A stretch of DNA of 64,000 nt from Ferruginibacter sp. (GTDB lineage Bacteria > Bacteroidota > Bacteroidia > Chitinophagales > Chitinophagaceae): contig NZ_JAQBNR010000019.1 of assembly GCF_028288465.1 (NCBI RefSeq), forward strand, positions 1-64,000. The letters are read 5' to 3'. The notes under the pieces are model-generated. The model saw nothing but the letters and a program-made list of their open reading frames with translations. It did not search any database and had not been told where the DNA came from. This document shows, piece by piece, positions 1-64,000 of the stretch (positions within the stretch are counted from its first letter, which is position 1; each line of letters starts with the position of its first letter). The translations under genes and the position numbers were made by a program.

Positions 1-251
1 AGGCGGACATACTGCTGGGCGGCAACTTTTACCAGAGTAAACCGGAGGCAGGTATTTACGATGCCAGCTACGGCCTGCTGCTGAAAGGAGATGGCAAGGG
101 CAATTTTAAAGCGGTTAATGAAAGTCAAAGCGGAATAATGGTTAAAGGGCAGGTAAGAAATATTACCAATATCAAAGCTGGTAAAAGAAATCTAACCATT
201 TTTTCCATGAACAATGAAGCGCCGAAGATTTTTGAAATGATAAATAAATAA
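1..251 (+). CDS. VCBS/FG-GAP repeat protein, C-terminal fragment (partial at window edge)
   Basis: The frame starting at base 3 is open to the TAA at 249-251 and encodes about 82 residues beginning ADILLGGNFYQSKPEAGIYD. The segment aligns by eye with the last ~80 residues of the large VCBS lipoprotein ending at 6967: both have a GNF(Y/F) turn, a GxYDAxxG motif, a G-V-R-(N/D)-I step and a short C-terminal strand. It is therefore the tail of a paralogous CRTAC1-like protein, probably surface-exposed and calcium-binding through DxDxDGxxD-type repeats that lie before the window. It is followed after 33 bases by the DUF1080 gene on the same strand, so the two are likely cotranscribed. The 5' part and start are not visible. 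Confidence 0.8.
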   Translation, partial: ADILLGGNFYQSKPEAGIYDASYGLLLKGDGKGNFKAVNESQSGIMVKGQVRNITNIKAGKRNLTIFSMNNEAPKIFEMINK

Positions 252-284
252 GCAGGATCACTTAAAAAAAAAACGAATGCTGAT

Positions 285-965
285 ATGAAAAAATTAATTG
301 TTGCCTGCTTATTATTTGCCGGGATTACGGCAAATGCACAAACCGAAAAAGCGAAAACGAAACCACTTTTTAACGGCAAAAATTTAAATGGCTGGTACAG
401 CTTTCTTACTTCAAAAGGAAAGAATAGTGATCCTGAAAAAGTATTCAATATCGAAAATGGTTTGCTGCATATTTCGGGGAAAGAGTTCGGTTATATTTGT
501 ACTGAAAAAGTATACAGCAATTTTCATCTGATAGTTGAATTTAAATGGGGCACAAAAAAGTATCCGCCAAGAGATGCAGACACTACTAAAAGAGACAACG
601 GCATTTTATATTTCGTACCGCTCAATGCAAAGGATTTTGTCTGGCCAAAAGGTATCGAATGCCAGATACAGGAAGGTGATGTAGGTGATTTCTGGATGGT
701 GGATAGTGCAACAGTTGTAGTAGATGGCGTTCGTTCGGGTCCTAAAGATTTTAACCGGGCTAAAAAGAAAGCCGATGCAGAAAAACCAACAGGCGAATGG
801 AACAGGGTAGAAGTAATTTCAAACAACGGAAAGCTTACACATATTGTAAATGGTACCGTTGTAAATGAAGCGACAGACCCAAGTGTAACCGAAGGAAAAA
901 TAATTATTCAGTCAGAAGGAGCAGAAATATATTACCGCAAGATTGAGCTTGCCGAATTGAAATAA
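285..965 (+). CDS. DUF1080 (3-keto-disaccharide hydrolase) family secreted protein
   Basis: A 226-residue protein with a signal peptide (basic MKK, hydrophobic core, cleavage after ANAQ near residue 19). The body is one DUF1080 / PF06439 jelly-roll domain: PLFNGKNLNGWYSF near residue 28, DNGILYF near 104, the IECQIQEG strand near 125, PTGEWNRVEV near 168 and the closing IYYRKIEL strand. Members of this family cleave 3-keto-glycosides or act as lectin-like concanavalin folds. A glucoside 3-dehydrogenase-type GMC oxidoreductase 75 bases downstream supports a 3-keto-sugar role. The ATG at 285 is chosen because it starts the signal peptide directly. Periplasmic or outer-membrane location is inferred. 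A second DUF1080 gene lies after the oxidoreductase. Confidence 0.85.
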   Translation: MKKLIVACLLFAGITANAQTEKAKTKPLFNGKNLNGWYSFLTSKGKNSDPEKVFNIENGLLHISGKEFGYICTEKVYSNFHLIVEFKWGTKKYPPRDADTTKRDNGILYFVPLNAKDFVWPKGIECQIQEGDVGDFWMVDSATVVVDGVRSGPKDFNRAKKKADAEKPTGEWNRVEVISNNGKLTHIVNGTVVNEATDPSVTEGKIIIQSEGAEIYYRKIELAELK

Positions 966-1040
966 AGGTGACTGCCTTTAGCAGAACAATTAAAGACCGA
1001 ACAGTAAAAATAATTTGATTAACGATTAAAACAGAGTGCT

Positions 1041-2768
1041 ATGCCTGGAGATTCCACCAACGTCAACAACAAATCAGCCACCCAAAATACTTATGATGCC
1101 ATCGTAATTGGTTCCGGCATCAGTGGTGGCTGGGCCGCGAAAGAACTAAGTGAAAAAGGATTAAAAGTATTGATGTTGGAACGTGGCCGTCCGCATGAAC
1201 ACATCAAAGATTATGCATCGGCCAGTAAAGACCCATGGGATTTTCCTCACCGCGGTAAGGCGCCCTTGCAGTATAAAAAAGACAACCCGGTTATATCCCG
1301 TGATTGGGCCATGTATGGCACCGCAGCGCAGGAAGCCATCCTGGATAGTTGGGTAAATGAAAAGGAATGTCCTTATGTACAGGAAAAGCCTTTCGCCTGG
1401 TGGCGCAGCTACCAGTTTGGCGGCCGTTCACTCTTATGGGGAAGACAAAGCTATCGTTTAAGTGACCTGGATTTTGAAGCCAATGCAAAAGACGGCATTG
1501 CCATCGACTGGCCGATCCGTTATAAAGAGATGGCGCCCTGGTATGACTATGTAGAAAAATTCGCCGGCATTAGTGGCTCCATAGAAGGTTTACCGCATTT
1601 GCCGGACGGACATTTTTTACCGCCGATGGAATTGAATGTGGTAGAAAAAGATGTGGCAGCAAGAATAAAACAACAATACAAAGACCGCCATATGATCATT
1701 GGGCGTGTGGCCAATTTAACAGCACCATTGCAGGCAAGAACCCAGTGCCAGTACAGGAACCGTTGCTGGGAAGGATGTCCTTTCGGCGGTTATTTTAGTA
1801 CGCAGTCGTCTACATTTCCAGCGGCAACTGCTACCGGTAATTTAACCGTTCGGCCATGGAGCATTGTTACAAAAATCATTTACGATAAAAATACAAAGAA
1901 GGCAACAGGCGTAGAAGTGCTGGACGCTGAAAACAATAAAACTTACGAGTTTCATGCAAAAATTCTTTTCCTGAATGCTTCTGCTTTAAACAGTGCCTGG
2001 GTGCTAATGAATTCAGCAACTGATATCTGGCCTGATGGACTGGGCAGCAGCAGTGGCGAATTAGGTCATAATGTAATGGATCATCACTACATGCTGGGCG
2101 CACAGGGAACAATAGAAGGTTTTGAAGATAAAACAACCTACGGCCGCAGGGCGAATGGTTTTTATATTACCCGCTTTGCGAATTTATATGGTGATAAAAG
2201 GGACTTTTTGCGTGGGTATGGTTACCAGGGAAGTGCCAGCCGGGAAGGCTGGAGCCGTGAAGTAGCTGAACTGAATATTGGCGGCGATTTTAAAGAAGCG
2301 TTGACTGAACCCGGAGCATGGAGCATTGGAGCTACAGGCTTTGGTGAGATACTGCCTTACCATGATAATAAAATTTCTTTGCACAAAACTGTAAAAGACA
2401 AATGGGGCTTACCCGTTTTATCTATGGATGCAGGATTGAAAGAAAACGAATTAAAAATGCGTAAAGATATTATTAAAGAACTGGTAGCCATGTTTGAAGC
2501 CGCAGGCGTGAAAAATATTACTACCTGGGATAAGGACTATAACATTGGCCAAGGCATTCACGAAATGGGTACGGCACGCATGGGCAACGACCCCAAAACA
2601 TCGGTATTGAATTCGCACAACCAGGTATGGGATGCACTGAACGTGTTTGTAACAGATGGCGCAGCGATGACATCATCCGCTTGTCAAAATCCATCACTTA
2701 CTTACATGGCTTTAACAGCACGGGCAGCAGAGTATGCCGTGAGTGAATTGAAGAAAGGAAATATTTAA
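1041..2768 (+). CDS. GMC family oxidoreductase, glucoside 3-dehydrogenase-like
   Basis: A 575-residue FAD enzyme. The dinucleotide-binding motif GSGISGG is at residues 24-30, followed by an acidic strand end LERG. A cysteine-rich segment CQYRNRCWEGCPFGG lies in the middle. The C-terminal GMC signature has the catalytic His in GIHEMGTARMG (about residue 507) and the partner Asn in CQNPSLTY (about residue 550). No signal peptide or Tat motif is visible, so export would need a partner subunit, and no gluconate-dehydrogenase subunit 3 gene is present in the window. Flanking DUF1080 genes suggest oxidation of glycosides at C3 to 3-keto products which those proteins then cleave. The substrate is inference. 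Length is normal for the family. Confidence 0.85.
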   Translation: MPGDSTNVNNKSATQNTYDAIVIGSGISGGWAAKELSEKGLKVLMLERGRPHEHIKDYASASKDPWDFPHRGKAPLQYKKDNPVISRDWAMYGTAAQEAILDSWVNEKECPYVQEKPFAWWRSYQFGGRSLLWGRQSYRLSDLDFEANAKDGIAIDWPIRYKEMAPWYDYVEKFAGISGSIEGLPHLPDGHFLPPMELNVVEKDVAARIKQQYKDRHMIIGRVANLTAPLQARTQCQYRNRCWEGCPFGGYFSTQSSTFPAATATGNLTVRPWSIVTKIIYDKNTKKATGVEVLDAENNKTYEFHAKILFLNASALNSAWVLMNSATDIWPDGLGSSSGELGHNVMDHHYMLGAQGTIEGFEDKTTYGRRANGFYITRFANLYGDKRDFLRGYGYQGSASREGWSREVAELNIGGDFKEALTEPGAWSIGATGFGEILPYHDNKISLHKTVKDKWGLPVLSMDAGLKENELKMRKDIIKELVAMFEAAGVKNITTWDKDYNIGQGIHEMGTARMGNDPKTSVLNSHNQVWDALNVFVTDGAAMTSSACQNPSLTYMALTARAAEYAVSELKKGNI

Positions 2769-2847
2769 ACACACATTTTAACAGAGTGACCAATCAAAGA
2801 AGGCTTGCAATACAACTAATAATTAACAACAAATCAATCATTAAAAA

Positions 2848-3615
2848 ATGAAACAACACTTATTTTTTTCAGCAATACTGGTGGCCGGCTTTTTAAGCAC
2901 CAATGCGCAGAATGCAAAACCAGAAGACACAGAATACTATACACCGGTGCCTAAAGTAGTTACCCCGGGTAGTGCATATGGTGTGCCGCCAAGTGATGCG
3001 ATTGTATTATTCGATGGAAAAAATCTGGACCAGTGGGTGCCAACCAAAGACAGCACTTCAAACAACAAATGGACTGTTGCTGATAATTGCATGACCGTAA
3101 ACAAAGCCAACGGCGATTTGCAGACAAAAAGATCTTTTACCGATTTTCAATTGCATATTGAATACCGTATTCCGGCCAACATTACCGGCAGCGGCCAGGC
3201 CCGTGGTAACAGCGGTATCTTTTTAGCGGCATTGCCATGGGGCGCCGGTGGTTACGAGTTACAGGTACTGGATAATTACAACAACACCACTTATGTAAAC
3301 GGACAGGCCGGAAGTATGTATAAACAAACGCCGCCATTGGTGAACGCTTGCCGAAAACCCGGCGAGTGGCAAACCTATGATGTTGTTTGGACTGCACCCC
3401 GCTTTAACGAAGATGGTACAGTGAAAAGCCCTGCCCGTGTAACGGTTTTACACAATGGCGTACTGGTACAAAATAATACAACATTAACAGGCGATACACC
3501 CTACATTGGTAAACCGGAATATAAAAAACATGGTGCTGCGCCCATTAAATTACAAGCCCATGGTGATAAAAGTGAACCAATCAGTTACCGCAATATCTGG
3601 GTGAGAGAACTATAA
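2848..3615 (+). CDS. DUF1080 (3-keto-disaccharide hydrolase) family secreted protein, second copy
   Basis: A 255-residue secreted protein with a signal peptide ending near TNAQ (residue 21). A short linker containing PEDTEYYTPVPKVVTPG precedes one DUF1080 domain: IVLFDGKNLDQWVP near residue 53, the GNSGIFL strand near 121, YELQVLDNYNN near 135, GEWQTYDVVW near 173 and the final ISYRNIWVREL strand. It keeps the GxSGIF and GEWQ elements typical of the larger DUF1080 subfamily and is clearly diverged from the copy at 285-965, so the pair probably acts on different bonds. It sits 79 bases after the GMC oxidoreductase gene and only 7 bases before the VCBS lipoprotein gene, which indicates one operon. 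Confidence 0.85.
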   Translation: MKQHLFFSAILVAGFLSTNAQNAKPEDTEYYTPVPKVVTPGSAYGVPPSDAIVLFDGKNLDQWVPTKDSTSNNKWTVADNCMTVNKANGDLQTKRSFTDFQLHIEYRIPANITGSGQARGNSGIFLAALPWGAGGYELQVLDNYNNTTYVNGQAGSMYKQTPPLVNACRKPGEWQTYDVVWTAPRFNEDGTVKSPARVTVLHNGVLVQNNTTLTGDTPYIGKPEYKKHGAAPIKLQAHGDKSEPISYRNIWVREL

Positions 3616-3622
3616 CCAACCA

Positions 3623-6600
3623 ATGAATTTTCAACGCACATTATATTGCCTGTTTACGGCCATTATATTTTGCGGATGTAAAAGTAAAACGGTTACGCTT
3701 TTTTCAATGATGCCTGCAGCGCAGACGGGTATTGACTTTGAAAATAAAATTGCGGATACGGACACGCTCAACATCCTCGATTATTTGTATTACTATAACG
3801 GAGGGGGTGTAGCAGTGGCTGATTTTAATAATGATGGACTGGCGGATATTTATTTTACCAGCAACCAGGGCAGTAATAAATTATACCTCAACAAAGGCAA
3901 TTTTAAATTTGAAGATATCACTGCGAAAGCAGGCGTACAGGGAAAGGGCAATTGGAAAACAGGTGTTACAGTGGCAGATGTTAACGGTGACGGCTTGCTG
4001 GATATTTACGTTTGTGAAGTGGGAGGATATAAAAGTTTTAAAGGCCACAATGAACTTTTTATAAATAATGGTTCTTCTCCCTCTCCTAAAGGAGAGGGCC
4101 GGGGTGAGGTTAGTTTTACAGAAAGCGCCCATACTTACGGACTGGATATTGAAGGCTTCAATACCCAGTCCGTTTTTTTTGATTACGACCATGACGGTGA
4201 CCTGGACATGTTCCTGGTAAATCATTCTGTACATTCCAGCCAGAGCTATAGCGACTCTTCCATGCGGCATGTAAAAAATGATGCCGCAGGGGATAAATTA
4301 TTCCGGAATGATAGTACAGCCACCGGCAGAAAATTCGTTGAAGTAACAACTGAAGCTGGAATTTACAGCAGCATTGTCGGCTACGGTCTTAATGTTGCCA
4401 TTGCCGATATCAACAACGACGGCTGGGATGATATTTATGTAAGCAACGATTTTCACGAAAATGATTATTACTATGTCAACAACCACAACGGGACTTTTTC
4501 AGAAATAAACCGCGAGGCTTTTGGTCATGAAAGTCGCTTCTCCATGGGTAGTGCCATTGCTGATATGAACAACGATGGCTGGCAGGATATTATAACGTTA
4601 GATATGTTGCCGGCAGACGAAAAAATTTTAAAGGCTTCTGCCGGGGATGACCCGTTCGACATTTACAATTTTAAATTTGGGTTTGGATATTACCACCAGT
4701 ATGCACGCAACTGTTTACAGATGAATGCAGGCGGCGGAAAAAAATTCAGTGACATTGCCCTGTATGCTGGTGTTGCTGCAACAGACTGGAGCTGGAGCCC
4801 GCTGGCAGCGGATTTTGATAACGACGGCATCAAAGATTTATTTATCTCCAATGGTATTTTAAGGCGACCTAACGATCTTGATTTTGTGAAATTTTACAGC
4901 AGCAGAACAGGCAATGATACCAGCCGTGCAGCAGATTTGGCAGCCATCAGCAAGATGCCCGAAGGCAAAATAAGCAACTACATTTTTAAAGGAACCGACA
5001 GCCTCAAATTTATTGATGAAACCACCGCATGGGGTCTTCAACACCCGGGCTTTAGTAACGGTGCTGCCTATGCTGATTTGGACAATGACGGCGACCTTGA
5101 TATTGTTATCAACAACATCAATGAACCAGCTACTATTTACAGGAACAATACGGTGCAGCAACAATTAAATCATTTCATAGAACTGCAGTTAGATGGAGAT
5201 GATCAGAACAAATTTGCTATCGGCGCAAAAGTTACGCTTCAGCAGAAAGACAAAATACAAACCAGTTATCTCAATGCCAGCAAAGGTTTTGAAAGTGCGT
5301 CGCTTCAGTACATTCATTTTGGTACTGGTTCAGATTCAATCATTGATAGAATAGAAATTTCATGGCCTGACGGAAAATCAGAAATACTTACAGATGTAAA
5401 AGCCAATCAGCGATTAACAGTTTTATACAAGAACGCAGAAAATAACAATAAAACTTTATTGCTTCCAGGCATTAATTCTACAGGTAATAGTTTATTTAAG
5501 AATATTACCGATTCCATTCAACTGTCATATAAACACCAGGAAAATAATTTCAACGATTTTAATGTACAGGCTTTTATTCCACATATGGTTTCTACACAAG
5601 GACCAAAATTGGCAGTAGCTGATGTGAACGGCGATGGCCTGGAAGATTTTTTTGTTTGCGGCGCTGCGGGACAGGCGGGCGCTTTGTTTCAGCAAAATGC
5701 TTACGGTAAATTCATTGCCACCAATCAAAATTTATTTAGTGCAGATGCCGCATGTGAAGATGTGAATGCCCTCTTTTTTGATGCAGACAATGATGGCGAT
5801 AAAGACCTGTATGTAGTAACGGGCGGCAATGAAACAGAAGCAAAAGTGGCATCTTCTTTAGACAGGTTATACATCAATGATGGCAAAGGAAACTTCAGCA
5901 AATCCGCCACGTTGCCATTGCTTTATGGAAATAAATCTGCAGCCGTTGCTGCTGATGTAGATCATGACGGAGACCTGGATTTATTTGTGGGTGGAAGAGT
6001 GGTAGCAGGCAGGTACGGCGATGTACCAACCTCTTATTTATTGATGAACGATGGCAAGGGAAATTTTACAATAGCTGATGATACAAAAGCGCCGGGCCTG
6101 AATAAAATCGGAATGGTAACGGATGCCATATGGACTGACATTGATAAAGATGGCTGGCAGGATTTGGTAATCGTTGGTGAGTGGATGCCCATCACTCTGT
6201 ATAAAAACCAACAAGGCAAACTGGTAAATGGAACTGAGGGTGCTGGATTGGCAAAGACAACCGGCCTATGGACTACGATTCATGCTGCTGATTTAAACAA
6301 TGATGGCACCGATGAACTATTGGCGGGTAACTGGGGAGAAAATTCAAAGCTGCATGCCAGTGAACAATATCCATTAAAATTATTTGCCGGCGACCTGGAT
6401 AACAATGGTGCCATGGACCAGGTACTCGCCACTGAAAAAAAGGGCAAGTATTATACCTTTCTGGGTAAAGAAGAAATAGAAAAACAATTGCCTGCTTTGA
6501 TGCGCAAAAAATATTTACTGTACAGCAGCTTTGCGGGACAAACGGTGGAAGAAGTATTTGGTGAAAAATTGGATCATGCAAAAAAATATACGGCCAGTTT

Positions 6601-6967
6601 ATTGTCGTCTGTAATGCTCGCCAACAATGGCAAAGGAAAGTTTACCATTAGTAAATTACCTGCATCCGTTCAATGGTCGCCAGTGTTTTCTTTTTTAACG
6701 GATGACATAAATGACGATGGAAAACCGGATATCATTTCAGCCGGCAATTTTTTCGGCGTATTGCCTTATGAAGGCCGCTATGATGCAGGACTGGGAAGCG
6801 TTTTGACAAATGCAGGTACCAATCGATTTAATGTATTGCCATCATACATTAGTGGCTTTATGGCAAGCGGTGAAGTAAGAGACATCAAAAAAATAAAGCT
6901 GGCTAACGGCGGCGAATACATACTTGTTGCAAGAAACAATGACAGCATACTTATCTTCAAAGAATAA
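3623..6967 (+). CDS. CRTAC1-like VCBS/FG-GAP repeat lipoprotein with ASPIC/UnbV domain
   Basis: A 1114-residue predicted lipoprotein: hydrophobic N-terminus with lipobox IFCGC (Cys about residue 19). Many calcium-binding FG-GAP/VCBS blades follow, such as ADFNNDGLADIYF, ADVNGDGLLDIYV, DYDHDGDLDMFL, ADINNDGWDDIYV and ADLDNDGDLDIVI. An ASPIC/UnbV segment (IEISWPDGKSEILTDV) near residue 580 is followed by a second set of blades. The fold is a beta-propeller pair, with a surface adhesion or substrate-binding role known for related proteins but no proven enzyme activity. Codons 151-163 (SSPSPKGEGRGEV) break the usual NNG-x-FTESA turn and are encoded by a palindromic REP-like element (see repeat entry). 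The reading frame is intact through it. It is the last gene of the plus-strand unit. Confidence 0.88.
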   Translation: MNFQRTLYCLFTAIIFCGCKSKTVTLFSMMPAAQTGIDFENKIADTDTLNILDYLYYYNGGGVAVADFNNDGLADIYFTSNQGSNKLYLNKGNFKFEDITAKAGVQGKGNWKTGVTVADVNGDGLLDIYVCEVGGYKSFKGHNELFINNGSSPSPKGEGRGEVSFTESAHTYGLDIEGFNTQSVFFDYDHDGDLDMFLVNHSVHSSQSYSDSSMRHVKNDAAGDKLFRNDSTATGRKFVEVTTEAGIYSSIVGYGLNVAIADINNDGWDDIYVSNDFHENDYYYVNNHNGTFSEINREAFGHESRFSMGSAIADMNNDGWQDIITLDMLPADEKILKASAGDDPFDIYNFKFGFGYYHQYARNCLQMNAGGGKKFSDIALYAGVAATDWSWSPLAADFDNDGIKDLFISNGILRRPNDLDFVKFYSSRTGNDTSRAADLAAISKMPEGKISNYIFKGTDSLKFIDETTAWGLQHPGFSNGAAYADLDNDGDLDIVINNINEPATIYRNNTVQQQLNHFIELQLDGDDQNKFAIGAKVTLQQKDKIQTSYLNASKGFESASLQYIHFGTGSDSIIDRIEISWPDGKSEILTDVKANQRLTVLYKNAENNNKTLLLPGINSTGNSLFKNITDSIQLSYKHQENNFNDFNVQAFIPHMVSTQGPKLAVADVNGDGLEDFFVCGAAGQAGALFQQNAYGKFIATNQNLFSADAACEDVNALFFDADNDGDKDLYVVTGGNETEAKVASSLDRLYINDGKGNFSKSATLPLLYGNKSAAVAADVDHDGDLDLFVGGRVVAGRYGDVPTSYLLMNDGKGNFTIADDTKAPGLNKIGMVTDAIWTDIDKDGWQDLVIVGEWMPITLYKNQQGKLVNGTEGAGLAKTTGLWTTIHAADLNNDGTDELLAGNWGENSKLHASEQYPLKLFAGDLDNNGAMDQVLATEKKGKYYTFLGKEEIEKQLPALMRKKYLLYSSFAGQTVEEVFGEKLDHAKKYTASLLSSVMLANNGKGKFTISKLPASVQWSPVFSFLTDDINDDGKPDIISAGNFFGVLPYEGRYDAGLGSVLTNAGTNRFNVLPSYISGFMASGEVRDIKKIKLANGGEYILVARNNDSILIFKE
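4073..4111. repeat. REP-like palindromic element inside a coding region
   Basis: Bases 4079-4087 (CCCTCTCCT) and 4090-4098 (AGGAGAGGG) form a perfect 9-bp inverted repeat with a two-base loop. A GC-rich tail CCGGGGTGAGG follows at 4099-4109. Sequences of this pattern recur in intergenic DNA of many bacteria, from memory. Here it lies in frame within the VCBS gene and adds about 13 residues rich in Ser, Pro, Gly and charged side chains. No second copy was noticed in this window. Confidence 0.6.
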
Positions 6968-6992
6968 TTTTTTACTTCGCAAAAGCAGCGTC

Positions 6993-8942
6993 TTATTTTA
7001 CTGCTTCCAGCAAACAAAAGGAATACGGTTCTACAATCAAATATTCTTTATCTCTGCCCACGATGTAATCTTTTTTATTCCAGTGATCATATAACATAAC
7101 TGGTGGGTTTCCCTTTTCTTTTACCACCTGCCAGTCAATGTACATTACTTCGTTTTTAAAGTTGAAAAAACAAAAAAGCCTGTTGTCTTCCACTTGCCGT
7201 GAAAAACCCGCGACATGTATGTTGTAAGGAGAAAGCCAGGTGAGATTACTATAATCCGCCAGCACCGGTAATTTTTTACGCAGGCGGATCATTTGTTGCG
7301 TGGCGCTGAAAATGCGATGCTCAATTGTTCCTTCCACTTCAGCCTTGCTATTTTTATCCCAGTCAATTACAGGCCGGTGCATCCAGCGGTTATCATAACT
7401 TTTGGCAGGGTTGCTGAGGTAACTGTAATCATTTGTATACCCTACCTCATCCCCATAAAATAGCATGGGTAAACCACCGATAAAAAAACTGGCGGCCTGC
7501 ATTACAATGATTCTGTTAATTGCAGTGCTGATCTCATTTTCATTATTATTAGCAATGGCTTTTTCAAGCCCGCACAGAGAGGCCAACGTGCCGCTGATTC
7601 TTGCATCCTGCGTTTTTGGATTTACAGAAAACAATGCACCTGTCGCAGTAGATCCTGGCGTGTTGCCGGAGTAAAAATCCTTCAAAAATTTGCGATGCAG
7701 GTAAGGATTGAAGCCCGCTTGCTGGATCATATAATCATCATAACCCAAACCAATATCATCATGGCAGCGGGTATAAGTTAACCAGGATGTGCCATACGGC
7801 TTTTTCAACAATTCGTGTTGTGCGGCCAGCATTACCCGGGTATCGCCGGTAGCAAGTGCATCCCATTGCAATGCCATTTGCGTGGCGTTGTAGGCAAAGT
7901 CGCATTCCCGGGCAACAAAATTTCCGGTACCAAAATATTGCATGATTTCTTTAGGCGCTACGATGGCTTCACCCAATAAAGCCATGCCCGGCGAAGCAAC
8001 CTGCACACACTGTTTCAGCAGCCGCAACAGGGTATGCGCTTTGGGCAAATTCTGACAGGTAGTGCCGGGTTCCTTCCAGATAAAGGCGGGTGCATCAATG
8101 CGCAAAACATCCACCCCAAGGTTGGCATAAAACAATACAATGTCCAGCATCTCTGCCAATACTGCCGGGTTACTGAAATTAAGATCCCACTGGTAATTAT
8201 GAAACACGGTCATCACCCATTTATGGCATTCGGGCACATAGGTAAAATTGCCGGCAGCCGTTTCAGGGAAAATATCAGGCATGGTCTGCTCAAAAATATC
8301 AGGCATGGTGCGGTCATCGTACATATAAAAATAATCCTGGTAATGCTTGTCACCATCCTTGGCTTTCATGGCCCATTCCTGTAAACGGGAGGTATGATTC
8401 AGTACGATGTCTGTCATCAGGTACATGCCTGCAGCACTCATCTTTTGTTGAACGACAATTAAATCATCGAGGGTTCCAAAACGGGGATTAATTTTTCTGA
8501 AATCAGATACGGCATAACCGCCATCACTTTCACCGGCCGGACTTTCAAAAAGCGGCATCAGGTGTAGAAAATTTACGCCAAGTGTATCAAAATAATCAAG
8601 CTTTTCGCCGAGGTTGGTGAGGTTGCCGCAGAACTGGTCAACATATAGACTCATCCCTGTTATTTCATTGCTTAAAAACCAGTTTCCTTTTTCTGCTTTG
8701 ATCGCATCGGTTTTTTTTAATGCCGGTTTTCTTTTTTTATGAGCAGATGTAAGCGTTTCAATTAACAGATCAAACTGTGGTACCGCTGCTGGATGCTGCC
8801 GGTACAATTCATCATACAATGATTTTATGGTAGATGCGTTGGCGATTAACCGGCTGTAAAAAGAAAGGTCATCTTCCTCTTTACCAACCCGGAATTTCAG
8901 TAACGCCGATTTTATTTTTTGATGCAGCAGGTAGTCGTACAT
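6993..8942 (-). CDS. Amylosucrase (GH13 subfamily 4)
   Basis: A 649-residue GH13 enzyme with no signal peptide, so cytoplasmic. The N-terminal helical domain precedes GNWFLSNEITGMSLYVDQFC near residue 86 and the amylosucrase-type segment ESPAGESDGGYAVSDFR (133-149). Catalytic residues are visible: nucleophile D283 in VDVLRIDAPAF, acid/base E325 in LLGEAIVAP and the transition-state His-Asp pair at 394-395 in TRCHDDIGLGY. These positions nearly match the Neisseria polysaccharea enzyme (D286, E328, D393). The enzyme splits sucrose, transferring glucose to glucan and releasing fructose. The fructokinase gene 16 bases upstream and the SLC45-like carrier before it complete a sucrose route. A sucrose hydrolase or isomerase-type GH13 remains possible. 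Confidence 0.88.
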   Translation of the reverse strand: MYDYLLHQKIKSALLKFRVGKEEDDLSFYSRLIANASTIKSLYDELYRQHPAAVPQFDLLIETLTSAHKKRKPALKKTDAIKAEKGNWFLSNEITGMSLYVDQFCGNLTNLGEKLDYFDTLGVNFLHLMPLFESPAGESDGGYAVSDFRKINPRFGTLDDLIVVQQKMSAAGMYLMTDIVLNHTSRLQEWAMKAKDGDKHYQDYFYMYDDRTMPDIFEQTMPDIFPETAAGNFTYVPECHKWVMTVFHNYQWDLNFSNPAVLAEMLDIVLFYANLGVDVLRIDAPAFIWKEPGTTCQNLPKAHTLLRLLKQCVQVASPGMALLGEAIVAPKEIMQYFGTGNFVARECDFAYNATQMALQWDALATGDTRVMLAAQHELLKKPYGTSWLTYTRCHDDIGLGYDDYMIQQAGFNPYLHRKFLKDFYSGNTPGSTATGALFSVNPKTQDARISGTLASLCGLEKAIANNNENEISTAINRIIVMQAASFFIGGLPMLFYGDEVGYTNDYSYLSNPAKSYDNRWMHRPVIDWDKNSKAEVEGTIEHRIFSATQQMIRLRKKLPVLADYSNLTWLSPYNIHVAGFSRQVEDNRLFCFFNFKNEVMYIDWQVVKEKGNPPVMLYDHWNKKDYIVGRDKEYLIVEPYSFCLLEAVK

Positions 8943-8958
8943 ATTTATTCAGCAACGG

Positions 8959-9933
8959 TTAATTAAAGATGTCTGTTGTTAGGTGTTTAAAGGCTTCCAT
9001 GGCGCCGAGGTATTCGCAGGTTCGGGCGCCTGCTTTATTGGCGTTTACCACAAGCTGGTTCCACTGGTTTTCAGACATTGCGTTTATCTGCTCCAGCGAT
9101 TTATCACTTAACTGGTAAAGCAATGCACCAACAAATGCATCACCTGCGCCGGTAGTATCTACAGGTGTTACAGGGATGCTGGGCACAATCATCGTTTTTT
9201 TATTCAGGCCCAGCATGGTGCCTTCCTTACCAAGTGTAATGGCGAAAATGCCATTGGTTTTTTCCAGCAAAATAGCCACGGCATCCGGCAGCGTTACGGC
9301 ACCTGTAATCAGCATGGCTTCTTCATCACTTACTTTAAAAAAGTGACAGCAGTTTAAAAAATTCCAGGATTGATCAATAAAACTTTGCTTGTTATTTTGA
9401 AATAATAGCTGCCTGTAATTTGGGTCAAAACTGATAAAGATATTTTTCAGCAACGCCTTTTGCAATAAGCCCTGGTAGGCAGCCTGCAATGGTCCCGGTA
9501 AAAAACCGGTAGCAGAGCCAAAATGAATGATAGAGAACTCATCGAGATTAATATTATCCACTTCTTCCCGGCTTAACTGCCCGTCTGCGCCGCGGTTAAA
9601 ATAGAAATCTCTTTCCCCGTTTTCCATCAGCGACACAAAAGCAAACGTGGTAAAATAATGTTCATCCTGCAGCATCCATTTGGTAGACACACCAAAATCC
9701 TGCATCACTTCTATTAAGTGTCTGCCGAAGGGATCAATACCTACTTTCGCCGCCAGCTCTACATTACCACCTAAGGCTGCAATGGCTGCGGCCACATTGG
9801 TTGGTGCTCCGCCGGCTTTTTTTAAAAAGTTATTTCCGTCAGAAAGTGATTTTCCCTTGTCGGTACAAATCATATCAATCAGCGCTTCGCCGATACAAAG
9901 AATTTTGCCTTTATTTTTTGAAACGGTATCCAT
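8959..9933 (-). CDS. PfkB family fructokinase
   Basis: A 324-residue ribokinase-fold kinase. It has ILCIGEALIDMI at the N-terminus, the AGGAPTNVAAAIAALGG signature (residues 40-56), KVGIDPFGRHL near 63, the ISFDPNYRQ segment near 167 and the ATP/catalytic motif DTTGAGDAF (259-267) with base D265. These features mark fructokinase rather than adenosine or ribokinase. It would phosphorylate the fructose freed by the amylosucrase encoded immediately downstream. Gaps of 46 bases to the MFS gene and 16 to amylosucrase suggest a single transcript starting at the promoter near 11346-11376. Cytoplasmic. Sugar specificity is inferred from the gene context. Confidence 0.88.
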   Translation of the reverse strand: MDTVSKNKGKILCIGEALIDMICTDKGKSLSDGNNFLKKAGGAPTNVAAAIAALGGNVELAAKVGIDPFGRHLIEVMQDFGVSTKWMLQDEHYFTTFAFVSLMENGERDFYFNRGADGQLSREEVDNINLDEFSIIHFGSATGFLPGPLQAAYQGLLQKALLKNIFISFDPNYRQLLFQNNKQSFIDQSWNFLNCCHFFKVSDEEAMLITGAVTLPDAVAILLEKTNGIFAITLGKEGTMLGLNKKTMIVPSIPVTPVDTTGAGDAFVGALLYQLSDKSLEQINAMSENQWNQLVVNANKAGARTCEYLGAMEAFKHLTTDIFN

Positions 9934-9979
9934 TGGTATAAATTATTTAGAAGATTGTTTGATAAATGTTGTGTCAAAA

Positions 9980-11320
9980 TTAATGGCCGCCACCCATGGG
10001 CAGTTGCACTTCGTCACCCGGCGGCACCGTTTTTATCAGCGCAGTTGCCAATGCCGCGATGATTAAAAAGGCGCCCGCAAAACTAATGGCGCTGCCCGGA
10101 TTGTTATTCAGCAAGTGCTTCAGGATATAACCAAAGGTCAGGTTCTGTAATATCATGGGTATTACAATCATCATGTTGATAATGCCCATGTACACACCGT
10201 ATCTTTCTTTCGGGATATTGCCCACTACCATTAAATAAGGAATGCCCATCATACTCGCCCAGGCAATTCCAAATCCCGTCATGGGTGCAAACAGCAGGTA
10301 TTTATTTTCAATGTGCGGAAAAATTAATAAACCGATACCTGCCATTACCAGGCAACTAAAATGCACCAGCTTTGGACTGTATTTATTGGCCAGCCAAACC
10401 AGCCCAAAGGCCGATAAAAAGGTAGCTACATTGTACCAGCCATTTACAAGTCCGGTCCAGCCAACTGCTTCTTCGTATAATTTGGGATCTGCCGAAGGCG
10501 ATGTATGCCATACCGATTGGGCGATACTTTTGGAAGCGTTTTGCCAGTAACAAAACAAGGCATACCATTGAAAGAGGTACACCAGCGCCAGTTGCCACAT
10601 TACTTTGGGCATATCTTTAATAGCATGGGCGATTTCTATAAAAGGTTCGGCCAAACCCTTTTTATTGGCACGCAGGGCAGCCAGTTCTTCTGCTGTTGGC
10701 GGAATTTCCGGTGTTGTTTTTATTGACCATAATACCGAAGCAATGGAACAAAATGAACCAAGGAAGAAGGAGCCATATACCCAGGTTGGAATTTTACCAT
10801 GGCCCTGCGGAAAATATTTTTGAAACACAAATAGCGATAGGTTTGCCAGGGTGATGCCGAGCCCGGTAAAAAAGCTTTGCGTTAAGAAGCCGGTGGCGTG
10901 TTGGTCTGAAGGTAATTTATCTGCAATAAAAGCCCTGTACGGCTCCATGGCGGTATTGTTTCCTGCATCCAGCACCCATAATAAACCTGCGGCCATCCAA
11001 AGGCTGCTGCTGAAGGGAAAGAAAAATAAAGTGATGCTGCAAAGCAGGGCACCGATAAAAAAATACGGCTTGCGTCTTCCAAAACGGGGATGCCAGGTTT
11101 TATCACTTAACACGCCAATAATGGGCTGAATCAGCAGGCCGGTCATTGGTCCGGCCAGATTTAAAATCGGTATCTGGTCAGGGCTTGCGCCTAAAAAATC
11201 ATAAATAGGATTGACTGCACTTTGCTGCAAGCCAAAGCTATACTGAATGCCAAAAAAACCAACATTCATATTGATGATTTGCTGAAAACTTAAATGAGGC
11301 TTTGGGATAGAAAATGACAT
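9980..11320 (-). CDS. SLC45-like MFS sugar (sucrose/maltose) transporter
   Basis: A 446-residue, 12-helix major facilitator. The N-terminus FFGIQYSFGLQQSAVNPIYDF and the loop DKTWHPRFGRRKPYFFIG match the SLC45/GPH-type sugar carriers of Bacteroidota annotated for sucrose, maltose or trehalose. It is the first gene of the minus-strand unit that continues with fructokinase and amylosucrase, so the likely substrate is sucrose entering with protons. It has no cleavable signal. The start ATG at 11318-11320 lies about 25 bases from a candidate promoter with two overlapping LacI-type operators, implying induction by the disaccharide. Confidence 0.85.
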   Translation of the reverse strand: MSFSIPKPHLSFQQIINMNVGFFGIQYSFGLQQSAVNPIYDFLGASPDQIPILNLAGPMTGLLIQPIIGVLSDKTWHPRFGRRKPYFFIGALLCSITLFFFPFSSSLWMAAGLLWVLDAGNNTAMEPYRAFIADKLPSDQHATGFLTQSFFTGLGITLANLSLFVFQKYFPQGHGKIPTWVYGSFFLGSFCSIASVLWSIKTTPEIPPTAEELAALRANKKGLAEPFIEIAHAIKDMPKVMWQLALVYLFQWYALFCYWQNASKSIAQSVWHTSPSADPKLYEEAVGWTGLVNGWYNVATFLSAFGLVWLANKYSPKLVHFSCLVMAGIGLLIFPHIENKYLLFAPMTGFGIAWASMMGIPYLMVVGNIPKERYGVYMGIINMMIVIPMILQNLTFGYILKHLLNNNPGSAISFAGAFLIIAALATALIKTVPPGDEVQLPMGGGH

Positions 11321-11345
11321 AAGCAGGCAATGTTTATAACAATCG

Positions 11346-11376
11346 TGAAAGTAAGATAATTATAGAAACCCTGCAA
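11346..11376 (-). promoter_or_regulatory. Candidate Bacteroidota promoter of the MFS-fructokinase-amylosucrase unit
   Basis: On the minus strand, TTG (complement of 11374-11376) is followed by 20 bases and then TACTTTCA (complement of 11346-11353). This resembles the phylum's TTTG-N19-21-TAnnTTTG promoter with mismatches in both boxes. The -33 triplet lies inside the first operator palindrome. Transcription would begin near 11340, giving a leader of roughly 20 bases before the ATG at 11320. Confidence 0.45.
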
Positions 11377-11385
11377 CCGGTTGAT
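11372..11385. promoter_or_regulatory. LacI-family operator candidate 1
   Basis: TGCAACCGGTTGAT contains the perfect palindrome CAACCGGTTG with a central CG step, the hallmark of LacI-family operators. It overlaps the -33 element of the sugar-uptake promoter, so bound repressor would block polymerase. It is nearly identical to the site at 11394-11407. Confidence 0.55.
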
Positions 11386-11393
11386 TGGCTGGT

Positions 11394-11407
11394 TGCAAAC
11401 GTTTGAT
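11394..11407. promoter_or_regulatory. LacI-family operator candidate 2
   Basis: TGCAAACGTTTGAT contains the perfect palindrome CAAACGTTTG with a central CG. It differs from operator 1 at only two symmetric positions. The two centres are 22 bases apart, about two helical turns, which places both on the same face of the DNA. The cognate protein is probably the LacI regulator encoded at 11943-12953. Confidence 0.55.
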
Positions 11408-11602
11408 GTGGGCAGTTTGGGTTATATAAACGACTGTATCTCTTTCAAAAAACGTTACTGATTTCTTTTAAGTTTTTGTTTGATTCATGATCTACAAACA
11501 TATTTTTTACCAGGGATGATTGGTACTTTTGTTAATAGAAATAAATGCTCCCGATTATGTATGAGGGAAGATGTTTCGGAAAAATCGCAAAAAACATTTA
11601 CC

Positions 11603-11905
11603 ATGATAGACTATGCCGTATTAGATGAGTTCTTACTCAGCATCACCAATAACCATATCACTTATAGCACAAAAATTAAGGCCATTGAGTATAAAGATTA
11701 CAAACCTTACCAAACGTTTCGGGTTGAATACAAACGTTCAGATACCGGCGAAACGGGGGTTATAGAACATTTAACTTACATGGAAAATATTTTCACGTGG
11801 ACCGACTCCGAATTTCCAGATAAACATCTTTGTCAATTGATCGGTGACAGGATTATCGCTTACTATTATAAAAGGACAGTGTTACTTCCTAAAATACTTC
11901 CCTGA
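11603..11905 (+). CDS. Conserved hypothetical small protein
   Basis: An acidic-basic mixed protein of about 100 residues starting MIDYAVLDEFLLSITNN and ending YYYKRTVLLPKILP. No signal peptide, membrane segment or recognised domain is visible. The open frame extends upstream to a TTG at 11480, with in-frame ATGs at 11516, 11561 and 11603. A -7-like TACTTTTG at 11524-11531 would put transcription start near 11538, so 11561 or 11603 are the likelier starts. I chose 11603 because the sequence from there reads as a compact protein. It is the only plus-strand gene inside the sugar block and converges on the LacI gene with 37 bases between stops. Function unknown. It could be a shadow frame, though no gene occupies the other strand. 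Confidence 0.55.
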   Translation: MIDYAVLDEFLLSITNNHITYSTKIKAIEYKDYKPYQTFRVEYKRSDTGETGVIEHLTYMENIFTWTDSEFPDKHLCQLIGDRIIAYYYKRTVLLPKILP

Positions 11906-11942
11906 TTTTTTACCCAGCTTTGACCTTTTCATATTTAGCAGG

Positions 11943-12953
11943 TTACAAAGACTGTCCTTCCACCAAATAAGAGTCAACATATAATTCCTGGTAGGGAACA
12001 TCGTCGTTTACGCAGGTCATCATGGCTGAAAGCGCCAGTACGCCCAACTTGTAGCCACTGGTTTCCACATAGGTAATTTCGGGCGTGTATAGTTTTGGAA
12101 AAAAGTCACTGTTGCTGATGGTGATCACAGCCACCTCTTCCGGTATTTTAAGTCCAAGTTCCTGAACGGCTTTCATGGTGCTGTTCAGTATAACATCCGT
12201 CATACAAAAGATGGTGTCGGGACGTTCACCGTTCAGTAATTTTTGCTTGATGACTTCTTTGGTATTTTCGTAATGATTGGTATTGTAGATAAGCAGCTTC
12301 GGCGCATTTTTTTGTTGCTGAAAAACTTTTTGAAAAGCCTTTAATCTTTTTTGAGTGATGGATAAACTTGGCTCGGCAAAAATAGCCAGTACCCTTTTTT
12401 TATTTTTTTTGATGATGGCTTCTGCGGCAATAGTGGCGGCGGCTTCATCAGCAAAACAAATGCGGTTGCAACTATTGCTGTCCGGTACACGATCGAAGAA
12501 AATTACGGGGATACCCGATTTACTCAGGCTCTGAAACAATTCAAAATTAGACGTACCCGGCGTGATGCAGGCAAACAAACCTGCCACCCGTTGTTTTTTA
12601 CAATAGCGGATGTGATTGGCTTCAATCTCCGGATCATCATCGGTTTTAAGGATGATCAAAGTGTAGCCAATTTTGCGGCTTTCATTTTCTACCGCATCAA
12701 TAAAAGAAGTGTAAAATAAATTACTTACTTCCGGTACAATTAACCCGAATATTTTACTATGGCTTGTGCTTAATTGTATGGCGAAAGGATTGGGCTCGTA
12801 GTCCAGCATTTCTGCCAGTTCCTTTACTTTTTGTTTGGTCGCATCTGCAATATCAGGATGATCTTTTAATGCACGTGACGCAGTAGAGATACTTATATTG
12901 AGCAGTTGCGAAATTTTCTTTAGCGTTATAACATCAGACATCTTTGCCGGCAA
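11943..12953 (-). CDS. LacI family transcriptional regulator
   Basis: A 336-residue regulator. The N-terminal helix-turn-helix is clear: ITLKKISQLLNISISTASRA near residues 9-28, then the hinge region NPFAIQLSTSHSKIFGLIVPE. The rest is a periplasmic-binding-protein-like effector domain with IFGLIVPEVSNLFYTSF, FFDRVPDS and DTIFCMTDVILNSTMKAVQE. Such proteins repress sugar operons until a sugar or sugar phosphate binds. It is the last gene of the minus-strand unit MFS-trehalase-lacI, 68 bases after the trehalase gene. The paired CG-centred palindromes upstream of the sucrose-type operon at 11372-11407 are the likely targets. The effector is unknown. A disaccharide, glucose or fructose derivative would fit. 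Confidence 0.9.
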   Translation of the reverse strand: MPAKMSDVITLKKISQLLNISISTASRALKDHPDIADATKQKVKELAEMLDYEPNPFAIQLSTSHSKIFGLIVPEVSNLFYTSFIDAVENESRKIGYTLIILKTDDDPEIEANHIRYCKKQRVAGLFACITPGTSNFELFQSLSKSGIPVIFFDRVPDSNSCNRICFADEAAATIAAEAIIKKNKKRVLAIFAEPSLSITQKRLKAFQKVFQQQKNAPKLLIYNTNHYENTKEVIKQKLLNGERPDTIFCMTDVILNSTMKAVQELGLKIPEEVAVITISNSDFFPKLYTPEITYVETSGYKLGVLALSAMMTCVNDDVPYQELYVDSYLVEGQSL

Positions 12954-13021
12954 TTAAGCTTTTATAAGTGGGGTGTTTGTTACAAGGCAACCAATGCATT
13001 GGGATAGCTGCATATTACCGA

Positions 13022-14524
13022 TTAATGAGCCGTTAATAAATTAGCTTTCATGGCTAGGTAAATCCCATTGGTCCAGCCAAAGCCATCCTGGCCGGGATAC
13101 TCACCGCCACCGGCCGGTTCATCCAGGTTTTCCACATTGTATTTTTCCATCATTTTACCCGTTTCGTTAAACACTTTTTCATTTAGCGCAAGCCAGCGCC
13201 GGGCTATTTCGTTTGCGAGCGTTTCATGATGGTAGTTATTCAGTCCGGCAAACGCAACCCATTGCAGTGGCGCCCAGCCGTTGGGTGCATCCCATTGCTG
13301 ACCCGTATGGTTGGTGGTGGTAACAAGTCCCCCATCTTTTAAAAGAAATGTACGGGTAATCGCGGCTGTTTCCACCGCCTGTTCATCCGTGGCTATTTTT
13401 GTAAAAAGTGGAAAAAGACCTGCTGCCGTAATATTCCTATTGATTTCTTTTGTTTGCAGGTTGAAATCGCAGAAAAATCCCAGCTCATTATTCCAGCAGT
13501 ATTTCTGAATAGCGGTACTTCTCCTGGCTGCTTTCATTTCAAAGTCAATGGCATAGGAGGCATTACCCGCCATTGCGTTTGCTTTCGCAATAGTTAGTTC
13601 CAGCGTGTACAGCAGGCAGTTTAAATCAACTGGCACAATATCCGTGGTCTGAATCGTTCCAATATTTAGTTGGTCAGCAAACCAGCGGCTGCTAAAATCC
13701 CAGCCGCTTTCAGCACCGGCCCTCAGGTGGGTAAATAATTGGTGAGCCGACTGCCGGCTGTGCTTGCTTACATGCACATCTTCCGCATAACTCTCCTGCC
13801 TCGGGCTTGGATTGTTATCATAATATCGGTTCAATATTTCGCCATCGGGCATCATAACCACCCGGGCATTTGCTTCGCCGTGCTTGAGATTATCTGATCC
13901 CAACATCCAGAAGTTGTATTCTGTTTCCAGTTCATTTTTATATTGAACAAAAATTCCTTCATCTTTTTTTATCCCGGCCAACAAAGTAACCATCAATGCA
14001 AAAAAAGGAGGCTGACTGCGGCTTAAATAGTAGCGGCGGTTGCCGTTGGGGATATGACCACAGGTCCGCAGCAAAAAAGAAAAATTATTGATCATGCTTT
14101 CGATCAGATCTACCCGCCCGTGCTGTTGCAGACCAAGCATGGTAAAATAACTGTCCCAGTAATAAATTTCCCTGAAACGGCCGCCGGGAACTATGTAGGT
14201 GTATGGCAGATTGATCAGCGAACTTTTCTCTTCAACAGGAACTCTTGTAAGCACATCCCATAAATGCCGGATATTTTCTTCAACAGAAAGTTGTTTATTG
14301 CTTTGATAATTGGCGGCAATCACTGGCGGCTCATCAAAATTTTTTGCTATAAATTTTTTAAGATCGAAGACCGGTTGATCTTTTTCCTGGAGATATTGAA
14401 GGGAAATGTTATCCAACGATCCTTTTGGAATACAATCCACAAAGGTTTTTCCATCTGCGAATACATTACCCATTTGAACATCCTCAAACAAGGGACGACA
14501 CTCAAAGATATCGGTATTGCTCAT
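13022..14524 (-). CDS. Trehalase, GH37, cytoplasmic
   Basis: A 500-residue GH37 enzyme that hydrolyses trehalose to two glucoses. Both family signatures are present: PGGRFREIYYWDSY at residues 113-126 and QQWDAPNGWAPLQW near residue 410. The (alpha/alpha)6 barrel also shows RAGAESGWDFSSRW, which carries the likely catalytic Asp, and the glycine-rich GGGEYPGQDGFGWTNG end. No signal peptide is present, so it resembles TreF rather than periplasmic TreA. The MFS gene 23 bases upstream probably supplies the disaccharide and the LacI regulator lies 68 bases downstream. Length is slightly short of E. coli TreF (549), as expected for many Bacteroidota members. Confidence 0.88.
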   Translation of the reverse strand: MSNTDIFECRPLFEDVQMGNVFADGKTFVDCIPKGSLDNISLQYLQEKDQPVFDLKKFIAKNFDEPPVIAANYQSNKQLSVEENIRHLWDVLTRVPVEEKSSLINLPYTYIVPGGRFREIYYWDSYFTMLGLQQHGRVDLIESMINNFSFLLRTCGHIPNGNRRYYLSRSQPPFFALMVTLLAGIKKDEGIFVQYKNELETEYNFWMLGSDNLKHGEANARVVMMPDGEILNRYYDNNPSPRQESYAEDVHVSKHSRQSAHQLFTHLRAGAESGWDFSSRWFADQLNIGTIQTTDIVPVDLNCLLYTLELTIAKANAMAGNASYAIDFEMKAARRSTAIQKYCWNNELGFFCDFNLQTKEINRNITAAGLFPLFTKIATDEQAVETAAITRTFLLKDGGLVTTTNHTGQQWDAPNGWAPLQWVAFAGLNNYHHETLANEIARRWLALNEKVFNETGKMMEKYNVENLDEPAGGGEYPGQDGFGWTNGIYLAMKANLLTAH

Positions 14525-14547
14525 CGTTGTAATAGTTTAACTAACGT

Positions 14548-15795
14548 TTAGTGACCTCCGGCTGTAAATTCAATTTTAGCGCCGGTCTTCTTTTGTATGC
14601 GGTAAAAGAAAAACAAACAAATCATCAGCACCGTCATCGGTATCAGCGAAAAATAAAAGGCGTTTTCGCCGCCAATATGTTTAAAAAGATAACCCACCAG
14701 TCTTGAACCAATTGTACCACCAATGGCCGAAAAGAAAACCAGCAATGATGCCATAGGGCTATGAAACATTTTTTCTGTAGCACTTAATACAAACGAATTT
14801 ACCAATGGGTAAATGGGTGCCAGAAAAAAACCAATCAGCGGAAACACGTAAGCGATTACAGGCACATCCTTTAATGAAAGAATTTCTTTTGCTTCCAGGT
14901 GTTGCGTTTGAGGCAACACAAACAACACCATCAACGCCGCCCCAATTAAACAGGCCGCCAATATGATCAGCCAGTCAATTTTTTTAACAAGCAATGAAGA
15001 AATATACCTGCCCAACGCGATGGACAACATCAATATAACAGCCATGAAAACACTGGTACGCTCCGGCAGATGCAGCACTTTTTGATTAAAAGTGGGCAGC
15101 CAGCTCATAATACCCTGCTCCGTCATTACATACATAAATGCAGCTACTGCAAAAATCAGCACCAGCGGGCGCTTCAGCAGTTTAATCATTTCTATAAAAT
15201 CGTCTCCCAGGCTGGTGCCGGGTATTTCATAATTAACTTTAAAATCAGACACTAGCAGGATGATAAATGACGCAGCTATCAATACTGCCAGTAAAAGATA
15301 AATGCGCAACCATGCGTCAGGATTTGTATCGCTGTAAAAAAGCGGGAATACAACAAAGCCACCGGCGATGCCAATCATAAAAAAACTTTCGATGGAAGTA
15401 AGCAGACTTTTATGTTCCTTATCATTGCTGGTGATAATACCGATCATGGAATAAACGGATACTTTAATTACCGCGAAAGAAATACCAACACATGCAAACA
15501 AGATGCGCACCGAAGTAAAAGAATTGCCATAGTACATTCCGATGCAGCCAACAAAAACCAGCGCCAGTGCTATCAGCATTCCTTTCTTATATCCTATCCG
15601 GGGTAAAAAAGATCCTATGAGAAAAGACACAAATGCAATCGACAGATCTTTAAATGCTTCCAGCGAACTGGCTTTTAATTCATCGACATGATAGGTATTG
15701 ATGGATTTTTGAATGAGGATACCCACGCTGTTCAGCAGTATTGCAAAAACAAAATAGTTTAAATACAGCGAGGTTTTAATTTTCCAATTATTCAT
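14548..15795 (-). CDS. MFS transporter in trehalase operon
   Basis: A 415-residue, 12-helix major facilitator starting MNNWKIKTSLYLNYFVFAIL. An in-frame ATG further upstream (15834) would add a non-hydrophobic CIFKHSSRSNC extension and is disfavoured. The A-motif-like GSFLPRIGYKKGMLIALAL follows helix 2, which resembles FHS-type or related sugar carriers more than drug exporters. It is the first gene of the unit that continues with trehalase and LacI, so trehalose or another glucoside is the plausible substrate. It is separated from the DUF3857 genes by a terminator at 15922-15955 and has its own promoter somewhere in 15796-15920, not identified. Confidence 0.8.
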   Translation of the reverse strand: MNNWKIKTSLYLNYFVFAILLNSVGILIQKSINTYHVDELKASSLEAFKDLSIAFVSFLIGSFLPRIGYKKGMLIALALVFVGCIGMYYGNSFTSVRILFACVGISFAVIKVSVYSMIGIITSNDKEHKSLLTSIESFFMIGIAGGFVVFPLFYSDTNPDAWLRIYLLLAVLIAASFIILLVSDFKVNYEIPGTSLGDDFIEMIKLLKRPLVLIFAVAAFMYVMTEQGIMSWLPTFNQKVLHLPERTSVFMAVILMLSIALGRYISSLLVKKIDWLIILAACLIGAALMVLFVLPQTQHLEAKEILSLKDVPVIAYVFPLIGFFLAPIYPLVNSFVLSATEKMFHSPMASLLVFFSAIGGTIGSRLVGYLFKHIGGENAFYFSLIPMTVLMICLFFFYRIQKKTGAKIEFTAGGH

Positions 15796-15921
15796 ATAGC
15801 AATTTGATCGTGATGAGTGCTTAAATATACACAACCTTTACAGATACTGATTCAACAGCAACAGGTATTATTTTTAATGTCCGTTAAGTTGCAGATTCCG
15901 AAAAATTTCAGGCCACTGTTA

Positions 15922-15955
15922 TAAAATTAAAAAGTGCCCGTTGTAAAACGGGCAC
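15922..15955 (-). terminator. Rho-independent terminator for the minus-strand DUF3857 unit
   Basis: Bases 15934-15942 (GTGCCCGTT) and 15947-15955 (AACGGGCAC) form a perfect 9-bp stem with a four-base loop. Reading the minus strand, the hairpin is followed by TTTTTAATTTTAT. It lies downstream of the DUF3857 genes and the barrel remnant, and upstream of the trehalase-operon MFS gene. Confidence 0.8.
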
Positions 15956-15984
15956 CTGTTATCAATAAAATTAAAGGTAGAAAT

Positions 15985-16104
15985 CTAACCTTTTCCGTTT
16001 AAATTAAAGCGTATACCAACACAAGCATAAAGATGATTGGTGAAAACTTTATAACCTGGAAATCCTACAGGTACATTGGCGGACCTGGTGCGGTCTGCCT
16101 GGGC
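15985..16104 (-). pseudogene. Remnant of an outer-membrane beta-barrel gene (C-terminal ~39 codons)
   Basis: On the minus strand a frame runs from a TGA (16105-16107) to TAG (15985-15987) and encodes AQADRTRSANVPVGFPGYKV followed by FTNHLYACVGIRFNLNGKG. The alternating pattern VGIRFNL at the very C-terminus is typical of the last strand of Bacteroidota outer-membrane barrels. There is no start codon and no room for the rest of the protein, because the DUF3857 stop is at 16117. The fragment is in frame with that stop. It looks like the surviving 3' end of a deleted porin-like gene, still sitting before the old terminator. Confidence 0.45.
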
Positions 16105-16116
16105 TCATAAAATGGG

Positions 16117-18327
16117 TTAGCTTTTAGGTTTTAATAAAATATATTTGAACGAGCTGTTATAGGCGGCATCAATAAAAGCCAGCATAGCAGGCCATTTATC
16201 TTTAAGGTTATTTGCTTTTTTATATATTTTTTTGATCTTTAAAACCACCATCCCATTTTGTTCTTCCGCATCACAGGTAAAAGTGCCGGTCTCATTATCG
16301 ATACTTGTTTTTAATTCCTTTACTCCTTCAGCTGTGTAACCGTCTGGTATTTTAAAATTGATGGTCCAGTTAAGCGTTCTGGCGTACCCAACATTGATAT
16401 CATATTTTCTTACACGCTCTTCTTTTTTTATTTGTAATTGAGACCCTACCAGGCCAGCAATGTTTACCAGGTATTTTTTTCCTGCTTTTCGCACCATGCC
16501 TGCCAGTTCAAAGTCTTCTGTATACACCAGGTTTTTTGCTTTTAATGAACGGCCATCGCTGGAAATGGCGAAGTTTTTATATTTTATCTTTTGTTGAAAC
16601 TCTCCCTGCAACTCACTTTTCACCTGTTCAACTTTTGCTTCTTTAAATTCATCCTTCAGTGCTTTCACTGATTTGATGTATTCCTCTTCCTGCGCATCTT
16701 TCATTTTTTCCGTAGGAGATGAACCGCCATAATATTTATAGTCGTCCAGCATATAGGGTGTATACTTCAGGGCGGTATAAATATTCCTGGTTTTACTGAT
16801 GCCCGTGTAAGTGCTGACACGGGAAACATTCCATGTACTCATATCTGCAGCAAGTGATGCATTTATGGTGTAGTCGGAAACGTTATCCTGGAAGCCTGCA
16901 TCGGGAAGCTGTACGGGAGTTATATTCTGCGTATTTTGTTTTGTTGGTTTATCTATGATCCAAGCTTCACTACCTAACAGGTTTTCCACAAGGTCGCCCG
17001 GATTGCTGTGATCGGTCCAGTTAAAATAAAAACTATTATTCACTTTGCATACATAGCGCAGTTCCTGGTCGAATAATATATTGCTGAGTTTGCCCAAAGT
17101 ATTGGACACACTGATCAATATATCTGTGTGAATGTCTTTTTGCGAAAGCAAAAAGCTGAAAATATATGCGGCTACCTTATCACTAAAATAATTATCACGG
17201 TTTATCGCAATATTCCTCATTTTGTAATATACAAGGTTGAGAAATTCTTTATCACTGAGGTCTTTGACACCCTGCTTTTTCAACTGTGACCACACAACAG
17301 ATGCGTATGCGTATACTGTACCGTATTCGGGGTAATAATAATTTCCGGTCTGTTCAAAATCTTCCCATGCTTTTTTGGCAAGCTCTTCTTTCGTGAAACC
17401 GGTTTTAATTTCCCCCGCCTGACCAATAAGTGCTCCTTTTATTTTCTCGTTATTGGCATATATTACCTGGAATTTTGTTAAGGGATACACCTGGAATGAA
17501 CTGATAAAGTTCACATCTTTTTCAACGCCCCGGTCGCTATCTGTAAAAACATATTTAAAGAAACCGTCGTCGCTTGCGTCTGCCTTTTTAAAATCCGGAG
17601 CGCCATTTATGGATAAGGATTTGAAAAAAGATTTATTATCGGTTTCAATATTGATCTGGTTAAAAAGTATGGGATAACTTTTATTGCACACTTCGTATTG
17701 CGGATCAAACTCAATGTACCCCGTTCCCTTAACATCCAGCTTGCTTTTGGTGTTCGTAACATATTCCAATATATCGCCCGGCTCAAGATCTGGCACGGCA
17801 ACTTTATAATATCTTTTTTGAGCACCAACCTGTTGATCGAAAAAACTCTTAAAAAATTCGGGTACGTCTGATATTGACTCCACTCCTACGGCGTCATTTA
17901 AAGCAACTACTTTGGAACTGCTATCAGGCTTGGTTATCCGGGCACTAAAGCCATCTGTTTTATCGCTGTACCTGAAATAAATTTCAGTAAAAGATTTCAC
18001 AGCATTTTTATCATTCAGTTTTATTTTAAATCGTACGTTTTCAAAAAATAATAAACTTCTTTCTCCCCTGGATAAAAAACCAAACCTTGATTTTTTATCA
18101 ATGGTTACGCTTCGTTTAAAACCAAATACAATGGCCGATTCATTTTTATATTTATCGGGTACAATATTGGTGGCAAATGCAGGAATATTTTCTGCCCAAA
18201 GTGTTTTAGCATTGTCTTCAATATTATCTAAAAAATCTTCGTTAATAATAGTTTGAGCGCTGGCCGCGAAGGCAAGAAATGCAAACGCAACCGGCAGAAT
18301 TATCTTTTTATAATTAATTGTTTTCAT
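16117..18327 (-). CDS. DUF3857-type secreted protein with degenerate transglutaminase-like region
   Basis: A 736-residue protein with a clean signal peptide (MKTINYKKI start, cleavage after ASAQ near residue 25). The N-terminal third shows the DUF3857 features FLSRGERSLLFFENVRFKIK and the LEPGDILEYV turn near residue 190. The middle region, where a transglutaminase-like core should be, lacks the expected GDCKG motif: the equivalent part reads FLNLVYYKMRNIAINRDNYF and YVCKVNNSFYFNW, with no Cys/His/Asp triad. The C-terminal beta-rich half resembles the matching part of the neighbouring DUF3857 protein. The two genes are 13 bases apart, so they are cotranscribed paralogues, one probably active and this one likely non-catalytic. 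Envelope location is inferred. Substrate unknown. Confidence 0.75.
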   Translation of the reverse strand: MKTINYKKIILPVAFAFLAFAASAQTIINEDFLDNIEDNAKTLWAENIPAFATNIVPDKYKNESAIVFGFKRSVTIDKKSRFGFLSRGERSLLFFENVRFKIKLNDKNAVKSFTEIYFRYSDKTDGFSARITKPDSSSKVVALNDAVGVESISDVPEFFKSFFDQQVGAQKRYYKVAVPDLEPGDILEYVTNTKSKLDVKGTGYIEFDPQYEVCNKSYPILFNQINIETDNKSFFKSLSINGAPDFKKADASDDGFFKYVFTDSDRGVEKDVNFISSFQVYPLTKFQVIYANNEKIKGALIGQAGEIKTGFTKEELAKKAWEDFEQTGNYYYPEYGTVYAYASVVWSQLKKQGVKDLSDKEFLNLVYYKMRNIAINRDNYFSDKVAAYIFSFLLSQKDIHTDILISVSNTLGKLSNILFDQELRYVCKVNNSFYFNWTDHSNPGDLVENLLGSEAWIIDKPTKQNTQNITPVQLPDAGFQDNVSDYTINASLAADMSTWNVSRVSTYTGISKTRNIYTALKYTPYMLDDYKYYGGSSPTEKMKDAQEEEYIKSVKALKDEFKEAKVEQVKSELQGEFQQKIKYKNFAISSDGRSLKAKNLVYTEDFELAGMVRKAGKKYLVNIAGLVGSQLQIKKEERVRKYDINVGYARTLNWTINFKIPDGYTAEGVKELKTSIDNETGTFTCDAEEQNGMVVLKIKKIYKKANNLKDKWPAMLAFIDAAYNSSFKYILLKPKS

Positions 18328-18340
18328 TGCGGTTGGCTGT

Positions 18341-20347
18341 TTATTTTTTGGTAATGCTTAGTAAATATTTATTGAACTCTTTGATAGATTCAATAAATTT
18401 TTTCCAGTTGGCGAAGTCTGCTTTTTTAATAATGCTGTTGTTGATAGCCAGTTCTTTTTTAAGCACTACTTTATTTCCTGTGATGGTATATTCACCTTTA
18501 AAACTGTAACCGTCAAACTTCAGTTCCAGGTTATCTGGCTTGTCAACAAATTTTTTGTCGGCAGGAATGGTAAGAGCAATTTCATCTTCAAATTTTACCA
18601 GTGCATCCAAATCGTAGCCTTCAATTCTTTTTTCATCCGGAATAAATTTGTCTAATGATTTTGGAAAGAAGTCTATGCCTACGTATTTGTCGCCGCTGAT
18701 AGTATTTACGGTATTAGATAAATCCACATCGCCTTCAATGGTTACGGGCAGTTCCCTGTTTTTCAGATCGCTGGTTTTTAGGTTAGTGGCAACCATATTG
18801 TCATTGCCAAATTCAAGATAATCATTCAGGTATTCCTGCTGCGATGTCACCGGCAGGTTTTGAAACGACTGATGAAATTCTGTTCTTTCATTGCCGGTAA
18901 GTACAACTTTCACTTTGCCGTTCAGCTTATCATTTGCCAGTGTAAAATCAGCCCTGGTAATAATTTTATTGTCATTGGCTGTAGAAGACGGCACTGTTTT
19001 AATTTCGTATTTATCGCCATTTGCAATCATTACTTCCTTACCCTGAATTCGAAAAGCATTTTCACCGAATGGCGAGTAACTTTCAGTACCATCCAGTTCG
19101 TAGGTTTTGCCGCCAAAGTACAAAGTGCAAATAGCATGATTGTTTACGCAAAGGGCAGGCATGCTTTGCGGATAGGGAATAAGGCGGGTGCCTATCCAGC
19201 TAAAGCGGCCATCATAGCCGGCCAGCTTCAGCATTTCTGTTAGCAAGTTGGCCATGCCTTTGCAATCGCCATACTTTTTTGCCAACACATCCTGCGCCGG
19301 AGTGGGTATATACCCTGAGTAACCATCTTCGTATGCGATGTAACGGATGTTGTCCTGTACCCAGTAATAAATAGCTTTTATTTTATCCAGATCTGTGGTT
19401 TTGCCCAGGATAATTTTTGTTACCAGCTGCTGTACTTTATCCTGTACGTTACCGGCCATTAAATACAGGCGGTTGTTCCAGTTGTACACATCATCTGCCT
19501 TATCAAATCCTTTCAACGTCTCGCCTTTGCTTTCGAAGGATTTTATTTGTACAATGATATGCGGATCCGTATAGGCTCTTCCAATGCGACTATACTCCGG
19601 CTTGTAGGCGGGAATATCTTTCATGGTAAAAACATAGTTGGTAAAACCGCCTTTTTTATTTTCCTGGATCTCGATCTTACGGCCTTCAAAATTCATTTTT
19701 TTAAAATCTACCGTTAACCAGTCCGGCACTTTAAATTCAAATACCTGCTCTTTGATTGGGTAAGCCGCATGAAAAAATAGCCGGGTTAAATACTTACCAT
19801 CCAGGTAAACCTTTTTAACCATTACTCTTGCCATATCACCTTTTTGAGAAAAGCGCAAAGGGTAAAACTGCACCCGGCTATCATCAAAGAAAACGCCATC
19901 ATCCGTTACTGAGCGGTCTATGCCGCCCCGGTCGGAGGTGATATATTTACTGTTATATTTGAAAGCCCTTTTAAACGTTTTCAACTGAATAAACTTGTTG
20001 TAATATTCAGCATAGGTCATACCCGAAAATTTTTTAAGCGATAGAAATTCGTATTCTGCGTCTTCCTGTATTTCCACCACTTTATCATTGAGGGCGTTTT
20101 TACCCTTGTCAAAAGTGAAATAGCGGTAAGATGATTTACAGATAATGCCATCATCTTTAAATTTTTTAGCATAAAATTCTGCCGTACTAAGGTCATCATC
20201 ATTTTGGGCCTGTATCGGGAAAGAGAAGAAAGAAAACAAGCAGAACAGCGAAAACGAAAGGGATGATTTGGTAAGGGTCCATCTTTTTACAATGTAACAA
20301 GCGGAGGTACGTTTAGCCGGGTAGCTAACGCTGGGGGTATGATTCAT
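18341..20347 (-). CDS. DUF3857 and transglutaminase-like domain secreted protein
   Basis: A 668-residue exported protein: DUF3857 domain (about residues 60-280) followed by a transglutaminase-like cysteine protease fold. The triad is visible as C362 in KKYGDCKGMANLL, H404 in VNNHAICTLYF and D419 in TYELDGTES, with WVQDNIRYIAYEDGYSGYIP leading in. The signal peptide core SFSLFCLFSFFSFPIQAQ is preceded by an unusually long 28-residue n-region, so the true start may be a non-ATG codon downstream of 20347. Proteins of this type in Bacteroidota have no settled substrate. Peptide or amide cleavage or crosslinking in the periplasm is plausible. It is the first gene of a two-gene unit ending at the terminator near 15940. 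Confidence 0.8.
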   Translation of the reverse strand: MNHTPSVSYPAKRTSACYIVKRWTLTKSSLSFSLFCLFSFFSFPIQAQNDDDLSTAEFYAKKFKDDGIICKSSYRYFTFDKGKNALNDKVVEIQEDAEYEFLSLKKFSGMTYAEYYNKFIQLKTFKRAFKYNSKYITSDRGGIDRSVTDDGVFFDDSRVQFYPLRFSQKGDMARVMVKKVYLDGKYLTRLFFHAAYPIKEQVFEFKVPDWLTVDFKKMNFEGRKIEIQENKKGGFTNYVFTMKDIPAYKPEYSRIGRAYTDPHIIVQIKSFESKGETLKGFDKADDVYNWNNRLYLMAGNVQDKVQQLVTKIILGKTTDLDKIKAIYYWVQDNIRYIAYEDGYSGYIPTPAQDVLAKKYGDCKGMANLLTEMLKLAGYDGRFSWIGTRLIPYPQSMPALCVNNHAICTLYFGGKTYELDGTESYSPFGENAFRIQGKEVMIANGDKYEIKTVPSSTANDNKIITRADFTLANDKLNGKVKVVLTGNERTEFHQSFQNLPVTSQQEYLNDYLEFGNDNMVATNLKTSDLKNRELPVTIEGDVDLSNTVNTISGDKYVGIDFFPKSLDKFIPDEKRIEGYDLDALVKFEDEIALTIPADKKFVDKPDNLELKFDGYSFKGEYTITGNKVVLKKELAINNSIIKKADFANWKKFIESIKEFNKYLLSITKK

Positions 20348-20511
20348 GCAATGCTGGTTAAGATATCGACAAAGTGTAAATGTACAGGTATATAACTATT
20401 ATTTATCCATATTATTTTATATAAGATTAAAATTAATGAGATTAAGATACACTTTTACAATGGGGCTCTCAGGTCAAGCACGAGACTTCATTGATAAAGT
20501 AGTAAACAGAT

Positions 20512-22209
20512 TTATTTTGTTTTATTGTCAGCTGCCATATTCAGCTCAAGCCAGTTTTTTTCAGGACTTATTCTTGCAACTACACTATCGTTTGGTTTTG
20601 AAAATATTCCTTTTTTGGTTGTGATGGAATAATTCATGTGTTCAAACCTGCAATCCAGCCGGTGCAGGTTTATTTTTTGAAATGGTAGTTTAACGCTGTC
20701 TGCTGCATTGAGATCAAGAAACCATTTTACGTTGTCTTTCGCACGCAGGTTTATTTTTATACTCCGTTCATCGATATCCATTTGCAGAGTTCCATCAACA
20801 GATTGCAGAGGCCAGGCGATATGCAATTTGCCACGAACAGAATCGGTTATTATAGGATCACCGCCTGTCAACAGTGTTTCCTTCCCATCAATAACGGCTT
20901 TAAAACGCAGACCAGCGATATTCCCTGGTTTGCTCCAGATATAGCCGTCAACAAAGGGAAGCGTAAAAAACGAACATTCGTTGGATGTGGCTTTGTTCAA
21001 AGTGTAAAATGATGGAAAATTTTCGTCGAATAAATGAATATCACGAAAACGCAGCGTGCCATTTTCCCACAACAAATTGAGGCGGTAAAAGCGGCTGTTA
21101 AACCAAACGGTTTTATGGTTTCCTTCTTCCAGGTCGTTTGTTACAGTTACCGAAGTGGCGGGTGTAATTTTATAATGGTCTTTAAACCATTGGCCGGAGG
21201 CAGCCAGTGTTTCCACCTGTAGTTTCTTTTCATCTCTAAGCCGGGCAATTAAAGGCAATTGTATGGCAAATCCTTTTGCCATGGCATCCCGGGTAAACGA
21301 ATTTTCCTGGCCCGCCTGCGTATAATTATATTCCATATCTGCGCCCTCAACAAATTCTTTAAAGTACCAGTTAACCCAGGCAGAATCGCCGCCAGCCGAT
21401 GGATAAACGGGCTCCAATGTTACAACGCCTTGTCTTGCTGATCCAAAACCATTGTCGTACTGACGAATTGGGTCACTACCGAGCATGCGAAAGATGGGCA
21501 CGGGTGTTTGATTCTTTTCATTTTGGGCGGGCATGTACGAATTTATTTTACTGGGATAATAAGCCTGGTTCCAGTAACCTCCCCACAACGTGTAGCCATC
21601 GGTACCATATTGGTCCTTACAATTGCAGGACGCTACAATATGGTATTTGGTATACAGGTAATTCAGCGTGTGTGCATCAATAAACCAGGAGCCGACAGAC
21701 TTTGGATAGTAACCAAATATTTTTTTAAAGTCGGCCATGTATACATCACATAATTTCTCTCTTTCCACGGGTGTATAACCGGTGGAAAATCCAACATCAG
21801 CAAACCAATCCCAGGGGTAACGGCCACGCCATTTAAGGCCGGCTTTTTCAACCAGCGGCTGCGGAATTTCCCACCATGCCCCTACTTCAAAACTATTTCG
21901 GGGCAAGGCTTTCAGTAAGTTTTGATAGCGTGCATCCATCAGCGCATCGTACTGCAACAAAAACGTTCCGCCCAGTTTGTATTGTTGCATCATTTCTACC
22001 TGCTTTGCAACAGTTTCATACAACACCTGTTCTGTAACGGCGCTATCTCTCGGCTCCAGCAACCGGATAAAATTTACAATGTTTACTATTTTAGGATGGC
22101 TGGGATTTTTAGGAGGAAAGCCTTGATGACTGCCCGTTTTGTTAAAAGAAGATAGCATGCAAATGCTGGTAAAACCAGTTAGCACAAAGCCAATTATTTT
22201 TTTATTCAT
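20512..22209 (-). CDS. Secreted protein of unknown function, Trp/Tyr-rich, possible NodB-like or glycosidase barrel
   Basis: A 565-residue protein starting MNKKIIGFVLTGFTSICML, an uncleaved or cleavable signal sequence. I do not recognise the family. The N-terminal half has motifs typical of carbohydrate-active alpha/beta barrels: FEVGAWWEIPQPLVEK near residue 126, YPKSVGSWFIDAHTLNYL near 188, then SCNCKDQYGTDGYTLWGGYW. The VGSWFIDAHT segment is reminiscent of polysaccharide deacetylase (NodB) folds. The C-terminal part (from about 380) looks like a beta-sandwich. A free cysteine pair CNC is notable. Position between the DUF3179 gene (119 bases upstream on its strand) and the DUF3857 pair gives no firm functional hint. 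Confidence 0.6.
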   Translation of the reverse strand: MNKKIIGFVLTGFTSICMLSSFNKTGSHQGFPPKNPSHPKIVNIVNFIRLLEPRDSAVTEQVLYETVAKQVEMMQQYKLGGTFLLQYDALMDARYQNLLKALPRNSFEVGAWWEIPQPLVEKAGLKWRGRYPWDWFADVGFSTGYTPVEREKLCDVYMADFKKIFGYYPKSVGSWFIDAHTLNYLYTKYHIVASCNCKDQYGTDGYTLWGGYWNQAYYPSKINSYMPAQNEKNQTPVPIFRMLGSDPIRQYDNGFGSARQGVVTLEPVYPSAGGDSAWVNWYFKEFVEGADMEYNYTQAGQENSFTRDAMAKGFAIQLPLIARLRDEKKLQVETLAASGQWFKDHYKITPATSVTVTNDLEEGNHKTVWFNSRFYRLNLLWENGTLRFRDIHLFDENFPSFYTLNKATSNECSFFTLPFVDGYIWSKPGNIAGLRFKAVIDGKETLLTGGDPIITDSVRGKLHIAWPLQSVDGTLQMDIDERSIKINLRAKDNVKWFLDLNAADSVKLPFQKINLHRLDCRFEHMNYSITTKKGIFSKPNDSVVARISPEKNWLELNMAADNKTK

Positions 22210-22236
22210 TTGATGGATTATCTTTTTCTCTATTTA

Positions 22237-22270
22237 ACAAAAAGGGATTCGGCTGGCGCCTGGCGTCAGC
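22237..22270 (-). terminator. Possible terminator after the DUF3179 gene
   Basis: On the minus strand GCTGACGCC-A-GGCGCCAGC (complement of 22252-22270) folds with one A-C mismatch and a very short loop, followed after several bases by CCCTTTTTG. It lies between the DUF3179 stop at 22329 and the next gene start at 22209. The stem is imperfect and the T-run is displaced, so this is tentative. Confidence 0.3.
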
Positions 22271-22328
22271 AACTGCAATATCAGCAATAAAATAGTATAA
22301 GGGAAAAAGCCTTTTGAAAAACAGGTGC

Positions 22329-23465
22329 TTATTTTTTTGTCTCAGGATTAAAAGTTCGCCAGCTGTGCCAAAACTCCTGATAGACAGGCAAAGCTTTTAA
22401 TGATTTACCGCCCTCGACGGCTTTTCCGTCCACAGTGTATTTCAGCTTATTTTGTACAAGCGTATCGTTGTTCAAGGCAAAGCTATTTGCGGGATCGGTG
22501 TTTTCAAATGCAAAGAAACTTTTATCGTCTTGCGCCAAAACCAGGATAATATTTTTTCCATCCAGGGTATCGTTGATAATGCGTTTTTCTTTTAGCTGGT
22601 TCCAGTCGTATGCTTTCTTTTCCTTGCCAGCTTTTACGCCAATCACCCACGATTTATTTTTCCAGCTAAGGCTGTCCGTACCGGTTAGTTTGCTGGTACT
22701 TTTGCCACTTTCAAATTTACCGGTCGTGTCATATTCATTTTTAAATGCCGGGTCTTCCTGCATCACGAACGAGTTGGGATTAAGTGCCAGCCACTTTGTT
22801 AAGGAGGTTTGCGTGCTAAAAAATTCCGGCAGTCTTTGTCCTTTTAATTTTCCGGTGATGGCTTCCCCGGTTGCCTGCCGCCACCAGCTTTTTGTCGTCG
22901 CATCTTCCAGCATGGCATTGAAATGATCCATACCAACCAAACGAAATTGTTCCGGTTTGCCATATACAATTGGTTCGTATACGCGGCCCGTTCTGCACAC
23001 GGTACAATAAGTAATCAATAATGGTTTACCGCCCACTGTATCCTGCACCTGGTGATGATAACCTAAAAACCTGATGGGGTAAGCTTTTGCTTCGCCGTTG
23101 TTGACCACGCCAATTACCAATCTCCCGGAATCTACCTTATTATTGGTTTCATTTGCCATCACCACTTGTGTTGGTTTATAAAACATATGGTCTGCGGCCA
23201 TTTGAAAATTGACGATATAAATTACTGAAACAAGCAGCAGCAAAAACAGTAACGGTGTCCACCACCTCTTCCATTCGAACTTGTATGCACCAACTATAAT
23301 CATTGCCGCAAACACTATCCTAAATGCCCAGCGCCATTGGTATAAAAAATATGCCACATCAATACTATTCATCTGCTGGCTGCCCGGCATTGGCATGATG
23401 AGGTACACATTCAATATTTCAAAAAACAGCAGGCCAAAGAAACCGGCATAAAATATTTTTTTCAT
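22329..23465 (-). CDS. DUF3179 domain membrane protein
   Basis: A 378-residue protein beginning MKKIFYAGFFGLLFFEILNV. A TTG nine bases upstream is possible, but the ATG at 23463-23465 is the natural start. Three or so hydrophobic segments occupy residues 5-25, 40-70 and 75-95. The remainder is a DUF3179 domain: LLITYCTVCRTGRVYEP with a CxxC pair, FRLVGMDHFNAMLEDATT and SWWRQATGEAITGKLKGQ. The function of DUF3179 is not established. The CxxC could be redox-active or metal-binding, on the outer face of the inner membrane. It is 31 bases downstream of an AhpD-like gene, within the cluster of four such genes, which supports a redox context. Confidence 0.8.
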   Translation of the reverse strand: MKKIFYAGFFGLLFFEILNVYLIMPMPGSQQMNSIDVAYFLYQWRWAFRIVFAAMIIVGAYKFEWKRWWTPLLFLLLLVSVIYIVNFQMAADHMFYKPTQVVMANETNNKVDSGRLVIGVVNNGEAKAYPIRFLGYHHQVQDTVGGKPLLITYCTVCRTGRVYEPIVYGKPEQFRLVGMDHFNAMLEDATTKSWWRQATGEAITGKLKGQRLPEFFSTQTSLTKWLALNPNSFVMQEDPAFKNEYDTTGKFESGKSTSKLTGTDSLSWKNKSWVIGVKAGKEKKAYDWNQLKEKRIINDTLDGKNIILVLAQDDKSFFAFENTDPANSFALNNDTLVQNKLKYTVDGKAVEGGKSLKALPVYQEFWHSWRTFNPETKK

Positions 23466-23496
23466 GAAATTCAATTATATGATTATTCCTTGTTCA

Positions 23497-24045
23497 TTAC
23501 TTGCTTGCATCATAACCGGCATAACCTTGCTCCGCCCTTTGCTTTGCCCTTTCAATATAATAATTTTTATCTTCCGGAGCCCAGGTGGAGAGGCCATCTA
23601 CATAACGGTTAAACATACAAAATGCTGCTGCTATTAATACAGTGTCATGTATCTCTTTGTCTGTTGCACCAGTAATTTTAGCGGCATCAATTTGTTCGGC
23701 GGTTACGTTTTTTCCGCCTTGTTGAACTTTTTCGGCGATCCATAACAACGCTTTCATTTTATCAGAAATGTTGGTGTCCATATAATCTTTCTTCACCGCA
23801 TCAATAAAGGCGCTATCGCATTCCAGGTAATGTTGTGCCAGGCCTCCATGTACATGTTGACAAAAAAAACAATCATTTAAAGAAGATACATAAGCAGCAA
23901 TTAATTCTCTTTCACCACGGCTTAGTGAATTTTCACTGCGTAACAATACTTCGGCCAGGTCGTTCAATGGTTTGGCTGTTGCAGGACTAAAAGCCATCGG
24001 TCCCCTGATGCCGGGAAAGTCGTTTTCTAAATTAATATGAGCCAT
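23497..24045 (-). CDS. AhpD-like / carboxymuconolactone decarboxylase family protein (paralogue 1)
   Basis: A 182-residue protein starting MAHINLENDFPGIRG. The longer frame to 24129 is rejected because three paralogues begin at the equivalent Met. AhpD-type catalytic residues line up as E47, C59, C62 and H66 (DCFFCQHVHG), with the same E-x11-C-x2-C-x3-H spacing as Mycobacterium tuberculosis AhpD (E118, C130, C133, H137). The C-terminal helix pair contains ATDKEIHDTVLIAAAF and FNRYVDGL. The enzyme is probably a thiol peroxidase-like oxidoreductase. No signal peptide, so cytoplasmic. It lies after the SusC/SusD pair and before DUF3179. Confidence 0.85.
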   Translation of the reverse strand: MAHINLENDFPGIRGPMAFSPATAKPLNDLAEVLLRSENSLSRGERELIAAYVSSLNDCFFCQHVHGGLAQHYLECDSAFIDAVKKDYMDTNISDKMKALLWIAEKVQQGGKNVTAEQIDAAKITGATDKEIHDTVLIAAAFCMFNRYVDGLSTWAPEDKNYYIERAKQRAEQGYAGYDASK

Positions 24046-24076
24046 TGTTGGTGTATTAAATTTTGAAGTGTATTGA

Positions 24077-24204
24077 TGAATGGATAATGGATAATTTTTT
24101 AATTGATAATGAAATACAAGCGTAATCAATTTGAAATCGTTGTCTTCATTATTTGAGCTGGTTACTAACCATTATCCGTTATCCATTAAAAAATTACTCA
24201 TTAA
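24077..24204. repeat. Imperfect inverted repeat of TTATCCATTATCC-type sequence
   Basis: Bases 24077-24112 (containing ATGGATAATGGATAATTTTT) and 24169-24204 (containing ATTATCCGTTATCCATTAAA) are imperfect reverse complements sharing a 12-base core TAATTTTTTAAT. They flank about 56 bases between the SusD stop at 24207 and the AhpD-like start at 24045. The repeated GGATAAT motif resembles low-complexity intergenic repeats common in Bacteroidota. It could form a hairpin in the transcript between susD and the AhpD gene. Confidence 0.5.
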
Positions 24205-24206
24205 GA

Positions 24207-25508
24207 TCATTGTTCCGTTACAGGCAATGGAAATTCCGTCCACACATCGTCCCCTGTTCTGTCTATTGGTAAGTTTGCCAGTTTGTTATACCTGCGCAAA
24301 TCTATCCAACGATGGCCTTCATAAAAAAGAGAATACCTTCTCTGGTACAACAATTCGGCTATCAGTGCATCTGTTGTTATTGCGCCTGCATAAGGAGCCA
24401 GGTTATGTCCCAGCCTTATTACATTTAATGCAGTTACTGCATCAGGAAAAGCATTGGTGTTTATTTTTGCTTCGGCATATAACAATATCAACTCTTCATT
24501 TCTTATGATGGGTAAGGGGGCTGTACTTGAAGTATACACCCATACGTCCCGGTCACTGCTGAGACCATTGAGTGAGGCGGTAGAATTTCTAACACTTGTT
24601 TTATTAATCCGGTCGTCGCCGTTTTTAATATCTGCTGCAAAGGAAGCATGCGCAACCCTCACTTCTCCACTTTGGTTTTTAGGAATAAACATCGGATTTA
24701 ACTGATCGCCGGAGCCGGTGCCAAAAACATGGTTAACACCCAGGTAAAAGTCTTTTGTTACATCAAAAAAAGATTCATTCAAGGCAGTTAATACTTCCGG
24801 CCATTTTTTACGATAGGCAGCAACACGGGCGGCGATGGCACGGTTTACTTTTAAGAGCCCGGCAGCATCATTCAAACCATCAAAGCCGGCAAGCGGAAAT
24901 GCTACTGCAGCTGTTGCGAAATCTGTTTTCGCGGAATCCAAAATAGATGCGATGGCAGTTAGCCCATCATCATAATTAACAAATGCACCTAAGTTATCCG
25001 GGTCTGTTACATTTATTCTTATTCCTTTTGTATAGGTAAGATTGAGATTCAGTAATAACTGGTAGGCTTTGATGGTCCTTGCAAAACCGATATAACCGCT
25101 TTTTTCTGAACTACTGATTAGACTTGAATTGGTGGCAGCCAGGATAAGTATGTTACAATTTTTTACAACCCGGTAACGGGCAGCCCATGGATTGGTGATA
25201 TAAAAATTACTGTTGCTTAGTGTAGCATCATTTGCACCTAAGAGGTCAGTAACATAGCGGGGCTCTGATCCGGAAAAACGGTATCCTTCCCTTCCGATGG
25301 TGCCTACATCATCCAGGTAAAAAGCGATGTTGTTGCGCATGCCGGATTCGGTGCCACTCACCAAATTATTCAATTCGCTTTTGGAGGCGTTGCCTAGAAA
25401 TTGTTCAATTGTTGGACTGTTTAAATTGCCATAATCTTTTTTGCAGGCAGAAAAGAAAATAGCTGTTGCAATTACTATGGCGGTGTATATATATTTACTG
25501 TGTTTCAT
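24207..25508 (-). CDS. SusD/RagB family outer-membrane lipoprotein
   Basis: A 433-residue SusD-like protein. The lipobox FFSACKK puts the lipidated Cys near residue 21. Helical repeat features follow: NPWAARYRVVKNCNILILAA near residue 105, an SGYIGFARTIKAYQLLLNL segment near 137, IRNEELILLYAEAKINTN near 340 and the terminal YQRRYSLFYEGHRWIDLRR typical of SusD C-termini. It forms the surface lid of the SusC channel encoded 54 bases upstream and binds the ligand. At 433 residues it is short for the family. The ligand cannot be read from sequence. The neighbours are redox proteins, not glycosidases, so the cargo may be non-glycan. Confidence 0.9.
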   Translation of the reverse strand: MKHSKYIYTAIVIATAIFFSACKKDYGNLNSPTIEQFLGNASKSELNNLVSGTESGMRNNIAFYLDDVGTIGREGYRFSGSEPRYVTDLLGANDATLSNSNFYITNPWAARYRVVKNCNILILAATNSSLISSSEKSGYIGFARTIKAYQLLLNLNLTYTKGIRINVTDPDNLGAFVNYDDGLTAIASILDSAKTDFATAAVAFPLAGFDGLNDAAGLLKVNRAIAARVAAYRKKWPEVLTALNESFFDVTKDFYLGVNHVFGTGSGDQLNPMFIPKNQSGEVRVAHASFAADIKNGDDRINKTSVRNSTASLNGLSSDRDVWVYTSSTAPLPIIRNEELILLYAEAKINTNAFPDAVTALNVIRLGHNLAPYAGAITTDALIAELLYQRRYSLFYEGHRWIDLRRYNKLANLPIDRTGDDVWTEFPLPVTEQ

Positions 25509-25562
25509 TTTGATAGTTTTATTTGCTTTGTTTAATTGATCCGTTTTTACTTTTCAAAAGAT

Positions 25563-28514
25563 TTAGAAATCTATAGCAAGATGTAAAGAAGCCCGTTTAG
25601 ATGCAGGATAAGGATCAACATCAACACCTGATGAAAAACCTGTCCCGAAATTGGACACTTCAGGATCGTAGGATTTATATTTTGTGATGGTGAGATAATT
25701 ATTCAGCGAAGCGCCCACCCTGATATTTTTGATAAATAATGCAGGTGGTAATTTGTTGAAAGAATAATACAATCCTATTTCCCTTAGGCGCAGGTAACTG
25801 GCATCTTCCACAAAAACTTTGGCAGAACTTCCGACCTGTGAAATACGGTAGATGCCATTTGGCATGCCTGCCTTAAGGGTCATCGCATCAAAGTCAGGCG
25901 AGGTTTGCCCAAAATCGTTTTGCAGGTAAGTCAGGTTTACATTGTCGCCGCCTTTTTTCCAATGCATTAAAAAGCGCAGGCTTAACTTATTGTGAAAAGT
26001 AATTTCGTTGTAAGTATTCATCTGGAACTTTGGTTCTGCATCGCCTAACACGCCCACGCCAGCACCATTCAGCCCAACGATTTGTGTGGCAGATTTGCCC
26101 TGCTCAACCTGGAACGAACCAAGCACATAACCAAATGATCCCTGTGGAACGGGTGTGATGGTGTATTTTGTAACCAGCGATTTATTCAGCCAGAAATTAA
26201 CGGATGTATTCCAGGTAAGATTTTTTGATGCAACTGGTTTTGCTTTTACACCAAGCTCAACACCCCGGTTGCGTAAGTCTCCTGCATTTACCCATTTGGT
26301 AGAAAAGCCGGAAGAAGCCGGAAGGCCGGCAAGCATCAGGAAGTCGTATATTTTTTTATTGTAGTAAGTAAATTCAAAAGCCAGCTTGCCGTTCAGCAAA
26401 CTAAAATCAATACCAGCTTCCAGTTCGGTTTGTTTTTCTGGTTTGATGGAGGCATCGCCGCGTTGTATATTTACCAACGACCCAGGGTTGCCGGCAATAT
26501 TAGAAACCACCAGAGAAGTAAACTTGCTGCCGTACGCCGGAACGTTAGTGGCTTGTCCGTAAGCCGCCCTTAATTTGATGTCATCAAACAAGCCTTTTTG
26601 TATGAGACCCAGGCTGGTTAAATTGAGTGACACGCCGGCCTTTGGATAAGCATAATATTTTTTTACATCGCCATTATTACTGGAACGGTCAAAACGTACA
26701 CCACCTGTCAACGTAATACCATTATTGATCACCGCTTCTTCCTGTACAAACACCCCATCATTCTGGTATTTGGCCCTGAACTGGGTGGCAGTTAAAGCAC
26801 CCGCCTGATCAACATTTGACTGACCCGAAATAACCTGTGTAGCGACGTTCAGTAAATTATAGTAATCACCGCTTTCTCTGGTGATACCTGCAGATGTAGT
26901 AAAAGAGAGTTTGTCAGAAGGGGTGAAGGAATTCACCAGCGAGGCAATATAGTTGGTGCTTAAATTTTTTGTAGCACCCTGTATTGAAGTTCCTTTGTTA
27001 ACTGCCTGGAACTGCAGGGCACTTGGAAATAAAGCATTGGTTTCAAGATTATAAAAATCGAAACCACCCCTTGCTACAAACCTTGTAATGCTGTTGTTGT
27101 TTTTTTGCAGAATTGCATCCAGGTTTAAGCCGGTTATAAAACGGTTCACCGATTCATTATTGGTCATCAATGCAATTGTTTGCAGAGGATTGGATGCGCC
27201 AAATGGATTGGCTGGATAGTTGCCAAACTGATCAGCATGCAACTGCGCAAAGCTGGGGGTAGATGACAAGGCAATACCAATAGACGTTCCGGTATTGTCA
27301 TTGCCGGATAAACCCCTGTCTGCAGATGAATTGATATAGTTTGTACTGATACCGATTTTGATATTGTCCGTTATGCGATGATCAACATTTAACCTTAGAC
27401 TGCTGTTTCTGTACCCGGTATTTTTTACAATGCCGTCTTCATCTTTTTGTGCTGCTGAAAAGAAAAAGTTTGTTTTTTCGCCCCCACCACTCACGCTTAA
27501 CACAGTATTTCTTGCAAAGCCTTTGTTGCCATACACTTCCTTTTCGTAATCATAAATTTGCCCCGCTGTTTTTGCTGCGGTAAACTGCGCTGCCAGTGCG
27601 GCTCCCGCTGACGGGTCTCGCGAAAGACTGGCGGCTTTTTCTGCAGTAAACTCCCGTACGCCTAATAATTTTCTTGCTGAAACCTGGCCAAGATCCTGCG
27701 AAATACTGATGTTTGTTTTTCCTTGTTTACCTCTTTTGGTGGTGATGACAATAACACCTGCTGATGCTTTGGAACCATAGATAGCGGCGGCGGAAGCACC
27801 CTTTAAAATTTCGATGTTATCAATATCTTCTGCACGGATATCTGCAATGCGGCTGGAAGCATTGTCCTGGTTGGAAGTGGGGCTACCACCTGAAGCTGCG
27901 TTTGTTACTGCATTCAATCCGCCCGAAGTAGCCGTGTTATCGATAAAAACACCATCCACCACATACAACGGTTGGGTATTGCCGTAAATGGATGTGACGC
28001 CTCTTAGTTTTACAGAAATACCACCACCTGGCGCACCGGTGTTTGAATTGATATACGCACCGGATATTTTTCCGTTAAGAGCGGCATCAAAAGTTTGGGC
28101 TGGCGCTACGCCGTTTAATTGTTTGGAAGAAATAGTAGCTACTGCATTGGCAAGATTTCTTCTTTTTACATTGGTAGCCAAGCCTGTGACAACCACTTCA
28201 TCCAGTTTGGCAAAATCCTCTTCCATTTTTACCTGGATGTCGTTCTGTGCGGCATCGGCTGTAATTATTTTTGTTTTAAATCCCGAAGCGCTGACAGTTA
28301 GTTTTGCAGTGGCAGGCAGTGTTAAAGTAAATTTTCCATCGGCATCTGTAATGGTGCCTTTATTGCTTTTGTTGATGGAGATGGTAACGCCAGTTAACGG
28401 GGCCATATTGGCATCGGTAACTTTACCTGTGATTGTTTTTTCCTGGGCAAAAAGCCAGTCAGGTAAAAATATAAGGAATAGGATCACCGGTAAAAAATGA
28501 AATGCTTTTTTCAT
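25563..28514 (-). CDS. SusC/RagA-type TonB-dependent receptor
   Basis: A 983-residue outer-membrane receptor. A signal peptide (MKKAFHFLPV, cleavage near LFAQ) is followed by a carboxypeptidase-like beta-sandwich (ITGKVTDANMAPLTGVTISI), the TonB box-like DEVVVTGLAT, and a plug with IRAEDIDNIEILKGASAAAI and the YGSKASAGVIVITTKRG segment. The beta-barrel follows and ends in SLHLAIDF. It pairs with the SusD gene 54 bases downstream. It has no visible anti-sigma or Secretin/TonB N-terminal domain, so regulation is not by an adjacent ECF sigma factor. It sits between AhpD-like paralogues on both sides. Confidence 0.92.
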   Translation of the reverse strand: MKKAFHFLPVILFLIFLPDWLFAQEKTITGKVTDANMAPLTGVTISINKSNKGTITDADGKFTLTLPATAKLTVSASGFKTKIITADAAQNDIQVKMEEDFAKLDEVVVTGLATNVKRRNLANAVATISSKQLNGVAPAQTFDAALNGKISGAYINSNTGAPGGGISVKLRGVTSIYGNTQPLYVVDGVFIDNTATSGGLNAVTNAASGGSPTSNQDNASSRIADIRAEDIDNIEILKGASAAAIYGSKASAGVIVITTKRGKQGKTNISISQDLGQVSARKLLGVREFTAEKAASLSRDPSAGAALAAQFTAAKTAGQIYDYEKEVYGNKGFARNTVLSVSGGGEKTNFFFSAAQKDEDGIVKNTGYRNSSLRLNVDHRITDNIKIGISTNYINSSADRGLSGNDNTGTSIGIALSSTPSFAQLHADQFGNYPANPFGASNPLQTIALMTNNESVNRFITGLNLDAILQKNNNSITRFVARGGFDFYNLETNALFPSALQFQAVNKGTSIQGATKNLSTNYIASLVNSFTPSDKLSFTTSAGITRESGDYYNLLNVATQVISGQSNVDQAGALTATQFRAKYQNDGVFVQEEAVINNGITLTGGVRFDRSSNNGDVKKYYAYPKAGVSLNLTSLGLIQKGLFDDIKLRAAYGQATNVPAYGSKFTSLVVSNIAGNPGSLVNIQRGDASIKPEKQTELEAGIDFSLLNGKLAFEFTYYNKKIYDFLMLAGLPASSGFSTKWVNAGDLRNRGVELGVKAKPVASKNLTWNTSVNFWLNKSLVTKYTITPVPQGSFGYVLGSFQVEQGKSATQIVGLNGAGVGVLGDAEPKFQMNTYNEITFHNKLSLRFLMHWKKGGDNVNLTYLQNDFGQTSPDFDAMTLKAGMPNGIYRISQVGSSAKVFVEDASYLRLREIGLYYSFNKLPPALFIKNIRVGASLNNYLTITKYKSYDPEVSNFGTGFSSGVDVDPYPASKRASLHLAIDF

Positions 28515-28568
28515 TTGAGTTTGTTTTGAATTTTAATGTTGATTTGGGATTATTAGAATGGATAGCTT

Positions 28569-29129
28569 TTAAGTGGGTTGTTTATTGGTAAAAACATGGT
28601 TTCCGTAGCCATTATCCACAATTTGTTTTGCCCGAAGCGGATAGGAATCCATATCGGTTGGAGTAATGGTGGCGAGGCCATCTACATACCTGTTAAACAT
28701 GCAAAATGCAGCGGCAATCAACACGGTATCATGTATGTCTTTGTCTGTAGCGCCTTTTTCTTTTGCCAGCTCAACGTCGGCTGTGGTTACGTTTTTTCCA
28801 CCCCGCTGTACTTTTGCCGCAATGGCCAGTAGCGATTTTAATTTGTCAGAAACAGGGGCTTTGGAATAGTCTTTTCTTACCTGCTCCACCAGCTCATTAT
28901 CACCGTCCAGGTAAATACAGGCAATCGCCCCGTGGGAATGATTACAGTAAAAACAGTCATTGAGATAAGAAACATAAGTGCCGATTAACTCCCGTTCAGC
29001 ACGCGATAGACCATCTTCGCTTCTTAATAAAATTTCTGCCAAAACACCCATTGGTGCAGCAGTTTCGGGACTATAAGCCATGGCGCTTCTAATCCCCGGA
29101 AAATCGTTGTTGAAATTAATGTGTGGCAT
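28569..29129 (-). CDS. AhpD-like / carboxymuconolactone decarboxylase family protein (paralogue 2)
   Basis: A 186-residue protein starting MPHINFNNDFPGIRSAM. The catalytic set E47, C59, C62 and H66 (DCFYCNHSHG) sits at the same residue numbers as in the copies at 23497 and 29272. ATDKDIHDTVLIAAAF and FNRYVDGLATI close the domain. It is most like paralogue 1, sharing LNDCF(F/Y)C. No signal peptide. It lies 54 bases upstream of the SusC start on the same strand, so it is probably cotranscribed with the receptor pair, an unusual partner for susC. Confidence 0.85.
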   Translation of the reverse strand: MPHINFNNDFPGIRSAMAYSPETAAPMGVLAEILLRSEDGLSRAERELIGTYVSYLNDCFYCNHSHGAIACIYLDGDNELVEQVRKDYSKAPVSDKLKSLLAIAAKVQRGGKNVTTADVELAKEKGATDKDIHDTVLIAAAFCMFNRYVDGLATITPTDMDSYPLRAKQIVDNGYGNHVFTNKQPT

Positions 29130-29271
29130 ACAATCGTTTAAAAATTGAATTGATTTTTTCTGCGAGTCCGGTATTATCTATCCTGGCTTTTATTTTTGCA
29201 AAGGCAATATCCCTGGAAGTTGAAAGGTTTTAAGGGAGCGGCTTTGATGGATTACTTTATAATAATTTTCA

Positions 29272-29823
29272 TCACTTCGGTTCCGGAGATGCAGGCAGCA
29301 CATATCCTTTCGCCATTCTTTCGCCCATTGCTTCATATACCGCAAGGTCGGTCGGTGTAAAACTGGCAAGTCCGTCAACGTAGCGGTTGAACATAGAAAA
29401 AGCTGCGGCAATCAGCACTGTATCATGGATTTCGCGGTCATCAGCACCCAACACCCTTGCAGCTGCAATGTCTTCGGGTGTTACTTCTCTTCCCAACACC
29501 TGTACCTTTCCGGCAATGTGGAGTAAAGCTTTTAGTTTATCACTCACGCCAGACTGCTGCATATCATGCAACACCTCATCCACCAGATTTTTATCCGGCC
29601 CATACAGGCATCTTGCCGCTGCGGCGTGACTGCTCATGCAAAATATACACTCATTGCGGTAGGATACATAAGCTGCAATCAATTCCCTTTCGGCTTCAGA
29701 TAAGGACGAAGGGCCACGCAATAAAACCTGTGCCAAATCATACAAAGGCTTTCCGGTTTCAGGCCGAAAAAGTACCAGGCTTCTGATGCCCGGAATGTTT
29801 TCTTCTACTTGAATATGCGCCAT
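29272..29823 (-). CDS. AhpD-like / carboxymuconolactone decarboxylase family protein (paralogue 3)
   Basis: A 183-residue protein starting MAHIQVEENIPGIRSL. E47, C59, C62 and H66 are present in ERELIAAYVSYRNECIFCMS. The residue between the cysteines and His differs (MSS) from copies 1 and 2, and it groups more closely with the copy at 31156 (RGPS(S/T)L). ADDREIHDTVLIAAAF and FNRYVDGLASF follow. Cytoplasmic. It is 57 bases downstream of the MFS gene and 142 bases upstream of paralogue 2. Confidence 0.85.
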   Translation of the reverse strand: MAHIQVEENIPGIRSLVLFRPETGKPLYDLAQVLLRGPSSLSEAERELIAAYVSYRNECIFCMSSHAAAARCLYGPDKNLVDEVLHDMQQSGVSDKLKALLHIAGKVQVLGREVTPEDIAAARVLGADDREIHDTVLIAAAFSMFNRYVDGLASFTPTDLAVYEAMGERMAKGYVLPASPEPK

Positions 29824-29880
29824 AGTTGTTTCGCCTCTGCCGCCGGTTGGCGGTTAATTGCCTGGAGGAGAATACAGGGT

Positions 29881-31152
29881 TTAGTGAATACTATCAGCCG
29901 AAAATTTTACTTCCGTCACTGATTCGATGTCTGCAGCATCAGCAGTGAAAAATGTTACTACTAAGCCTATCAGGAACACCGTGGAAAAAATAAATAAGGC
30001 ATTGCTATAGCCGCCTAATTCAGTCACCAGCACACCCACAAACAGTACAGCAACCGCCGTTAAAACTCTGCCTGTGTTAAAACAAAAACCCGTTGCGGCC
30101 CCGCGGATTTCAACCGGAAATAAATGTGGTATATAAACGGAAAGCACGCCCTGACTGGCGCCGAAGAATAAAGCCAGTATAATAATTTCGAAATATACAA
30201 TCGGAGAAAAATGAACATTTGTTTTAAACAGGATGAGTGACATTACTGCACAAACTGAAAAACAAAGCAGCATGGATTTGCGAAGGCCGATGGCGTTGGT
30301 TAACCAACCGGACAAAAAACCTCCGGTTAAACCGCCCATACCCAGCATCATCATGCTAAGCCCTCTTTCTTTTTGTGCATCACCATTAATTACGAGTGTT
30401 TGTATCCAGGTAGGCAGCCAGGAAAAGATCGCCCACAAGCCAATCAGCATAGTGCCAAAAATAATGGAGCCCGTTATTAAATCTTTACGATGGCTGCCGG
30501 TAAATAAAGTGTCTTTAACATGTGATTGCAAAGCAATTTCATCCCGGTTGTATTTCCATTTGGGTGATTCTTTTAATAAAAAACAGGCAATTATGGCGAT
30601 ACCCACAGGGAAGACACCTATTAAAAAACCCTGTCGCCAGGAGGAAACAAAATAATCAATTACCCCTGCGGAAAAAATACCCACGGGTATTGAGATGGAT
30701 AAAATACCGATGAAGATGGCCCTGGTTTTTTGTGGCCATTCTTCCATCATGATAGTAACGGTGGTAACCAGTACACCGCCCAAACCAAAACCACTAAAAA
30801 AGCGGCAGATTACAACGCCCCACCAGTTGGGCATGTAGCCAGTTAAGAGGGTAAATATTCCATAGCTGGCAATTGACACTATCACGCCTGCTTTTCTGCC
30901 TGCTTTATCACTTATGATACCGCAAATAAAACCACCAAATGCTCCGCCGAAAATAAAAACCGCATTGATATAGGCGCTGATGGTATTGAGTTCACCTTCA
31001 CTTTTTTCGCCCAGTAAATCTTTTACAGCCACGGGCAGGTAAACACTCATCAACGTCGATATGGTGCCGGCGAATGCGGTTCCCAAAAAACAAATAGCAA
31101 ACAACAACCAGTGATAGGGTTTTATTTTTTCGTCTTGTGTTGGTAAAGTCAT
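29881..31152 (-). CDS. MFS transporter, metabolite:H+ symporter-like
   Basis: A 423-residue, 12-helix carrier. Motifs include GGFICGIISDKAGRKAGVIV (the loop 2-3 A-motif) and CRFFSGFGLGGVLVTTVTIM in helix 4, and LLKESPKWKYNRDE in the central loop. This pattern is that of aromatic-acid or sialic-acid type proton symporters (AAHS/SHS group). It starts three bases after the stop of the AhpD-like gene at 31156, so translation is probably coupled, and it is followed by two more AhpD-like genes. The substrate is unknown. An organic acid or aromatic compound acted on by the AhpD-like proteins is a reasonable inference. Confidence 0.82.
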   Translation of the reverse strand: MTLPTQDEKIKPYHWLLFAICFLGTAFAGTISTLMSVYLPVAVKDLLGEKSEGELNTISAYINAVFIFGGAFGGFICGIISDKAGRKAGVIVSIASYGIFTLLTGYMPNWWGVVICRFFSGFGLGGVLVTTVTIMMEEWPQKTRAIFIGILSISIPVGIFSAGVIDYFVSSWRQGFLIGVFPVGIAIIACFLLKESPKWKYNRDEIALQSHVKDTLFTGSHRKDLITGSIIFGTMLIGLWAIFSWLPTWIQTLVINGDAQKERGLSMMMLGMGGLTGGFLSGWLTNAIGLRKSMLLCFSVCAVMSLILFKTNVHFSPIVYFEIIILALFFGASQGVLSVYIPHLFPVEIRGAATGFCFNTGRVLTAVAVLFVGVLVTELGGYSNALFIFSTVFLIGLVVTFFTADAADIESVTEVKFSADSIH

Positions 31153-31155
31153 TGT

Positions 31156-31716
31156 CTATTTTTTAAGATGCTCATAGCCTTGTGGCAAACGATTGTATCC
31201 ATTGTTTTTTAAACGCTCTCCAAGCCCTTTGTAAAATGCCGGATCGGTTGGCGTAACAGTTGCCAGCCCGTCTACATAACGGTTGTACAGGCAGAACAAT
31301 GCTGCGATCAACACAGTGTCATGAATTTCTATGTCTGTTGCTCCGGCTTCTTTTGCTTTTTGCACTGATGCTGTTGTTACATTTTTTCCACCCTGCTGCA
31401 CCTGTGCGGCAATGGTTAATAAGGCTTTCATTTTTTCACTTACCGGGGCAGTGATAATATCCTGTTTTACCCTGGCCGAGGTTTCTTCTTCGCCCAATAA
31501 AATATTGGCTGCTGCCGTATGGGCTGTTGTGCAAAACGTACATTGATTGCGGTGTGAAACAACCGTGGCGATTAATTCTCTTTCGCCTTCGGTTAAGGTG
31601 GATGGACCACGGAGCAGAATTTGCGTTAACTCCCTGATGGGTGCTGCGGTTTCTTTGCTGTATTCCAGCAAACCGGTAATACCAGGCAGGTGATCCTCTA
31701 ATGGAATATATGGCAT
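31156..31716 (-). CDS. AhpD-like / carboxymuconolactone decarboxylase family protein (paralogue 4)
   Basis: A 186-residue protein starting MPYIPLEDHLPGITGLL, with E47, C59, C62 and H66 in ERELIATVVSHRNQCTFC and TTAHTAAA. It is the most diverged of the four at the N-terminus. ATDIEIHDTVLIAALF and YNRYVDGLATV follow. It is the first gene of a tight AhpD-MFS-AhpD-AhpD-susCD unit, three bases before the MFS start. Two hairpins with compensatory changes lie upstream at 31757 and 31883. Confidence 0.85.
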   Translation of the reverse strand: MPYIPLEDHLPGITGLLEYSKETAAPIRELTQILLRGPSTLTEGERELIATVVSHRNQCTFCTTAHTAAANILLGEEETSARVKQDIITAPVSEKMKALLTIAAQVQQGGKNVTTASVQKAKEAGATDIEIHDTVLIAALFCLYNRYVDGLATVTPTDPAFYKGLGERLKNNGYNRLPQGYEHLKK

Positions 31717-31756
31717 ATAGATAGGTTAAATAGTAAGAAAAAAGATTCAAAATAGA

Positions 31757-31780
31757 GGCATCATAAAGAATTATGACGCC
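31757..31780. repeat. Intergenic hairpin A (covarying pair with 31883-31906)
   Basis: GGCATCATAA-AGAA-TTATGACGCC: a 10-bp stem with one A-C mismatch and the tetraloop AGAA. The copy at 31883 keeps the same outer GGC/GCC pairs, the same mismatch and the same loop, but the inner six pairs differ with compensation. Confidence 0.65.
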
Positions 31781-31882
31781 TTATCATTAAACTAAACTGC
31801 TAAAAACGACTGACTAAGAATATTGCCTGGTTTGGTGTATTATTTTAACTATAAAATTGTAATTGCTCAGGTTGTTGAAAAT

Positions 31883-31906
31883 GGCATTGTAAAGAATTAC
31901 AACGCC
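31883..31906. repeat. Intergenic hairpin B (covarying pair with 31757-31780)
   Basis: GGCATTGTAA-AGAA-TTACAACGCC. Compared with hairpin A, TCATAA/TTATGA has become TTGTAA/TTACAA, so pairing is preserved. On the minus strand it is followed by ATTTTC. It lies 56 bases after the stop of the PAP2 lipoprotein gene and may be a terminator or an RNA processing site. A mobile palindromic repeat family is equally possible. Confidence 0.6.
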
Positions 31907-31961
31907 TTGTATTGTGCATTATTAACCTAAAAACTAAACCTGAACTAAAAGTTGAATCAAT

Positions 31962-33515
31962 TTATTCGGCGCCATCCGTCTTTGCTCTTTCTATGGCATA
32001 TGCTCCTACATTTTTCCCTACTGTTAAGCCAACGGAACAATCGCTGCGAAAGTGAATACCGCCGTACATTCTTGACATAGAAGCTTCCTGCGCCATCGCT
32101 TCATAAGCGGTTGCCCTTTCTGGAATGATATGCCCCAGTATGGCCGCCGCGGCACCGCTAAAAGTAGAGTGGCCTGAAATATAAGAAGGGAAGTTAGGTA
32201 TCCCTGTAAGTGTTTTTATTGCCGGGTTCAATTGTGTCGGCCGTGGGTTGTAATAATAATTTTTTGTATCCCAGCAAACAATGGCGGCATCCATTAGCGA
32301 CATGTTAAGTAATGCCATATTTCTTGCCCAACGAACTTCACTAAAACCTTTTGCAATAAAATCTTCAGCAGCTATGGCATCCCAGTGGCCTGGAGGAGTG
32401 GATGTAGCGACCCCATCAGCCCAGAACTGAACAATGGCGGTTCTTTCGCGTGTTGGGGTTTTTACCATCTGGTAAATCTCTTCTGTTTCATCTTTCATTT
32501 GCTTGCTGCCAACAGCGGGTGGCGGCGCCGGGCGCAATGATAACGCAGTTAAAGAATCAAATAAAAAAGCTTTTGTTTTTCCAAAAACAGGCAGCATGGG
32601 CGGCCGTTTTGGAATTTCCAGGCTATACCAGGGGGTTTCGCCCCTTGCCATACAATCCGTTTCGAGCTTTGCCCAAATGGTGGGCGTACCTACTGCAGCA
32701 CCCGCCCTGTCGCCTCGTGCCCTCGCTGTAAATTTTTGTGCTACTGCTTTGCCCAAAGCCTCACCTGCTTCGATGTCGCTGCGTACATTGGCGCCGGCAA
32801 TAATTCTTGCTCTTCTGTGTTCTGCTGCTTTTTGTTGTATATAATCCTGGTCTCCGGGAAAAAGTAGTTTCAGCATTTCAACCGCTGTACCTTCTACTAC
32901 CGCATCTTCGGATGGATAAGACGGCAACTCTGACTTTGGAACCAATACCTGTAAAGTAGCATCCACTTTATACGGTGCCGCACGGTTAAATTGTTTTTTA
33001 TAATACCAGGCAGTTACCAAAGCATCGTATTGGGCTGCACTTACATAAGCATAGGCCCTTGCTGCATAAGGCGGATTACTGAATGGAAATTGCGGGTATG
33101 CCAGTGGATTGGCGGCACTTGGAATAGGGTAGGTACCATCGGGGTTTTGATAAGGAGGCAGGTTGTGTTTGGCTACCAGTTCCCTTAAAATTTCGTTCCA
33201 GCGCAGTATAGCGCCGGCACTCCAATACTTTACCATCTTTTTTTCTTCCGGCGTAATATTGGCCTGGGCGCTTTTTATTTCATTGATCTGCGCAATGTAA
33301 TCAGGAGTGTTTGTGGCGATAGGAGTTGCTACCACGATATCTGTCGGTGCAGCCAGCAGCACGGGTTTCCACGTGCCTGCATTCGAATCAATGTTGGTTG
33401 GTGCCAGGGCAGGTGCATTGTCTGTTCTGCCCACGATATCTTTATTGCATGCTATAATGATTGCTGCCGCAGCAACCACAATACAAACCTGGTACAAAAA
33501 TAATTTCTTGTTCAT
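31962..33515 (-). CDS. PAP2 / vanadium haloperoxidase superfamily lipoprotein with duplicated core
   Basis: A 517-residue lipoprotein. The ATG at 33513-33515 is chosen: the hydrophobic segment and lipobox IIACNK (Cys about residue 23) follow at once, and the longer frame to 33641 overlaps the upstream gene. The C-terminal half carries all three superfamily motifs: K418-x6-R425-P in TKNYYYNPRP, the S-G-H449 motif in PSYISGHSTFSG and S481-R-x5-H488-x3-D492 in SRMYGGIHFRSD. An earlier copy is degenerate: KKQFNRAAP, SYPSEDAVVEG and AGANVRSDIEAGEALG near residues 173-255. Related enzymes are acid phosphatases or vanadate-dependent haloperoxidases. Which one applies is not decidable here. One base separates it from the upstream barrel gene. 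Confidence 0.82.
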   Translation of the reverse strand: MNKKLFLYQVCIVVAAAAIIIACNKDIVGRTDNAPALAPTNIDSNAGTWKPVLLAAPTDIVVATPIATNTPDYIAQINEIKSAQANITPEEKKMVKYWSAGAILRWNEILRELVAKHNLPPYQNPDGTYPIPSAANPLAYPQFPFSNPPYAARAYAYVSAAQYDALVTAWYYKKQFNRAAPYKVDATLQVLVPKSELPSYPSEDAVVEGTAVEMLKLLFPGDQDYIQQKAAEHRRARIIAGANVRSDIEAGEALGKAVAQKFTARARGDRAGAAVGTPTIWAKLETDCMARGETPWYSLEIPKRPPMLPVFGKTKAFLFDSLTALSLRPAPPPAVGSKQMKDETEEIYQMVKTPTRERTAIVQFWADGVATSTPPGHWDAIAAEDFIAKGFSEVRWARNMALLNMSLMDAAIVCWDTKNYYYNPRPTQLNPAIKTLTGIPNFPSYISGHSTFSGAAAAILGHIIPERATAYEAMAQEASMSRMYGGIHFRSDCSVGLTVGKNVGAYAIERAKTDGAE

Positions 33516-33516
33516 G

Positions 33517-34473
33517 TTAATTTGTTTTACCTGATTTATCAGTTGATGTTGTTTTGCGTGTAAAGTCGAGGATATAAAAAACGGAGCCGTAAAAAGCAGT
33601 TGCCTGCCCAACATTCCTTCCGGCAACAGTTGTATTACCACCGCCTACCAATGATAAATTGTGATTTGCTGTAACAACATATTTAACATTGGCACCTATG
33701 GTGGTGGCATTCATTTTATTGCTGGGGAAAGGCATATTATTCCTGGTGATATCAAAACCGCCAAGCGTGGTCCATTTGTTCAGCACGGCTTCTGCAATTA
33801 ATTTACTGCTGCGGTAACCAGCTCTGAAATTAAAGTTGGAAGCATCGGGCATTGACACTTCATTGGTGAGATGCGACTGCGTATCATAGTAAGATGTGCG
33901 GTCCAATTTTGTGTTATCTCTTACCACATAAGTAGCACTGCCGGTAACAAAAATGTTGTTTACCTGGTAGTCCAGCAGCAATCTTGCAGAAAGTGTTTTG
34001 CTGTGCAGCCCGATTGACAGGGGAAGAAAATCAACCACATAATTACTGAGCGGTATAGATGCGCCCCCAATGGTGTACAAAGAAAATGTGCCAGGGCCGA
34101 GCATCTGCTCAACTGGCATCCATTTTATAAACAGGCTTAGATCCTGAAAGCCCTGCATGCTATGCAGTGTGCCGTCTGAGGCTTTTGTTTTGATATAGGG
34201 AACATTAAATAAAGCATTTAGTTTTCCGGTAATGCCGTATGCGCCCATTACTGCAAAAGTATTCGTGCTTACTGTGCCAAGGTTTTGATTGTCTCTTTTT
34301 AGAGTTCCTTCCCAATAATTTTTCCAACTGCTATGGTTGTACATTGGTCCTACGCAAAACTGCTTTTTCTCCATCATAATGGCATCCAAATCTGTTTGCG
34401 CCTTGCTCATTAAAGGCAAGCCTGTTACAGCTATTGCGATTGATAAAATCGATAACAAGTATTTCATATCCAA
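33517..34473 (-). CDS. Predicted outer-membrane beta-barrel protein
   Basis: A 318-residue exported protein starting MDMKYLLSILSIAIAVTG (a second ATG two codons later is also possible), with cleavage near MSKAQ. The mature part is a run of alternating hydrophobic strands, such as NTFAVMGAYGITGKLNALF, DLSLFIKWMP and FNFRAGYRSSKLIAEAVL, ending in FYGSVFYILDF. This fits a porin-like or phenol-degradation meta-pathway-type barrel. It starts 44 bases after the next barrel gene and its stop lies one base before the PAP2 lipoprotein ATG, so the two proteins are likely made together and may cooperate in the outer membrane. Confidence 0.7.
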   Translation of the reverse strand: MDMKYLLSILSIAIAVTGLPLMSKAQTDLDAIMMEKKQFCVGPMYNHSSWKNYWEGTLKRDNQNLGTVSTNTFAVMGAYGITGKLNALFNVPYIKTKASDGTLHSMQGFQDLSLFIKWMPVEQMLGPGTFSLYTIGGASIPLSNYVVDFLPLSIGLHSKTLSARLLLDYQVNNIFVTGSATYVVRDNTKLDRTSYYDTQSHLTNEVSMPDASNFNFRAGYRSSKLIAEAVLNKWTTLGGFDITRNNMPFPSNKMNATTIGANVKYVVTANHNLSLVGGGNTTVAGRNVGQATAFYGSVFYILDFTRKTTSTDKSGKTN

Positions 34474-34517
34474 TTTTTATAGTTCTTTTTTAATTTGATA
34501 AAAGCGGGAATTGTCAT

Positions 34518-35615
34518 TTAGAATTTCACACTAAAACCAAGGTTAACCACATAATCTGCGAAGGCGGCGTCGCCCTGTACATGTTTATTTTGTGTAACGC
34601 TGTTTTCTTTATCTGTTACGCTTTGTGTTCTGTTGCGGGCAACAGCAAAGGGTACAGAAACAAAGAAGTTTAGTTTATGCACCATGTAAGCAACGGCTGG
34701 TTCTACTGACCATATATAGCCTGGTCTGCGAAAATCGCCGCTGCCGCCAATCAGGTCATGCACTGGTACACATTCTAATTTGGCACCGGCCGCCACAGTT
34801 AATCCGTGCAAGCTGTTGATTGAATAATTAAAACCACTTCTGAACATATATTGATCCGGCACACTGCAAATGGCTTCGTTGGCTAAAGACGCCACCAATG
34901 TTTCACGATAAGTTCTTACGCCATTCTGTTCCCTGGGATTAATCAGGTAATAGAAATTGCCATACATACCAAAATTGCGGGTGAAATTATAATAGGCATT
35001 TAGTTCAGTTGTAAAGCCGGTGCCACCATCGCCCAATTGTATGGACTGATCTACTGTGCGCAGTTCTTTTGTTCCGTTAGGCCCTACATTATACCAGTAA
35101 TCTTTAAAATTGTCATCACCTGTTGGCAGCTTAATTCCCAACCCTGCCTGGATATTTCCCTTGGTACTTTTCTTTGGATCAAGCAACCATCTGTAGGCAG
35201 CAAAACGCATATCACCCAGGCCAAAAGAGTGTGTAGTGTGTCTTTCCTTTTTTATGTAAGCGCCGTTTACAAGCCCATGTTCATACAGGGATGAACGTGC
35301 ATTCGACAAAATAGGCAGGTCAACCATAAAAGACCAGCGGTCATTTACTATGCGTGTTAATGCAAGATCAATACTTGTCTGGTGATTGATTACTTCGCTC
35401 CCATCTACCAGTCTTTGCTTATTTTCAGTAGTGCCGGAAAAATGGCGAAAAGACCTGAAGGAGCGGGATGTGGTACTTAATAACCAGGAAGCTTTATCAT
35501 GTTCGTCAGGATGCAGCATATTGATGTTGCCTGTACTGCGAACTGCAACGCAGCCCTGCGCCGATGTTTGAATATAAAAGCCTGCAATCAACAGGATAGA
35601 TAAAATGTACTTCAT
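34518..35615 (-). CDS. Predicted outer-membrane barrel protein, GCVAVR family (copy 1)
   Basis: A 365-residue exported protein with signal peptidase site before GCVAVR (mature residue 2 is Cys). It shares with the protein at 35806 a set of conserved blocks: FRSFRHFSGT, LGDGGTGF, YLINPREQNG, VPDQYMFRSGF, VHDLIGGSGDFRRPGYIWSVEP, ARNRTQSVTDK and HVQGDAAFADYVVNLGF at the C-terminus. The strand-turn-strand pattern indicates a beta-barrel. I recognise the family only as an uncharacterised Bacteroidota outer-membrane type seen near PAP2 genes. It lies between its paralogue and the third barrel gene, in a run bracketed by two PAP2-type lipoproteins. Confidence 0.72.
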   Translation of the reverse strand: MKYILSILLIAGFYIQTSAQGCVAVRSTGNINMLHPDEHDKASWLLSTTSRSFRSFRHFSGTTENKQRLVDGSEVINHQTSIDLALTRIVNDRWSFMVDLPILSNARSSLYEHGLVNGAYIKKERHTTHSFGLGDMRFAAYRWLLDPKKSTKGNIQAGLGIKLPTGDDNFKDYWYNVGPNGTKELRTVDQSIQLGDGGTGFTTELNAYYNFTRNFGMYGNFYYLINPREQNGVRTYRETLVASLANEAICSVPDQYMFRSGFNYSINSLHGLTVAAGAKLECVPVHDLIGGSGDFRRPGYIWSVEPAVAYMVHKLNFFVSVPFAVARNRTQSVTDKENSVTQNKHVQGDAAFADYVVNLGFSVKF

Positions 35616-35805
35616 AATAATTTTTTTTAGTAGTTAGTTTTTAAGAATGGTTTATGTTTAAGTCAATAGAATGAATAGCGGCCCTATTTTTCAATGCGGA
35701 GCAGTAAATAAAAAGATAAGGCGTGTGAAAATTAATATACCCCAATGCAGGGCTTCATTAATTTTACAAAGTCTTATGTCGCTGGTTTAAAAAAGGGTGT
35801 TCTGG

Positions 35806-36960
35806 TTAAGCGTGTTTTTTATTTTTTGCAAACCTGTAAGAATAACCAAGGCTGATGGAATAATCTGCAAAAGCAGCATCGCCTTGTACATGAACCAATT
35901 TACTTACGTCGCTGATTTTTGAATTTTGCAGATTTTGGTCTGCCTTATCAGCGGCGCTCTGTGTACGGTTTTTAATGAAGTTATATGGAACAAATAGACT
36001 AATGCTGTGTTGACCCATGCGGTAAGAAACACCGGATTCAATAGCTACTACATAACCTGGTCTGCGGTATGCTACCTGGCCGCCGATTATATCATACGCA
36101 GGAATGCCTTCCATCCTGGTTGCCAATGAAAAAGTGAGTGTTTTAGCCTTTAAAACAGAAGCCATAAAGCCGGCACGAACAAAATACTGATCAGGACAGG
36201 CGTAAATGTTGTAACCTGCCAAACCTGGTTTTGCCGCAGATTTAAATGTGCCGTTTGACTCCCTTGGGTTAAACAAATAATAGCCATTTGCAAAGCCATA
36301 AATGTCTTTGTAGATTTTTGTAAATCCCTGGAATTCCAAAGAAAATCCTACGCCACCATCGCCCGGTTGTATTGCCTGATCGTTGATTGAACTTTTAGTG
36401 GTGCCATCTTTTTGCAGTGCATTGTCGCTGGTATTATGGCTACCAGTTGCCAGTTTCAAACCAAAGCCAATCATCAGGTTTCCTGTGTGTGCAACTGCAG
36501 GATCAGTAACCCAATAGTTAAGTCCCAAACGGGCATCAGCAATTCCTTGCGCAAATACACTGTAACGGGTTAGTTTTTTTGAAGCCGAATCTTTATTCAG
36601 CGTTAGCGTTTGAGAGCGCTCATTGTGCACATACGGTAGTGTCACATTTAACTGTAAACGATTGGTTAAACCGTAAGACAAATTAAGATCCACCGCATGA
36701 GAATAAATATTAACCGCATTGCCCAATACCTGGCGCTGAGGCTGTTCATCTGTGCCTACAAAATGCCGCCAGCTGTGAAAGTAACGGTAGTTGGTTCCAA
36801 CCTGGAAATCGCCTTTGGAAAGATTGTATGAGCCTGATGGAGACATGGCGCCCAGCCCGCCCATCTGGCGTACGGCTACGCAGCCCTGCGCTGTTGATTG
36901 TAAATGAATAGTGGTGGTTAATAATAAAGCTATAATAAAAATAGATATGATCTGTTTCAT
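35806..36960 (-). CDS. Predicted outer-membrane barrel protein, GCVAVR family (copy 2)
   Basis: A 384-residue protein starting MKQIISIFIIALLLTTT. The ATG at 36958-36960 is preferred to the one at 37006-37008, which only adds a polar extension before the signal peptide. The mature N-terminus is GCVAVRQMGG, as in the paralogue at 34518. Shared blocks are YFHSWRHFVGT, QPGDGGVGF, YLFNPRESNG, CPDQYFVRAGF, AYDIIGGQVAYRRPGYVVAIES, IKNRTQSAADK and HVQGDAAFADYSISLGYS. A 190-base spacer follows it, so a separate promoter for copy 1 is possible. Confidence 0.72.
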   Translation of the reverse strand: MKQIISIFIIALLLTTTIHLQSTAQGCVAVRQMGGLGAMSPSGSYNLSKGDFQVGTNYRYFHSWRHFVGTDEQPQRQVLGNAVNIYSHAVDLNLSYGLTNRLQLNVTLPYVHNERSQTLTLNKDSASKKLTRYSVFAQGIADARLGLNYWVTDPAVAHTGNLMIGFGLKLATGSHNTSDNALQKDGTTKSSINDQAIQPGDGGVGFSLEFQGFTKIYKDIYGFANGYYLFNPRESNGTFKSAAKPGLAGYNIYACPDQYFVRAGFMASVLKAKTLTFSLATRMEGIPAYDIIGGQVAYRRPGYVVAIESGVSYRMGQHSISLFVPYNFIKNRTQSAADKADQNLQNSKISDVSKLVHVQGDAAFADYSISLGYSYRFAKNKKHA

Positions 36961-37068
36961 GTTTGATTTTTGAGTAGTGAATTTTTTGGATGCCATGTAC
37001 AACTCCAATCAATGCTAACAGGTGACTACACCTGGCAATATTAATTGCTAACTAACCGGCACAGGTTG

Positions 37069-38394
37069 TTATTTTTTCATTTTCAATTTACCGTTAATGA
37101 AGTCGCCTACTTGTTTGCCCACGGCATTGCTTACGATGCAGGATGGGTGAAAATGAATGCCGCCGTAAAACCTGGCTGAGTTATTTTCCAGTGCCGCCTG
37201 CCTGAAAGAAGTAAACTTGCGGTTTTGAATTCCAAACTCAAGCTCCGTGCTATCTGTGTAGGCAAAATTATCACCGTAAATATCAGTTAATGCTTCCGCT
37301 GCCGCTGATGAAATGGTTGAATGTCCGCAGGTATATTCCGGAAAAGCCGGTGTTTGTAAATAAGGTCTCCAGTTGGGATCAATGTATTTGTTGATCACTG
37401 TTTCAGGACGCACTGTATTGTACGTATACTTCACCTGCCAACATTGAATGAATGCATCAAATAAGGCAATGGAAGTTTTGGCGTATGCATACACCGTTTC
37501 ATCGTAACTGGATTTAGCTTGTTTAGCCGCAATGCCAATTATACTCATCCAGTGACCTGAGGGAGAAAACTTTTTTGTACCGAACATTACATGACCAGAA
37601 ACATTGAGTTTAAAAGGATTATCATCCCAAAAGTCAGCTATATGCTTTTGTTCATCGGTTAAGCTGTCTATTGCATTTTTGATTGCCATTAACTGCCCGT
37701 AATACTTACTCTTTTTATCGGTAATATCAAAAGGGATAGGCGGCGGTGTTAAAAACTGGTTGGCACTGTCGATAGCCATGGTCCTTATTTCCATCCAGTG
37801 AGGTTCTGCGGCCTGCGCATACATGGGCGGCGTAGGAACCCAGCGGCCGGGTTCATCTCTTACGGTGTATTTTTCAGCGCTTCTTGTTTCAGCATAATTA
37901 TCTTTTTTACTCCATCTTATGATACTTGCGCTCATACTGTCTGCAAATGTCTGTGATGCAGTTTCAATATTTTCCGGCAAACCTTTATCTCGTGCCAGTT
38001 TCAAAATACTGTCTTTATATTCCTGCATACTTCCTTCCGGAAATGTAACCGCTTCACCAACTTTAATATAAGCTAATAATGCAGCCAGCTCAAAATCAAC
38101 CGGCGTATTGGCTGCTGGGTTAGCTACCGCAGTAAGCCCGTGTACCTGCCCCACCAGTGACTGGTATTTTTTTGGGTAGCCCGCTGCGATTACTTCGTAC
38201 GCTGCTATTGCGCCATAAGTGTAATTGCGTGCGGCAATCATTGGTGGAAAATTGTTTCCCATTACAACACCATTCAGTTCATGTACTGTGTTGGAAAACA
38301 ACTGTGGGTCATGCAGGTACGCTTTATACTCGATGTTTTGCTTGCAGGAATACAATGATGCTACAATGCAAAGACATACAAAAAGTCTTCTCAT
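37069..38394 (-). CDS. PAP2 / vanadium haloperoxidase superfamily lipoprotein, variant motif 3
   Basis: A 441-residue lipoprotein (lipobox LYSCKQ, Cys about residue 17). Superfamily motifs are at the C-terminus: K322-x6-R329-P in VKYTYNTVRP, G-H358 in FPEYTCGHSTIS, and R408-x5-H414 in SARFYGGIHFHPSC. The Asp normally four residues after the last His is Ser here, and the Ser before Arg is Ala. The overall pattern otherwise matches the protein at 31962. It may be a haloperoxidase-like enzyme with altered activity or a non-catalytic relative. It is 108 bases upstream of the barrel gene at 36960 and 63 bases after the 191-residue protein gene. Confidence 0.78.
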   Translation of the reverse strand: MRRLFVCLCIVASLYSCKQNIEYKAYLHDPQLFSNTVHELNGVVMGNNFPPMIAARNYTYGAIAAYEVIAAGYPKKYQSLVGQVHGLTAVANPAANTPVDFELAALLAYIKVGEAVTFPEGSMQEYKDSILKLARDKGLPENIETASQTFADSMSASIIRWSKKDNYAETRSAEKYTVRDEPGRWVPTPPMYAQAAEPHWMEIRTMAIDSANQFLTPPPIPFDITDKKSKYYGQLMAIKNAIDSLTDEQKHIADFWDDNPFKLNVSGHVMFGTKKFSPSGHWMSIIGIAAKQAKSSYDETVYAYAKTSIALFDAFIQCWQVKYTYNTVRPETVINKYIDPNWRPYLQTPAFPEYTCGHSTISSAAAEALTDIYGDNFAYTDSTELEFGIQNRKFTSFRQAALENNSARFYGGIHFHPSCIVSNAVGKQVGDFINGKLKMKK

Positions 38395-38457
38395 CTTTTG
38401 TTGTTATAGTAAATGGACAGTATCAGCAACGTATAAATAATCGCTGAAATTAAGTAA

Positions 38458-39033
38458 CTATACTGTGAAAGAAGTACTTGCCTGCGGAGGTTTAATCAGT
38501 TGCAGGATGTGAGCGGAACTGTTATCCAATGAAGGTTTGATAGCATAGACCAGGGGGTCGGCTATAAACGAAATACATTTCCAGGAGATAATATCATTTG
38601 TAAAATCAGATGCGGCAAACTTCACCATGCCGGAAGTTTTGCCCGGCATTTTTTTAGCATCACTGCTGCCATTGACATCATTTATTTTTCCAAAATAATC
38701 GTTTGATTTTTGTTGCAGGTCATTTTTTTCTGCATGGCGGATGCATTGTAAATACATGGTATCATTCGCTACTTTACGTTGAACGTACATGTATGTTTCT
38801 CCATCCACTGTAATTTCGCCATTGATTCTTTCAAAACTGGCCCAGGTATTCTGGTAAGGTAAGTTGATGGGAATTTTTAAAGTAAACAGGTCCTGCTCGT
38901 TAAAATTATTCTTATCCAGTGCGGCTTCCAGCCTGTTATCGGCCTGTTGCATGGCGATGCTGAACCACAGTTTATATCCAATGGTGTTGAATACAAACAG
39001 CATTAAAAGTAGTATGGCAGCAGTTTTACGCAT
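38458..39033 (-). CDS. Hypothetical membrane-anchored protein
   Basis: A 191-residue protein beginning MRKTAAILLLMLFVFNTIGY, one N-terminal hydrophobic segment that is either an anchor or an uncleaved signal. The rest is soluble: NLPYQNTWASFERINGEITV, a CIRHAEKND segment with one Cys, and WKCISFIADP. No known domain was recognised. It is the first gene of the long minus-strand run that continues with the PAP2-type lipoprotein 63 bases downstream, so it may be a partner of those envelope proteins. Its own promoter should be in 39034-39122. Confidence 0.6.
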   Translation of the reverse strand: MRKTAAILLLMLFVFNTIGYKLWFSIAMQQADNRLEAALDKNNFNEQDLFTLKIPINLPYQNTWASFERINGEITVDGETYMYVQRKVANDTMYLQCIRHAEKNDLQQKSNDYFGKINDVNGSSDAKKMPGKTSGMVKFAASDFTNDIISWKCISFIADPLVYAIKPSLDNSSAHILQLIKPPQASTSFTV

Positions 39034-39122
39034 TGTTTGGAAAAGTGAAAATAATGAAAATTCTTATTGGTGGCGCATTTGGTGCGATTTATTTTTATTC
39101 ACTGCAGAAAAAAGCGCAGTTT

Positions 39123-41156
39123 TTACTTATTGATATATGTTTTTTTATCCACTCCAATACCGGTTAGGGTTACACTTTTCCAATTGGGGGGTAACGCGGT
39201 TTTAATTTGAACAATGCCTTTCGGGGTAATTTCAAGTCCGCCAAAACCCATCAGCACACTTTGCAAAATGCCGCCGGCACCGGTAGCAAAATAGGGATTG
39301 GTGCCACCCTTGGTTTCAGCGATTACCCTGAGTGGCGGGTTTAGGTTAGGCAGGTAAGCATCCTGGAAAAAATGGTAAGCTTTGGGGCCATCACCCAGCC
39401 TTGAATACAACAAAGTAAACACGCCTTGCGTCATTGCGGGTGTGCCTTCGTTGGGCACTCTTGTTTCATAATACTCCAGGTCTTTCCTGATTTGTTTAAC
39501 ATCTGTAATTTCTTTTAAAGGATAAGCAAGCAGGTTTACATCGGCCTGTTTAATGCCTTCGCCATTGTAAGAACCATGTTCCCTTGTAACACCATTGTCC
39601 ATTTTCAAAATGGGAATGTTATTGGCCACGTTCATCCAGTTTGCGTCTGGTTTTAAGCCTAATAAAACAGCCGCTTCTGTGGCATGTTGCAATACCGCTT
39701 TGGCGGCTGCATTGGTAAAAGCATCGTTGTCAATATTTTCAGCCCATTCATCAGAAGCTACCACATTTTTAATTTCATATTTGCCCGGCCCGTTTCTTTC
39801 CACACGGCTTGCCCAAAACAGGGCGGTTTCTTTTAGTATTGGATATCCCTTTTCACGCAGCCAGTCCTTATCCTGCGTTACACAATAATAGTTCCATGCG
39901 GCGATGCCAACACATGCGGTAATATGATGTTCAAACGGACCGCTCAATGCCCAAACGGGTGTTTCTTCTACGCCGGTGCCCGCACTTTCCCAGGGAAACA
40001 TGGCACCTTTAAAACCATGGTTAAAAGCGTTTTGTTTGGCTGCACCCAGTCGCTGAAACCTGTATTCCACAAGGCTTTTAGCCATTTCTGGATGCAGGAC
40101 TAAGATGGCGGGATACATCCACAACTCCGTATCCCAGAACACGTGACCATTGTAGCCTAGTCCGCTTAAACCCATAGGTGAAGGACTTAAAGCCGTACCT
40201 TCCCGTACAAAAGAATATAGGTGATACATCATGCTGTGTATATCCTGTTGCGCCTGCGGATCACCGTCGATGGTGATGTCACTTTTCCAGATTTCATCCC
40301 ATGCTTTGTTGTGAAATGCAATCAACCTGTCCCTGCCTTCTAATTTCGCTGTGATGGTCATTCGCTCTGCTTCGTTCAACGGGTCGTCATGGTGCGCAGA
40401 AGTGATGGAGGAACCGGCGATAGAAAAATGATAGGTTTCACCCGCTTTTATTTTCTTGGTAAACTTCATCAGGTGCATGTTATTGTCCCACATTTCGTGA
40501 ATTACCCTTGGTTCTTCGCCATGCTTTTCAGTGAATAAAAAAGTATTGCTGGCACACATCAATAATTTACCCGTAGGGCTTTTAGCGGTGGAAGTCAGCA
40601 GGCTGATGACCACGTGCGGCCGGTCAATTTCATTATAATAATTCTGTACTTCCTTTAAGGCATCTGGCGCTTCCATCACGCTGGCGCTGTTAATTGTAAT
40701 ATCTTTTTTCGCAGTAACAGTAACATCCATTAAAACCGTAAATGGCAGCTGGCGCAATGAATAATAGGTATAACTAACATCTGCCTTATCACCATAATTA
40801 AAACGGGTTGTGAAACTGGCGTGATGCATATCCAGCTGTTGTTTCATGTTGGCTGCATCAGCGCTGCCAATGCGTTTTCCATCCACTTCCAGGTACATAT
40901 TGAGCAGGTTAAAACTTCTTAAAAAATTACTCACCCGGCCCCGGCCATACAGGTCGTAAGCGCCGGCCAGTACTACATCTTTTACCTTAAAAGGCTCTGG
41001 TGAAGACACAATGCCAATCATACCGTTGGCAACCGTAATTCCATAATAATTTGCGGGGTCTATTTTAGTGGCAGTGATGTTCCATGGATCCTGTGCGGTG
41101 ATGGTTAACGTAAATAACAGGAATAAGGCGGTGGCTAATAAATGCTTTTGTATCAT
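39123..41156 (-). CDS. GH65 family glycoside hydrolase, secreted, kojibiose-hydrolase-like
   Basis: A 677-residue secreted enzyme (signal peptide ending TITAQ, residue 22). An N-terminal beta-sandwich (about 25-280) leads to an (alpha/alpha)6 barrel with HVFWDTELWMYP at 338-349, ASDEWAENIDNDAFTN at 467-482 (general acid E470) and GIKQADVNLLAYP near 534. E614 in RVIAETKGG sits where, as I recall, the general base E616 of the Flavobacterium johnsoniae GH65 alpha-glucosidase lies (acid E472), so hydrolysis rather than phosphorolysis is likely. Substrates of this group include kojibiose and other alpha-1,2-glucosides. The gene ends 89 bases before the 191-residue gene start and is otherwise alone. 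A plus-strand gene follows divergently. Confidence 0.82.
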   Translation of the reverse strand: MIQKHLLATALFLLFTLTITAQDPWNITATKIDPANYYGITVANGMIGIVSSPEPFKVKDVVLAGAYDLYGRGRVSNFLRSFNLLNMYLEVDGKRIGSADAANMKQQLDMHHASFTTRFNYGDKADVSYTYYSLRQLPFTVLMDVTVTAKKDITINSASVMEAPDALKEVQNYYNEIDRPHVVISLLTSTAKSPTGKLLMCASNTFLFTEKHGEEPRVIHEMWDNNMHLMKFTKKIKAGETYHFSIAGSSITSAHHDDPLNEAERMTITAKLEGRDRLIAFHNKAWDEIWKSDITIDGDPQAQQDIHSMMYHLYSFVREGTALSPSPMGLSGLGYNGHVFWDTELWMYPAILVLHPEMAKSLVEYRFQRLGAAKQNAFNHGFKGAMFPWESAGTGVEETPVWALSGPFEHHITACVGIAAWNYYCVTQDKDWLREKGYPILKETALFWASRVERNGPGKYEIKNVVASDEWAENIDNDAFTNAAAKAVLQHATEAAVLLGLKPDANWMNVANNIPILKMDNGVTREHGSYNGEGIKQADVNLLAYPLKEITDVKQIRKDLEYYETRVPNEGTPAMTQGVFTLLYSRLGDGPKAYHFFQDAYLPNLNPPLRVIAETKGGTNPYFATGAGGILQSVLMGFGGLEITPKGIVQIKTALPPNWKSVTLTGIGVDKKTYINK

Positions 41157-41438
41157 GGCAGCAATTGACTTGTTGGTAAGAATTTTTAAAAATAAACATT
41201 ACAGCACAAAATTGATGATATAATTTTTTTGATCACACGCTCAATCGCAGAAATATTTTTAGCCGCATCGAAAGACAAAACAACTCGTCATTTTATATCC
41301 ACAACACTTTGTTAGAAAACATAAAATCCTGGGCGGCCACTGTAGCATAATTTTCCCGTACAGGAGTGTAGCCATTGTTTTATAAGGCAAAAATTAACTG
41401 GCAACCTATTTGTTTTCTGCAATGGAAAAACTACCGGG

Positions 41439-42422
41439 ATGGCTAAAAAATTTTCTTTTAAAGGATTGATAGAAATATTTAAAAATGCTTTTAGTGGCTT
41501 TGGAGATGATAAAGTAATGAAACTAAGCGGTTCGCTGGCTTACTACACCGTTTTTTCAATGGCTCCTTTGCTCATTGTTATTATTTCTTTGTGTGGTATG
41601 TTTTTAGGGAGGGAAGCGGTTGAGGGAAAAATTTACGGGCAGCTGGCAGGTTTTGTGGGCTCCGATACGGCAGTGCAGTTACAGGATATGATAAAGAATG
41701 CATCGCTGGCCGGCAAAAGCAAATTAGCCGCGATTGTTGGCACGGTAACGTTGGTACTGGGGGCTACATCAATTTTTGCAGAAATCCAGGATTCCATCAA
41801 CAGTATTTGGGGCCTTAAACCAAAGCCCAAGAGAGGCTGGTTGAAGATGATACAAAACAGGCTGCTTTCTTTTTCCGTTATTATTAGTCTAGGCTTTTTG
41901 TTGCTTGTTTCACTCTCCATCAGTTCCATTATTGATGGTTTCAGCGAGAGGCTTACCAATCAATTTCCCGGTGTGGCTGTTATTGTATTTTATATCATCA
42001 ATGTATTGATCACTTTTAGTGTTACAACACTCATTTTCGGCGTTATATTCAGAGTATTGCCTGATGCCGATATTCAATGGAAAGATGTGCTGGCTGGTGC
42101 CATGGCTACCGCATTTTTGTTTATGCTGGGGAAATTTGGTATTTCTTTTTACATCAGCAAAAGCCATGTGGGCAGCACTTATGGTGCCGCTGGCTCACTG
42201 GTAGTTTTATTATTGTGGATTTATTATTCTTCATTGATACTCTATTTTGGTGCAGAACTTACTAAGGCTTATGCCGTAAAGTATGGATCACCTATTCACC
42301 CAAACCAGTATGCGGTAACAACCAAAATCGTAGAAGTTGAGACAGGCCATCAAAGTATTCAATCCAAGGAAAATATGACAATGGAAACCAATCACGGCGA
42401 GGTGACAAATAACAAAAAATAA
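41439..42422 (+). CDS. YihY/virulence factor BrkB family membrane protein
   Basis: A 327-residue integral membrane protein with about six helices. Family marks include DKVMKLSGSLAYYTVFSMAP near residue 21, GATSIFAEIQDSINSIWGL near 104, IFRVLPDADIQWKDVLAGA near 205 and the terminal GAAGSLVVLLLWIYYSSLIL then FGAELTKAYA. YihY/BrkB (UPF0761) proteins are widespread inner-membrane proteins without a proven activity. The earlier RNase BN name is incorrect for them. The C-terminal 40 residues are polar and cytoplasmic. It stands alone, 282 bases after the divergent GH65 start. Confidence 0.88.
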   Translation: MAKKFSFKGLIEIFKNAFSGFGDDKVMKLSGSLAYYTVFSMAPLLIVIISLCGMFLGREAVEGKIYGQLAGFVGSDTAVQLQDMIKNASLAGKSKLAAIVGTVTLVLGATSIFAEIQDSINSIWGLKPKPKRGWLKMIQNRLLSFSVIISLGFLLLVSLSISSIIDGFSERLTNQFPGVAVIVFYIINVLITFSVTTLIFGVIFRVLPDADIQWKDVLAGAMATAFLFMLGKFGISFYISKSHVGSTYGAAGSLVVLLLWIYYSSLILYFGAELTKAYAVKYGSPIHPNQYAVTTKIVEVETGHQSIQSKENMTMETNHGEVTNNKK

Positions 42423-42550
42423 TTGTCAGCAATTTGATCAACAATTTTTGTACAACTTACAAGTTTGTAATTTGATTTTTAAACTCCTTTCTTCACATGT
42501 GCCGGCAAATACCAATCAAATAAAAGTCTTTTTATTCTTCATTAAAAAGA

Positions 42551-42871
42551 ATGAATTTTATCAGTACTAACCATTTTGCTCACTTTTATTTTTTTGTACT
42601 GAAAAAGATAGCACCTGATAAATGGAAGCATTTTTTTGTAGGCATTCCCCTGGGTGCATCGCTGCAAATAATCTGCTTATCAGCATTTCCAAAACATACC
42701 TGGCCGGATACCGCAGCCAGTTTTGTGATATTATTTGCAGGGTGTTACGCTTTTGAACTATACTCGTTAATTACCGGAAAAGGACATTACGAATTGCCGG
42801 ATGTATGGGCAGGCGTATTGGGAGGATGTATTGGTATCGGAGTCGTCTTGCTTTTTTGTCTGTTTGGGTAA
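42551..42871 (+). CDS. Small membrane protein, possibly VanZ/DUF2279-like
   Basis: A 106-residue protein with three hydrophobic helices. The segment IAPDKWKHFFVGIPLGASLQ, a Lys/His-rich start of a helix, recalls DUF2279 or VanZ-like small membrane proteins in which a D-K-x-x-H motif begins the first helix. The second part has FAGCYAFELYSLITGKGHYELPDVWAGVLGG. It is 128 bases after the YihY gene and converges on the MATE gene with a bidirectional terminator between. Domain assignment is weak. Confidence 0.6.
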   Translation: MNFISTNHFAHFYFFVLKKIAPDKWKHFFVGIPLGASLQIICLSAFPKHTWPDTAASFVILFAGCYAFELYSLITGKGHYELPDVWAGVLGGCIGIGVVLLFCLFG

Positions 42872-42876
42872 AACTA

Positions 42877-42909
42877 AAATGTGCAGATTGATTTACAACC
42901 TGCACATTT
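42877..42909. terminator. Bidirectional terminator between convergent genes
   Basis: AAATGTGCAG (42877-42886) and CTGCACATTT (42900-42909) form a perfect 10-bp stem with a 13-base loop. A-rich and T-rich flanks lie on both sides. It sits between the small membrane protein (+) and the MATE gene (-), so it can stop transcripts from both. Confidence 0.7.
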
Positions 42910-42935
42910 AAAATCCTGTGAATAAAAAAATTGTT

Positions 42936-44357
42936 TTACACTTTGATCGTTTTCCATTTCCCTTTTCTGAAGTAAAAATAACCAGCCAGTGTGATGGCAG
43001 TCTCAGCAACGGGTATTGCAATAAAAACGCCTAAAGGTCCCCATTCAAAATATTTAGCCAGCATATACGCCAATGGAATCTGGATTAACCAGAAGCCGCA
43101 AAAGTTAATAATGGTAGGCGTCCATGTATCGCCGGCACCGTTAAACGTATTCATCATCACCATACCTATGCCGTAAAAAACATAGCCCGATGCAATGATA
43201 CGCCCTGCCTGCGTTGCCACTTTCCGGATGGCTTCATCTGCTGTAAAAAATGACACAAGGTAATTTCCCATCACCCAGAAAATGACAGTTACTACGGCCA
43301 TAAAAATTACATTATAGTAAATGGTTTTCTTCACAGATTCTTCTGCCCGCTGCAATTGTTTGGCACCCAGGTTTTGGCCTACCAGCGTTGCAGCAGAATT
43401 ACTGAGGCCCCATGCCGGCAATAAAAAAAACATCATCAAACGCAGCGCTGTCTGGTAACCTGCCGAGCCGGTTTCTCCGCCTGTTGTAGCTACCAGCTGT
43501 GCTAAAAAAATCCAGCTGCAGCTGCCTATAATAAATTGCAAAATACCCGGCGCCGCAATTTTTACAAGCGAACCAATCACCGCCCAGTCTGGTTCCCAGT
43601 GATCTTCCTTAATTTTTAACTGGCTGTCTCCGTTTATCAAATGATACAACTGGTACACGACCCCGCTGCCACGGCCAATCACCGTAGCCCAGGCGGCGCC
43701 TTCCAAACCCAATGCGGGTATTGGTCCAAGTCCGTTGATGAGGATAGGGCATAAAATAATATTGCAGATGTTGGCCAGCCACAAACTCTTCATCGCCATG
43801 GCTGCATTGCCTGCGCCGCGAAAAATACCGTTGATTAAAAAGAGCAGCATGATCACAATGCTGGCGCCCATCATTATGCGGACAAAGCCTGTCCCCTTTA
43901 AAACAGTGTCGGCAGATGCACCCATCCAGCGCAAAATATCAGCGGCAAAAACCCAGCCCCCGATGCTGATTAATACGGTTACAGCAAGTGCAACCACTAT
44001 GGCTTGTATGCCCGCATGTGCAGCAGCTTCCGGATTTTTTTCACCAATACGGCGGGCCACTACTGCGGTGGCAGCCATGCTCATGCCAATGGCCAGGGAA
44101 TAAATAATGGTGAGTACAGATTCTGTAAGGCCAACAGTTTGTATGGCATGACTGGCATCTTTCAGGTGGCCGACAAAATAAAGGTCAACCACTGCAAATA
44201 CGCTCTCCATGCACATTTCCAGCATCATGGGTATGGCCAGCATCAGCACGGCTTTCCGCAGGCTGCCGGAGGTATAATCCATTTCGTGCCCGTTGATGGC
44301 CTGTTTTAGTAAGGTAAAATAATAAGATAGTTTATTGGCAGGTATGGCTTGTTCCAT
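42936..44357 (-). CDS. MATE family efflux transporter
   Basis: A 473-residue, 12-helix protein of the MATE superfamily. Two homologous halves start near MDYTSGSLRKAVLMLAIPMM and near DHWEPDWAVIGSLVKIAAPG. Family segments include VVDLYFVGHL in helix 1-2, GIFRGAGNAAMAMKSLW near residue 185, the matching FNGAGDTWTPTIINF in the second half, and LVGQNLGAKQLQRAEES. MATE pumps export cationic drugs or metabolites in exchange for sodium or protons. It is monocistronic, flanked by the terminator at 42877 and by the divergent metallophosphoesterase gene. Substrate unknown. Confidence 0.88.
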   Translation of the reverse strand: MEQAIPANKLSYYFTLLKQAINGHEMDYTSGSLRKAVLMLAIPMMLEMCMESVFAVVDLYFVGHLKDASHAIQTVGLTESVLTIIYSLAIGMSMAATAVVARRIGEKNPEAAAHAGIQAIVVALAVTVLISIGGWVFAADILRWMGASADTVLKGTGFVRIMMGASIVIMLLFLINGIFRGAGNAAMAMKSLWLANICNIILCPILINGLGPIPALGLEGAAWATVIGRGSGVVYQLYHLINGDSQLKIKEDHWEPDWAVIGSLVKIAAPGILQFIIGSCSWIFLAQLVATTGGETGSAGYQTALRLMMFFLLPAWGLSNSAATLVGQNLGAKQLQRAEESVKKTIYYNVIFMAVVTVIFWVMGNYLVSFFTADEAIRKVATQAGRIIASGYVFYGIGMVMMNTFNGAGDTWTPTIINFCGFWLIQIPLAYMLAKYFEWGPLGVFIAIPVAETAITLAGYFYFRKGKWKTIKV

Positions 44358-44606
44358 TTTGTAAAGTAGATTTAGATGTAGATGAAATGTAAGGCACAGC
44401 CAAGGGATGAGCTGTTAATTTTTGCCGGTAAAAAAGAGGTTCTTAGCAGATTACAGAACCCGGAACCATTTTCATAAACTTAAATTGAGATTATAAAAAT
44501 AGGGATTTAGTTTTTAAAAACAATCATCTTGAAAATAATTGAGTACAGAATTATCTCATGGTTGCCATACAGGTGACCTAATTTTACAACGGCTATTTAT
44601 TAAGAA

Positions 44607-45368
44607 ATGAAAATACAATACTGTTCTGATCTTCACCTGGAGTTTATACAGAATAACAAGTTTATAAAAAAACATCCGTTAAAACCTGCGGGAGATATAT
44701 TGGTAATGGCCGGTGATATAGTGCCTTTTGCAATAATCGAAGAACAGCATGAATTTTTTAATTACCTGGCTGATAACTTTGAAACAACCTATTGGGTTCC
44801 CGGAAATCATGAGTATTATTATTGGGACATCAGTACAAAAAGCGGCACTATCAATGAAGCTATTCGAAGCAATGTTTTTTTAGTCAATAATCAAACGATA
44901 CAAACGAATAAGGCAAGATTAATCTTTTCAACATTGTGGTCTGCTATATCAACAGATGCAGCTTTTTTTATTCAAAGGAGGATGGCTGATTTTAGTGCTA
45001 TCAACTTTGGCGAAAGGGTTTTCACTCCTGATGATTATAACACACTGCATGGCCAATGCAAAAATTTTATTGAGCATGAATTAGCGATTAAAGCAGATAC
45101 CGCCACCATGGTAATCACCCATCATGTTCCAACATTTTTACAGTACCCGGCAAAATATAAAAGAGATGTTTTGAATGAAGCCTTTGCAACCGAACTGCAT
45201 ACATTGATTGAACAGTCAGGCATTGATTACTGGTTGTATGGCCACCACCATTTTAATACGCCTGCATTTAACATTGGCAAAACCAAACTCATCACCAACC
45301 AGCTTGGCTATATTAAATTCAGGGAAAATGCAGGTTTCAAAAATGATGCAGTGATTGAGATTGTATAA
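44607..45368 (+). CDS. Calcineurin-like metallophosphoesterase
   Basis: A 253-residue soluble protein with the complete metallophosphoesterase motif series: D8 and H10 in CSDLHLEF, GDIVPF near residue 37, GNHEYYYWD near 72, MVITHHVPTFL near 168 and YGHHHFNTPAF near 211. The metal ligands for a dinuclear centre are all visible. The natural substrate is unknown: phosphodiesters or phosphomonoesters are both possible. No signal peptide, so cytoplasmic. It is monocistronic and converges on the DinB gene with only 15 bases between stops. Confidence 0.85.
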   Translation: MKIQYCSDLHLEFIQNNKFIKKHPLKPAGDILVMAGDIVPFAIIEEQHEFFNYLADNFETTYWVPGNHEYYYWDISTKSGTINEAIRSNVFLVNNQTIQTNKARLIFSTLWSAISTDAAFFIQRRMADFSAINFGERVFTPDDYNTLHGQCKNFIEHELAIKADTATMVITHHVPTFLQYPAKYKRDVLNEAFATELHTLIEQSGIDYWLYGHHHFNTPAFNIGKTKLITNQLGYIKFRENAGFKNDAVIEIV

Positions 45369-45376
45369 ACAATTGG

Positions 45377-45394
45377 CAAAGAATTATTTCTTTG
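45377..45394. terminator. Weak bidirectional hairpin between metallophosphoesterase and DinB genes
   Basis: CAAAGAA-TTAT-TTCTTTG is a perfect 7-bp AT-rich stem that overlaps the DinB stop codon at 45384. With only 15 bases between the two stops, it is the only candidate shared terminator. Low GC in the stem makes it weak. Confidence 0.3.
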
Positions 45395-45908
45395 TGTTAT
45401 TGTGTTGTAAAAATTTTACCGTTACCATCAATTGACCCACATGCCGCATGGTATGTTCTGCGCCATGCACCAGCAAACCAATTACAGTTGAAGGCAACTG
45501 CTTTCGTCCCACACCTCTAAAGGCAGTAAGTATTTTTTCATCTGTATTTTTTAACTGCGCAATTGCCTCATCTACCTGCTGATTAAAACGGGTTAACAGT
45601 GCGTTGGTATCAACACCTGTTTGAGGGGCGATGTCTTCAGCATGCAATTGCTCCAGTTGATGAGCAGTCAATGCTTCGCCGCGTGCATAAGTAAATACCC
45701 TGTCCAGGACGCCGGATAAATGCTGTAAATGAAATCCAGGAGACGCAACGCCGGCGGGCCTTTCCCATAACAGGCTGTCCGGAAAATGTTGCAACAGTAC
45801 GGCCAATTCTTCTCTGGCCTGCAACAGCGCATGTGCAACAGGTTGCAGTAAAGGAGGCACATCTGGTACAGGGCCCCGTTGCCAAACCTCTAAATTTTGA
45901 TCTGCCAT
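45384..45908 (-). CDS. DinB family protein
   Basis: A 174-residue four-helix-bundle protein of the DinB/YfiT superfamily. Three metal-binding histidines are visible: H in GFHLQHLSGV (about residue 60), and two in LLVHGAEHTMRHVGQLM near residue 130. LLQPVAHALLQAREELAVLL forms the first helix. Members act as metal-dependent thiol S-transferases or have no known activity. It converges on the metallophosphoesterase gene and lies 122 bases before the next minus-strand gene's terminator. The start ATG at 45906-45908 is the only good one. Confidence 0.82.
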   Translation of the reverse strand: MADQNLEVWQRGPVPDVPPLLQPVAHALLQAREELAVLLQHFPDSLLWERPAGVASPGFHLQHLSGVLDRVFTYARGEALTAHQLEQLHAEDIAPQTGVDTNALLTRFNQQVDEAIAQLKNTDEKILTAFRGVGRKQLPSTVIGLLVHGAEHTMRHVGQLMVTVKFLQHNNTKK

Positions 45909-45954
45909 ATTTTGTAAAAATTATTTTATCAATCCGAAATAAAGAGGTTATTGT

Positions 45955-45998
45955 GGTCCAAAAAAACAGGGTATTTTGAATTACCAAAATACCCTGTT
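45955..45998 (-). terminator. Strong rho-independent terminator
   Basis: Bases 45965-45978 and 45985-45998 form a perfect 14-bp stem (AACAGGGTATTTTG with its complement) around a six-base loop. On the minus strand it is followed by an uninterrupted T-run (complement of the A-run 45959-45966). It lies 33 bases after the stop of the hypothetical gene at 46031. Confidence 0.85.
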
Positions 45999-46030
45999 GC
46001 AAATATATATATACTAAAAAGAAACTGTCT

Positions 46031-46402
46031 TTAAGAATGTGAAATGGCCATCCACTGTGGCATTCTATCTGTTATACTTTTTTTAATGCCAGATAATTTA
46101 TTCACCAGTGCTGTTCTGTTATTGACATGTTCCACCCTGAAGTTTTTAGAAAGAATGGGTATAACTGGCGCAACTTTTTCAGGATGCACTTTTGATGGCC
46201 TTGCTTCTGCCTTAAGCCATTCTTTTAATTCTGCATCTTTTATACCGGCAATATTGCAGGCCTTATCAAAGTCTGTATGCATACCAAAACCTTCCAGCAT
46301 GGCCGGTGCATCTTTTACTTCAGTGTAACGGATATATTTCTTTACAAAAAAATAAAGGCTGTTATTAATCGTCCGGGTATAGGCGCTGTAATAATGTTCC
46401 AT
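46031..46402 (-). CDS. Conserved hypothetical protein of Bacteroidota
   Basis: A 123-residue soluble protein starting MEHYYSAYTRTINNSLYFFV. The segment GFGMHTDFDKACNIAGIKDA near residue 38 resembles a small conserved protein common in this phylum, always without a named domain. No signal peptide or membrane helix. The strong terminator directly downstream and the lack of a neighbour on its strand show a monocistronic gene, which supports it being real despite an open frame on the opposite strand (46044-46328). Function unknown. Confidence 0.65.
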   Translation of the reverse strand: MEHYYSAYTRTINNSLYFFVKKYIRYTEVKDAPAMLEGFGMHTDFDKACNIAGIKDAELKEWLKAEARPSKVHPEKVAPVIPILSKNFRVEHVNNRTALVNKLSGIKKSITDRMPQWMAISHS

Positions 46403-46899
46403 ACAAGTATTTTTTAAAATTTACGGTATTTACCGGTGTTTGTATTTAAGATAATTTCCCGGTTTTCAGTGCAGATAGTGGAACAAGTTAAAGTATGGTA
46501 CCAATGTGCATTTCGCACTAAATCAGAAACAGCAATAACGGATGATTTTTAAACAGGATAGGAATAAATCAAAAAAAGTATAGAAGGATTTTATAAACTA
46601 ATGTGCATTTGCCGTGCCAGTTATTGGCGTTCGCAAGATGTTGGACAAAATGACTGGTGTAAAGTTTAAATCTAAATTGGAATGGCTGGTTGTTAAACGG
46701 ATGTTGGAGTCAGGGTACGTAGAAGCATTGTAAAACTACAGCTTTTTTTTTAATTACCAATTTTAAGTTTCAGGATACAGCGCAAACTACCTCTTTATAA
46801 AGTTCATGATGATACAAAAAGAAATTTGTATAACTGTTTAAGGGCAAAGCATATTCGCTTATCATCTTAGTATTACATTTGTTCAATAAACCATATAAC
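46403..46899. other. 497-base gap without a convincing gene
   Basis: AT-rich stretch between a minus-strand hypothetical gene and the plus-strand cupin gene. One short plus-strand frame, 46638-46733, reads MLDKMTGVKFKSKLEWLVVK and ends SGYVEAL. Its stop is followed by a run of eight T at 46743-46750. It may be the 3' relic of a small gene or a very small peptide. The rest must hold the promoters for both flanking genes. No repeat, RNA gene or inverted repeat was recognised. Confidence 0.45.
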
Positions 46900-47223
46900 A
46901 TGCCTTTTATAGAATTAGAGAACCTGCCTGAAAAAGAAATTTTTCCGGGTTTTACCGCACGGGGAATCCATACAGGTACCATGAGTTTTATTTACTGGGA
47001 TGTGAAGGCCGGGGCCGAAGTGCCGGAGCATCAACACCTGCACGAACAGGTGGCCAATGTATTAAAAGGCAGATTTGAATTAACGATAAATGGAGAAACA
47101 ACAATTTTAGAACCCGGTACTGTCGCTGTAATTCCGTCTTATGCGGTACATAGTGGCAGGGCCATTACGGCCTGCGAATTGCTGGATGTTTTTACACCGG
47201 AAAGAGAAGATTATAAATTTTAA
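46900..47223 (+). CDS. Small cupin domain protein
   Basis: A 107-residue single cupin starting MPFIELENLPEKEIFPGF. The ATG at 46900 is chosen over an in-frame TTG at 46879. Cupin motif 1 is VPEHQHLHEQVANVLKGRFE (metal ligands from the HxHxxxE pattern near residues 43-48) and motif 2 is PGTVAVIPSYAVHSG (His near residue 87). The fold usually binds one metal ion and small molecules. The stop is two bases before the SDR start, so the two are translated together and may act on the same compound. Reaction unknown. Confidence 0.8.
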   Translation: MPFIELENLPEKEIFPGFTARGIHTGTMSFIYWDVKAGAEVPEHQHLHEQVANVLKGRFELTINGETTILEPGTVAVIPSYAVHSGRAITACELLDVFTPEREDYKF

Positions 47224-47225
47224 AC

Positions 47226-48014
47226 ATGAACCTTAACCTGATTAATAAAACTGCTCTTGTTTGCGGAGGCTCGCAAGGACTTGGACTAGCAACAGCTAAA
47301 GAACTTGCCTTACTGGGTGCAACAGTTATTATCGCAAGCCGTACAGAAAATAAATTAGTGGAAGCCCTTCAACAACTGGATAGCACCGCAGGCCAGCGAC
47401 ATCATTACCTGGTGACAGATCTCACTGATCCTGAAAAAGCAAAAGCCGTTGTGGAAGAATGGATGCATCAACATGGAACGATACATATCTTAATCAATAA
47501 CGCAGGCGGACCGCCGTCGGGGCCTATGATTGATACTAATGCTGCAGACCTTGAAAAAGCTTTTCTGTCACATGTTGTAAGCAGTCATTTACTGGCGCAA
47601 CTATTGGTGCCGGGTATGCAGCAGGCTGGATATGGGCGCATCATCAATATTGTTTCTACCGCTGTTAAACAACCCATCAATGGGCTGGGGATTTCAAATA
47701 GCATTCGGGCGGCAGTGGCCAACTGGGCAAAAACACTGGCCAATGAAATTGCCCACTCCGGCATTACGGTCAACAATGTTTTACCGGGTTACACCAATAC
47801 CGACCGGTTGAAATATCTTTTTGAAAAGCAAGCCAGTAACCAAGGTTTGACGATAGCCGATATTGAAAAAAATATTGTGCACAGCATTCCGGCAAAACGC
47901 CTGGGGCAACCCGAAGAATTTGGAGCCGTCGCGGCTTTTTTATGTACGCCTGCGGCAGCTTATATCAACGGCGTAAATATCCCGGTTGACGGCGGAAGAA
48001 CCGGCAGTTTGTAA
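47226..48014 (+). CDS. SDR family oxidoreductase with non-canonical active site
   Basis: A 262-residue Rossmann enzyme. The cofactor motif GGSQGLG is at residues 14-20, NNAGG near 89, and the C-terminal NIPVDGGRTGSL closes the fold. The catalytic stretch reads NIVSTAVKQPINGLGISNSI-RAAVANWAKTL: the Ser is present, but the usual YxxxK is replaced by a Ser/Asn and an Arg. This is known in a subgroup of 3-oxoacyl-ACP reductase-like SDR proteins, so it is probably not a simple reductase. It overlaps functionally with the cupin gene two bases upstream. Confidence 0.8.
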   Translation: MNLNLINKTALVCGGSQGLGLATAKELALLGATVIIASRTENKLVEALQQLDSTAGQRHHYLVTDLTDPEKAKAVVEEWMHQHGTIHILINNAGGPPSGPMIDTNAADLEKAFLSHVVSSHLLAQLLVPGMQQAGYGRIINIVSTAVKQPINGLGISNSIRAAVANWAKTLANEIAHSGITVNNVLPGYTNTDRLKYLFEKQASNQGLTIADIEKNIVHSIPAKRLGQPEEFGAVAAFLCTPAAAYINGVNIPVDGGRTGSL

Positions 48015-48077
48015 CCAACTGCCAAAAAACAATACAGCATATTTTAATAAACCAAGTTATTTTAAACCAGTTCTTTT

Positions 48078-49706
48078 ATGGCATATTTATACAAACCAGA
48101 TTTAAAAATTGGATGGATTGTCGGCACCCTGTTGCTCATTTTACCAGCAGCATTTTCGCAACAAAAAAGCCAGACAATTTTTACCATTAACTTAAACGAC
48201 ACCGTACAAAAAATCAGGAACATTGGGGCATCGGCCTGTTGGTTTGGAGAAGAGATTGGGAAGAAATGGCCGGCAGCTGAAAAGGCAGTCATCACGGAAC
48301 GCCTGTTTAGCCGTGGCTTTGAAAAGAATGGTCAGCCCAAAGGCATTGGCCTTTCTGCCTTTCGATTTAATATCGGCGCCGGTACTGCCGAGCAGGGAGA
48401 CAGCAGCGGGATCAGTGATCCTGCACGCCGGGTAGAGTGTTTCCTTTCGCCGCAAGGTAAATACGACTGGAGCAAACAACAGGGATACACCTGGTTGCTA
48501 AAACAGGCAAAAGAATATGGGGTAAAAGATTTGATTGCATTTGTAAACAGTCCACCTGTTCAGTTTACAAAAAACGGCCTGGGGTATAAACTACAGAAAG
48601 ACTTTATAAGTAATTTAAAAGAAGATCAATATACAAACTACACTAATTTTTTAGCAACCGTCATTCAGCACTTTGATAAGATCAACTGCCATTTCAATTA
48701 CATCAGCCCGGTAAACGAGCCGCAATGGGATTGGAGCGGGGAGTATGGCAAGGCAAAGCAGGAAGGATCTCCATGGACAAACGAAGAAATTTATAAAGTG
48801 GTGAAATCACTGAACAATAGTTTGCAGCAAAAAAAGTTGAGCACAAAAATAATTACTACCGAAGCTGCCATGTTATCCAATCTGTATGATTCCAACGCAA
48901 AGGCTTCCCGGCAAATTGCCCATTTTTGGAACCCCAAAAGCGATTTGTTCATTGGTAATTTAAGCCATACTACACCCTTTGTTGAAGGCCATGGATATTT
49001 TACAGATGAAGGTGATGAAAACCTGTTGGGTGCTAGAAAAAAACTGAGAGATACTTTAAAAAAATATGATCCACGCCTGGAATACTGGCAATCGGAATAT
49101 TGCATGCTTGGAGATGGATATAAAGAAAAAGCCATGACTGAAAAAAGAAGTGCTATGGATTGCGCTCTTTTTTTAGCGAAAGTAATTCACCAGGATTTTA
49201 CAGCAGGCAATGCTACTGCCTGGCATTATTGGAATGCTTTTGAACCGGGCGCTGCCGACAGCAATACAAGGTATTACCTGATAGCACTGAAAGAACCAAA
49301 AGATACAACTGCAAAGCTGTATAGCGTAACCAAAAACTTATGGGCGCTGGGGCATTACAGTTTATTTGTGCGCCCGGGCATGTACCGGCTGCAAACCAGT
49401 CGAAGTGATGGTTTAAGCGATATTGCCGCTGCACAGCAGGTAATGGTATCTTCCTTTAAAGATGCTAAAACATTGGTGGTAAATGTGATCAATTATACGA
49501 TAGAAAACACCATTGCCGGTTTCGCATTGCAGGGTTTACCAAAGGCTGCAAAACCAAGGTTGATCAAACGGTATATAACATCAGCGGGTGCCGGAGAAGA
49601 TATGATGCCCTACCCCGTTGCAAACACAGCAGATGAAAAATCGGCCAATAGCTATGACATTATATTGCCGGCCAGGTCAATCACTACTCTCTTATTTTCT
49701 TTATAG
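48078..49706 (+). CDS. GH30 family glycoside hydrolase, secreted
   Basis: A 542-residue exported enzyme (signal peptide core IGWIVGTLLLILPAAFSQQ). The TIM barrel carries the acid/base E214 in ISPVNEPQWDW and the nucleophile E340 in YWQSEYCML, the GH30 retaining pair. The side beta-sandwich follows, ending PARSITTLLFSL. Residues NIGAGTAEQGDSSG near 98 line the expected active-site loop. Related Bacteroidota proteins are annotated endo-beta-1,6-galactanases or glucosylceramidase-like. The exact glycan is not clear. It begins 63 bases after the SDR gene on the same strand but shares no clear pathway with it. Confidence 0.82.
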   Translation: MAYLYKPDLKIGWIVGTLLLILPAAFSQQKSQTIFTINLNDTVQKIRNIGASACWFGEEIGKKWPAAEKAVITERLFSRGFEKNGQPKGIGLSAFRFNIGAGTAEQGDSSGISDPARRVECFLSPQGKYDWSKQQGYTWLLKQAKEYGVKDLIAFVNSPPVQFTKNGLGYKLQKDFISNLKEDQYTNYTNFLATVIQHFDKINCHFNYISPVNEPQWDWSGEYGKAKQEGSPWTNEEIYKVVKSLNNSLQQKKLSTKIITTEAAMLSNLYDSNAKASRQIAHFWNPKSDLFIGNLSHTTPFVEGHGYFTDEGDENLLGARKKLRDTLKKYDPRLEYWQSEYCMLGDGYKEKAMTEKRSAMDCALFLAKVIHQDFTAGNATAWHYWNAFEPGAADSNTRYYLIALKEPKDTTAKLYSVTKNLWALGHYSLFVRPGMYRLQTSRSDGLSDIAAAQQVMVSSFKDAKTLVVNVINYTIENTIAGFALQGLPKAAKPRLIKRYITSAGAGEDMMPYPVANTADEKSANSYDIILPARSITTLLFSL

Positions 49707-49789
49707 TTAATGTCCGTACTTTAAGGTAAATAAAACCAGCCTAGATTTATGGCATGTGAAGTGATGTAAAAAAACCAAAACAAATTTTG

Positions 49790-51286
49790 ATGATTGAGAA
49801 GGATATAAACGGGGAGAAAACGGTAGATGTTATTTTAATTGGTGCCGGTATTATGAGCGCTACCCTGGGAATGATGATAAAAGAATTGATGCCGCAAGCC
49901 AGCATTGAAATTTTTGAAAGGCTGGATATGGTGGCCGGAGAAAGTTCAGATGCATGGAACAATGCAGGTACGGGTCATGCAGCCTTATGCGAATTGAATT
50001 ATACACCCGAAAAAGAAGACGGCACCATCGATTGCAAAAAGGCCCTCGCCATCAACGAAGCGTTTGATATCAGCCGGCAGTTTTGGTCCTGGATGGTAGA
50101 ACAGCAAATCATCCAACCCGGGTTTATAAACAGTGTACCGCACATGAGTTTTGTATGGGGCGAAGACAATGTTACTTATCTTAAAAAAAGATACGAAGCA
50201 CTTACGCAATATCATCCCTATAAAAAAATGCAGTATAGTGAAGATGCTGCTCAACTAAAAAAATGGATGCCGCTTGTAATGGAAGGCAGAGAGCCTTCGC
50301 AAAAAATAGCGGCTACCTATATGGACATCGGCACCGATGTAAATTTTGGCGAGCTCACCCGTGCTATGATTACGCACCTGCAACAGCGGGATAATGTAAC
50401 CCTGCACCTGAAGCATGAAGTACGGGATATTGAAAGGGCCGAAAACGATCAATGGCGTATTTCTGTAAAAGACCTGGCTACAAAAGATTCACGTGAACTG
50501 AATGCCAAATTTGTTTTTATTGGCGCAGGCGGCGGCTCGTTGTGGTTGCTGGAAAAGTCGGGTATACCTGAAGGCAAAGGTTTTGGAGGTTTTCCGGTGG
50601 GTGGGCAATGGCTGCGTTGTACCAATGACGCTGTGATTGAAAGACACGGAGCAAAAGTGTATGGTAAAGCGCCGGAAGGAGCACCGCCCATGTCGGTACC
50701 GCATTTGGATACTCGCCTGATTGAAGGAAAAAAAGCATTGTTGTTCGGACCCTATGCCGGTTTCAGCACCAAGTTTTTAAAGAATGGATCTTATCTTGAT
50801 CTGCCCCTGTCGGTTAAGTTCAGCAACATAGTGCCGATGATTTCGGTGGGCCTAAAAAATATTCCTTTAACAAGATATCTTATCCACGAAGTATTACAAA
50901 CACCGGAAGATAAATTAAAATCACTCCAACAGTTTTTACCTGAAGCGAAGCTGGAAGACTGGGATTTGGAAATTGCAGGTCAGCGGGTACAGGTAATAAA
51001 AAAAGATAAGGAAGAAGGGGGTGTACTGGAGTTTGGAACTGAAGTAGTGGCAGCTGCTGATGGCTCCCTGGCTGCGCTGTTGGGTGCTTCGCCGGGAGCA
51101 TCTACATCGGTGTCTATTATGCTTGGTTTAATTGAACGTTGTTTTCCGGAGAAAATAAAATCATCCGAATGGCAATCAATCATCAAAAAAATGATACCCT
51201 CTTATGGTAGTTCACTGGTAACAAATCCGGACCTCTGTGATGCCATCAGGGCAAAAACAAGTGCTGTATTGGGATTGGTAAATTAA
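49790..51286 (+). CDS. mqo: Malate:quinone oxidoreductase
   Basis: A 498-residue FAD-dependent membrane-associated dehydrogenase that oxidises malate to oxaloacetate and passes electrons to quinone. The start is taken as the ATG at 49790 (a TTG directly before it is in frame). Mqo marks are the N-terminal VDVILIGAGIMSATLGMMIK, the characteristic ESSDAWNNAGTGHAALCELN near residue 47, FVGEDNV-type loop SFVWGEDNVTYLKKRYEAL, FIGAGGGSLWLLEKSGIPEG near 240 and the C-terminal LGASPGASTSVSIMLGLIE. Length matches family norms. It is monocistronic. No malate dehydrogenase gene is nearby. Confidence 0.93.
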   Translation: MIEKDINGEKTVDVILIGAGIMSATLGMMIKELMPQASIEIFERLDMVAGESSDAWNNAGTGHAALCELNYTPEKEDGTIDCKKALAINEAFDISRQFWSWMVEQQIIQPGFINSVPHMSFVWGEDNVTYLKKRYEALTQYHPYKKMQYSEDAAQLKKWMPLVMEGREPSQKIAATYMDIGTDVNFGELTRAMITHLQQRDNVTLHLKHEVRDIERAENDQWRISVKDLATKDSRELNAKFVFIGAGGGSLWLLEKSGIPEGKGFGGFPVGGQWLRCTNDAVIERHGAKVYGKAPEGAPPMSVPHLDTRLIEGKKALLFGPYAGFSTKFLKNGSYLDLPLSVKFSNIVPMISVGLKNIPLTRYLIHEVLQTPEDKLKSLQQFLPEAKLEDWDLEIAGQRVQVIKKDKEEGGVLEFGTEVVAAADGSLAALLGASPGASTSVSIMLGLIERCFPEKIKSSEWQSIIKKMIPSYGSSLVTNPDLCDAIRAKTSAVLGLVN

Positions 51287-51363
51287 AGCAGTTTAAAAGC
51301 CATCCAAACAATATTATATTACTGTGTTATTTTGCAAGGCTAAAATTTTCTGAATAAAAAATC

Positions 51364-52617
51364 TTGAATAATCCTCAATACACAACCAACGTTTTAATTG
51401 CAGGTGCAGGGCCCGGCGGAGCAAGCACTTCTATTTTTCTTACAAAGGAAAAAATCAACCACATTATTATTGACAAAGCTATTTTTCCGAGAGATAAAAT
51501 TTGTGGCGATGCATTAAGTGGCAAATCTGTCGGCATGTTAAAACGCATTACACCCGCCTGGCAGGATTATTTTTTAGCAGATAAAAACAAAGCCATTGTT
51601 TGCACCGGCATCCAATTTATTGCGCCCAGTAATGCCACACTCAATGTGCCTTTTTTACTAAATGATACCGGCCGGCAAGACCCGCCGGGCTTTGTAAGCA
51701 AGCGCATTGATTTTGATAATACGCTGGCAGGTTTAATTAAAAGTCCATACGCTACATGGTTTACTGAAACAATACTTGAAGACATCGAAGAACAGGAAGG
51801 TGGTTTACTCGTAACCGTAAAACAGGGCAACGAACGTAAACAGATATTTACCAAAATGATTGTGGGTGCCGAAGGCAGGGGTAGCATCGTGGCGAAAAAA
51901 ATGGCCAATCAAAAAATGGAGCCTGAACATTACAGTGCAGGTATTCGTGGCTATTATAAAAACGTAGGCGGGCTGCATGCCAAAAATTATATTGAGCTGC
52001 ATTTTTTAAAAGAATTTCAGCCAGGTTATTTATGGATTTTTCCATTGGCAAACGGTGCCGCCAATGTGGGTGTGGGCATGCTCAGCAAAAACATTTCACT
52101 GAAAAAAGTTAACCTGAAACAATTGATGCTGGATGCCATTCAAACACATCCCAATTTAAAAGACCGGTTTAAAAATGCAACGCTGGAAGGAGCCATTGAA
52201 GGCTGGGGCTTGCCCCTTGGCTCTAAAAAAAGAACACTTAGCGGCAACCGCTTTTTATTAACCGGCGACGCAGCATCACTGATAGATCCGTTTACAGGAG
52301 AAGGTATCGGCAATGCAATGGTTTCTGGTTTGGTGGCGTCTAGAGAAATAAAAAAAGCAATAGCCGCAAATGACTTTTCCGCAGCCTTTTTACAGCAATA
52401 CGACGAAGTCATTTATAAAAAATTATGGGCAGAGCTGAAGCTAAGCCATTACCTGCAAATACTTTCCAGCAAACCCCGCCTGTTTAATTTTGTAATCGGC
52501 AAAGCCAGTCGCAGTAAAGAGTTAAGAGAAACGATTAGTTGTATGTTTGAGAATGTAGATATCAGAAAAAAATTTATGAACCCACTATTTTACTTAAAGA
52601 TTTTATTCAACCGATAG
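51364..52617 (+). CDS. FAD-dependent oxidoreductase, geranylgeranyl reductase-like, TTG start
   Basis: A 417-residue flavoprotein. The start is TTG at 51364: an in-frame stop is at 51355-51357 and the FAD-binding motif VLIAGAGPGGASTS begins only nine residues later, so no ATG can be used. The middle has VGAEGRGSIVAKK and the second FAD motif FLLTGDAASLIDPFTGEGIG near residue 295, typical of geranylgeranyl/FixC/halogenase-like monooxygenases. The family reduces isoprenoid double bonds or hydroxylates ring systems. The particular substrate here is open. It is 77 bases after mqo and tail-to-tail with the sialidase-like gene (7 bases apart). Confidence 0.82.
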   Translation: MNNPQYTTNVLIAGAGPGGASTSIFLTKEKINHIIIDKAIFPRDKICGDALSGKSVGMLKRITPAWQDYFLADKNKAIVCTGIQFIAPSNATLNVPFLLNDTGRQDPPGFVSKRIDFDNTLAGLIKSPYATWFTETILEDIEEQEGGLLVTVKQGNERKQIFTKMIVGAEGRGSIVAKKMANQKMEPEHYSAGIRGYYKNVGGLHAKNYIELHFLKEFQPGYLWIFPLANGAANVGVGMLSKNISLKKVNLKQLMLDAIQTHPNLKDRFKNATLEGAIEGWGLPLGSKKRTLSGNRFLLTGDAASLIDPFTGEGIGNAMVSGLVASREIKKAIAANDFSAAFLQQYDEVIYKKLWAELKLSHYLQILSSKPRLFNFVIGKASRSKELRETISCMFENVDIRKKFMNPLFYLKILFNR

Positions 52618-52624
52618 TCGTGTA

Positions 52625-53815
52625 TTAATGAATTGATTTTGGATCTACAACCACATACTTGATTGCTTCCCCAGACTTCTCCATTGAATAAGAATAGCTG
52701 ATGCGCAACAGCCCGTCAGCAGTTTGTATTAAACAGGGATAAGAAAAACTACCTTTTCCTTTTGCTTCATTCTCCAGCGTTCTTTTCCACTTCCAGCTGG
52801 CGCCTTCATCATCCGATAAATAAAGGCTTAATCTGTAGCGGCCATCATCTTCATCACAACCTACAAATGCCCAGCGGCCATCTTTCATTGCTATCAGTTC
52901 AACACTTGCTGTGTTAGGAATGGTAGTTTTTTTTGCGGCACTCCAGCTTTGACCATTATCTGCCGATTCACTTGTTTGTACCCTTGGCGGGTCATCTCCA
53001 TTATCTCTCATAAAAGCAACGATATTGCCATTCTTTTTTTGCACGAGGGCCGGCTGTACATTACCTCTTCCAACAATAGGAAGACTTGCATGCCATGTAT
53101 CGCCGTTATCATCAGAAATAGCAACCAGCGACATGTTATAGCCATCTGAGTATAATGGCAATAGTATTCTACCTTCGGCAAGCCGCAAAGGTTTTATTCT
53201 TGTCATCCAGCCAGTACTTCTTTTTGCCAGGTCCTTACTGGCGTCTATTATCATGTTATCGTAAGAAGGAGCATAAGCACCAGAGCCTCCGATGTTGGGG
53301 GTGAGCTGTTTAAATTTGATGGCGGTTTCTGTTGCGAAACTATCCTTTGGGGCAAGCAATATATTGTCCTGCCAGTTCCATACCGGCGCTCCGCTGTTAT
53401 TGTAGTCAATAGCTGTACGAAATCTCAGAACAGAGCATTCCCATCGATGAGCCTGTACGGCAATCCAAACCAAAAACAACTTGTTGTTGCTGTTGAGAAA
53501 CAATACCGGGTTACAATCCGGTAAGCCGTAGGTATCTGCCATTTCAAACGGTGCTGACCATACAGTTGATCCTTTTTTTAACCGTGCGCCCATAATTTTT
53601 ACATCGTCTGCAGTTCGTTCGCCACTTCCCTGGAACCATGCCGCCAGTATGTCCCCATTGGGCAAAGCAACAATGCTGCTGCCATGCGTATGCTGCGGTT
53701 GCGTGGGAAAAATCAAGCTTTCAAAAACAGGCAATACTTTTTCTGTTGCAGGTTGTGCCAGCAGGGCATTGGATATAAAACTGCCGGCAAAGCAAATTAC
53801 AAGTAATCGTTTCAT
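52625..53815 (-). CDS. Sialidase-like BNR-repeat secreted protein
   Basis: A 396-residue secreted protein (signal ends near LLAQP) with a six-bladed propeller. Asp-box repeats are seen as SDDNGDTW, SADNGQSW and SDDEGASW. A candidate catalytic segment PQHTHGSSIVALPNGDILAAW opens the propeller, and an Arg in FMRDNGDD and one in GRYRLSLYLS could belong to the arginine cluster. The family (PF13088) includes true exo-alpha-sialidases and other glycosidases. A NanA/DapA-like lyase and a sodium symporter start 164 bases away on the other strand, so a sialic-acid role is likely but not proven. No RIP motif of classical GH33 was seen. Confidence 0.7.
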   Translation of the reverse strand: MKRLLVICFAGSFISNALLAQPATEKVLPVFESLIFPTQPQHTHGSSIVALPNGDILAAWFQGSGERTADDVKIMGARLKKGSTVWSAPFEMADTYGLPDCNPVLFLNSNNKLFLVWIAVQAHRWECSVLRFRTAIDYNNSGAPVWNWQDNILLAPKDSFATETAIKFKQLTPNIGGSGAYAPSYDNMIIDASKDLAKRSTGWMTRIKPLRLAEGRILLPLYSDGYNMSLVAISDDNGDTWHASLPIVGRGNVQPALVQKKNGNIVAFMRDNGDDPPRVQTSESADNGQSWSAAKKTTIPNTASVELIAMKDGRWAFVGCDEDDGRYRLSLYLSDDEGASWKWKRTLENEAKGKGSFSYPCLIQTADGLLRISYSYSMEKSGEAIKYVVVDPKSIH

Positions 53816-53928
53816 TTGATATGTGTAAGTTAAAAAGGGTTATTTTTTATTGGATGAGTCTGGTAAAAATTCGGTGTAACTATTTATTAAAATAAAAATC
53901 AGGCTGGGTTTTATCAGGATGATTTATA

Positions 53929-53959
53929 TTTAATGCCAGATCATAAATATATACTTTTT
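53929..53959 (+). promoter_or_regulatory. Candidate promoter of the NanA-like lyase gene
   Basis: TTTA at 53929-53932, 19 bases, then TACTTTTT at 53952-53959: one mismatch in each element relative to the phylum consensus TTTG-N19-21-TAnnTTTG. Transcription would begin near 53966, about 14 bases before the first ATG. Confidence 0.3.
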
Positions 53960-53979
53960 CTTGTCTTATACCATTAAAT

Positions 53980-54930
53980 ATGAATAGCATGAACAACGAT
54001 GAAAAGAAATTTGTTCCGGTGATGATTACACCTTTTAACCTGAAGGCAACCGTTGATATGGATGCTTTAAACAGCCTGGTTGATTTTTACCTGGCGGCAG
54101 GGGTGAAAGGTTTTTTTGCGAATTGTTTAAGCAGTGAAATGTTTAGCATCAGTGAAGATGAAAGGCTGGAAATTACCAAGCATATTGTTAAGTATGTAAA
54201 TGGAAAGGTGCCCGTAGTAGCTACCGGATCTTTTGGATTGACAATTGAAGACAAGGCAAAGTTTACAAAAAAAATATACTATACCGGTATCGACGCGGCC
54301 ATCATGATTACCGGACATTTTGCCAATGTAGAAGACGGTGATGATGTGTTGCTGCGCAATTTTGAAAAAATGTTTGATCTCACCGGTAACATTCCTTTGG
54401 GCATGTATGAATGCCCTGCGCCGTACAAAAGAATTATTTCAGCGGATGTTTTCAAACAACTGTTAAGTTTTAACCGGCTGGTTTATCATAAGGATACTTC
54501 TATAGAACACGCACAGGTAAAAGCAAAGCTGGATGTGCTGAAATCGGTTGGAAATAATAACCTGGAGTTTTACGATGCGCATTCACCCAATGCCATGTTC
54601 TCATTGCAAGCCGGTGCTAAAGGTATGTCATCTATTTCCGGTAATTTTTATCCTGAAATATTGGTTTGGATGTGTAACAATGCTACCAACCCCGACAAGC
54701 AGGAGGACGTAAAATGGCTGCAATCTGAAATCACCAGGGTAGACCCTTTAATTCACCAGGCATACCCTATGAGTGCAAAATATTTTTTACAAAAAAGAGG
54801 TTTGCCCATCCGTACCATCAGCAGAACATTTGCATTGGAATTAACTCCTGATCAAAAGAAAACACTGGATGACATCTATACCAGCTTTCTTGGCTGGTGC
54901 CACCGCCTGGGCATACAGCCAGTTATTTAA
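53980..54930 (+). CDS. Dihydrodipicolinate synthase/N-acetylneuraminate lyase family protein
   Basis: A 316-residue class I aldolase of the DapA/NanA family. The Schiff-base Lys is K171 in RLVYHKDTS and the active-site Tyr is Y143 in GMYECPAPY. A short SSE turn (51-53) replaces the usual GTTGE, so it is not a classical DapA. The barrel starts VPVMITPFN. A second ATG lies three codons later (53989). It would cleave an N-acylneuraminate-like or related 2-keto acid to pyruvate. The following symporter gene starts 35 bases downstream on the same strand, and a divergent sialidase-like gene completes a degradation set. Confidence 0.82.
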   Translation: MNSMNNDEKKFVPVMITPFNLKATVDMDALNSLVDFYLAAGVKGFFANCLSSEMFSISEDERLEITKHIVKYVNGKVPVVATGSFGLTIEDKAKFTKKIYYTGIDAAIMITGHFANVEDGDDVLLRNFEKMFDLTGNIPLGMYECPAPYKRIISADVFKQLLSFNRLVYHKDTSIEHAQVKAKLDVLKSVGNNNLEFYDAHSPNAMFSLQAGAKGMSSISGNFYPEILVWMCNNATNPDKQEDVKWLQSEITRVDPLIHQAYPMSAKYFLQKRGLPIRTISRTFALELTPDQKKTLDDIYTSFLGWCHRLGIQPVI

Positions 54931-54965
54931 TTCCTTTGCAGAACTACGATTGCCAATAAGCTATT

Positions 54966-56546
54966 ATGAAACATTTACCGGTTGCGGACCTCGCCATTAT
55001 TGCCTTGTATATGCTGGCCATGATATTGACCGGTGTTTGGTTTTCGAAAAAGAATAAAAACCCGGACCAGTTTACAAAAGCTTCAGGCCAGATTCCACAA
55101 TGGGCCGTTGGCATTTCTATCTATGCCACTTTTTTAAGCAGCAATACTTTTTTAGGCGTACCAGGAAAAGCATTTGGTACCAACTGGAATGCTTTTGTTT
55201 TTAGTTTATCGATGCCTTTTGCAGCCTGGATTGCGGCAAAATATTTTATTCCTTTTTACAGAAACAGTGGCGAAGTATCAGCCTATACTCACCTGGAGAA
55301 ACGCTTCGGTGCCTGGGCCAGAACTTATGCAGTAGTTTGTTTTCTGCTGACGCAGCTGGCACGCATGGGCTCTGTGTTTTTTGGTATAGCGCTTAGCCTG
55401 CAGGCCATGACGGGATATTCCATGCAAAGCATCATGGTTGTAATGGGTATCATAATTATAATTTATACCGTGTTGGGTGGAATGGAAGCCGTGATCTGGA
55501 CCGAAGTTGCCCAAGGTATTATCAAGACATTTGGAGCTATCATTATTTTATATTTTATCATCAGCAAAATGCCGGGTGGTGTGGATCATATCATGGCCAT
55601 TGGTAAAGCAGATGGTAAATTCAGCCTGGGCAGTTTTAAACCGGATTTTACTACCTCCACCTTCTGGGTGATTTTCTTTTACGGCATTTTTATCAACCTG
55701 AATAATTTTGGAATGGACCAGAACTACATTCAGCGTTATCAGGCAACCAGTTCCGGTAAAGAAGCTGCTAAATCGTTGTGGCTTTGTGTTAAAATATACC
55801 TGCCCGCTTCATTTCTGTTTTTTGTAATCGGGTCTTCGCTGTATGCCTGGTACCAGGTGCACCCGGAGATGCTGAATGCCATCAAGCTAAGGGCAGCAGC
55901 AGAACGCTTGCCTTCCGGGGCTTCGGTAACCGAAATGGGAGCCGTGGCCAACACGTTGCTACCAGCCGATTACGGTGATAAAGTATTGCCTGATTTTATG
56001 GTAAATGTATTACCGGTTGGTATCGTCGGCATTATTGTTTCAGCAATACTTTCCGCAGCGATGAGCACCATCAGCTCGGGAATGAATGCCTGCGCTACTG
56101 TGTTTACGTTTGATATTTACAAGCGCTATATAAAACATGACATTAGCCAGCGTCAAACCATGACGTTGCTTTTTACTTCCACATTTGTGATAGGCGTTCT
56201 GTCTATCATAACCGGTATTGCGATGATTGGGGTTAAAAGCATACTGGATGTGTGGTGGCAACTGTCTGGTATTTTTGCGGCTGGTATGCTGGGGCTTTTT
56301 TTACTGGGTATCGCCAGCCGTGCAAAAAATGCAGAAGCTATAATAGCCGTTATTATTGGGGTATTGGTAATTGCCTGGATGACATTTCCTTCCTTAATTC
56401 CGGAAAATTTGGCCGGCATCCGAAGCAGCTTTCATACCAATATGGTAATTGTAATTGGCACACTCACCATATTTTTAACAGGCACCGTTTTTTCTTTGCT
56501 AAAGGGCAACCGCAAAAATGTTAGCCTTGAAGTGAATGATATCTAG
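54966..56546 (+). CDS. Sodium:solute symporter (SSS family)
   Basis: A 526-residue protein with about 13 helices. Motifs of the SSS/SglT fold are the N-terminal FSKKNKNPDQFTKASGQIPQ with the WAVGISIYATFLSSNTFLG helix 1, TVLGGMEAVIWTEVAQGIIK near residue 162 and ILSAAMSTISSGMNACATVF near 356, the sodium-site region. It would import the sialic-acid or amino-sugar product along with Na+. The gene ends in a 26-base convergent overlap with the kinase gene (stop at 56546 against stop at 56521). The gene pair with the lyase gene at 53980 is plus-strand. Confidence 0.88.
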   Translation: MKHLPVADLAIIALYMLAMILTGVWFSKKNKNPDQFTKASGQIPQWAVGISIYATFLSSNTFLGVPGKAFGTNWNAFVFSLSMPFAAWIAAKYFIPFYRNSGEVSAYTHLEKRFGAWARTYAVVCFLLTQLARMGSVFFGIALSLQAMTGYSMQSIMVVMGIIIIIYTVLGGMEAVIWTEVAQGIIKTFGAIIILYFIISKMPGGVDHIMAIGKADGKFSLGSFKPDFTTSTFWVIFFYGIFINLNNFGMDQNYIQRYQATSSGKEAAKSLWLCVKIYLPASFLFFVIGSSLYAWYQVHPEMLNAIKLRAAAERLPSGASVTEMGAVANTLLPADYGDKVLPDFMVNVLPVGIVGIIVSAILSAAMSTISSGMNACATVFTFDIYKRYIKHDISQRQTMTLLFTSTFVIGVLSIITGIAMIGVKSILDVWWQLSGIFAAGMLGLFLLGIASRAKNAEAIIAVIIGVLVIAWMTFPSLIPENLAGIRSSFHTNMVIVIGTLTIFLTGTVFSLLKGNRKNVSLEVNDI

Positions 56547-57366
56547 CCAACCCTTCAATAGGCGTCCGTATAATTCCACCCGGCTTCATGCCGTACAGGG
56601 TTGCCACTGCGGATAAAATATCTTTAAAAGCATACCCAACAGATCCGGTGCAATTAAAACTATACTGCCTGTAGTTGGGGTATTTGGTCACAAGCGTTTC
56701 AAAAAAATCAATGAAAGCATTTTTCACCAGCTGGTTGGTGTATTCTTTATCAGCTGTGCTAACAGAGATAAACTGCACAAAGCCGGCACAATAACGGTTG
56801 GGAAGTTTTTCCGAATATACCCGGTCCATAATTTGTTCTCTTTTAAGGCCGTAGGCGGCAAAAAAATCAGCCCTTACCGCAGCAGGCATATACTCCCGGA
56901 TATAGTCGCCCAGCAATTGCCTGCCGATGTAAAATCCACTGCCTTCATCTCCCAGTAAATAACCCAGTGAATCTATATTGGCAGTGATGGCGCTTCCGTC
57001 ATACAGGCAACTATTGGTACCGGTTCCCAATATAGCAGCAAAGCCTGGCTGATCATGCAATACAGCTCTTGCAGAACCTAACAAATCAAGACCCACAGCA
57101 AGGGTCGCTGTTGGAAAAACCTTTTGCAGGGCGTCTTTGATAATGTGCGTCTTATCTTCAAAACAACCGGCACCGTAAAAATAAATATGGCTGATCTGCA
57201 ATGGGGGTATGACGGATGGCAAACCTAAAGAAAGTGACTGAGCAATGTAACTGCTGTTTACAAAATAAGGATTATAACCTTCGGTATTAAAAAAAGAGAG
57301 ACCTGCTTTTTCATTTATCAGGCACCAGCTTGTTTTGGTTGAACCGCTGTCAGCAACAAGTATCAT
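56521..57366 (-). CDS. BadF/BadG-type sugar kinase (GlcNAc/MurNAc kinase-like)
   Basis: A 281-residue ASKHA-fold kinase. It has the phosphate-1 motif ILVADSGSTKTSWCLI at the start, phosphate-2 AAILGTGTNSCLYDG near residue 103 and the glycine-rich LLGDEGSGFYIGRQLLGDY near 127. Members phosphorylate GlcNAc, MurNAc or glucosamine. Its ATG overlaps the stop of the MFS gene by four bases (ATGA), indicating translational coupling. With MurQ and the transporter it matches the murTKQ-type MurNAc route of Tannerella forsythia, making MurNAc the likely substrate (inference). Its 3' end overlaps the symporter gene by 26 bases. Confidence 0.85.
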   Translation of the reverse strand: MILVADSGSTKTSWCLINEKAGLSFFNTEGYNPYFVNSSYIAQSLSLGLPSVIPPLQISHIYFYGAGCFEDKTHIIKDALQKVFPTATLAVGLDLLGSARAVLHDQPGFAAILGTGTNSCLYDGSAITANIDSLGYLLGDEGSGFYIGRQLLGDYIREYMPAAVRADFFAAYGLKREQIMDRVYSEKLPNRYCAGFVQFISVSTADKEYTNQLVKNAFIDFFETLVTKYPNYRQYSFNCTGSVGYAFKDILSAVATLYGMKPGGIIRTPIEGLARYHSLQG

Positions 57367-58619
57367 TTGGAATTTTTTATTGGTAATCCGATTTTATGAC
57401 CCGCCATGGCATAATAAAAAATGCACAGGTAGCAGGGAAGTAACATGGCGTACGCGTGTTGCGGTGAGTAATGACCCGCCAGCCATCCGTACAATAAAGG
57501 CAACAGCGCACCTCCGCCTACAGCCGCTATCAAAAGTGAAGAGCCAGTTTTTGTAAAGCGTCCGAGGCCATTAATGGCGAGCGGCCAGATGGATGGCCAA
57601 ACCAGCGAATTTGCCAGCCCCAGCAAAGCAATGAAAGCAACAGAAATATACCCACTGGTTAAAAGGGCAAAGCACGAAAAAATGAGCCCCAGCAAAGAAG
57701 ATATTTTTAACACCCATACCTGCGAAATATATTTAGGTATAATGATAATGCCTATCACATAACCTAGCAACATAAAACCAAGCGTACAGCTGGTAAAGAA
57801 TTTGGCGGTGGAAAGTGGAATGCCCTGCGAGGGACCGTAATTAATAATGGAATCCCCTGCAATTACTTCTACCCCCACGTATAAAAACAGTGTAGCAACA
57901 CCTAACAGCAAATGCGGAAATTGAAGGATACTTGTTTTGTTAAGATTGGCAATACCTACCGCTTCATCCCCTTCATCAGTATCCAGTTCCGGCAGGCCGG
58001 ATAAATGCACCAGTATGGCCAGCACTACCAGCACAACAGCTATTACCAGGTAGGGCACTACCACGCGATGAGCAAGCATATTTAAGACGTCATTTTTTTG
58101 GTTTGCCGTCATCCCGGCGAGGCGTGCCGTTATGCCATCTGCATCCTGTAAGATAATGGCGCCCAGTATAAGTGGGGCAATTACACCCGCTGTGCCATTG
58201 CAGATGCCCATAATGCTGATACGCCGTGCGGCACTTTCCATCGGGCCCAAAATAGTAATGTATGGATTGGAAGCGGTTTGCAAAATAGCCAGCCCGGCTC
58301 CCTGTATAAATAAACCGGTAAGAAATGAAATATAAGATCTTGATAAGGCAGCAGGAATAAACAATGCTGCACCAACAGCCATCAGCAGCAGCCCCAGCGT
58401 CATGCCTTTTTTATATCCTGTCCTTTGCAACAATGCCGCCGCCGGAATGGCCATTACCATGTAAGAAATATAAAAGGAAAAGGCTACCAGGTAAGAAGCC
58501 ACGCTGTTTAACTGGCAGGCTATTTTAAGATAGGGGATTAACACGGAGCCGATCCAGGTTAAAAAACCAAATACAAAAAACAAGGTGCCGATTATAAAAA
58601 TTGGTTTTTTGATGCGCAT
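57363..58619 (-). CDS. FHS-type MFS sugar transporter
   Basis: A 418-residue, 12-helix carrier beginning MRIKKPIFIIGTLFFVFGFL. The in-frame TTG upstream (58640) is disfavoured. FHS/NagP-like marks are GFLTWIGSVLIPYLKIACQL in helix 1, QRTGYKKGMTLGLLLMAVGA, and QGAGLAILQTASNPYITILG near residue 117. It lies between murQ (34 bases upstream) and the kinase gene (overlapping by four bases), so it likely imports a cell-wall amino sugar such as MurNAc or GlcNAc. Confidence 0.85.
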   Translation of the reverse strand: MRIKKPIFIIGTLFFVFGFLTWIGSVLIPYLKIACQLNSVASYLVAFSFYISYMVMAIPAAALLQRTGYKKGMTLGLLLMAVGAALFIPAALSRSYISFLTGLFIQGAGLAILQTASNPYITILGPMESAARRISIMGICNGTAGVIAPLILGAIILQDADGITARLAGMTANQKNDVLNMLAHRVVVPYLVIAVVLVVLAILVHLSGLPELDTDEGDEAVGIANLNKTSILQFPHLLLGVATLFLYVGVEVIAGDSIINYGPSQGIPLSTAKFFTSCTLGFMLLGYVIGIIIIPKYISQVWVLKISSLLGLIFSCFALLTSGYISVAFIALLGLANSLVWPSIWPLAINGLGRFTKTGSSLLIAAVGGGALLPLLYGWLAGHYSPQHAYAMLLPCYLCIFYYAMAGHKIGLPIKNSK

Positions 58620-58653
58620 AGTCAACAAGCTTTTCGGCAATCAATAAAGTAGT

Positions 58654-59475
58654 CTATTTCTGAAGATTCATATTGAACTGATCCATGGCTTTTTTTACGC
58701 TGCCGTTTGCAAGCAACAGCGATTCGGCTTCGGCATAATCTGCTATGCCCACTTTCTGCATCAGCATTTTTACTGCACGGTCAGTTATTTTTTTATTAAT
58801 CAGTTGTACGTGCACCATCTGGTTATCTTCTACCCTGCCAAGCTGAATCATCACCGTTGTACTGATGATGTCGAAAATTATTTTTTGTGCGGTACCACAT
58901 TTCATGCGGGTGCTGCCGGTAATCACCTCAGGACCAGTGATTACCTCTACCGGGTAATCGGCATGCTGACTAATGGACGAATCAGGATTGCTAACGATAC
59001 ACCCGGTGGTGATGTTATTTTTGCGGCAGGCTTCTAATGCACCCAGTACGAAAGGAGTTGTGCCGCTTGCCGATATGCCCAATACAATATCTTTTGAGTT
59101 TACTTCTTCCTGCAGTAATTTTTCCCATCCTTCATTATAGTTGTCTTCCATTTCTTCCCTTGCTTCAATCAATCGTTCGATACCGCCTGCAAGCACAATA
59201 TTTACGATACCTTTTTCTATCCCAAAGGTGGTAGGTAATTCAATCACATCTAACACCGCAAGCCTTCCCCCGCTTCCGGCACCAAGGTAAAATAGCCTGC
59301 CCCCGGCTTTTAATTTATCTGTAATGGCCTGTATCAGCTTGTTTAATTGAGGAAGGACTTTTTCTATTGCACCAGTAACGGTTCCGTTTTCATTATTAAT
59401 TAATTCCGTAATCTCTTTGATGCTTTTATTTTCCAGGTGTCTGTGTTGGGATGGCTGCTCAGTAATAGGGACCAT
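58654..59475 (-). CDS. murQ: N-acetylmuramic acid 6-phosphate etherase
   Basis: A 273-residue SIS-domain lyase that cuts the D-lactyl ether of MurNAc-6-phosphate to give GlcNAc-6-phosphate and lactate. MurQ signatures are visible: FYLGAGSGGRLAVLDVIELP at residues 62-81 with the likely acid/base E79 (E83 in E. coli), VLGISASGTTPFVLGALEA near 133 and EVITGSTRMKCGTAQKIIFD near 184. Length matches the family (~300, slightly short at the C-terminus). It is the first gene of a minus-strand unit with the MFS carrier and kinase, giving a MurNAc recovery route. The DeoR regulator is divergent, 106 bases away. Confidence 0.92.
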   Translation of the reverse strand: MVPITEQPSQHRHLENKSIKEITELINNENGTVTGAIEKVLPQLNKLIQAITDKLKAGGRLFYLGAGSGGRLAVLDVIELPTTFGIEKGIVNIVLAGGIERLIEAREEMEDNYNEGWEKLLQEEVNSKDIVLGISASGTTPFVLGALEACRKNNITTGCIVSNPDSSISQHADYPVEVITGPEVITGSTRMKCGTAQKIIFDIISTTVMIQLGRVEDNQMVHVQLINKKITDRAVKMLMQKVGIADYAEAESLLLANGSVKKAMDQFNMNLQK

Positions 59476-59490
59476 AAATTATGTTTATGT

Positions 59491-59549
59491 TAGTTTTGCG
59501 GTTTTTTTCCTGTTTTTTTTGTAAAAGTATGTAGATTCACGCAAAATTA
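59491..59549. promoter_or_regulatory. Divergent -7 box candidates between murQ and the DeoR gene
   Basis: TAGTTTTG on the plus strand (59491-59498) and TAATTTTG on the minus strand (complement of 59542-59549) are both perfect matches to the Bacteroidota -7 consensus TAnnTTTG. They would start divergent, overlapping transcripts for the DeoR gene and for murQ, respectively. No clear -33 TTTG at the right distance was found for either. Confidence 0.35.
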
Positions 59550-59581
59550 GTAGTTTTATCAAAACGATTACTGTCAACTGC

Positions 59582-60334
59582 ATGTTAAAGGAAGAACGCC
59601 ATAAAATTATTTTGCGGGAAGTGAACCTACATAATAAGGTGCTTACCAGCGACTTAAGTGAATTATTGGACGTGTCCGAAGATACCATTCGCAGAGATTT
59701 AAATGAATTGGACGAATTGGAAATGATTTTAAAAGTGCACGGAGGTGCAATGAGTAAAACCTTCCATTATCCTTTTAACGGTCAAAATCCGGTATATGCC
59801 CTGGAGGCAAAAAAGCTGATTGCACAAAAAGCGATCACACTTTTTAAAAAAGACATGCTGATTTTGATAGAAGGCGGAACAACCATAATGGAAATCGCCA
59901 AACAAATACCAACAGATTTACACGCCACTTTTTTAACCGTATGTCCCCAGGTTGCGCTGGCATTGGCCGAACATGAAAACATCGATGTAATCACTATTGG
60001 TGGCAGGCTCGCCAAAAATGCGAATATACATACCGGCGCTAGTGTAATAAACGAACTGGCCGGTATAAAAACGGATTTGTGTATAATCGGTACAAACGGT
60101 ATTTCGGTAGAAGATGGATTGACCGATTCAGACTGGGAAGTAGTGCAGGTGATGAAGGCCATGATCAGGTCAGCCAAAAAAACAGCAACGGTTTGTATTG
60201 CTGAAAAATTCAACACCGTTCAAAAAATAAAAATTGCGGATTTAACAGATGTGGATTATGTGATTACAGAGCTAGATGTCAATAATCCCATGTTGGATAT
60301 ATACAGGGGAGAGGGTAAGCCAGAATTGATGTAA
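59582..60334 (+). CDS. DeoR/GlpR family transcriptional regulator
   Basis: A 250-residue regulator starting MLKEERHKIILREVNLHNKV. The DeoR helix-turn-helix is TSDLSELLDVSEDTIRRDLNELDELEMILKVHGGA near residues 21-54. The effector domain has IEGGTTIMEIAKQIP, VITIGGRLAKNANIHTGASV and CIIGTNGIS, the sugar-phosphate-binding segments. Such proteins repress sugar operons and respond to phosphorylated sugars. It lies divergent to the murQ unit and 101 bases upstream of a SusC gene on its own strand, so it may control both. The effector is probably an amino-sugar phosphate. Confidence 0.88.
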   Translation: MLKEERHKIILREVNLHNKVLTSDLSELLDVSEDTIRRDLNELDELEMILKVHGGAMSKTFHYPFNGQNPVYALEAKKLIAQKAITLFKKDMLILIEGGTTIMEIAKQIPTDLHATFLTVCPQVALALAEHENIDVITIGGRLAKNANIHTGASVINELAGIKTDLCIIGTNGISVEDGLTDSDWEVVQVMKAMIRSAKKTATVCIAEKFNTVQKIKIADLTDVDYVITELDVNNPMLDIYRGEGKPELM

Positions 60335-60435
60335 CCCTGGTTCAGCCAGTAAAAAGATCATTGTTTAACCATATCAATAACCAATAAACGGAAAAGAAAA
60401 CAAGTCCGATTTCATAACTGCAAACAAAACCAAAC

Positions 60436-63400
60436 ATGAGAAAGAAAATTTCGCTCACCCCCATATTACAATGGCTGATATTGCTGGGGTTTACGTTTTT
60501 TACAAATACCCTTGTCCTGGCTCAGAAAGAACACATAGTGAAGGGTAAGGTATCCGACGCCAATGGTCCGCTTGTGGGAGCAACCATTTCCGAAAAAGGC
60601 GGCAAAGCCACAACTATGTCTGATGCATCAGGCGTTTTTGAAATACCTGTTTCGGGATCAGCCGCCACTCTGGTAGTTTCTTACGTAGGCTACAACAACT
60701 CCGAAATTAAAGTGAAGGGACAAACATTTATCAATGCAGTATTGGAAAGTACCAATGCCAATACATTGTCGGGAGTGGTAGTAACCGCCCTCGGTATCAC
60801 CAGAACAAAAAAATCACTGGGCTATGATGTAGGCCAGATAAGCGGAGAAGATATGAACCGGGTTACGCAAACCAATGTGCTCAATGCAATGGCCGGAAAA
60901 GTTTCCGGTGTAACAGTCAGTTCAACAGGCGCTTCACCAACCTCATCCGTTAGTGTTGTAATCCGGGGAACCCGTTCTTTAAACAGCGATAATCAGCCAT
61001 TGTTTGTTATTGATGGTGTGCCGGTAAAAAATTCGCTCAGTAATATTGGTACTAATACTGGTAACAGTAATGATGTTGATTATGGCAATACCATTTCTGA
61101 TTTAAACCCCAATGACATAGAAAATGTATCTGTGTTGAAAGGACCAAGCGCCGCGGCTTTGTATGGGTCAAGAGCCGGTAACGGCGTTATATTGATTACC
61201 ACCAAATCTGGCAAAAAGCAAAAGGGCTCGGGTGTTACATTTAGTTCTGCTACAGAAGTTGCAACACCATACCATTACCTGCCATTGAATCAGTCTTACA
61301 CGATAGGTACCGATCCTTATACAGAACCCAATGGTTTCAATAGCTGGAACGGCGTGTTGGTTGACATGGCCGGAACTGACACTTACCGCTTTGGTACGCC
61401 GTTGAACAAAGGCTTGAAAGCCATACAGTGGAACAGCCCGAAAGACGCCAGCGGAAACTATATTCCATTGCCAATGGTTAGTCATAACAACCTGCAAAAT
61501 TTTGTTGAAACCGGCATCACCAGCACCAACAGTCTTTCTGTTGAAAATGCTACTGATAAAGACAATTACCGTTTTTCTTATTCCAATACTACCAACAAGG
61601 GCATCATACCAACTACTGGCGTGGTGAAACATAACCTGTCGTTGAATGTAGAGCATAAAATCAGCAACGCATTAAAGATATCTTCTGTCATCAATTACGG
61701 CAGGTCAAGTTCTGATAATGTTGTTGCGGGTAATGATGGCGTTTTAAAATATGTTGCTTATTTATCACCTAGCGTTGATATAAGGGATATGAAAAATTTC
61801 TGGTTAACACCAGGCATTCAGCAAAGAAAAGTATTGCCCCCGGTTGGGGTTGACCAAAGCCCGGATGTATTGGATCCTGCTGATAATGGCGACGACAATC
61901 CTTATTTTTATTTGCACCAGGTTAAAAACAGTTTTGTAAGAAACCATTTGTTTGGAAATGTAAAATTGAGTTACCAGTTAAATCCGCATATCAGTACGTT
62001 TGTTCGCTACTCCCAGGATATGTTTTATGAAAACAGGGAAACAAAAATTTCCAAAAGTTTCAACGACGAAATAAATGGTTATTATTCGCTCACAAATATT
62101 TATAACACAGAAAGCAATACTGATTTTCTTGCCACTTACACCAATACGTTTCAAAACAAGTTTGATCTGTCAACTTCTGTGGGAGGAAACATATTATACA
62201 CATATGGCTCCAACCTGTTAACTAATTCTGCCCATGGCGGCGGCATTATCGCACCTGAATATTTTAACGTGTCCAATATTTCCCAAACAAATATCAGGTA
62301 TGGTTCAGGCTATAGCCAAAAAGCTGTTTACAGTGCGTATGCTACAGCATCTTTGGGATACAAAAGCATGGCCTACCTTGATCTGACAGGCCGCAACGAC
62401 TGGTCAAGTACATTACCTGCCGGTCAAAATTCTTACTTCTATCCTTCTGCTTCACTCAGTTTGCTGTTGAACAAAATGTTCAATATGGGCAACAGCATCA
62501 GCCTGTTTAAAATAAGAGGCGGATGGGCCAGTGTGGGTAAAGACACGGATCCTTATAACCTGTATGGTACTGTTGGTGTGGGAAGTTTTGGTGGGATTAT
62601 TACCCAGGGAACATCTTCTACCTTGAAAAACCCGAACCTGAAACCGGAAAAAGCGGTGTCTACAGAATTGGGCCTTGAATTGAACCTGTATAAAAACCGC
62701 CTTCGTTTTGAAGGAACAGTATACCGTTCTGATAACAGCAACCAGGTATTATCTATCTCTACACCCGGATCATCCGGATACAGTGGCAGACAAATTAATG
62801 CAGGTTTGGTTCGCAGCCAGGGTATTGAATTAAGATTAGCCGGTACCATCATTGCCAATAAAGACTGGACATGGGACATGGCTGTTAACTATACCAAAAA
62901 TGACGCGTATGTTATGTCATTGGCAAACGGTGTAAATTATTTCTCTTTCTGGCAGGATGGACGTAGCGGATCATGGACTTATGCCAAAGGTCAGCCAATA
63001 CCGAACATGTTTGATGCCAACGGAAAACAGGTAATCAGCGATGGTAAACTGGGCCAGTTGTGGGATAACCAGCTAGCAACCGTTACAGATAAAACATCCA
63101 AATATTATGGCTGGCCTTTACTGGATAATGATGGATTTATTCAAACTGTAGGCAATGGCGATTTTCAACACAAAACTGTGGTAGGTAATTTCAATCCCAA
63201 GTTATTACTGGGCATACAAACATCTGTAAGCTGGAAAAGCCTCACCCTGAGCGCCAGTATTGACACCCGCTGGGGCGGCACTTTCTTTTCTCAAACCTAC
63301 CGTTACCTGGGATCGGATGCAGCAATGGCCCGCCAGGAAAATATGGGTATCCCCATTCCTGCATCTGCCAAAGGCGATATACCAGGTTACCTCAAAGCAA

Positions 63401-63930
63401 ATCCCGGTGCCAATATTATTGTCAGCGGTAATCTTGCTCAATTTCACCTGGTGGGCGGACCAACAACTGAGTTAGGTGGCTTCCCCTTTACCAATAACGG
63501 TATTACTATTAATGACGGAGCGTTTTATCCCGGTGTATATGAAGATGGCAATGGCGGATATATAGAAAATCTCGGTGATCCTGCAACAACAAAATATGAT
63601 ATCTATGAGGATGCAGTTACCGGTGGCTGGAACTTTGCAAGAATGAGCATGTTTGATGCGTCTTATATTAAGTTAAGAGAACTGACTTTAACTACGCAAT
63701 TGCCCAAACGTTGGTCAGATGCTTTAAAACTGCAGGGAATATCGCTTGGTGTTTATACACGCAACATCATCATCTGGACAAAAGCCAAAGCTGGTGTGGA
63801 TCCGGAAATGGCCTACCAGTTTCAAAAAGGTCGCCAGGGCAATGGTTCGCAGTTCAGGCAAGGTATAGAAAGGTACAATATCACTCCATGGACAATACCG
63901 GTTGGTGTAAAACTGAGTGTACATTTTTAA
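60436..63930 (+). CDS. SusC/RagA-type TonB-dependent receptor (amino-sugar locus)
   Basis: A 1164-residue outer-membrane receptor. A signal peptide (cleavage near LVLAQ) is followed by a carboxypeptidase-like domain (HIVKGKVSDANGPLVGATIS), then LSGVVVTALGITRTKKSLGY and a plug with VIRGTRSLNSDNQPLFVIDG and DIENVSVLKGPSAAALYGSR. The barrel ends TPWTIPVGVKLSVHF. It differs clearly from the SusC at 25563 in length and plug. The next gene starts at 63974 and is probably its SusD partner. Location after the DeoR gene ties it to amino-sugar or cell-wall fragment uptake, by inference. Confidence 0.92.
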   Translation: MRKKISLTPILQWLILLGFTFFTNTLVLAQKEHIVKGKVSDANGPLVGATISEKGGKATTMSDASGVFEIPVSGSAATLVVSYVGYNNSEIKVKGQTFINAVLESTNANTLSGVVVTALGITRTKKSLGYDVGQISGEDMNRVTQTNVLNAMAGKVSGVTVSSTGASPTSSVSVVIRGTRSLNSDNQPLFVIDGVPVKNSLSNIGTNTGNSNDVDYGNTISDLNPNDIENVSVLKGPSAAALYGSRAGNGVILITTKSGKKQKGSGVTFSSATEVATPYHYLPLNQSYTIGTDPYTEPNGFNSWNGVLVDMAGTDTYRFGTPLNKGLKAIQWNSPKDASGNYIPLPMVSHNNLQNFVETGITSTNSLSVENATDKDNYRFSYSNTTNKGIIPTTGVVKHNLSLNVEHKISNALKISSVINYGRSSSDNVVAGNDGVLKYVAYLSPSVDIRDMKNFWLTPGIQQRKVLPPVGVDQSPDVLDPADNGDDNPYFYLHQVKNSFVRNHLFGNVKLSYQLNPHISTFVRYSQDMFYENRETKISKSFNDEINGYYSLTNIYNTESNTDFLATYTNTFQNKFDLSTSVGGNILYTYGSNLLTNSAHGGGIIAPEYFNVSNISQTNIRYGSGYSQKAVYSAYATASLGYKSMAYLDLTGRNDWSSTLPAGQNSYFYPSASLSLLLNKMFNMGNSISLFKIRGGWASVGKDTDPYNLYGTVGVGSFGGIITQGTSSTLKNPNLKPEKAVSTELGLELNLYKNRLRFEGTVYRSDNSNQVLSISTPGSSGYSGRQINAGLVRSQGIELRLAGTIIANKDWTWDMAVNYTKNDAYVMSLANGVNYFSFWQDGRSGSWTYAKGQPIPNMFDANGKQVISDGKLGQLWDNQLATVTDKTSKYYGWPLLDNDGFIQTVGNGDFQHKTVVGNFNPKLLLGIQTSVSWKSLTLSASIDTRWGGTFFSQTYRYLGSDAAMARQENMGIPIPASAKGDIPGYLKANPGANIIVSGNLAQFHLVGGPTTELGGFPFTNNGITINDGAFYPGVYEDGNGGYIENLGDPATTKYDIYEDAVTGGWNFARMSMFDASYIKLRELTLTTQLPKRWSDALKLQGISLGVYTRNIIIWTKAKAGVDPEMAYQFQKGRQGNGSQFRQGIERYNITPWTIPVGVKLSVHF

Positions 63931-63973
63931 ATCCCGGCTTCAATAACCTTATCTAATTTGTAATATCAAAAAA

Positions 63974-64000
63974 ATGAAAAAAATGAAAAGCGCAAAAAAA
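63974..64000 (+). CDS. Start of next gene, probably SusD (partial at window edge)
   Basis: An ATG at 63974, 43 bases after the SusC stop, opens MKKMKSAKK before the window ends. The basic N-terminus is that of a signal peptide. The position directly after susC suggests the SusD/RagB partner. An in-frame ATG also occurs at 63983. Nothing beyond nine codons is visible. Confidence 0.55.

Follow-up and report, generated by a model that had tools for sequence, protein, structure and literature searches.

What brings genes for four AhpD-like proteins, a SusC/SusD pair, a DUF3179 membrane protein and two haloperoxidase-like predicted lipoproteins together in a Ferruginibacter genome, and do they act together? 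In the window, by which we mean the whole 64,000-nucleotide stretch of DNA analysed, all these genes are on the minus strand and where a preliminary description had placed them (Table 1). That description treated the region as one cluster. Its genes are indeed conserved, but they belong to two modules that mostly occur apart. The region is a meeting point of two conserved Bacteroidota modules, not a chance neighbourhood. Module A (39033-31962) comprises h191, VIPO, the barrels and PAP2a, and module B (31716-22329) has the order AhpD4-MFS-AhpD3-AhpD2-SusC-SusD-AhpD1-DUF3179. The enzymes of module A may generate reactive halogens extracellularly; the thiol enzymes and importers of module B may help the cell to withstand them, and related bacteria show the same pairing. 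As a tentative but reasonable possibility, we consider that halides are oxidised in the envelope and that this goes together with ligand uptake and with a thiol-based reduction of the hypohalite or peroxide products.

Table 1. Features of the two modules, in the direction of the minus strand
Feature	Positions	Strand	Remarks
h191, small membrane-anchored protein	38458..39033	-	opens module A in the window
VIPO, vanadium-iodoperoxidase homologue, predicted lipoprotein, EYTCGH	37069..38394	-	homology to 4cit
barrel3, predicted outer-membrane barrel, resembles barrel2	35806..37008	-	ORF cluster 15; barrel nature by eye
barrel2, predicted outer-membrane barrel	34518..35615	-	barrel nature by eye
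barrel1, predicted outer-membrane protein	33517..34473	-	conserved position ahead of PAP2a
PAP2a, second haloperoxidase/PAP2-type predicted lipoprotein	31962..33518	-	PF01569, motifs
Two look-alike hairpins, between modules A and B	31883-31906, 31757-31780 (span 31757..31906)	-	
AhpD4, AhpD-like	31156..31716	-	TIGR01926
MFS carrier	29881..31152	-	3 bases after AhpD4
AhpD3, AhpD-like	29272..29823	-	TIGR01926
AhpD2, AhpD-like	28569..29129	-	TIGR01926
SusC-type TonB-dependent receptor	25563..28514	-	Pfam domains
SusD-type lipoprotein	24207..25508	-	Pfam domain
AhpD1, AhpD-like	23497..24045	-	TIGR01926
DUF3179 membrane protein	22329..23474	-	PF11376

All four AhpD-like proteins exceed the cut-off (81.8 bits) of the TIGR01926 'peroxidase-related' model, with 91.0, 93.5, 90.7 and 89.7 bits. 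The residues E47, C59, C62 and H66, noted earlier at identical numbers, are invariant in the four; in AhpD1, the ATG that matches this numbering lies 28 residues inside the listed open reading frame, which begins at TTG 24129. The E-x11-CxxC-xxxH relay is complete in every copy, and also in 278 of the 292 AhpD sequences of the compared loci, the other 14 having Thr for the first Cys. In the Ferruginibacter genome, the four-AhpD profile matches only these four proteins (E<=1e-20). In a tree of 138 distinct rows out of 275, taken from the window and from 40 loci that each have three or more copies, they sort into four position-specific clades, and they are therefore old paralogues retained together. 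Their closest solved relatives are TIGR01926 proteins (PDB 2prr, 2oyo, 2pfx, 3c1l and 6k40), most of which carry 'uncharacterized' or 'putative' in the molecule name, and no four-paralogue AhpD operon with SusCD came up in the searches.

The DUF3179 protein scores 182.6 bits against a Pfam cut-off of 27, and its previously noted CxxC is C157-C160. A structure prediction, made from the window sequence and all 35 rows of suitable length from loci L001-L080 (none from L081-L140), suggests N-terminal helices followed by a duplicated, Rieske-like fold, with the CxxC in the first copy only. The ligands of a Rieske [2Fe-2S] cluster are CxH and CxxH. These motifs, found in Rieske ferredoxins and domains, are absent among the invariant DUF3179 residues, which include Y139, H140, H141, C157, C160 and H184, and no sequence-profile match was obtained between DUF3179 and five Rieske proteins of the same genome. 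Listings of selenoprotein families include DUF3179 with a UxxC/T form and the AhpD-like TIGR01926 family with a CxxU form, which points to catalytic thiol/selenol redox chemistry in both.

The SusC/SusD pair among the AhpD genes is confirmed by PF00593, PF07715, PF13715 and PF07980, all over cut-off (SusD, 55.9 bits). Like polysaccharide utilization loci, the region has surface proteins and a carrier beside such a pair, but module B contains no glycosidase, and a GH65 gene is found upstream of module A. The gene next to AhpD4 had been called a symporter. Its position and MFS nature stand, but the best models, those of aromatic-acid and sialate symporters, are below cut-off, as are all 22 listed.

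Conservation was assessed with 80 named loci, the best 80 of 562 confirmed ones (595 stretches), and 60 others. Two arrangements are found in them repeatedly: the gene order h191-AhpD4-MFS-AhpD3-AhpD1, and AhpD2-SusC-SusD as a block. The preliminary description had named a lack of conservation in relatives as one sign of a chance neighbourhood; since the gene set is kept in relatives, this test does not refute its proposal, in which a ligand would be taken up through SusCD and processed oxidatively. A PAP2a-like sequence flanks 10 of the 80 named AhpD loci (best 80 of 562), many of which end at contig ends. Four of the ten are titled as, or near, Chitinophagaceae (L002, L018, L019 and L025), and the others are from Emticicia, Algoriphagus, Spirosoma, Runella (two) and Rhabdobacter, of which Runella, Algoriphagus and Emticicia belong to the Cytophagales according to a taxonomy look-up.

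Co-occurrence was counted in 117 Chitinophagaceae genomes. PAP2a and VIPO are at most 20 kb apart in 35 of the 41 genomes that have both, and VIPO is present in 30 of 31 genomes with DUF3179. Among the 24 genomes with AhpD, DUF3179 is found in 18, VIPO in 18 and PAP2a in 17. One-sided Fisher tests for six gene pairs gave p values from 2e-3 to 5e-16, with the proviso that they ignore kinship and genome size and that the counts include the window's own genome. The GH30 gene of the window, used as a negative control, is present in 10 of the 117 genomes and showed no association (p 0.12 to 0.34). In a second order, where the AhpD match limit of 1e-60 was stricter than the 1e-20 of other searches, the own-genome one included, PAP2a occurs in 15 of 16 AhpD genomes versus 24 of 185 others (p 2e-11).

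In a rival reading, which we hold to be only slightly less probable, the modules are two unrelated units. Module B would then serve the uptake and catabolism of an organic acid or aromatic compound, with the AhpD-like proteins as breakdown enzymes rather than oxidant scavengers, and module A would be a separate haloperoxidase operon that became a neighbour by happenstance in some lineages. In agreement with this, of the 17 Chitinophagaceae genomes that hold both AhpD and PAP2a, only 5 have them within 20 kb, as does 1 of 15 such genomes of the second order, and AhpD genes are present in 3 of the 40 PAP2a loci examined (out of 46 places, the rest being the window, G169, G198 in two pieces, G182 and G219:C44). 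The figure of 5 comes from a count that took in 81 AhpD places and the full 68 VIPO places; a narrower count, limited to a single place per AhpD cluster and to the main places of VIPO, gave 4 and agreed otherwise. Seven of the 24 AhpD genomes lack PAP2a and six lack VIPO. The leaning of the MFS models towards aromatic acids and sialate, even below cut-off, would fit a catabolic role, as would the catabolic-looking genes that join module B among the best 80 of 562 loci, one similar to cobalamin-independent methionine synthase (13 of 80) and another for an esterase (5 of 80). Two hairpins lie between the modules, which would suit separate transcripts. However, the association by genome persists in the second order despite a general lack of adjacency there, and more than one genus has PAP2a next to AhpD, as seen in several. 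In locus L114, the methionine-synthase-like gene is found ahead of barrel1-PAP2a, and all four AhpD copies of the window keep the full relay.

The haloperoxidase link of module A is firmer than originally described, as both PAP2-type proteins match the vanadium-haloperoxidase family well past the PAP2 core; their lipoprotein nature is a call made by eye from signal peptides. VIPO scores 30 bits with VCPO_2nd (cut-off 27), with PAP2 below cut-off. Its best solved relative is the vanadium haloperoxidase 4cit of Zobellia galactanivorans, an enzyme that we take to be specific for iodide (4cit 9-449 against VIPO 1-439, E 2.7e-110). VIPO shares K-x6-RP (KYTYNTVRP) and R-x5-H (ARFYGGIH) with the Zobellia enzyme, but the Ser-Gly-His of the vanadate site is replaced by Cys-Gly-His (EYTCGH). 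This Cys occurs in 21 of 53 scored VIPO rows (one row of the tree was unscored), which form a single clade that includes the window protein (support 99/99). As the vanadate-site Ser is absent, VIPO may not be a haloperoxidase.

PAP2a matches PF01569 with 59 bits. Its start near 33518 was picked by eye; the GTG start of the open reading frame at 33641 would overlap barrel1. It carries K-x6-RP (KNYYYNPRP), SGH (ISGH) and SRx5HxxxD (SRMYGGIHFRSD), residues that are common to PAP2 phosphatases. Since the site is common to both families, the haloperoxidase name could mislead, and the two lipoproteins could be phosphatases, with module A devoted to scavenging of phosphate or lipid phosphate. We regard this as improbable. 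PAP2a does match acid phosphatases in the PDB (7f17, E 7.3e-13, versus 2.5e-15 for 4cit) and, below cut-off, the curated PhoC model. Against this, VIPO matches 4cit nearly end to end and no phosphatase of solved structure at E<=0.001, the alignment of PAP2a to the VIPO profile spans 346 columns (E 4.4e-51), and the PAP2a length of about 518 residues is large for a PAP2 phosphatase. The three barrel-like proteins are present as described, but the barrel call comes from signal peptides and strand pattern by eye, and no Pfam domain scored over cut-off even at E<=10. In all 40 PAP2a loci examined (of 46 places), barrel1 is immediately ahead of PAP2a.

A chance neighbourhood of no functional meaning, for which one might cite the many SusC/SusD and MFS genes of Bacteroidota genomes, is very improbable in view of the recurrent gene order and block, the position-specific AhpD clades, the co-occurrence across genomes that the negative control does not share, and an A-B junction not confined to one lineage in the compared loci.

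If oxidation and reduction are indeed paired, module A would supply two lipoproteins that act outside the cytoplasm, both enzymes of the vanadium-haloperoxidase family and accompanied by outer-membrane barrels of their own. At the outer membrane or beyond it, VIPO and PAP2a would most likely carry out the H2O2-driven oxidation of a halide or another small anion, and iodide would be the first candidate because VIPO is akin to the Zobellia iodoperoxidase. Module B would be responsible for reduction and uptake: an organic ligand would enter through SusC/SusD and the MFS carrier, the CxxC pairs of presumably cytoplasmic AhpD paralogues, perhaps in a mixed oligomer, would reduce hypohalite-derived or hydroperoxide products, and DUF3179 would carry out thiol redox chemistry in the periplasm. 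The genes of the unit showed no halide carrier, no dehalogenase, no peroxide source and no oxidant regulator, which speaks against the joint reading. A bolder version, in our opinion rather unlikely, is oxidative foraging or chemical defence in Bacteroidota, in which surface haloperoxidases make reactive halogens, the co-inherited set of four AhpD paralogues, SusCD, MFS and DUF3179, a periplasmic redox protein of thiol/selenol type, both shields the cell and imports what is formed, and the Cys-VIPO clade represents a new catalytic type of vanadate site.

Precedents for parts of this scheme exist. We found no paper on such a gene set in the open-licence literature. The names RclX and RcsA presumably stand for one gene. 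According to PMC7950407, AhpD-like proteins reduce peroxide and also protect from hypochlorous and hypothiocyanous acid: P. aeruginosa needs the AhpD-like RclX against HOCl and HOSCN, and the mutant is HOCl-sensitive. In PMC9751292, the AhpD-like RcsA is said to degrade HOCl. By its description, RclX shares the AhpD-like character and CxxC with the window proteins, but it forms a single-gene operon adjoining rclR, whereas the window has four TIGR01926-type paralogues with SusCD and MFS. The AhpD profile matched PA0269, a cousin of RclX, with an E value of only 0.024, and the HOCl precedent is therefore a cousin at best. Zobellia raises an iodoperoxidase gene and, on another alga, raises a CMD-family gene, according to PMC9296495, whose consulted passages mention no AhpD/SusCD unit alongside the iodoperoxidase.

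The conserved, testable gene set provides a shared working hypothesis for the haloperoxidase homologues, DUF3179 and the TIGR01926 AhpD group. To our knowledge, what vanadium-haloperoxidase homologues do in Bacteroidota of soil and fresh water is an open question, and the other two families have no assigned function. The set bears on which organisms produce reactive halogens in the environment and which tolerate them, and it offers knock-out targets in culturable relatives.

The preliminary description omitted h191, yet this protein belongs to the conserved unit. Its structure prediction used the window and 48 of 51 h191 rows from L001-L080 (none from L081-L140). It has a single match in its own genome (E<=0.01), and in many relatives it heads module A or module B.

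The pairing of a haloperoxidase-family operon with an operon of four AhpD genes, SusCD and DUF3179 is, as judged by sequence comparison, real and conserved. The parts belong to known families, and their combination is new as far as we know; no description of such a paired gene set was found in the open-licence literature searched. All genes named in the preliminary description were confirmed in the window by domain or model scores, ORFs and an alignment of the AhpD residues. Every ORF of at least 180 aa between 18341 and 41156 lies on the minus strand. From h191, the gene of a small membrane-anchored protein at the head of module A (followed by the vanadium-iodoperoxidase homologue VIPO, three predicted barrels and PAP2a, a predicted second haloperoxidase/PAP2-type lipoprotein), to DUF3179 at the end of module B, intergenic gaps measure -2 to 190 bases, except for 245 bases between PAP2a and AhpD4, assuming a PAP2a start at 33518. 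The region is framed by LacI regulator, trehalase, MFS and GH65 genes; LacI/MFS/trehalase-sized genes, judged by size and eye only, also come next in several PAP2a loci.

Positions of individual features (L, fetched locus)
Feature	Location	Position
LacI regulator, trehalase, MFS, GH65	window	11943-15834 and 39123-41156
Two hairpins GGCGTnnnAATTCTTTnnnATGCC	window, PAP2a/AhpD4 gap	31757-31780 and 31883-31906
VIPO	window	37069-38394
h191	window	38458-39033
Exact hairpin copy	L001	32-55
Methionine-synthase-like gene	L038	7103-8155
VIPO-like gene	L141	8554-9909
CMD-family gene, 110 aa	L141	11637-11969

The architecture was followed by ORF clustering in the best 80 of 562 confirmed AhpD-anchored stretches, and in 60 further loci, 40 anchored on PAP2a and 20 on AhpD, VIPO or DUF3179. 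Module A runs h191-VIPO-barrel2/3-barrel1-PAP2a. Module B runs h191-AhpD4-(TonB receptor)-MFS-AhpD3-AhpD1-(AhpD2-SusC-SusD), with DUF3179 at the end or elsewhere; the window departs from this order in that AhpD1 has moved behind SusD. Relatives of h191, 18-35% identical to the window copy, stand at the head of both modules; h191 itself gave no Pfam domain above cut-off and no convincing fold match. Among the best 80 loci, PAP2a adjoins AhpD, as in the window, in Ferruginibacter (L002), Terrimonas (L018), L019, Segetibacter (L025), Emticicia (L062), Algoriphagus (L065), Spirosoma (L069), Runella (L075, L077) and Rhabdobacter (L079); Runella, Algoriphagus and Emticicia were looked up as Cytophagales. 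A Bacteroidota module is also found in L028, a record titled 'Williamsia sp.' (Actinomycetota), probably wrongly.

Occurrence of the genes in loci and in Chitinophagaceae genomes
Gene	Best 80 AhpD-anchored loci (ORF clustering)	PAP2a loci	Genomes (E-value)
AhpD		3/40 (L083, L087, L117)	24/117 (<=1e-20)
MFS	68/80
h191 relative	51/80	35/40 labelled (in L083 not at module A head)
TonB receptor, median 922 aa	41/80
DUF3179	36/80	4/40	31/117 (<=1e-20)
SusC, window type	16/80
SusD	15/80
PAP2a	9/80 (PAP2a-like sequence by tblastn, 10/80)		44/117 (<=1e-30)
VIPO	8/80	33/40	55/117 (<=1e-110)
barrel1 immediately ahead of PAP2a		40/40
barrel2		23/40
FecA-type receptor		17/40
GH65		20/40

Among the 117 Chitinophagaceae genomes, all of 90% or higher completeness and with the window's own genome counted in, PAP2a and VIPO occur jointly in 41, and within 20 kb in 35. 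The corresponding figures are 30 and 7 for DUF3179 with VIPO, 25 and 6 for PAP2a with DUF3179, 18 and 10 for AhpD with DUF3179, 18 and 5 for AhpD with VIPO, and 17 and 5 for AhpD with PAP2a. One-sided Fisher p-values, which here and below ignore kinship and genome size, range from 2e-3 (AhpD-VIPO) and 2e-4 (AhpD-PAP2a) to 5e-16 (PAP2a-VIPO). A GH30 gene of the window (10/117 genomes) was not associated with AhpD, PAP2a, DUF3179 or VIPO (p 0.12 to 0.34), a weaker test because GH30 is rarer. In a second order (that of genome G135, 201 genomes), AhpD (1e-60) was present in 16, PAP2a in 39 and both in 15, with a p-value (2e-11) inflated by kinship, since most matches fall in one genus (g79); the two are neighbours in G283 only, 114 bases apart. 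Class-wide, 13 of 149 sampled genomes carry the AhpD set.

AhpD2-4 are 49 to 60% identical to AhpD1. Maximum-likelihood analysis of 138 rows, drawn from the window and from 40 loci that carry three or more copies, places the window copies in four separate clades, AhpD1 (41 rows, support 99/92), AhpD2 (13, 100/99), AhpD3 (33, 100/98) and AhpD4 (37, 100/99); the remaining 14 rows are further copies, mostly of Mucilaginibacter-type loci. The AhpD1, AhpD3 and AhpD4 clades each contain rows titled Chitinophagaceae, Sphingobacteriaceae, Fulvivirgaceae and Flectobacillaceae, and the AhpD2 clade Chitinophagaceae and unplaced Bacteroidota. Recent local amplification is therefore rejected, and the tree identifies the four genes as old paralogues retained adjacently. 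The E-x11-CxxC-xxxH relay is intact in 278 of 292 AhpD-like proteins. In the other 14 (10 AhpD3-like, 4 AhpD4-like; L023, L026, L064, L069, L075 and others), Thr replaces the first Cys and the second is retained, which might be tolerated if the copies work as a mixed oligomer.

The closest of the best 80 loci is that of Ferruginibacter paludis (L001), with AhpD1 96% identical and two aligned DNA blocks at 94.7 and 95.8% identity. The junction between the modules (RNA fold z -4.3) holds two hairpins with identical loops and stems altered on both sides; with as many as 3 mismatches allowed, none of 100 shuffles contained two matches, and the F. paludis copy is the only further exact one among 155 loci. 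In F. paludis, the second hairpin and its flank (62 bases, 98%) precede a FecA-type receptor gene of about 2.2 kb, beyond which lies AhpD4. Since this receptor likewise separates PAP2a from AhpD4 in L083 and L087, its absence from the window is most simply read as a loss.

VIPO aligns almost end to end with the Zobellia vanadium haloperoxidase (4cit). For PAP2a, E-values are 2.5e-15 against 4cit and 7e-13 against acid phosphatases; its profile aligns with that of VIPO across 346 columns (E 4.4e-51), and the protein retains K-x6-RP, SGH and SRx5HxxxD. Whereas 4cit has the Ser of SGH, taken as the vanadate-binding residue and checked here against the 4cit alignment only, VIPO has Cys. This Cys is found in 21 of 53 scored VIPO-family rows, forming one clade (support 99/99) and requiring a single change on the tree; in 18 of these 21, Ala also replaces the Ser ahead of the third-motif Arg. 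The window genome (6.88 Mb, 95 contigs) has ten VIPO-like places, PAP2a among them. On contigs C13, C83, C58 and C86 (L143-L146), VIPO-like genes adjoin FG-GAP/ASPIC-like genes matching an FG-GAP/ASPIC protein of L044, with SusC-like matches within 9 kb (that of L143 only 127 aa long); at a fifth copy (L142), the FG-GAP/ASPIC-like gene is about 3 kb off. The surroundings in L143-L146 form a second recurrent haloperoxidase neighbourhood. On contig C46 (L141), VIPO-like and CMD-family genes lie 1.7 kb apart.

That module A and module B act as proposed, by halide oxidation, thiol-based reduction of the products and ligand uptake, is a reasoned but tentative proposal. A precedent is the AhpD-like RclX of P. 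aeruginosa, which is reported to act against hypohalous and hypothiocyanous acid (PMC7950407); RcsA is likewise reported to act against hypochlorous acid (PMC9751292). In a Zobellia study, vIPO3 rose on Ascophyllum, and a CMD-family gene rose above all on Laminaria (PMC9296495); this is only suggestive because algae and comparisons differ. Two genes in module B of relatives may later point to the SusCD/MFS ligand: a cobalamin-independent methionine-synthase-like gene (PF01717, 37.5 bits), at AhpD genes in 13 of the best 80 loci and also ahead of barrel1-PAP2a in L114, and an esterase gene, in 5 of the best 80.
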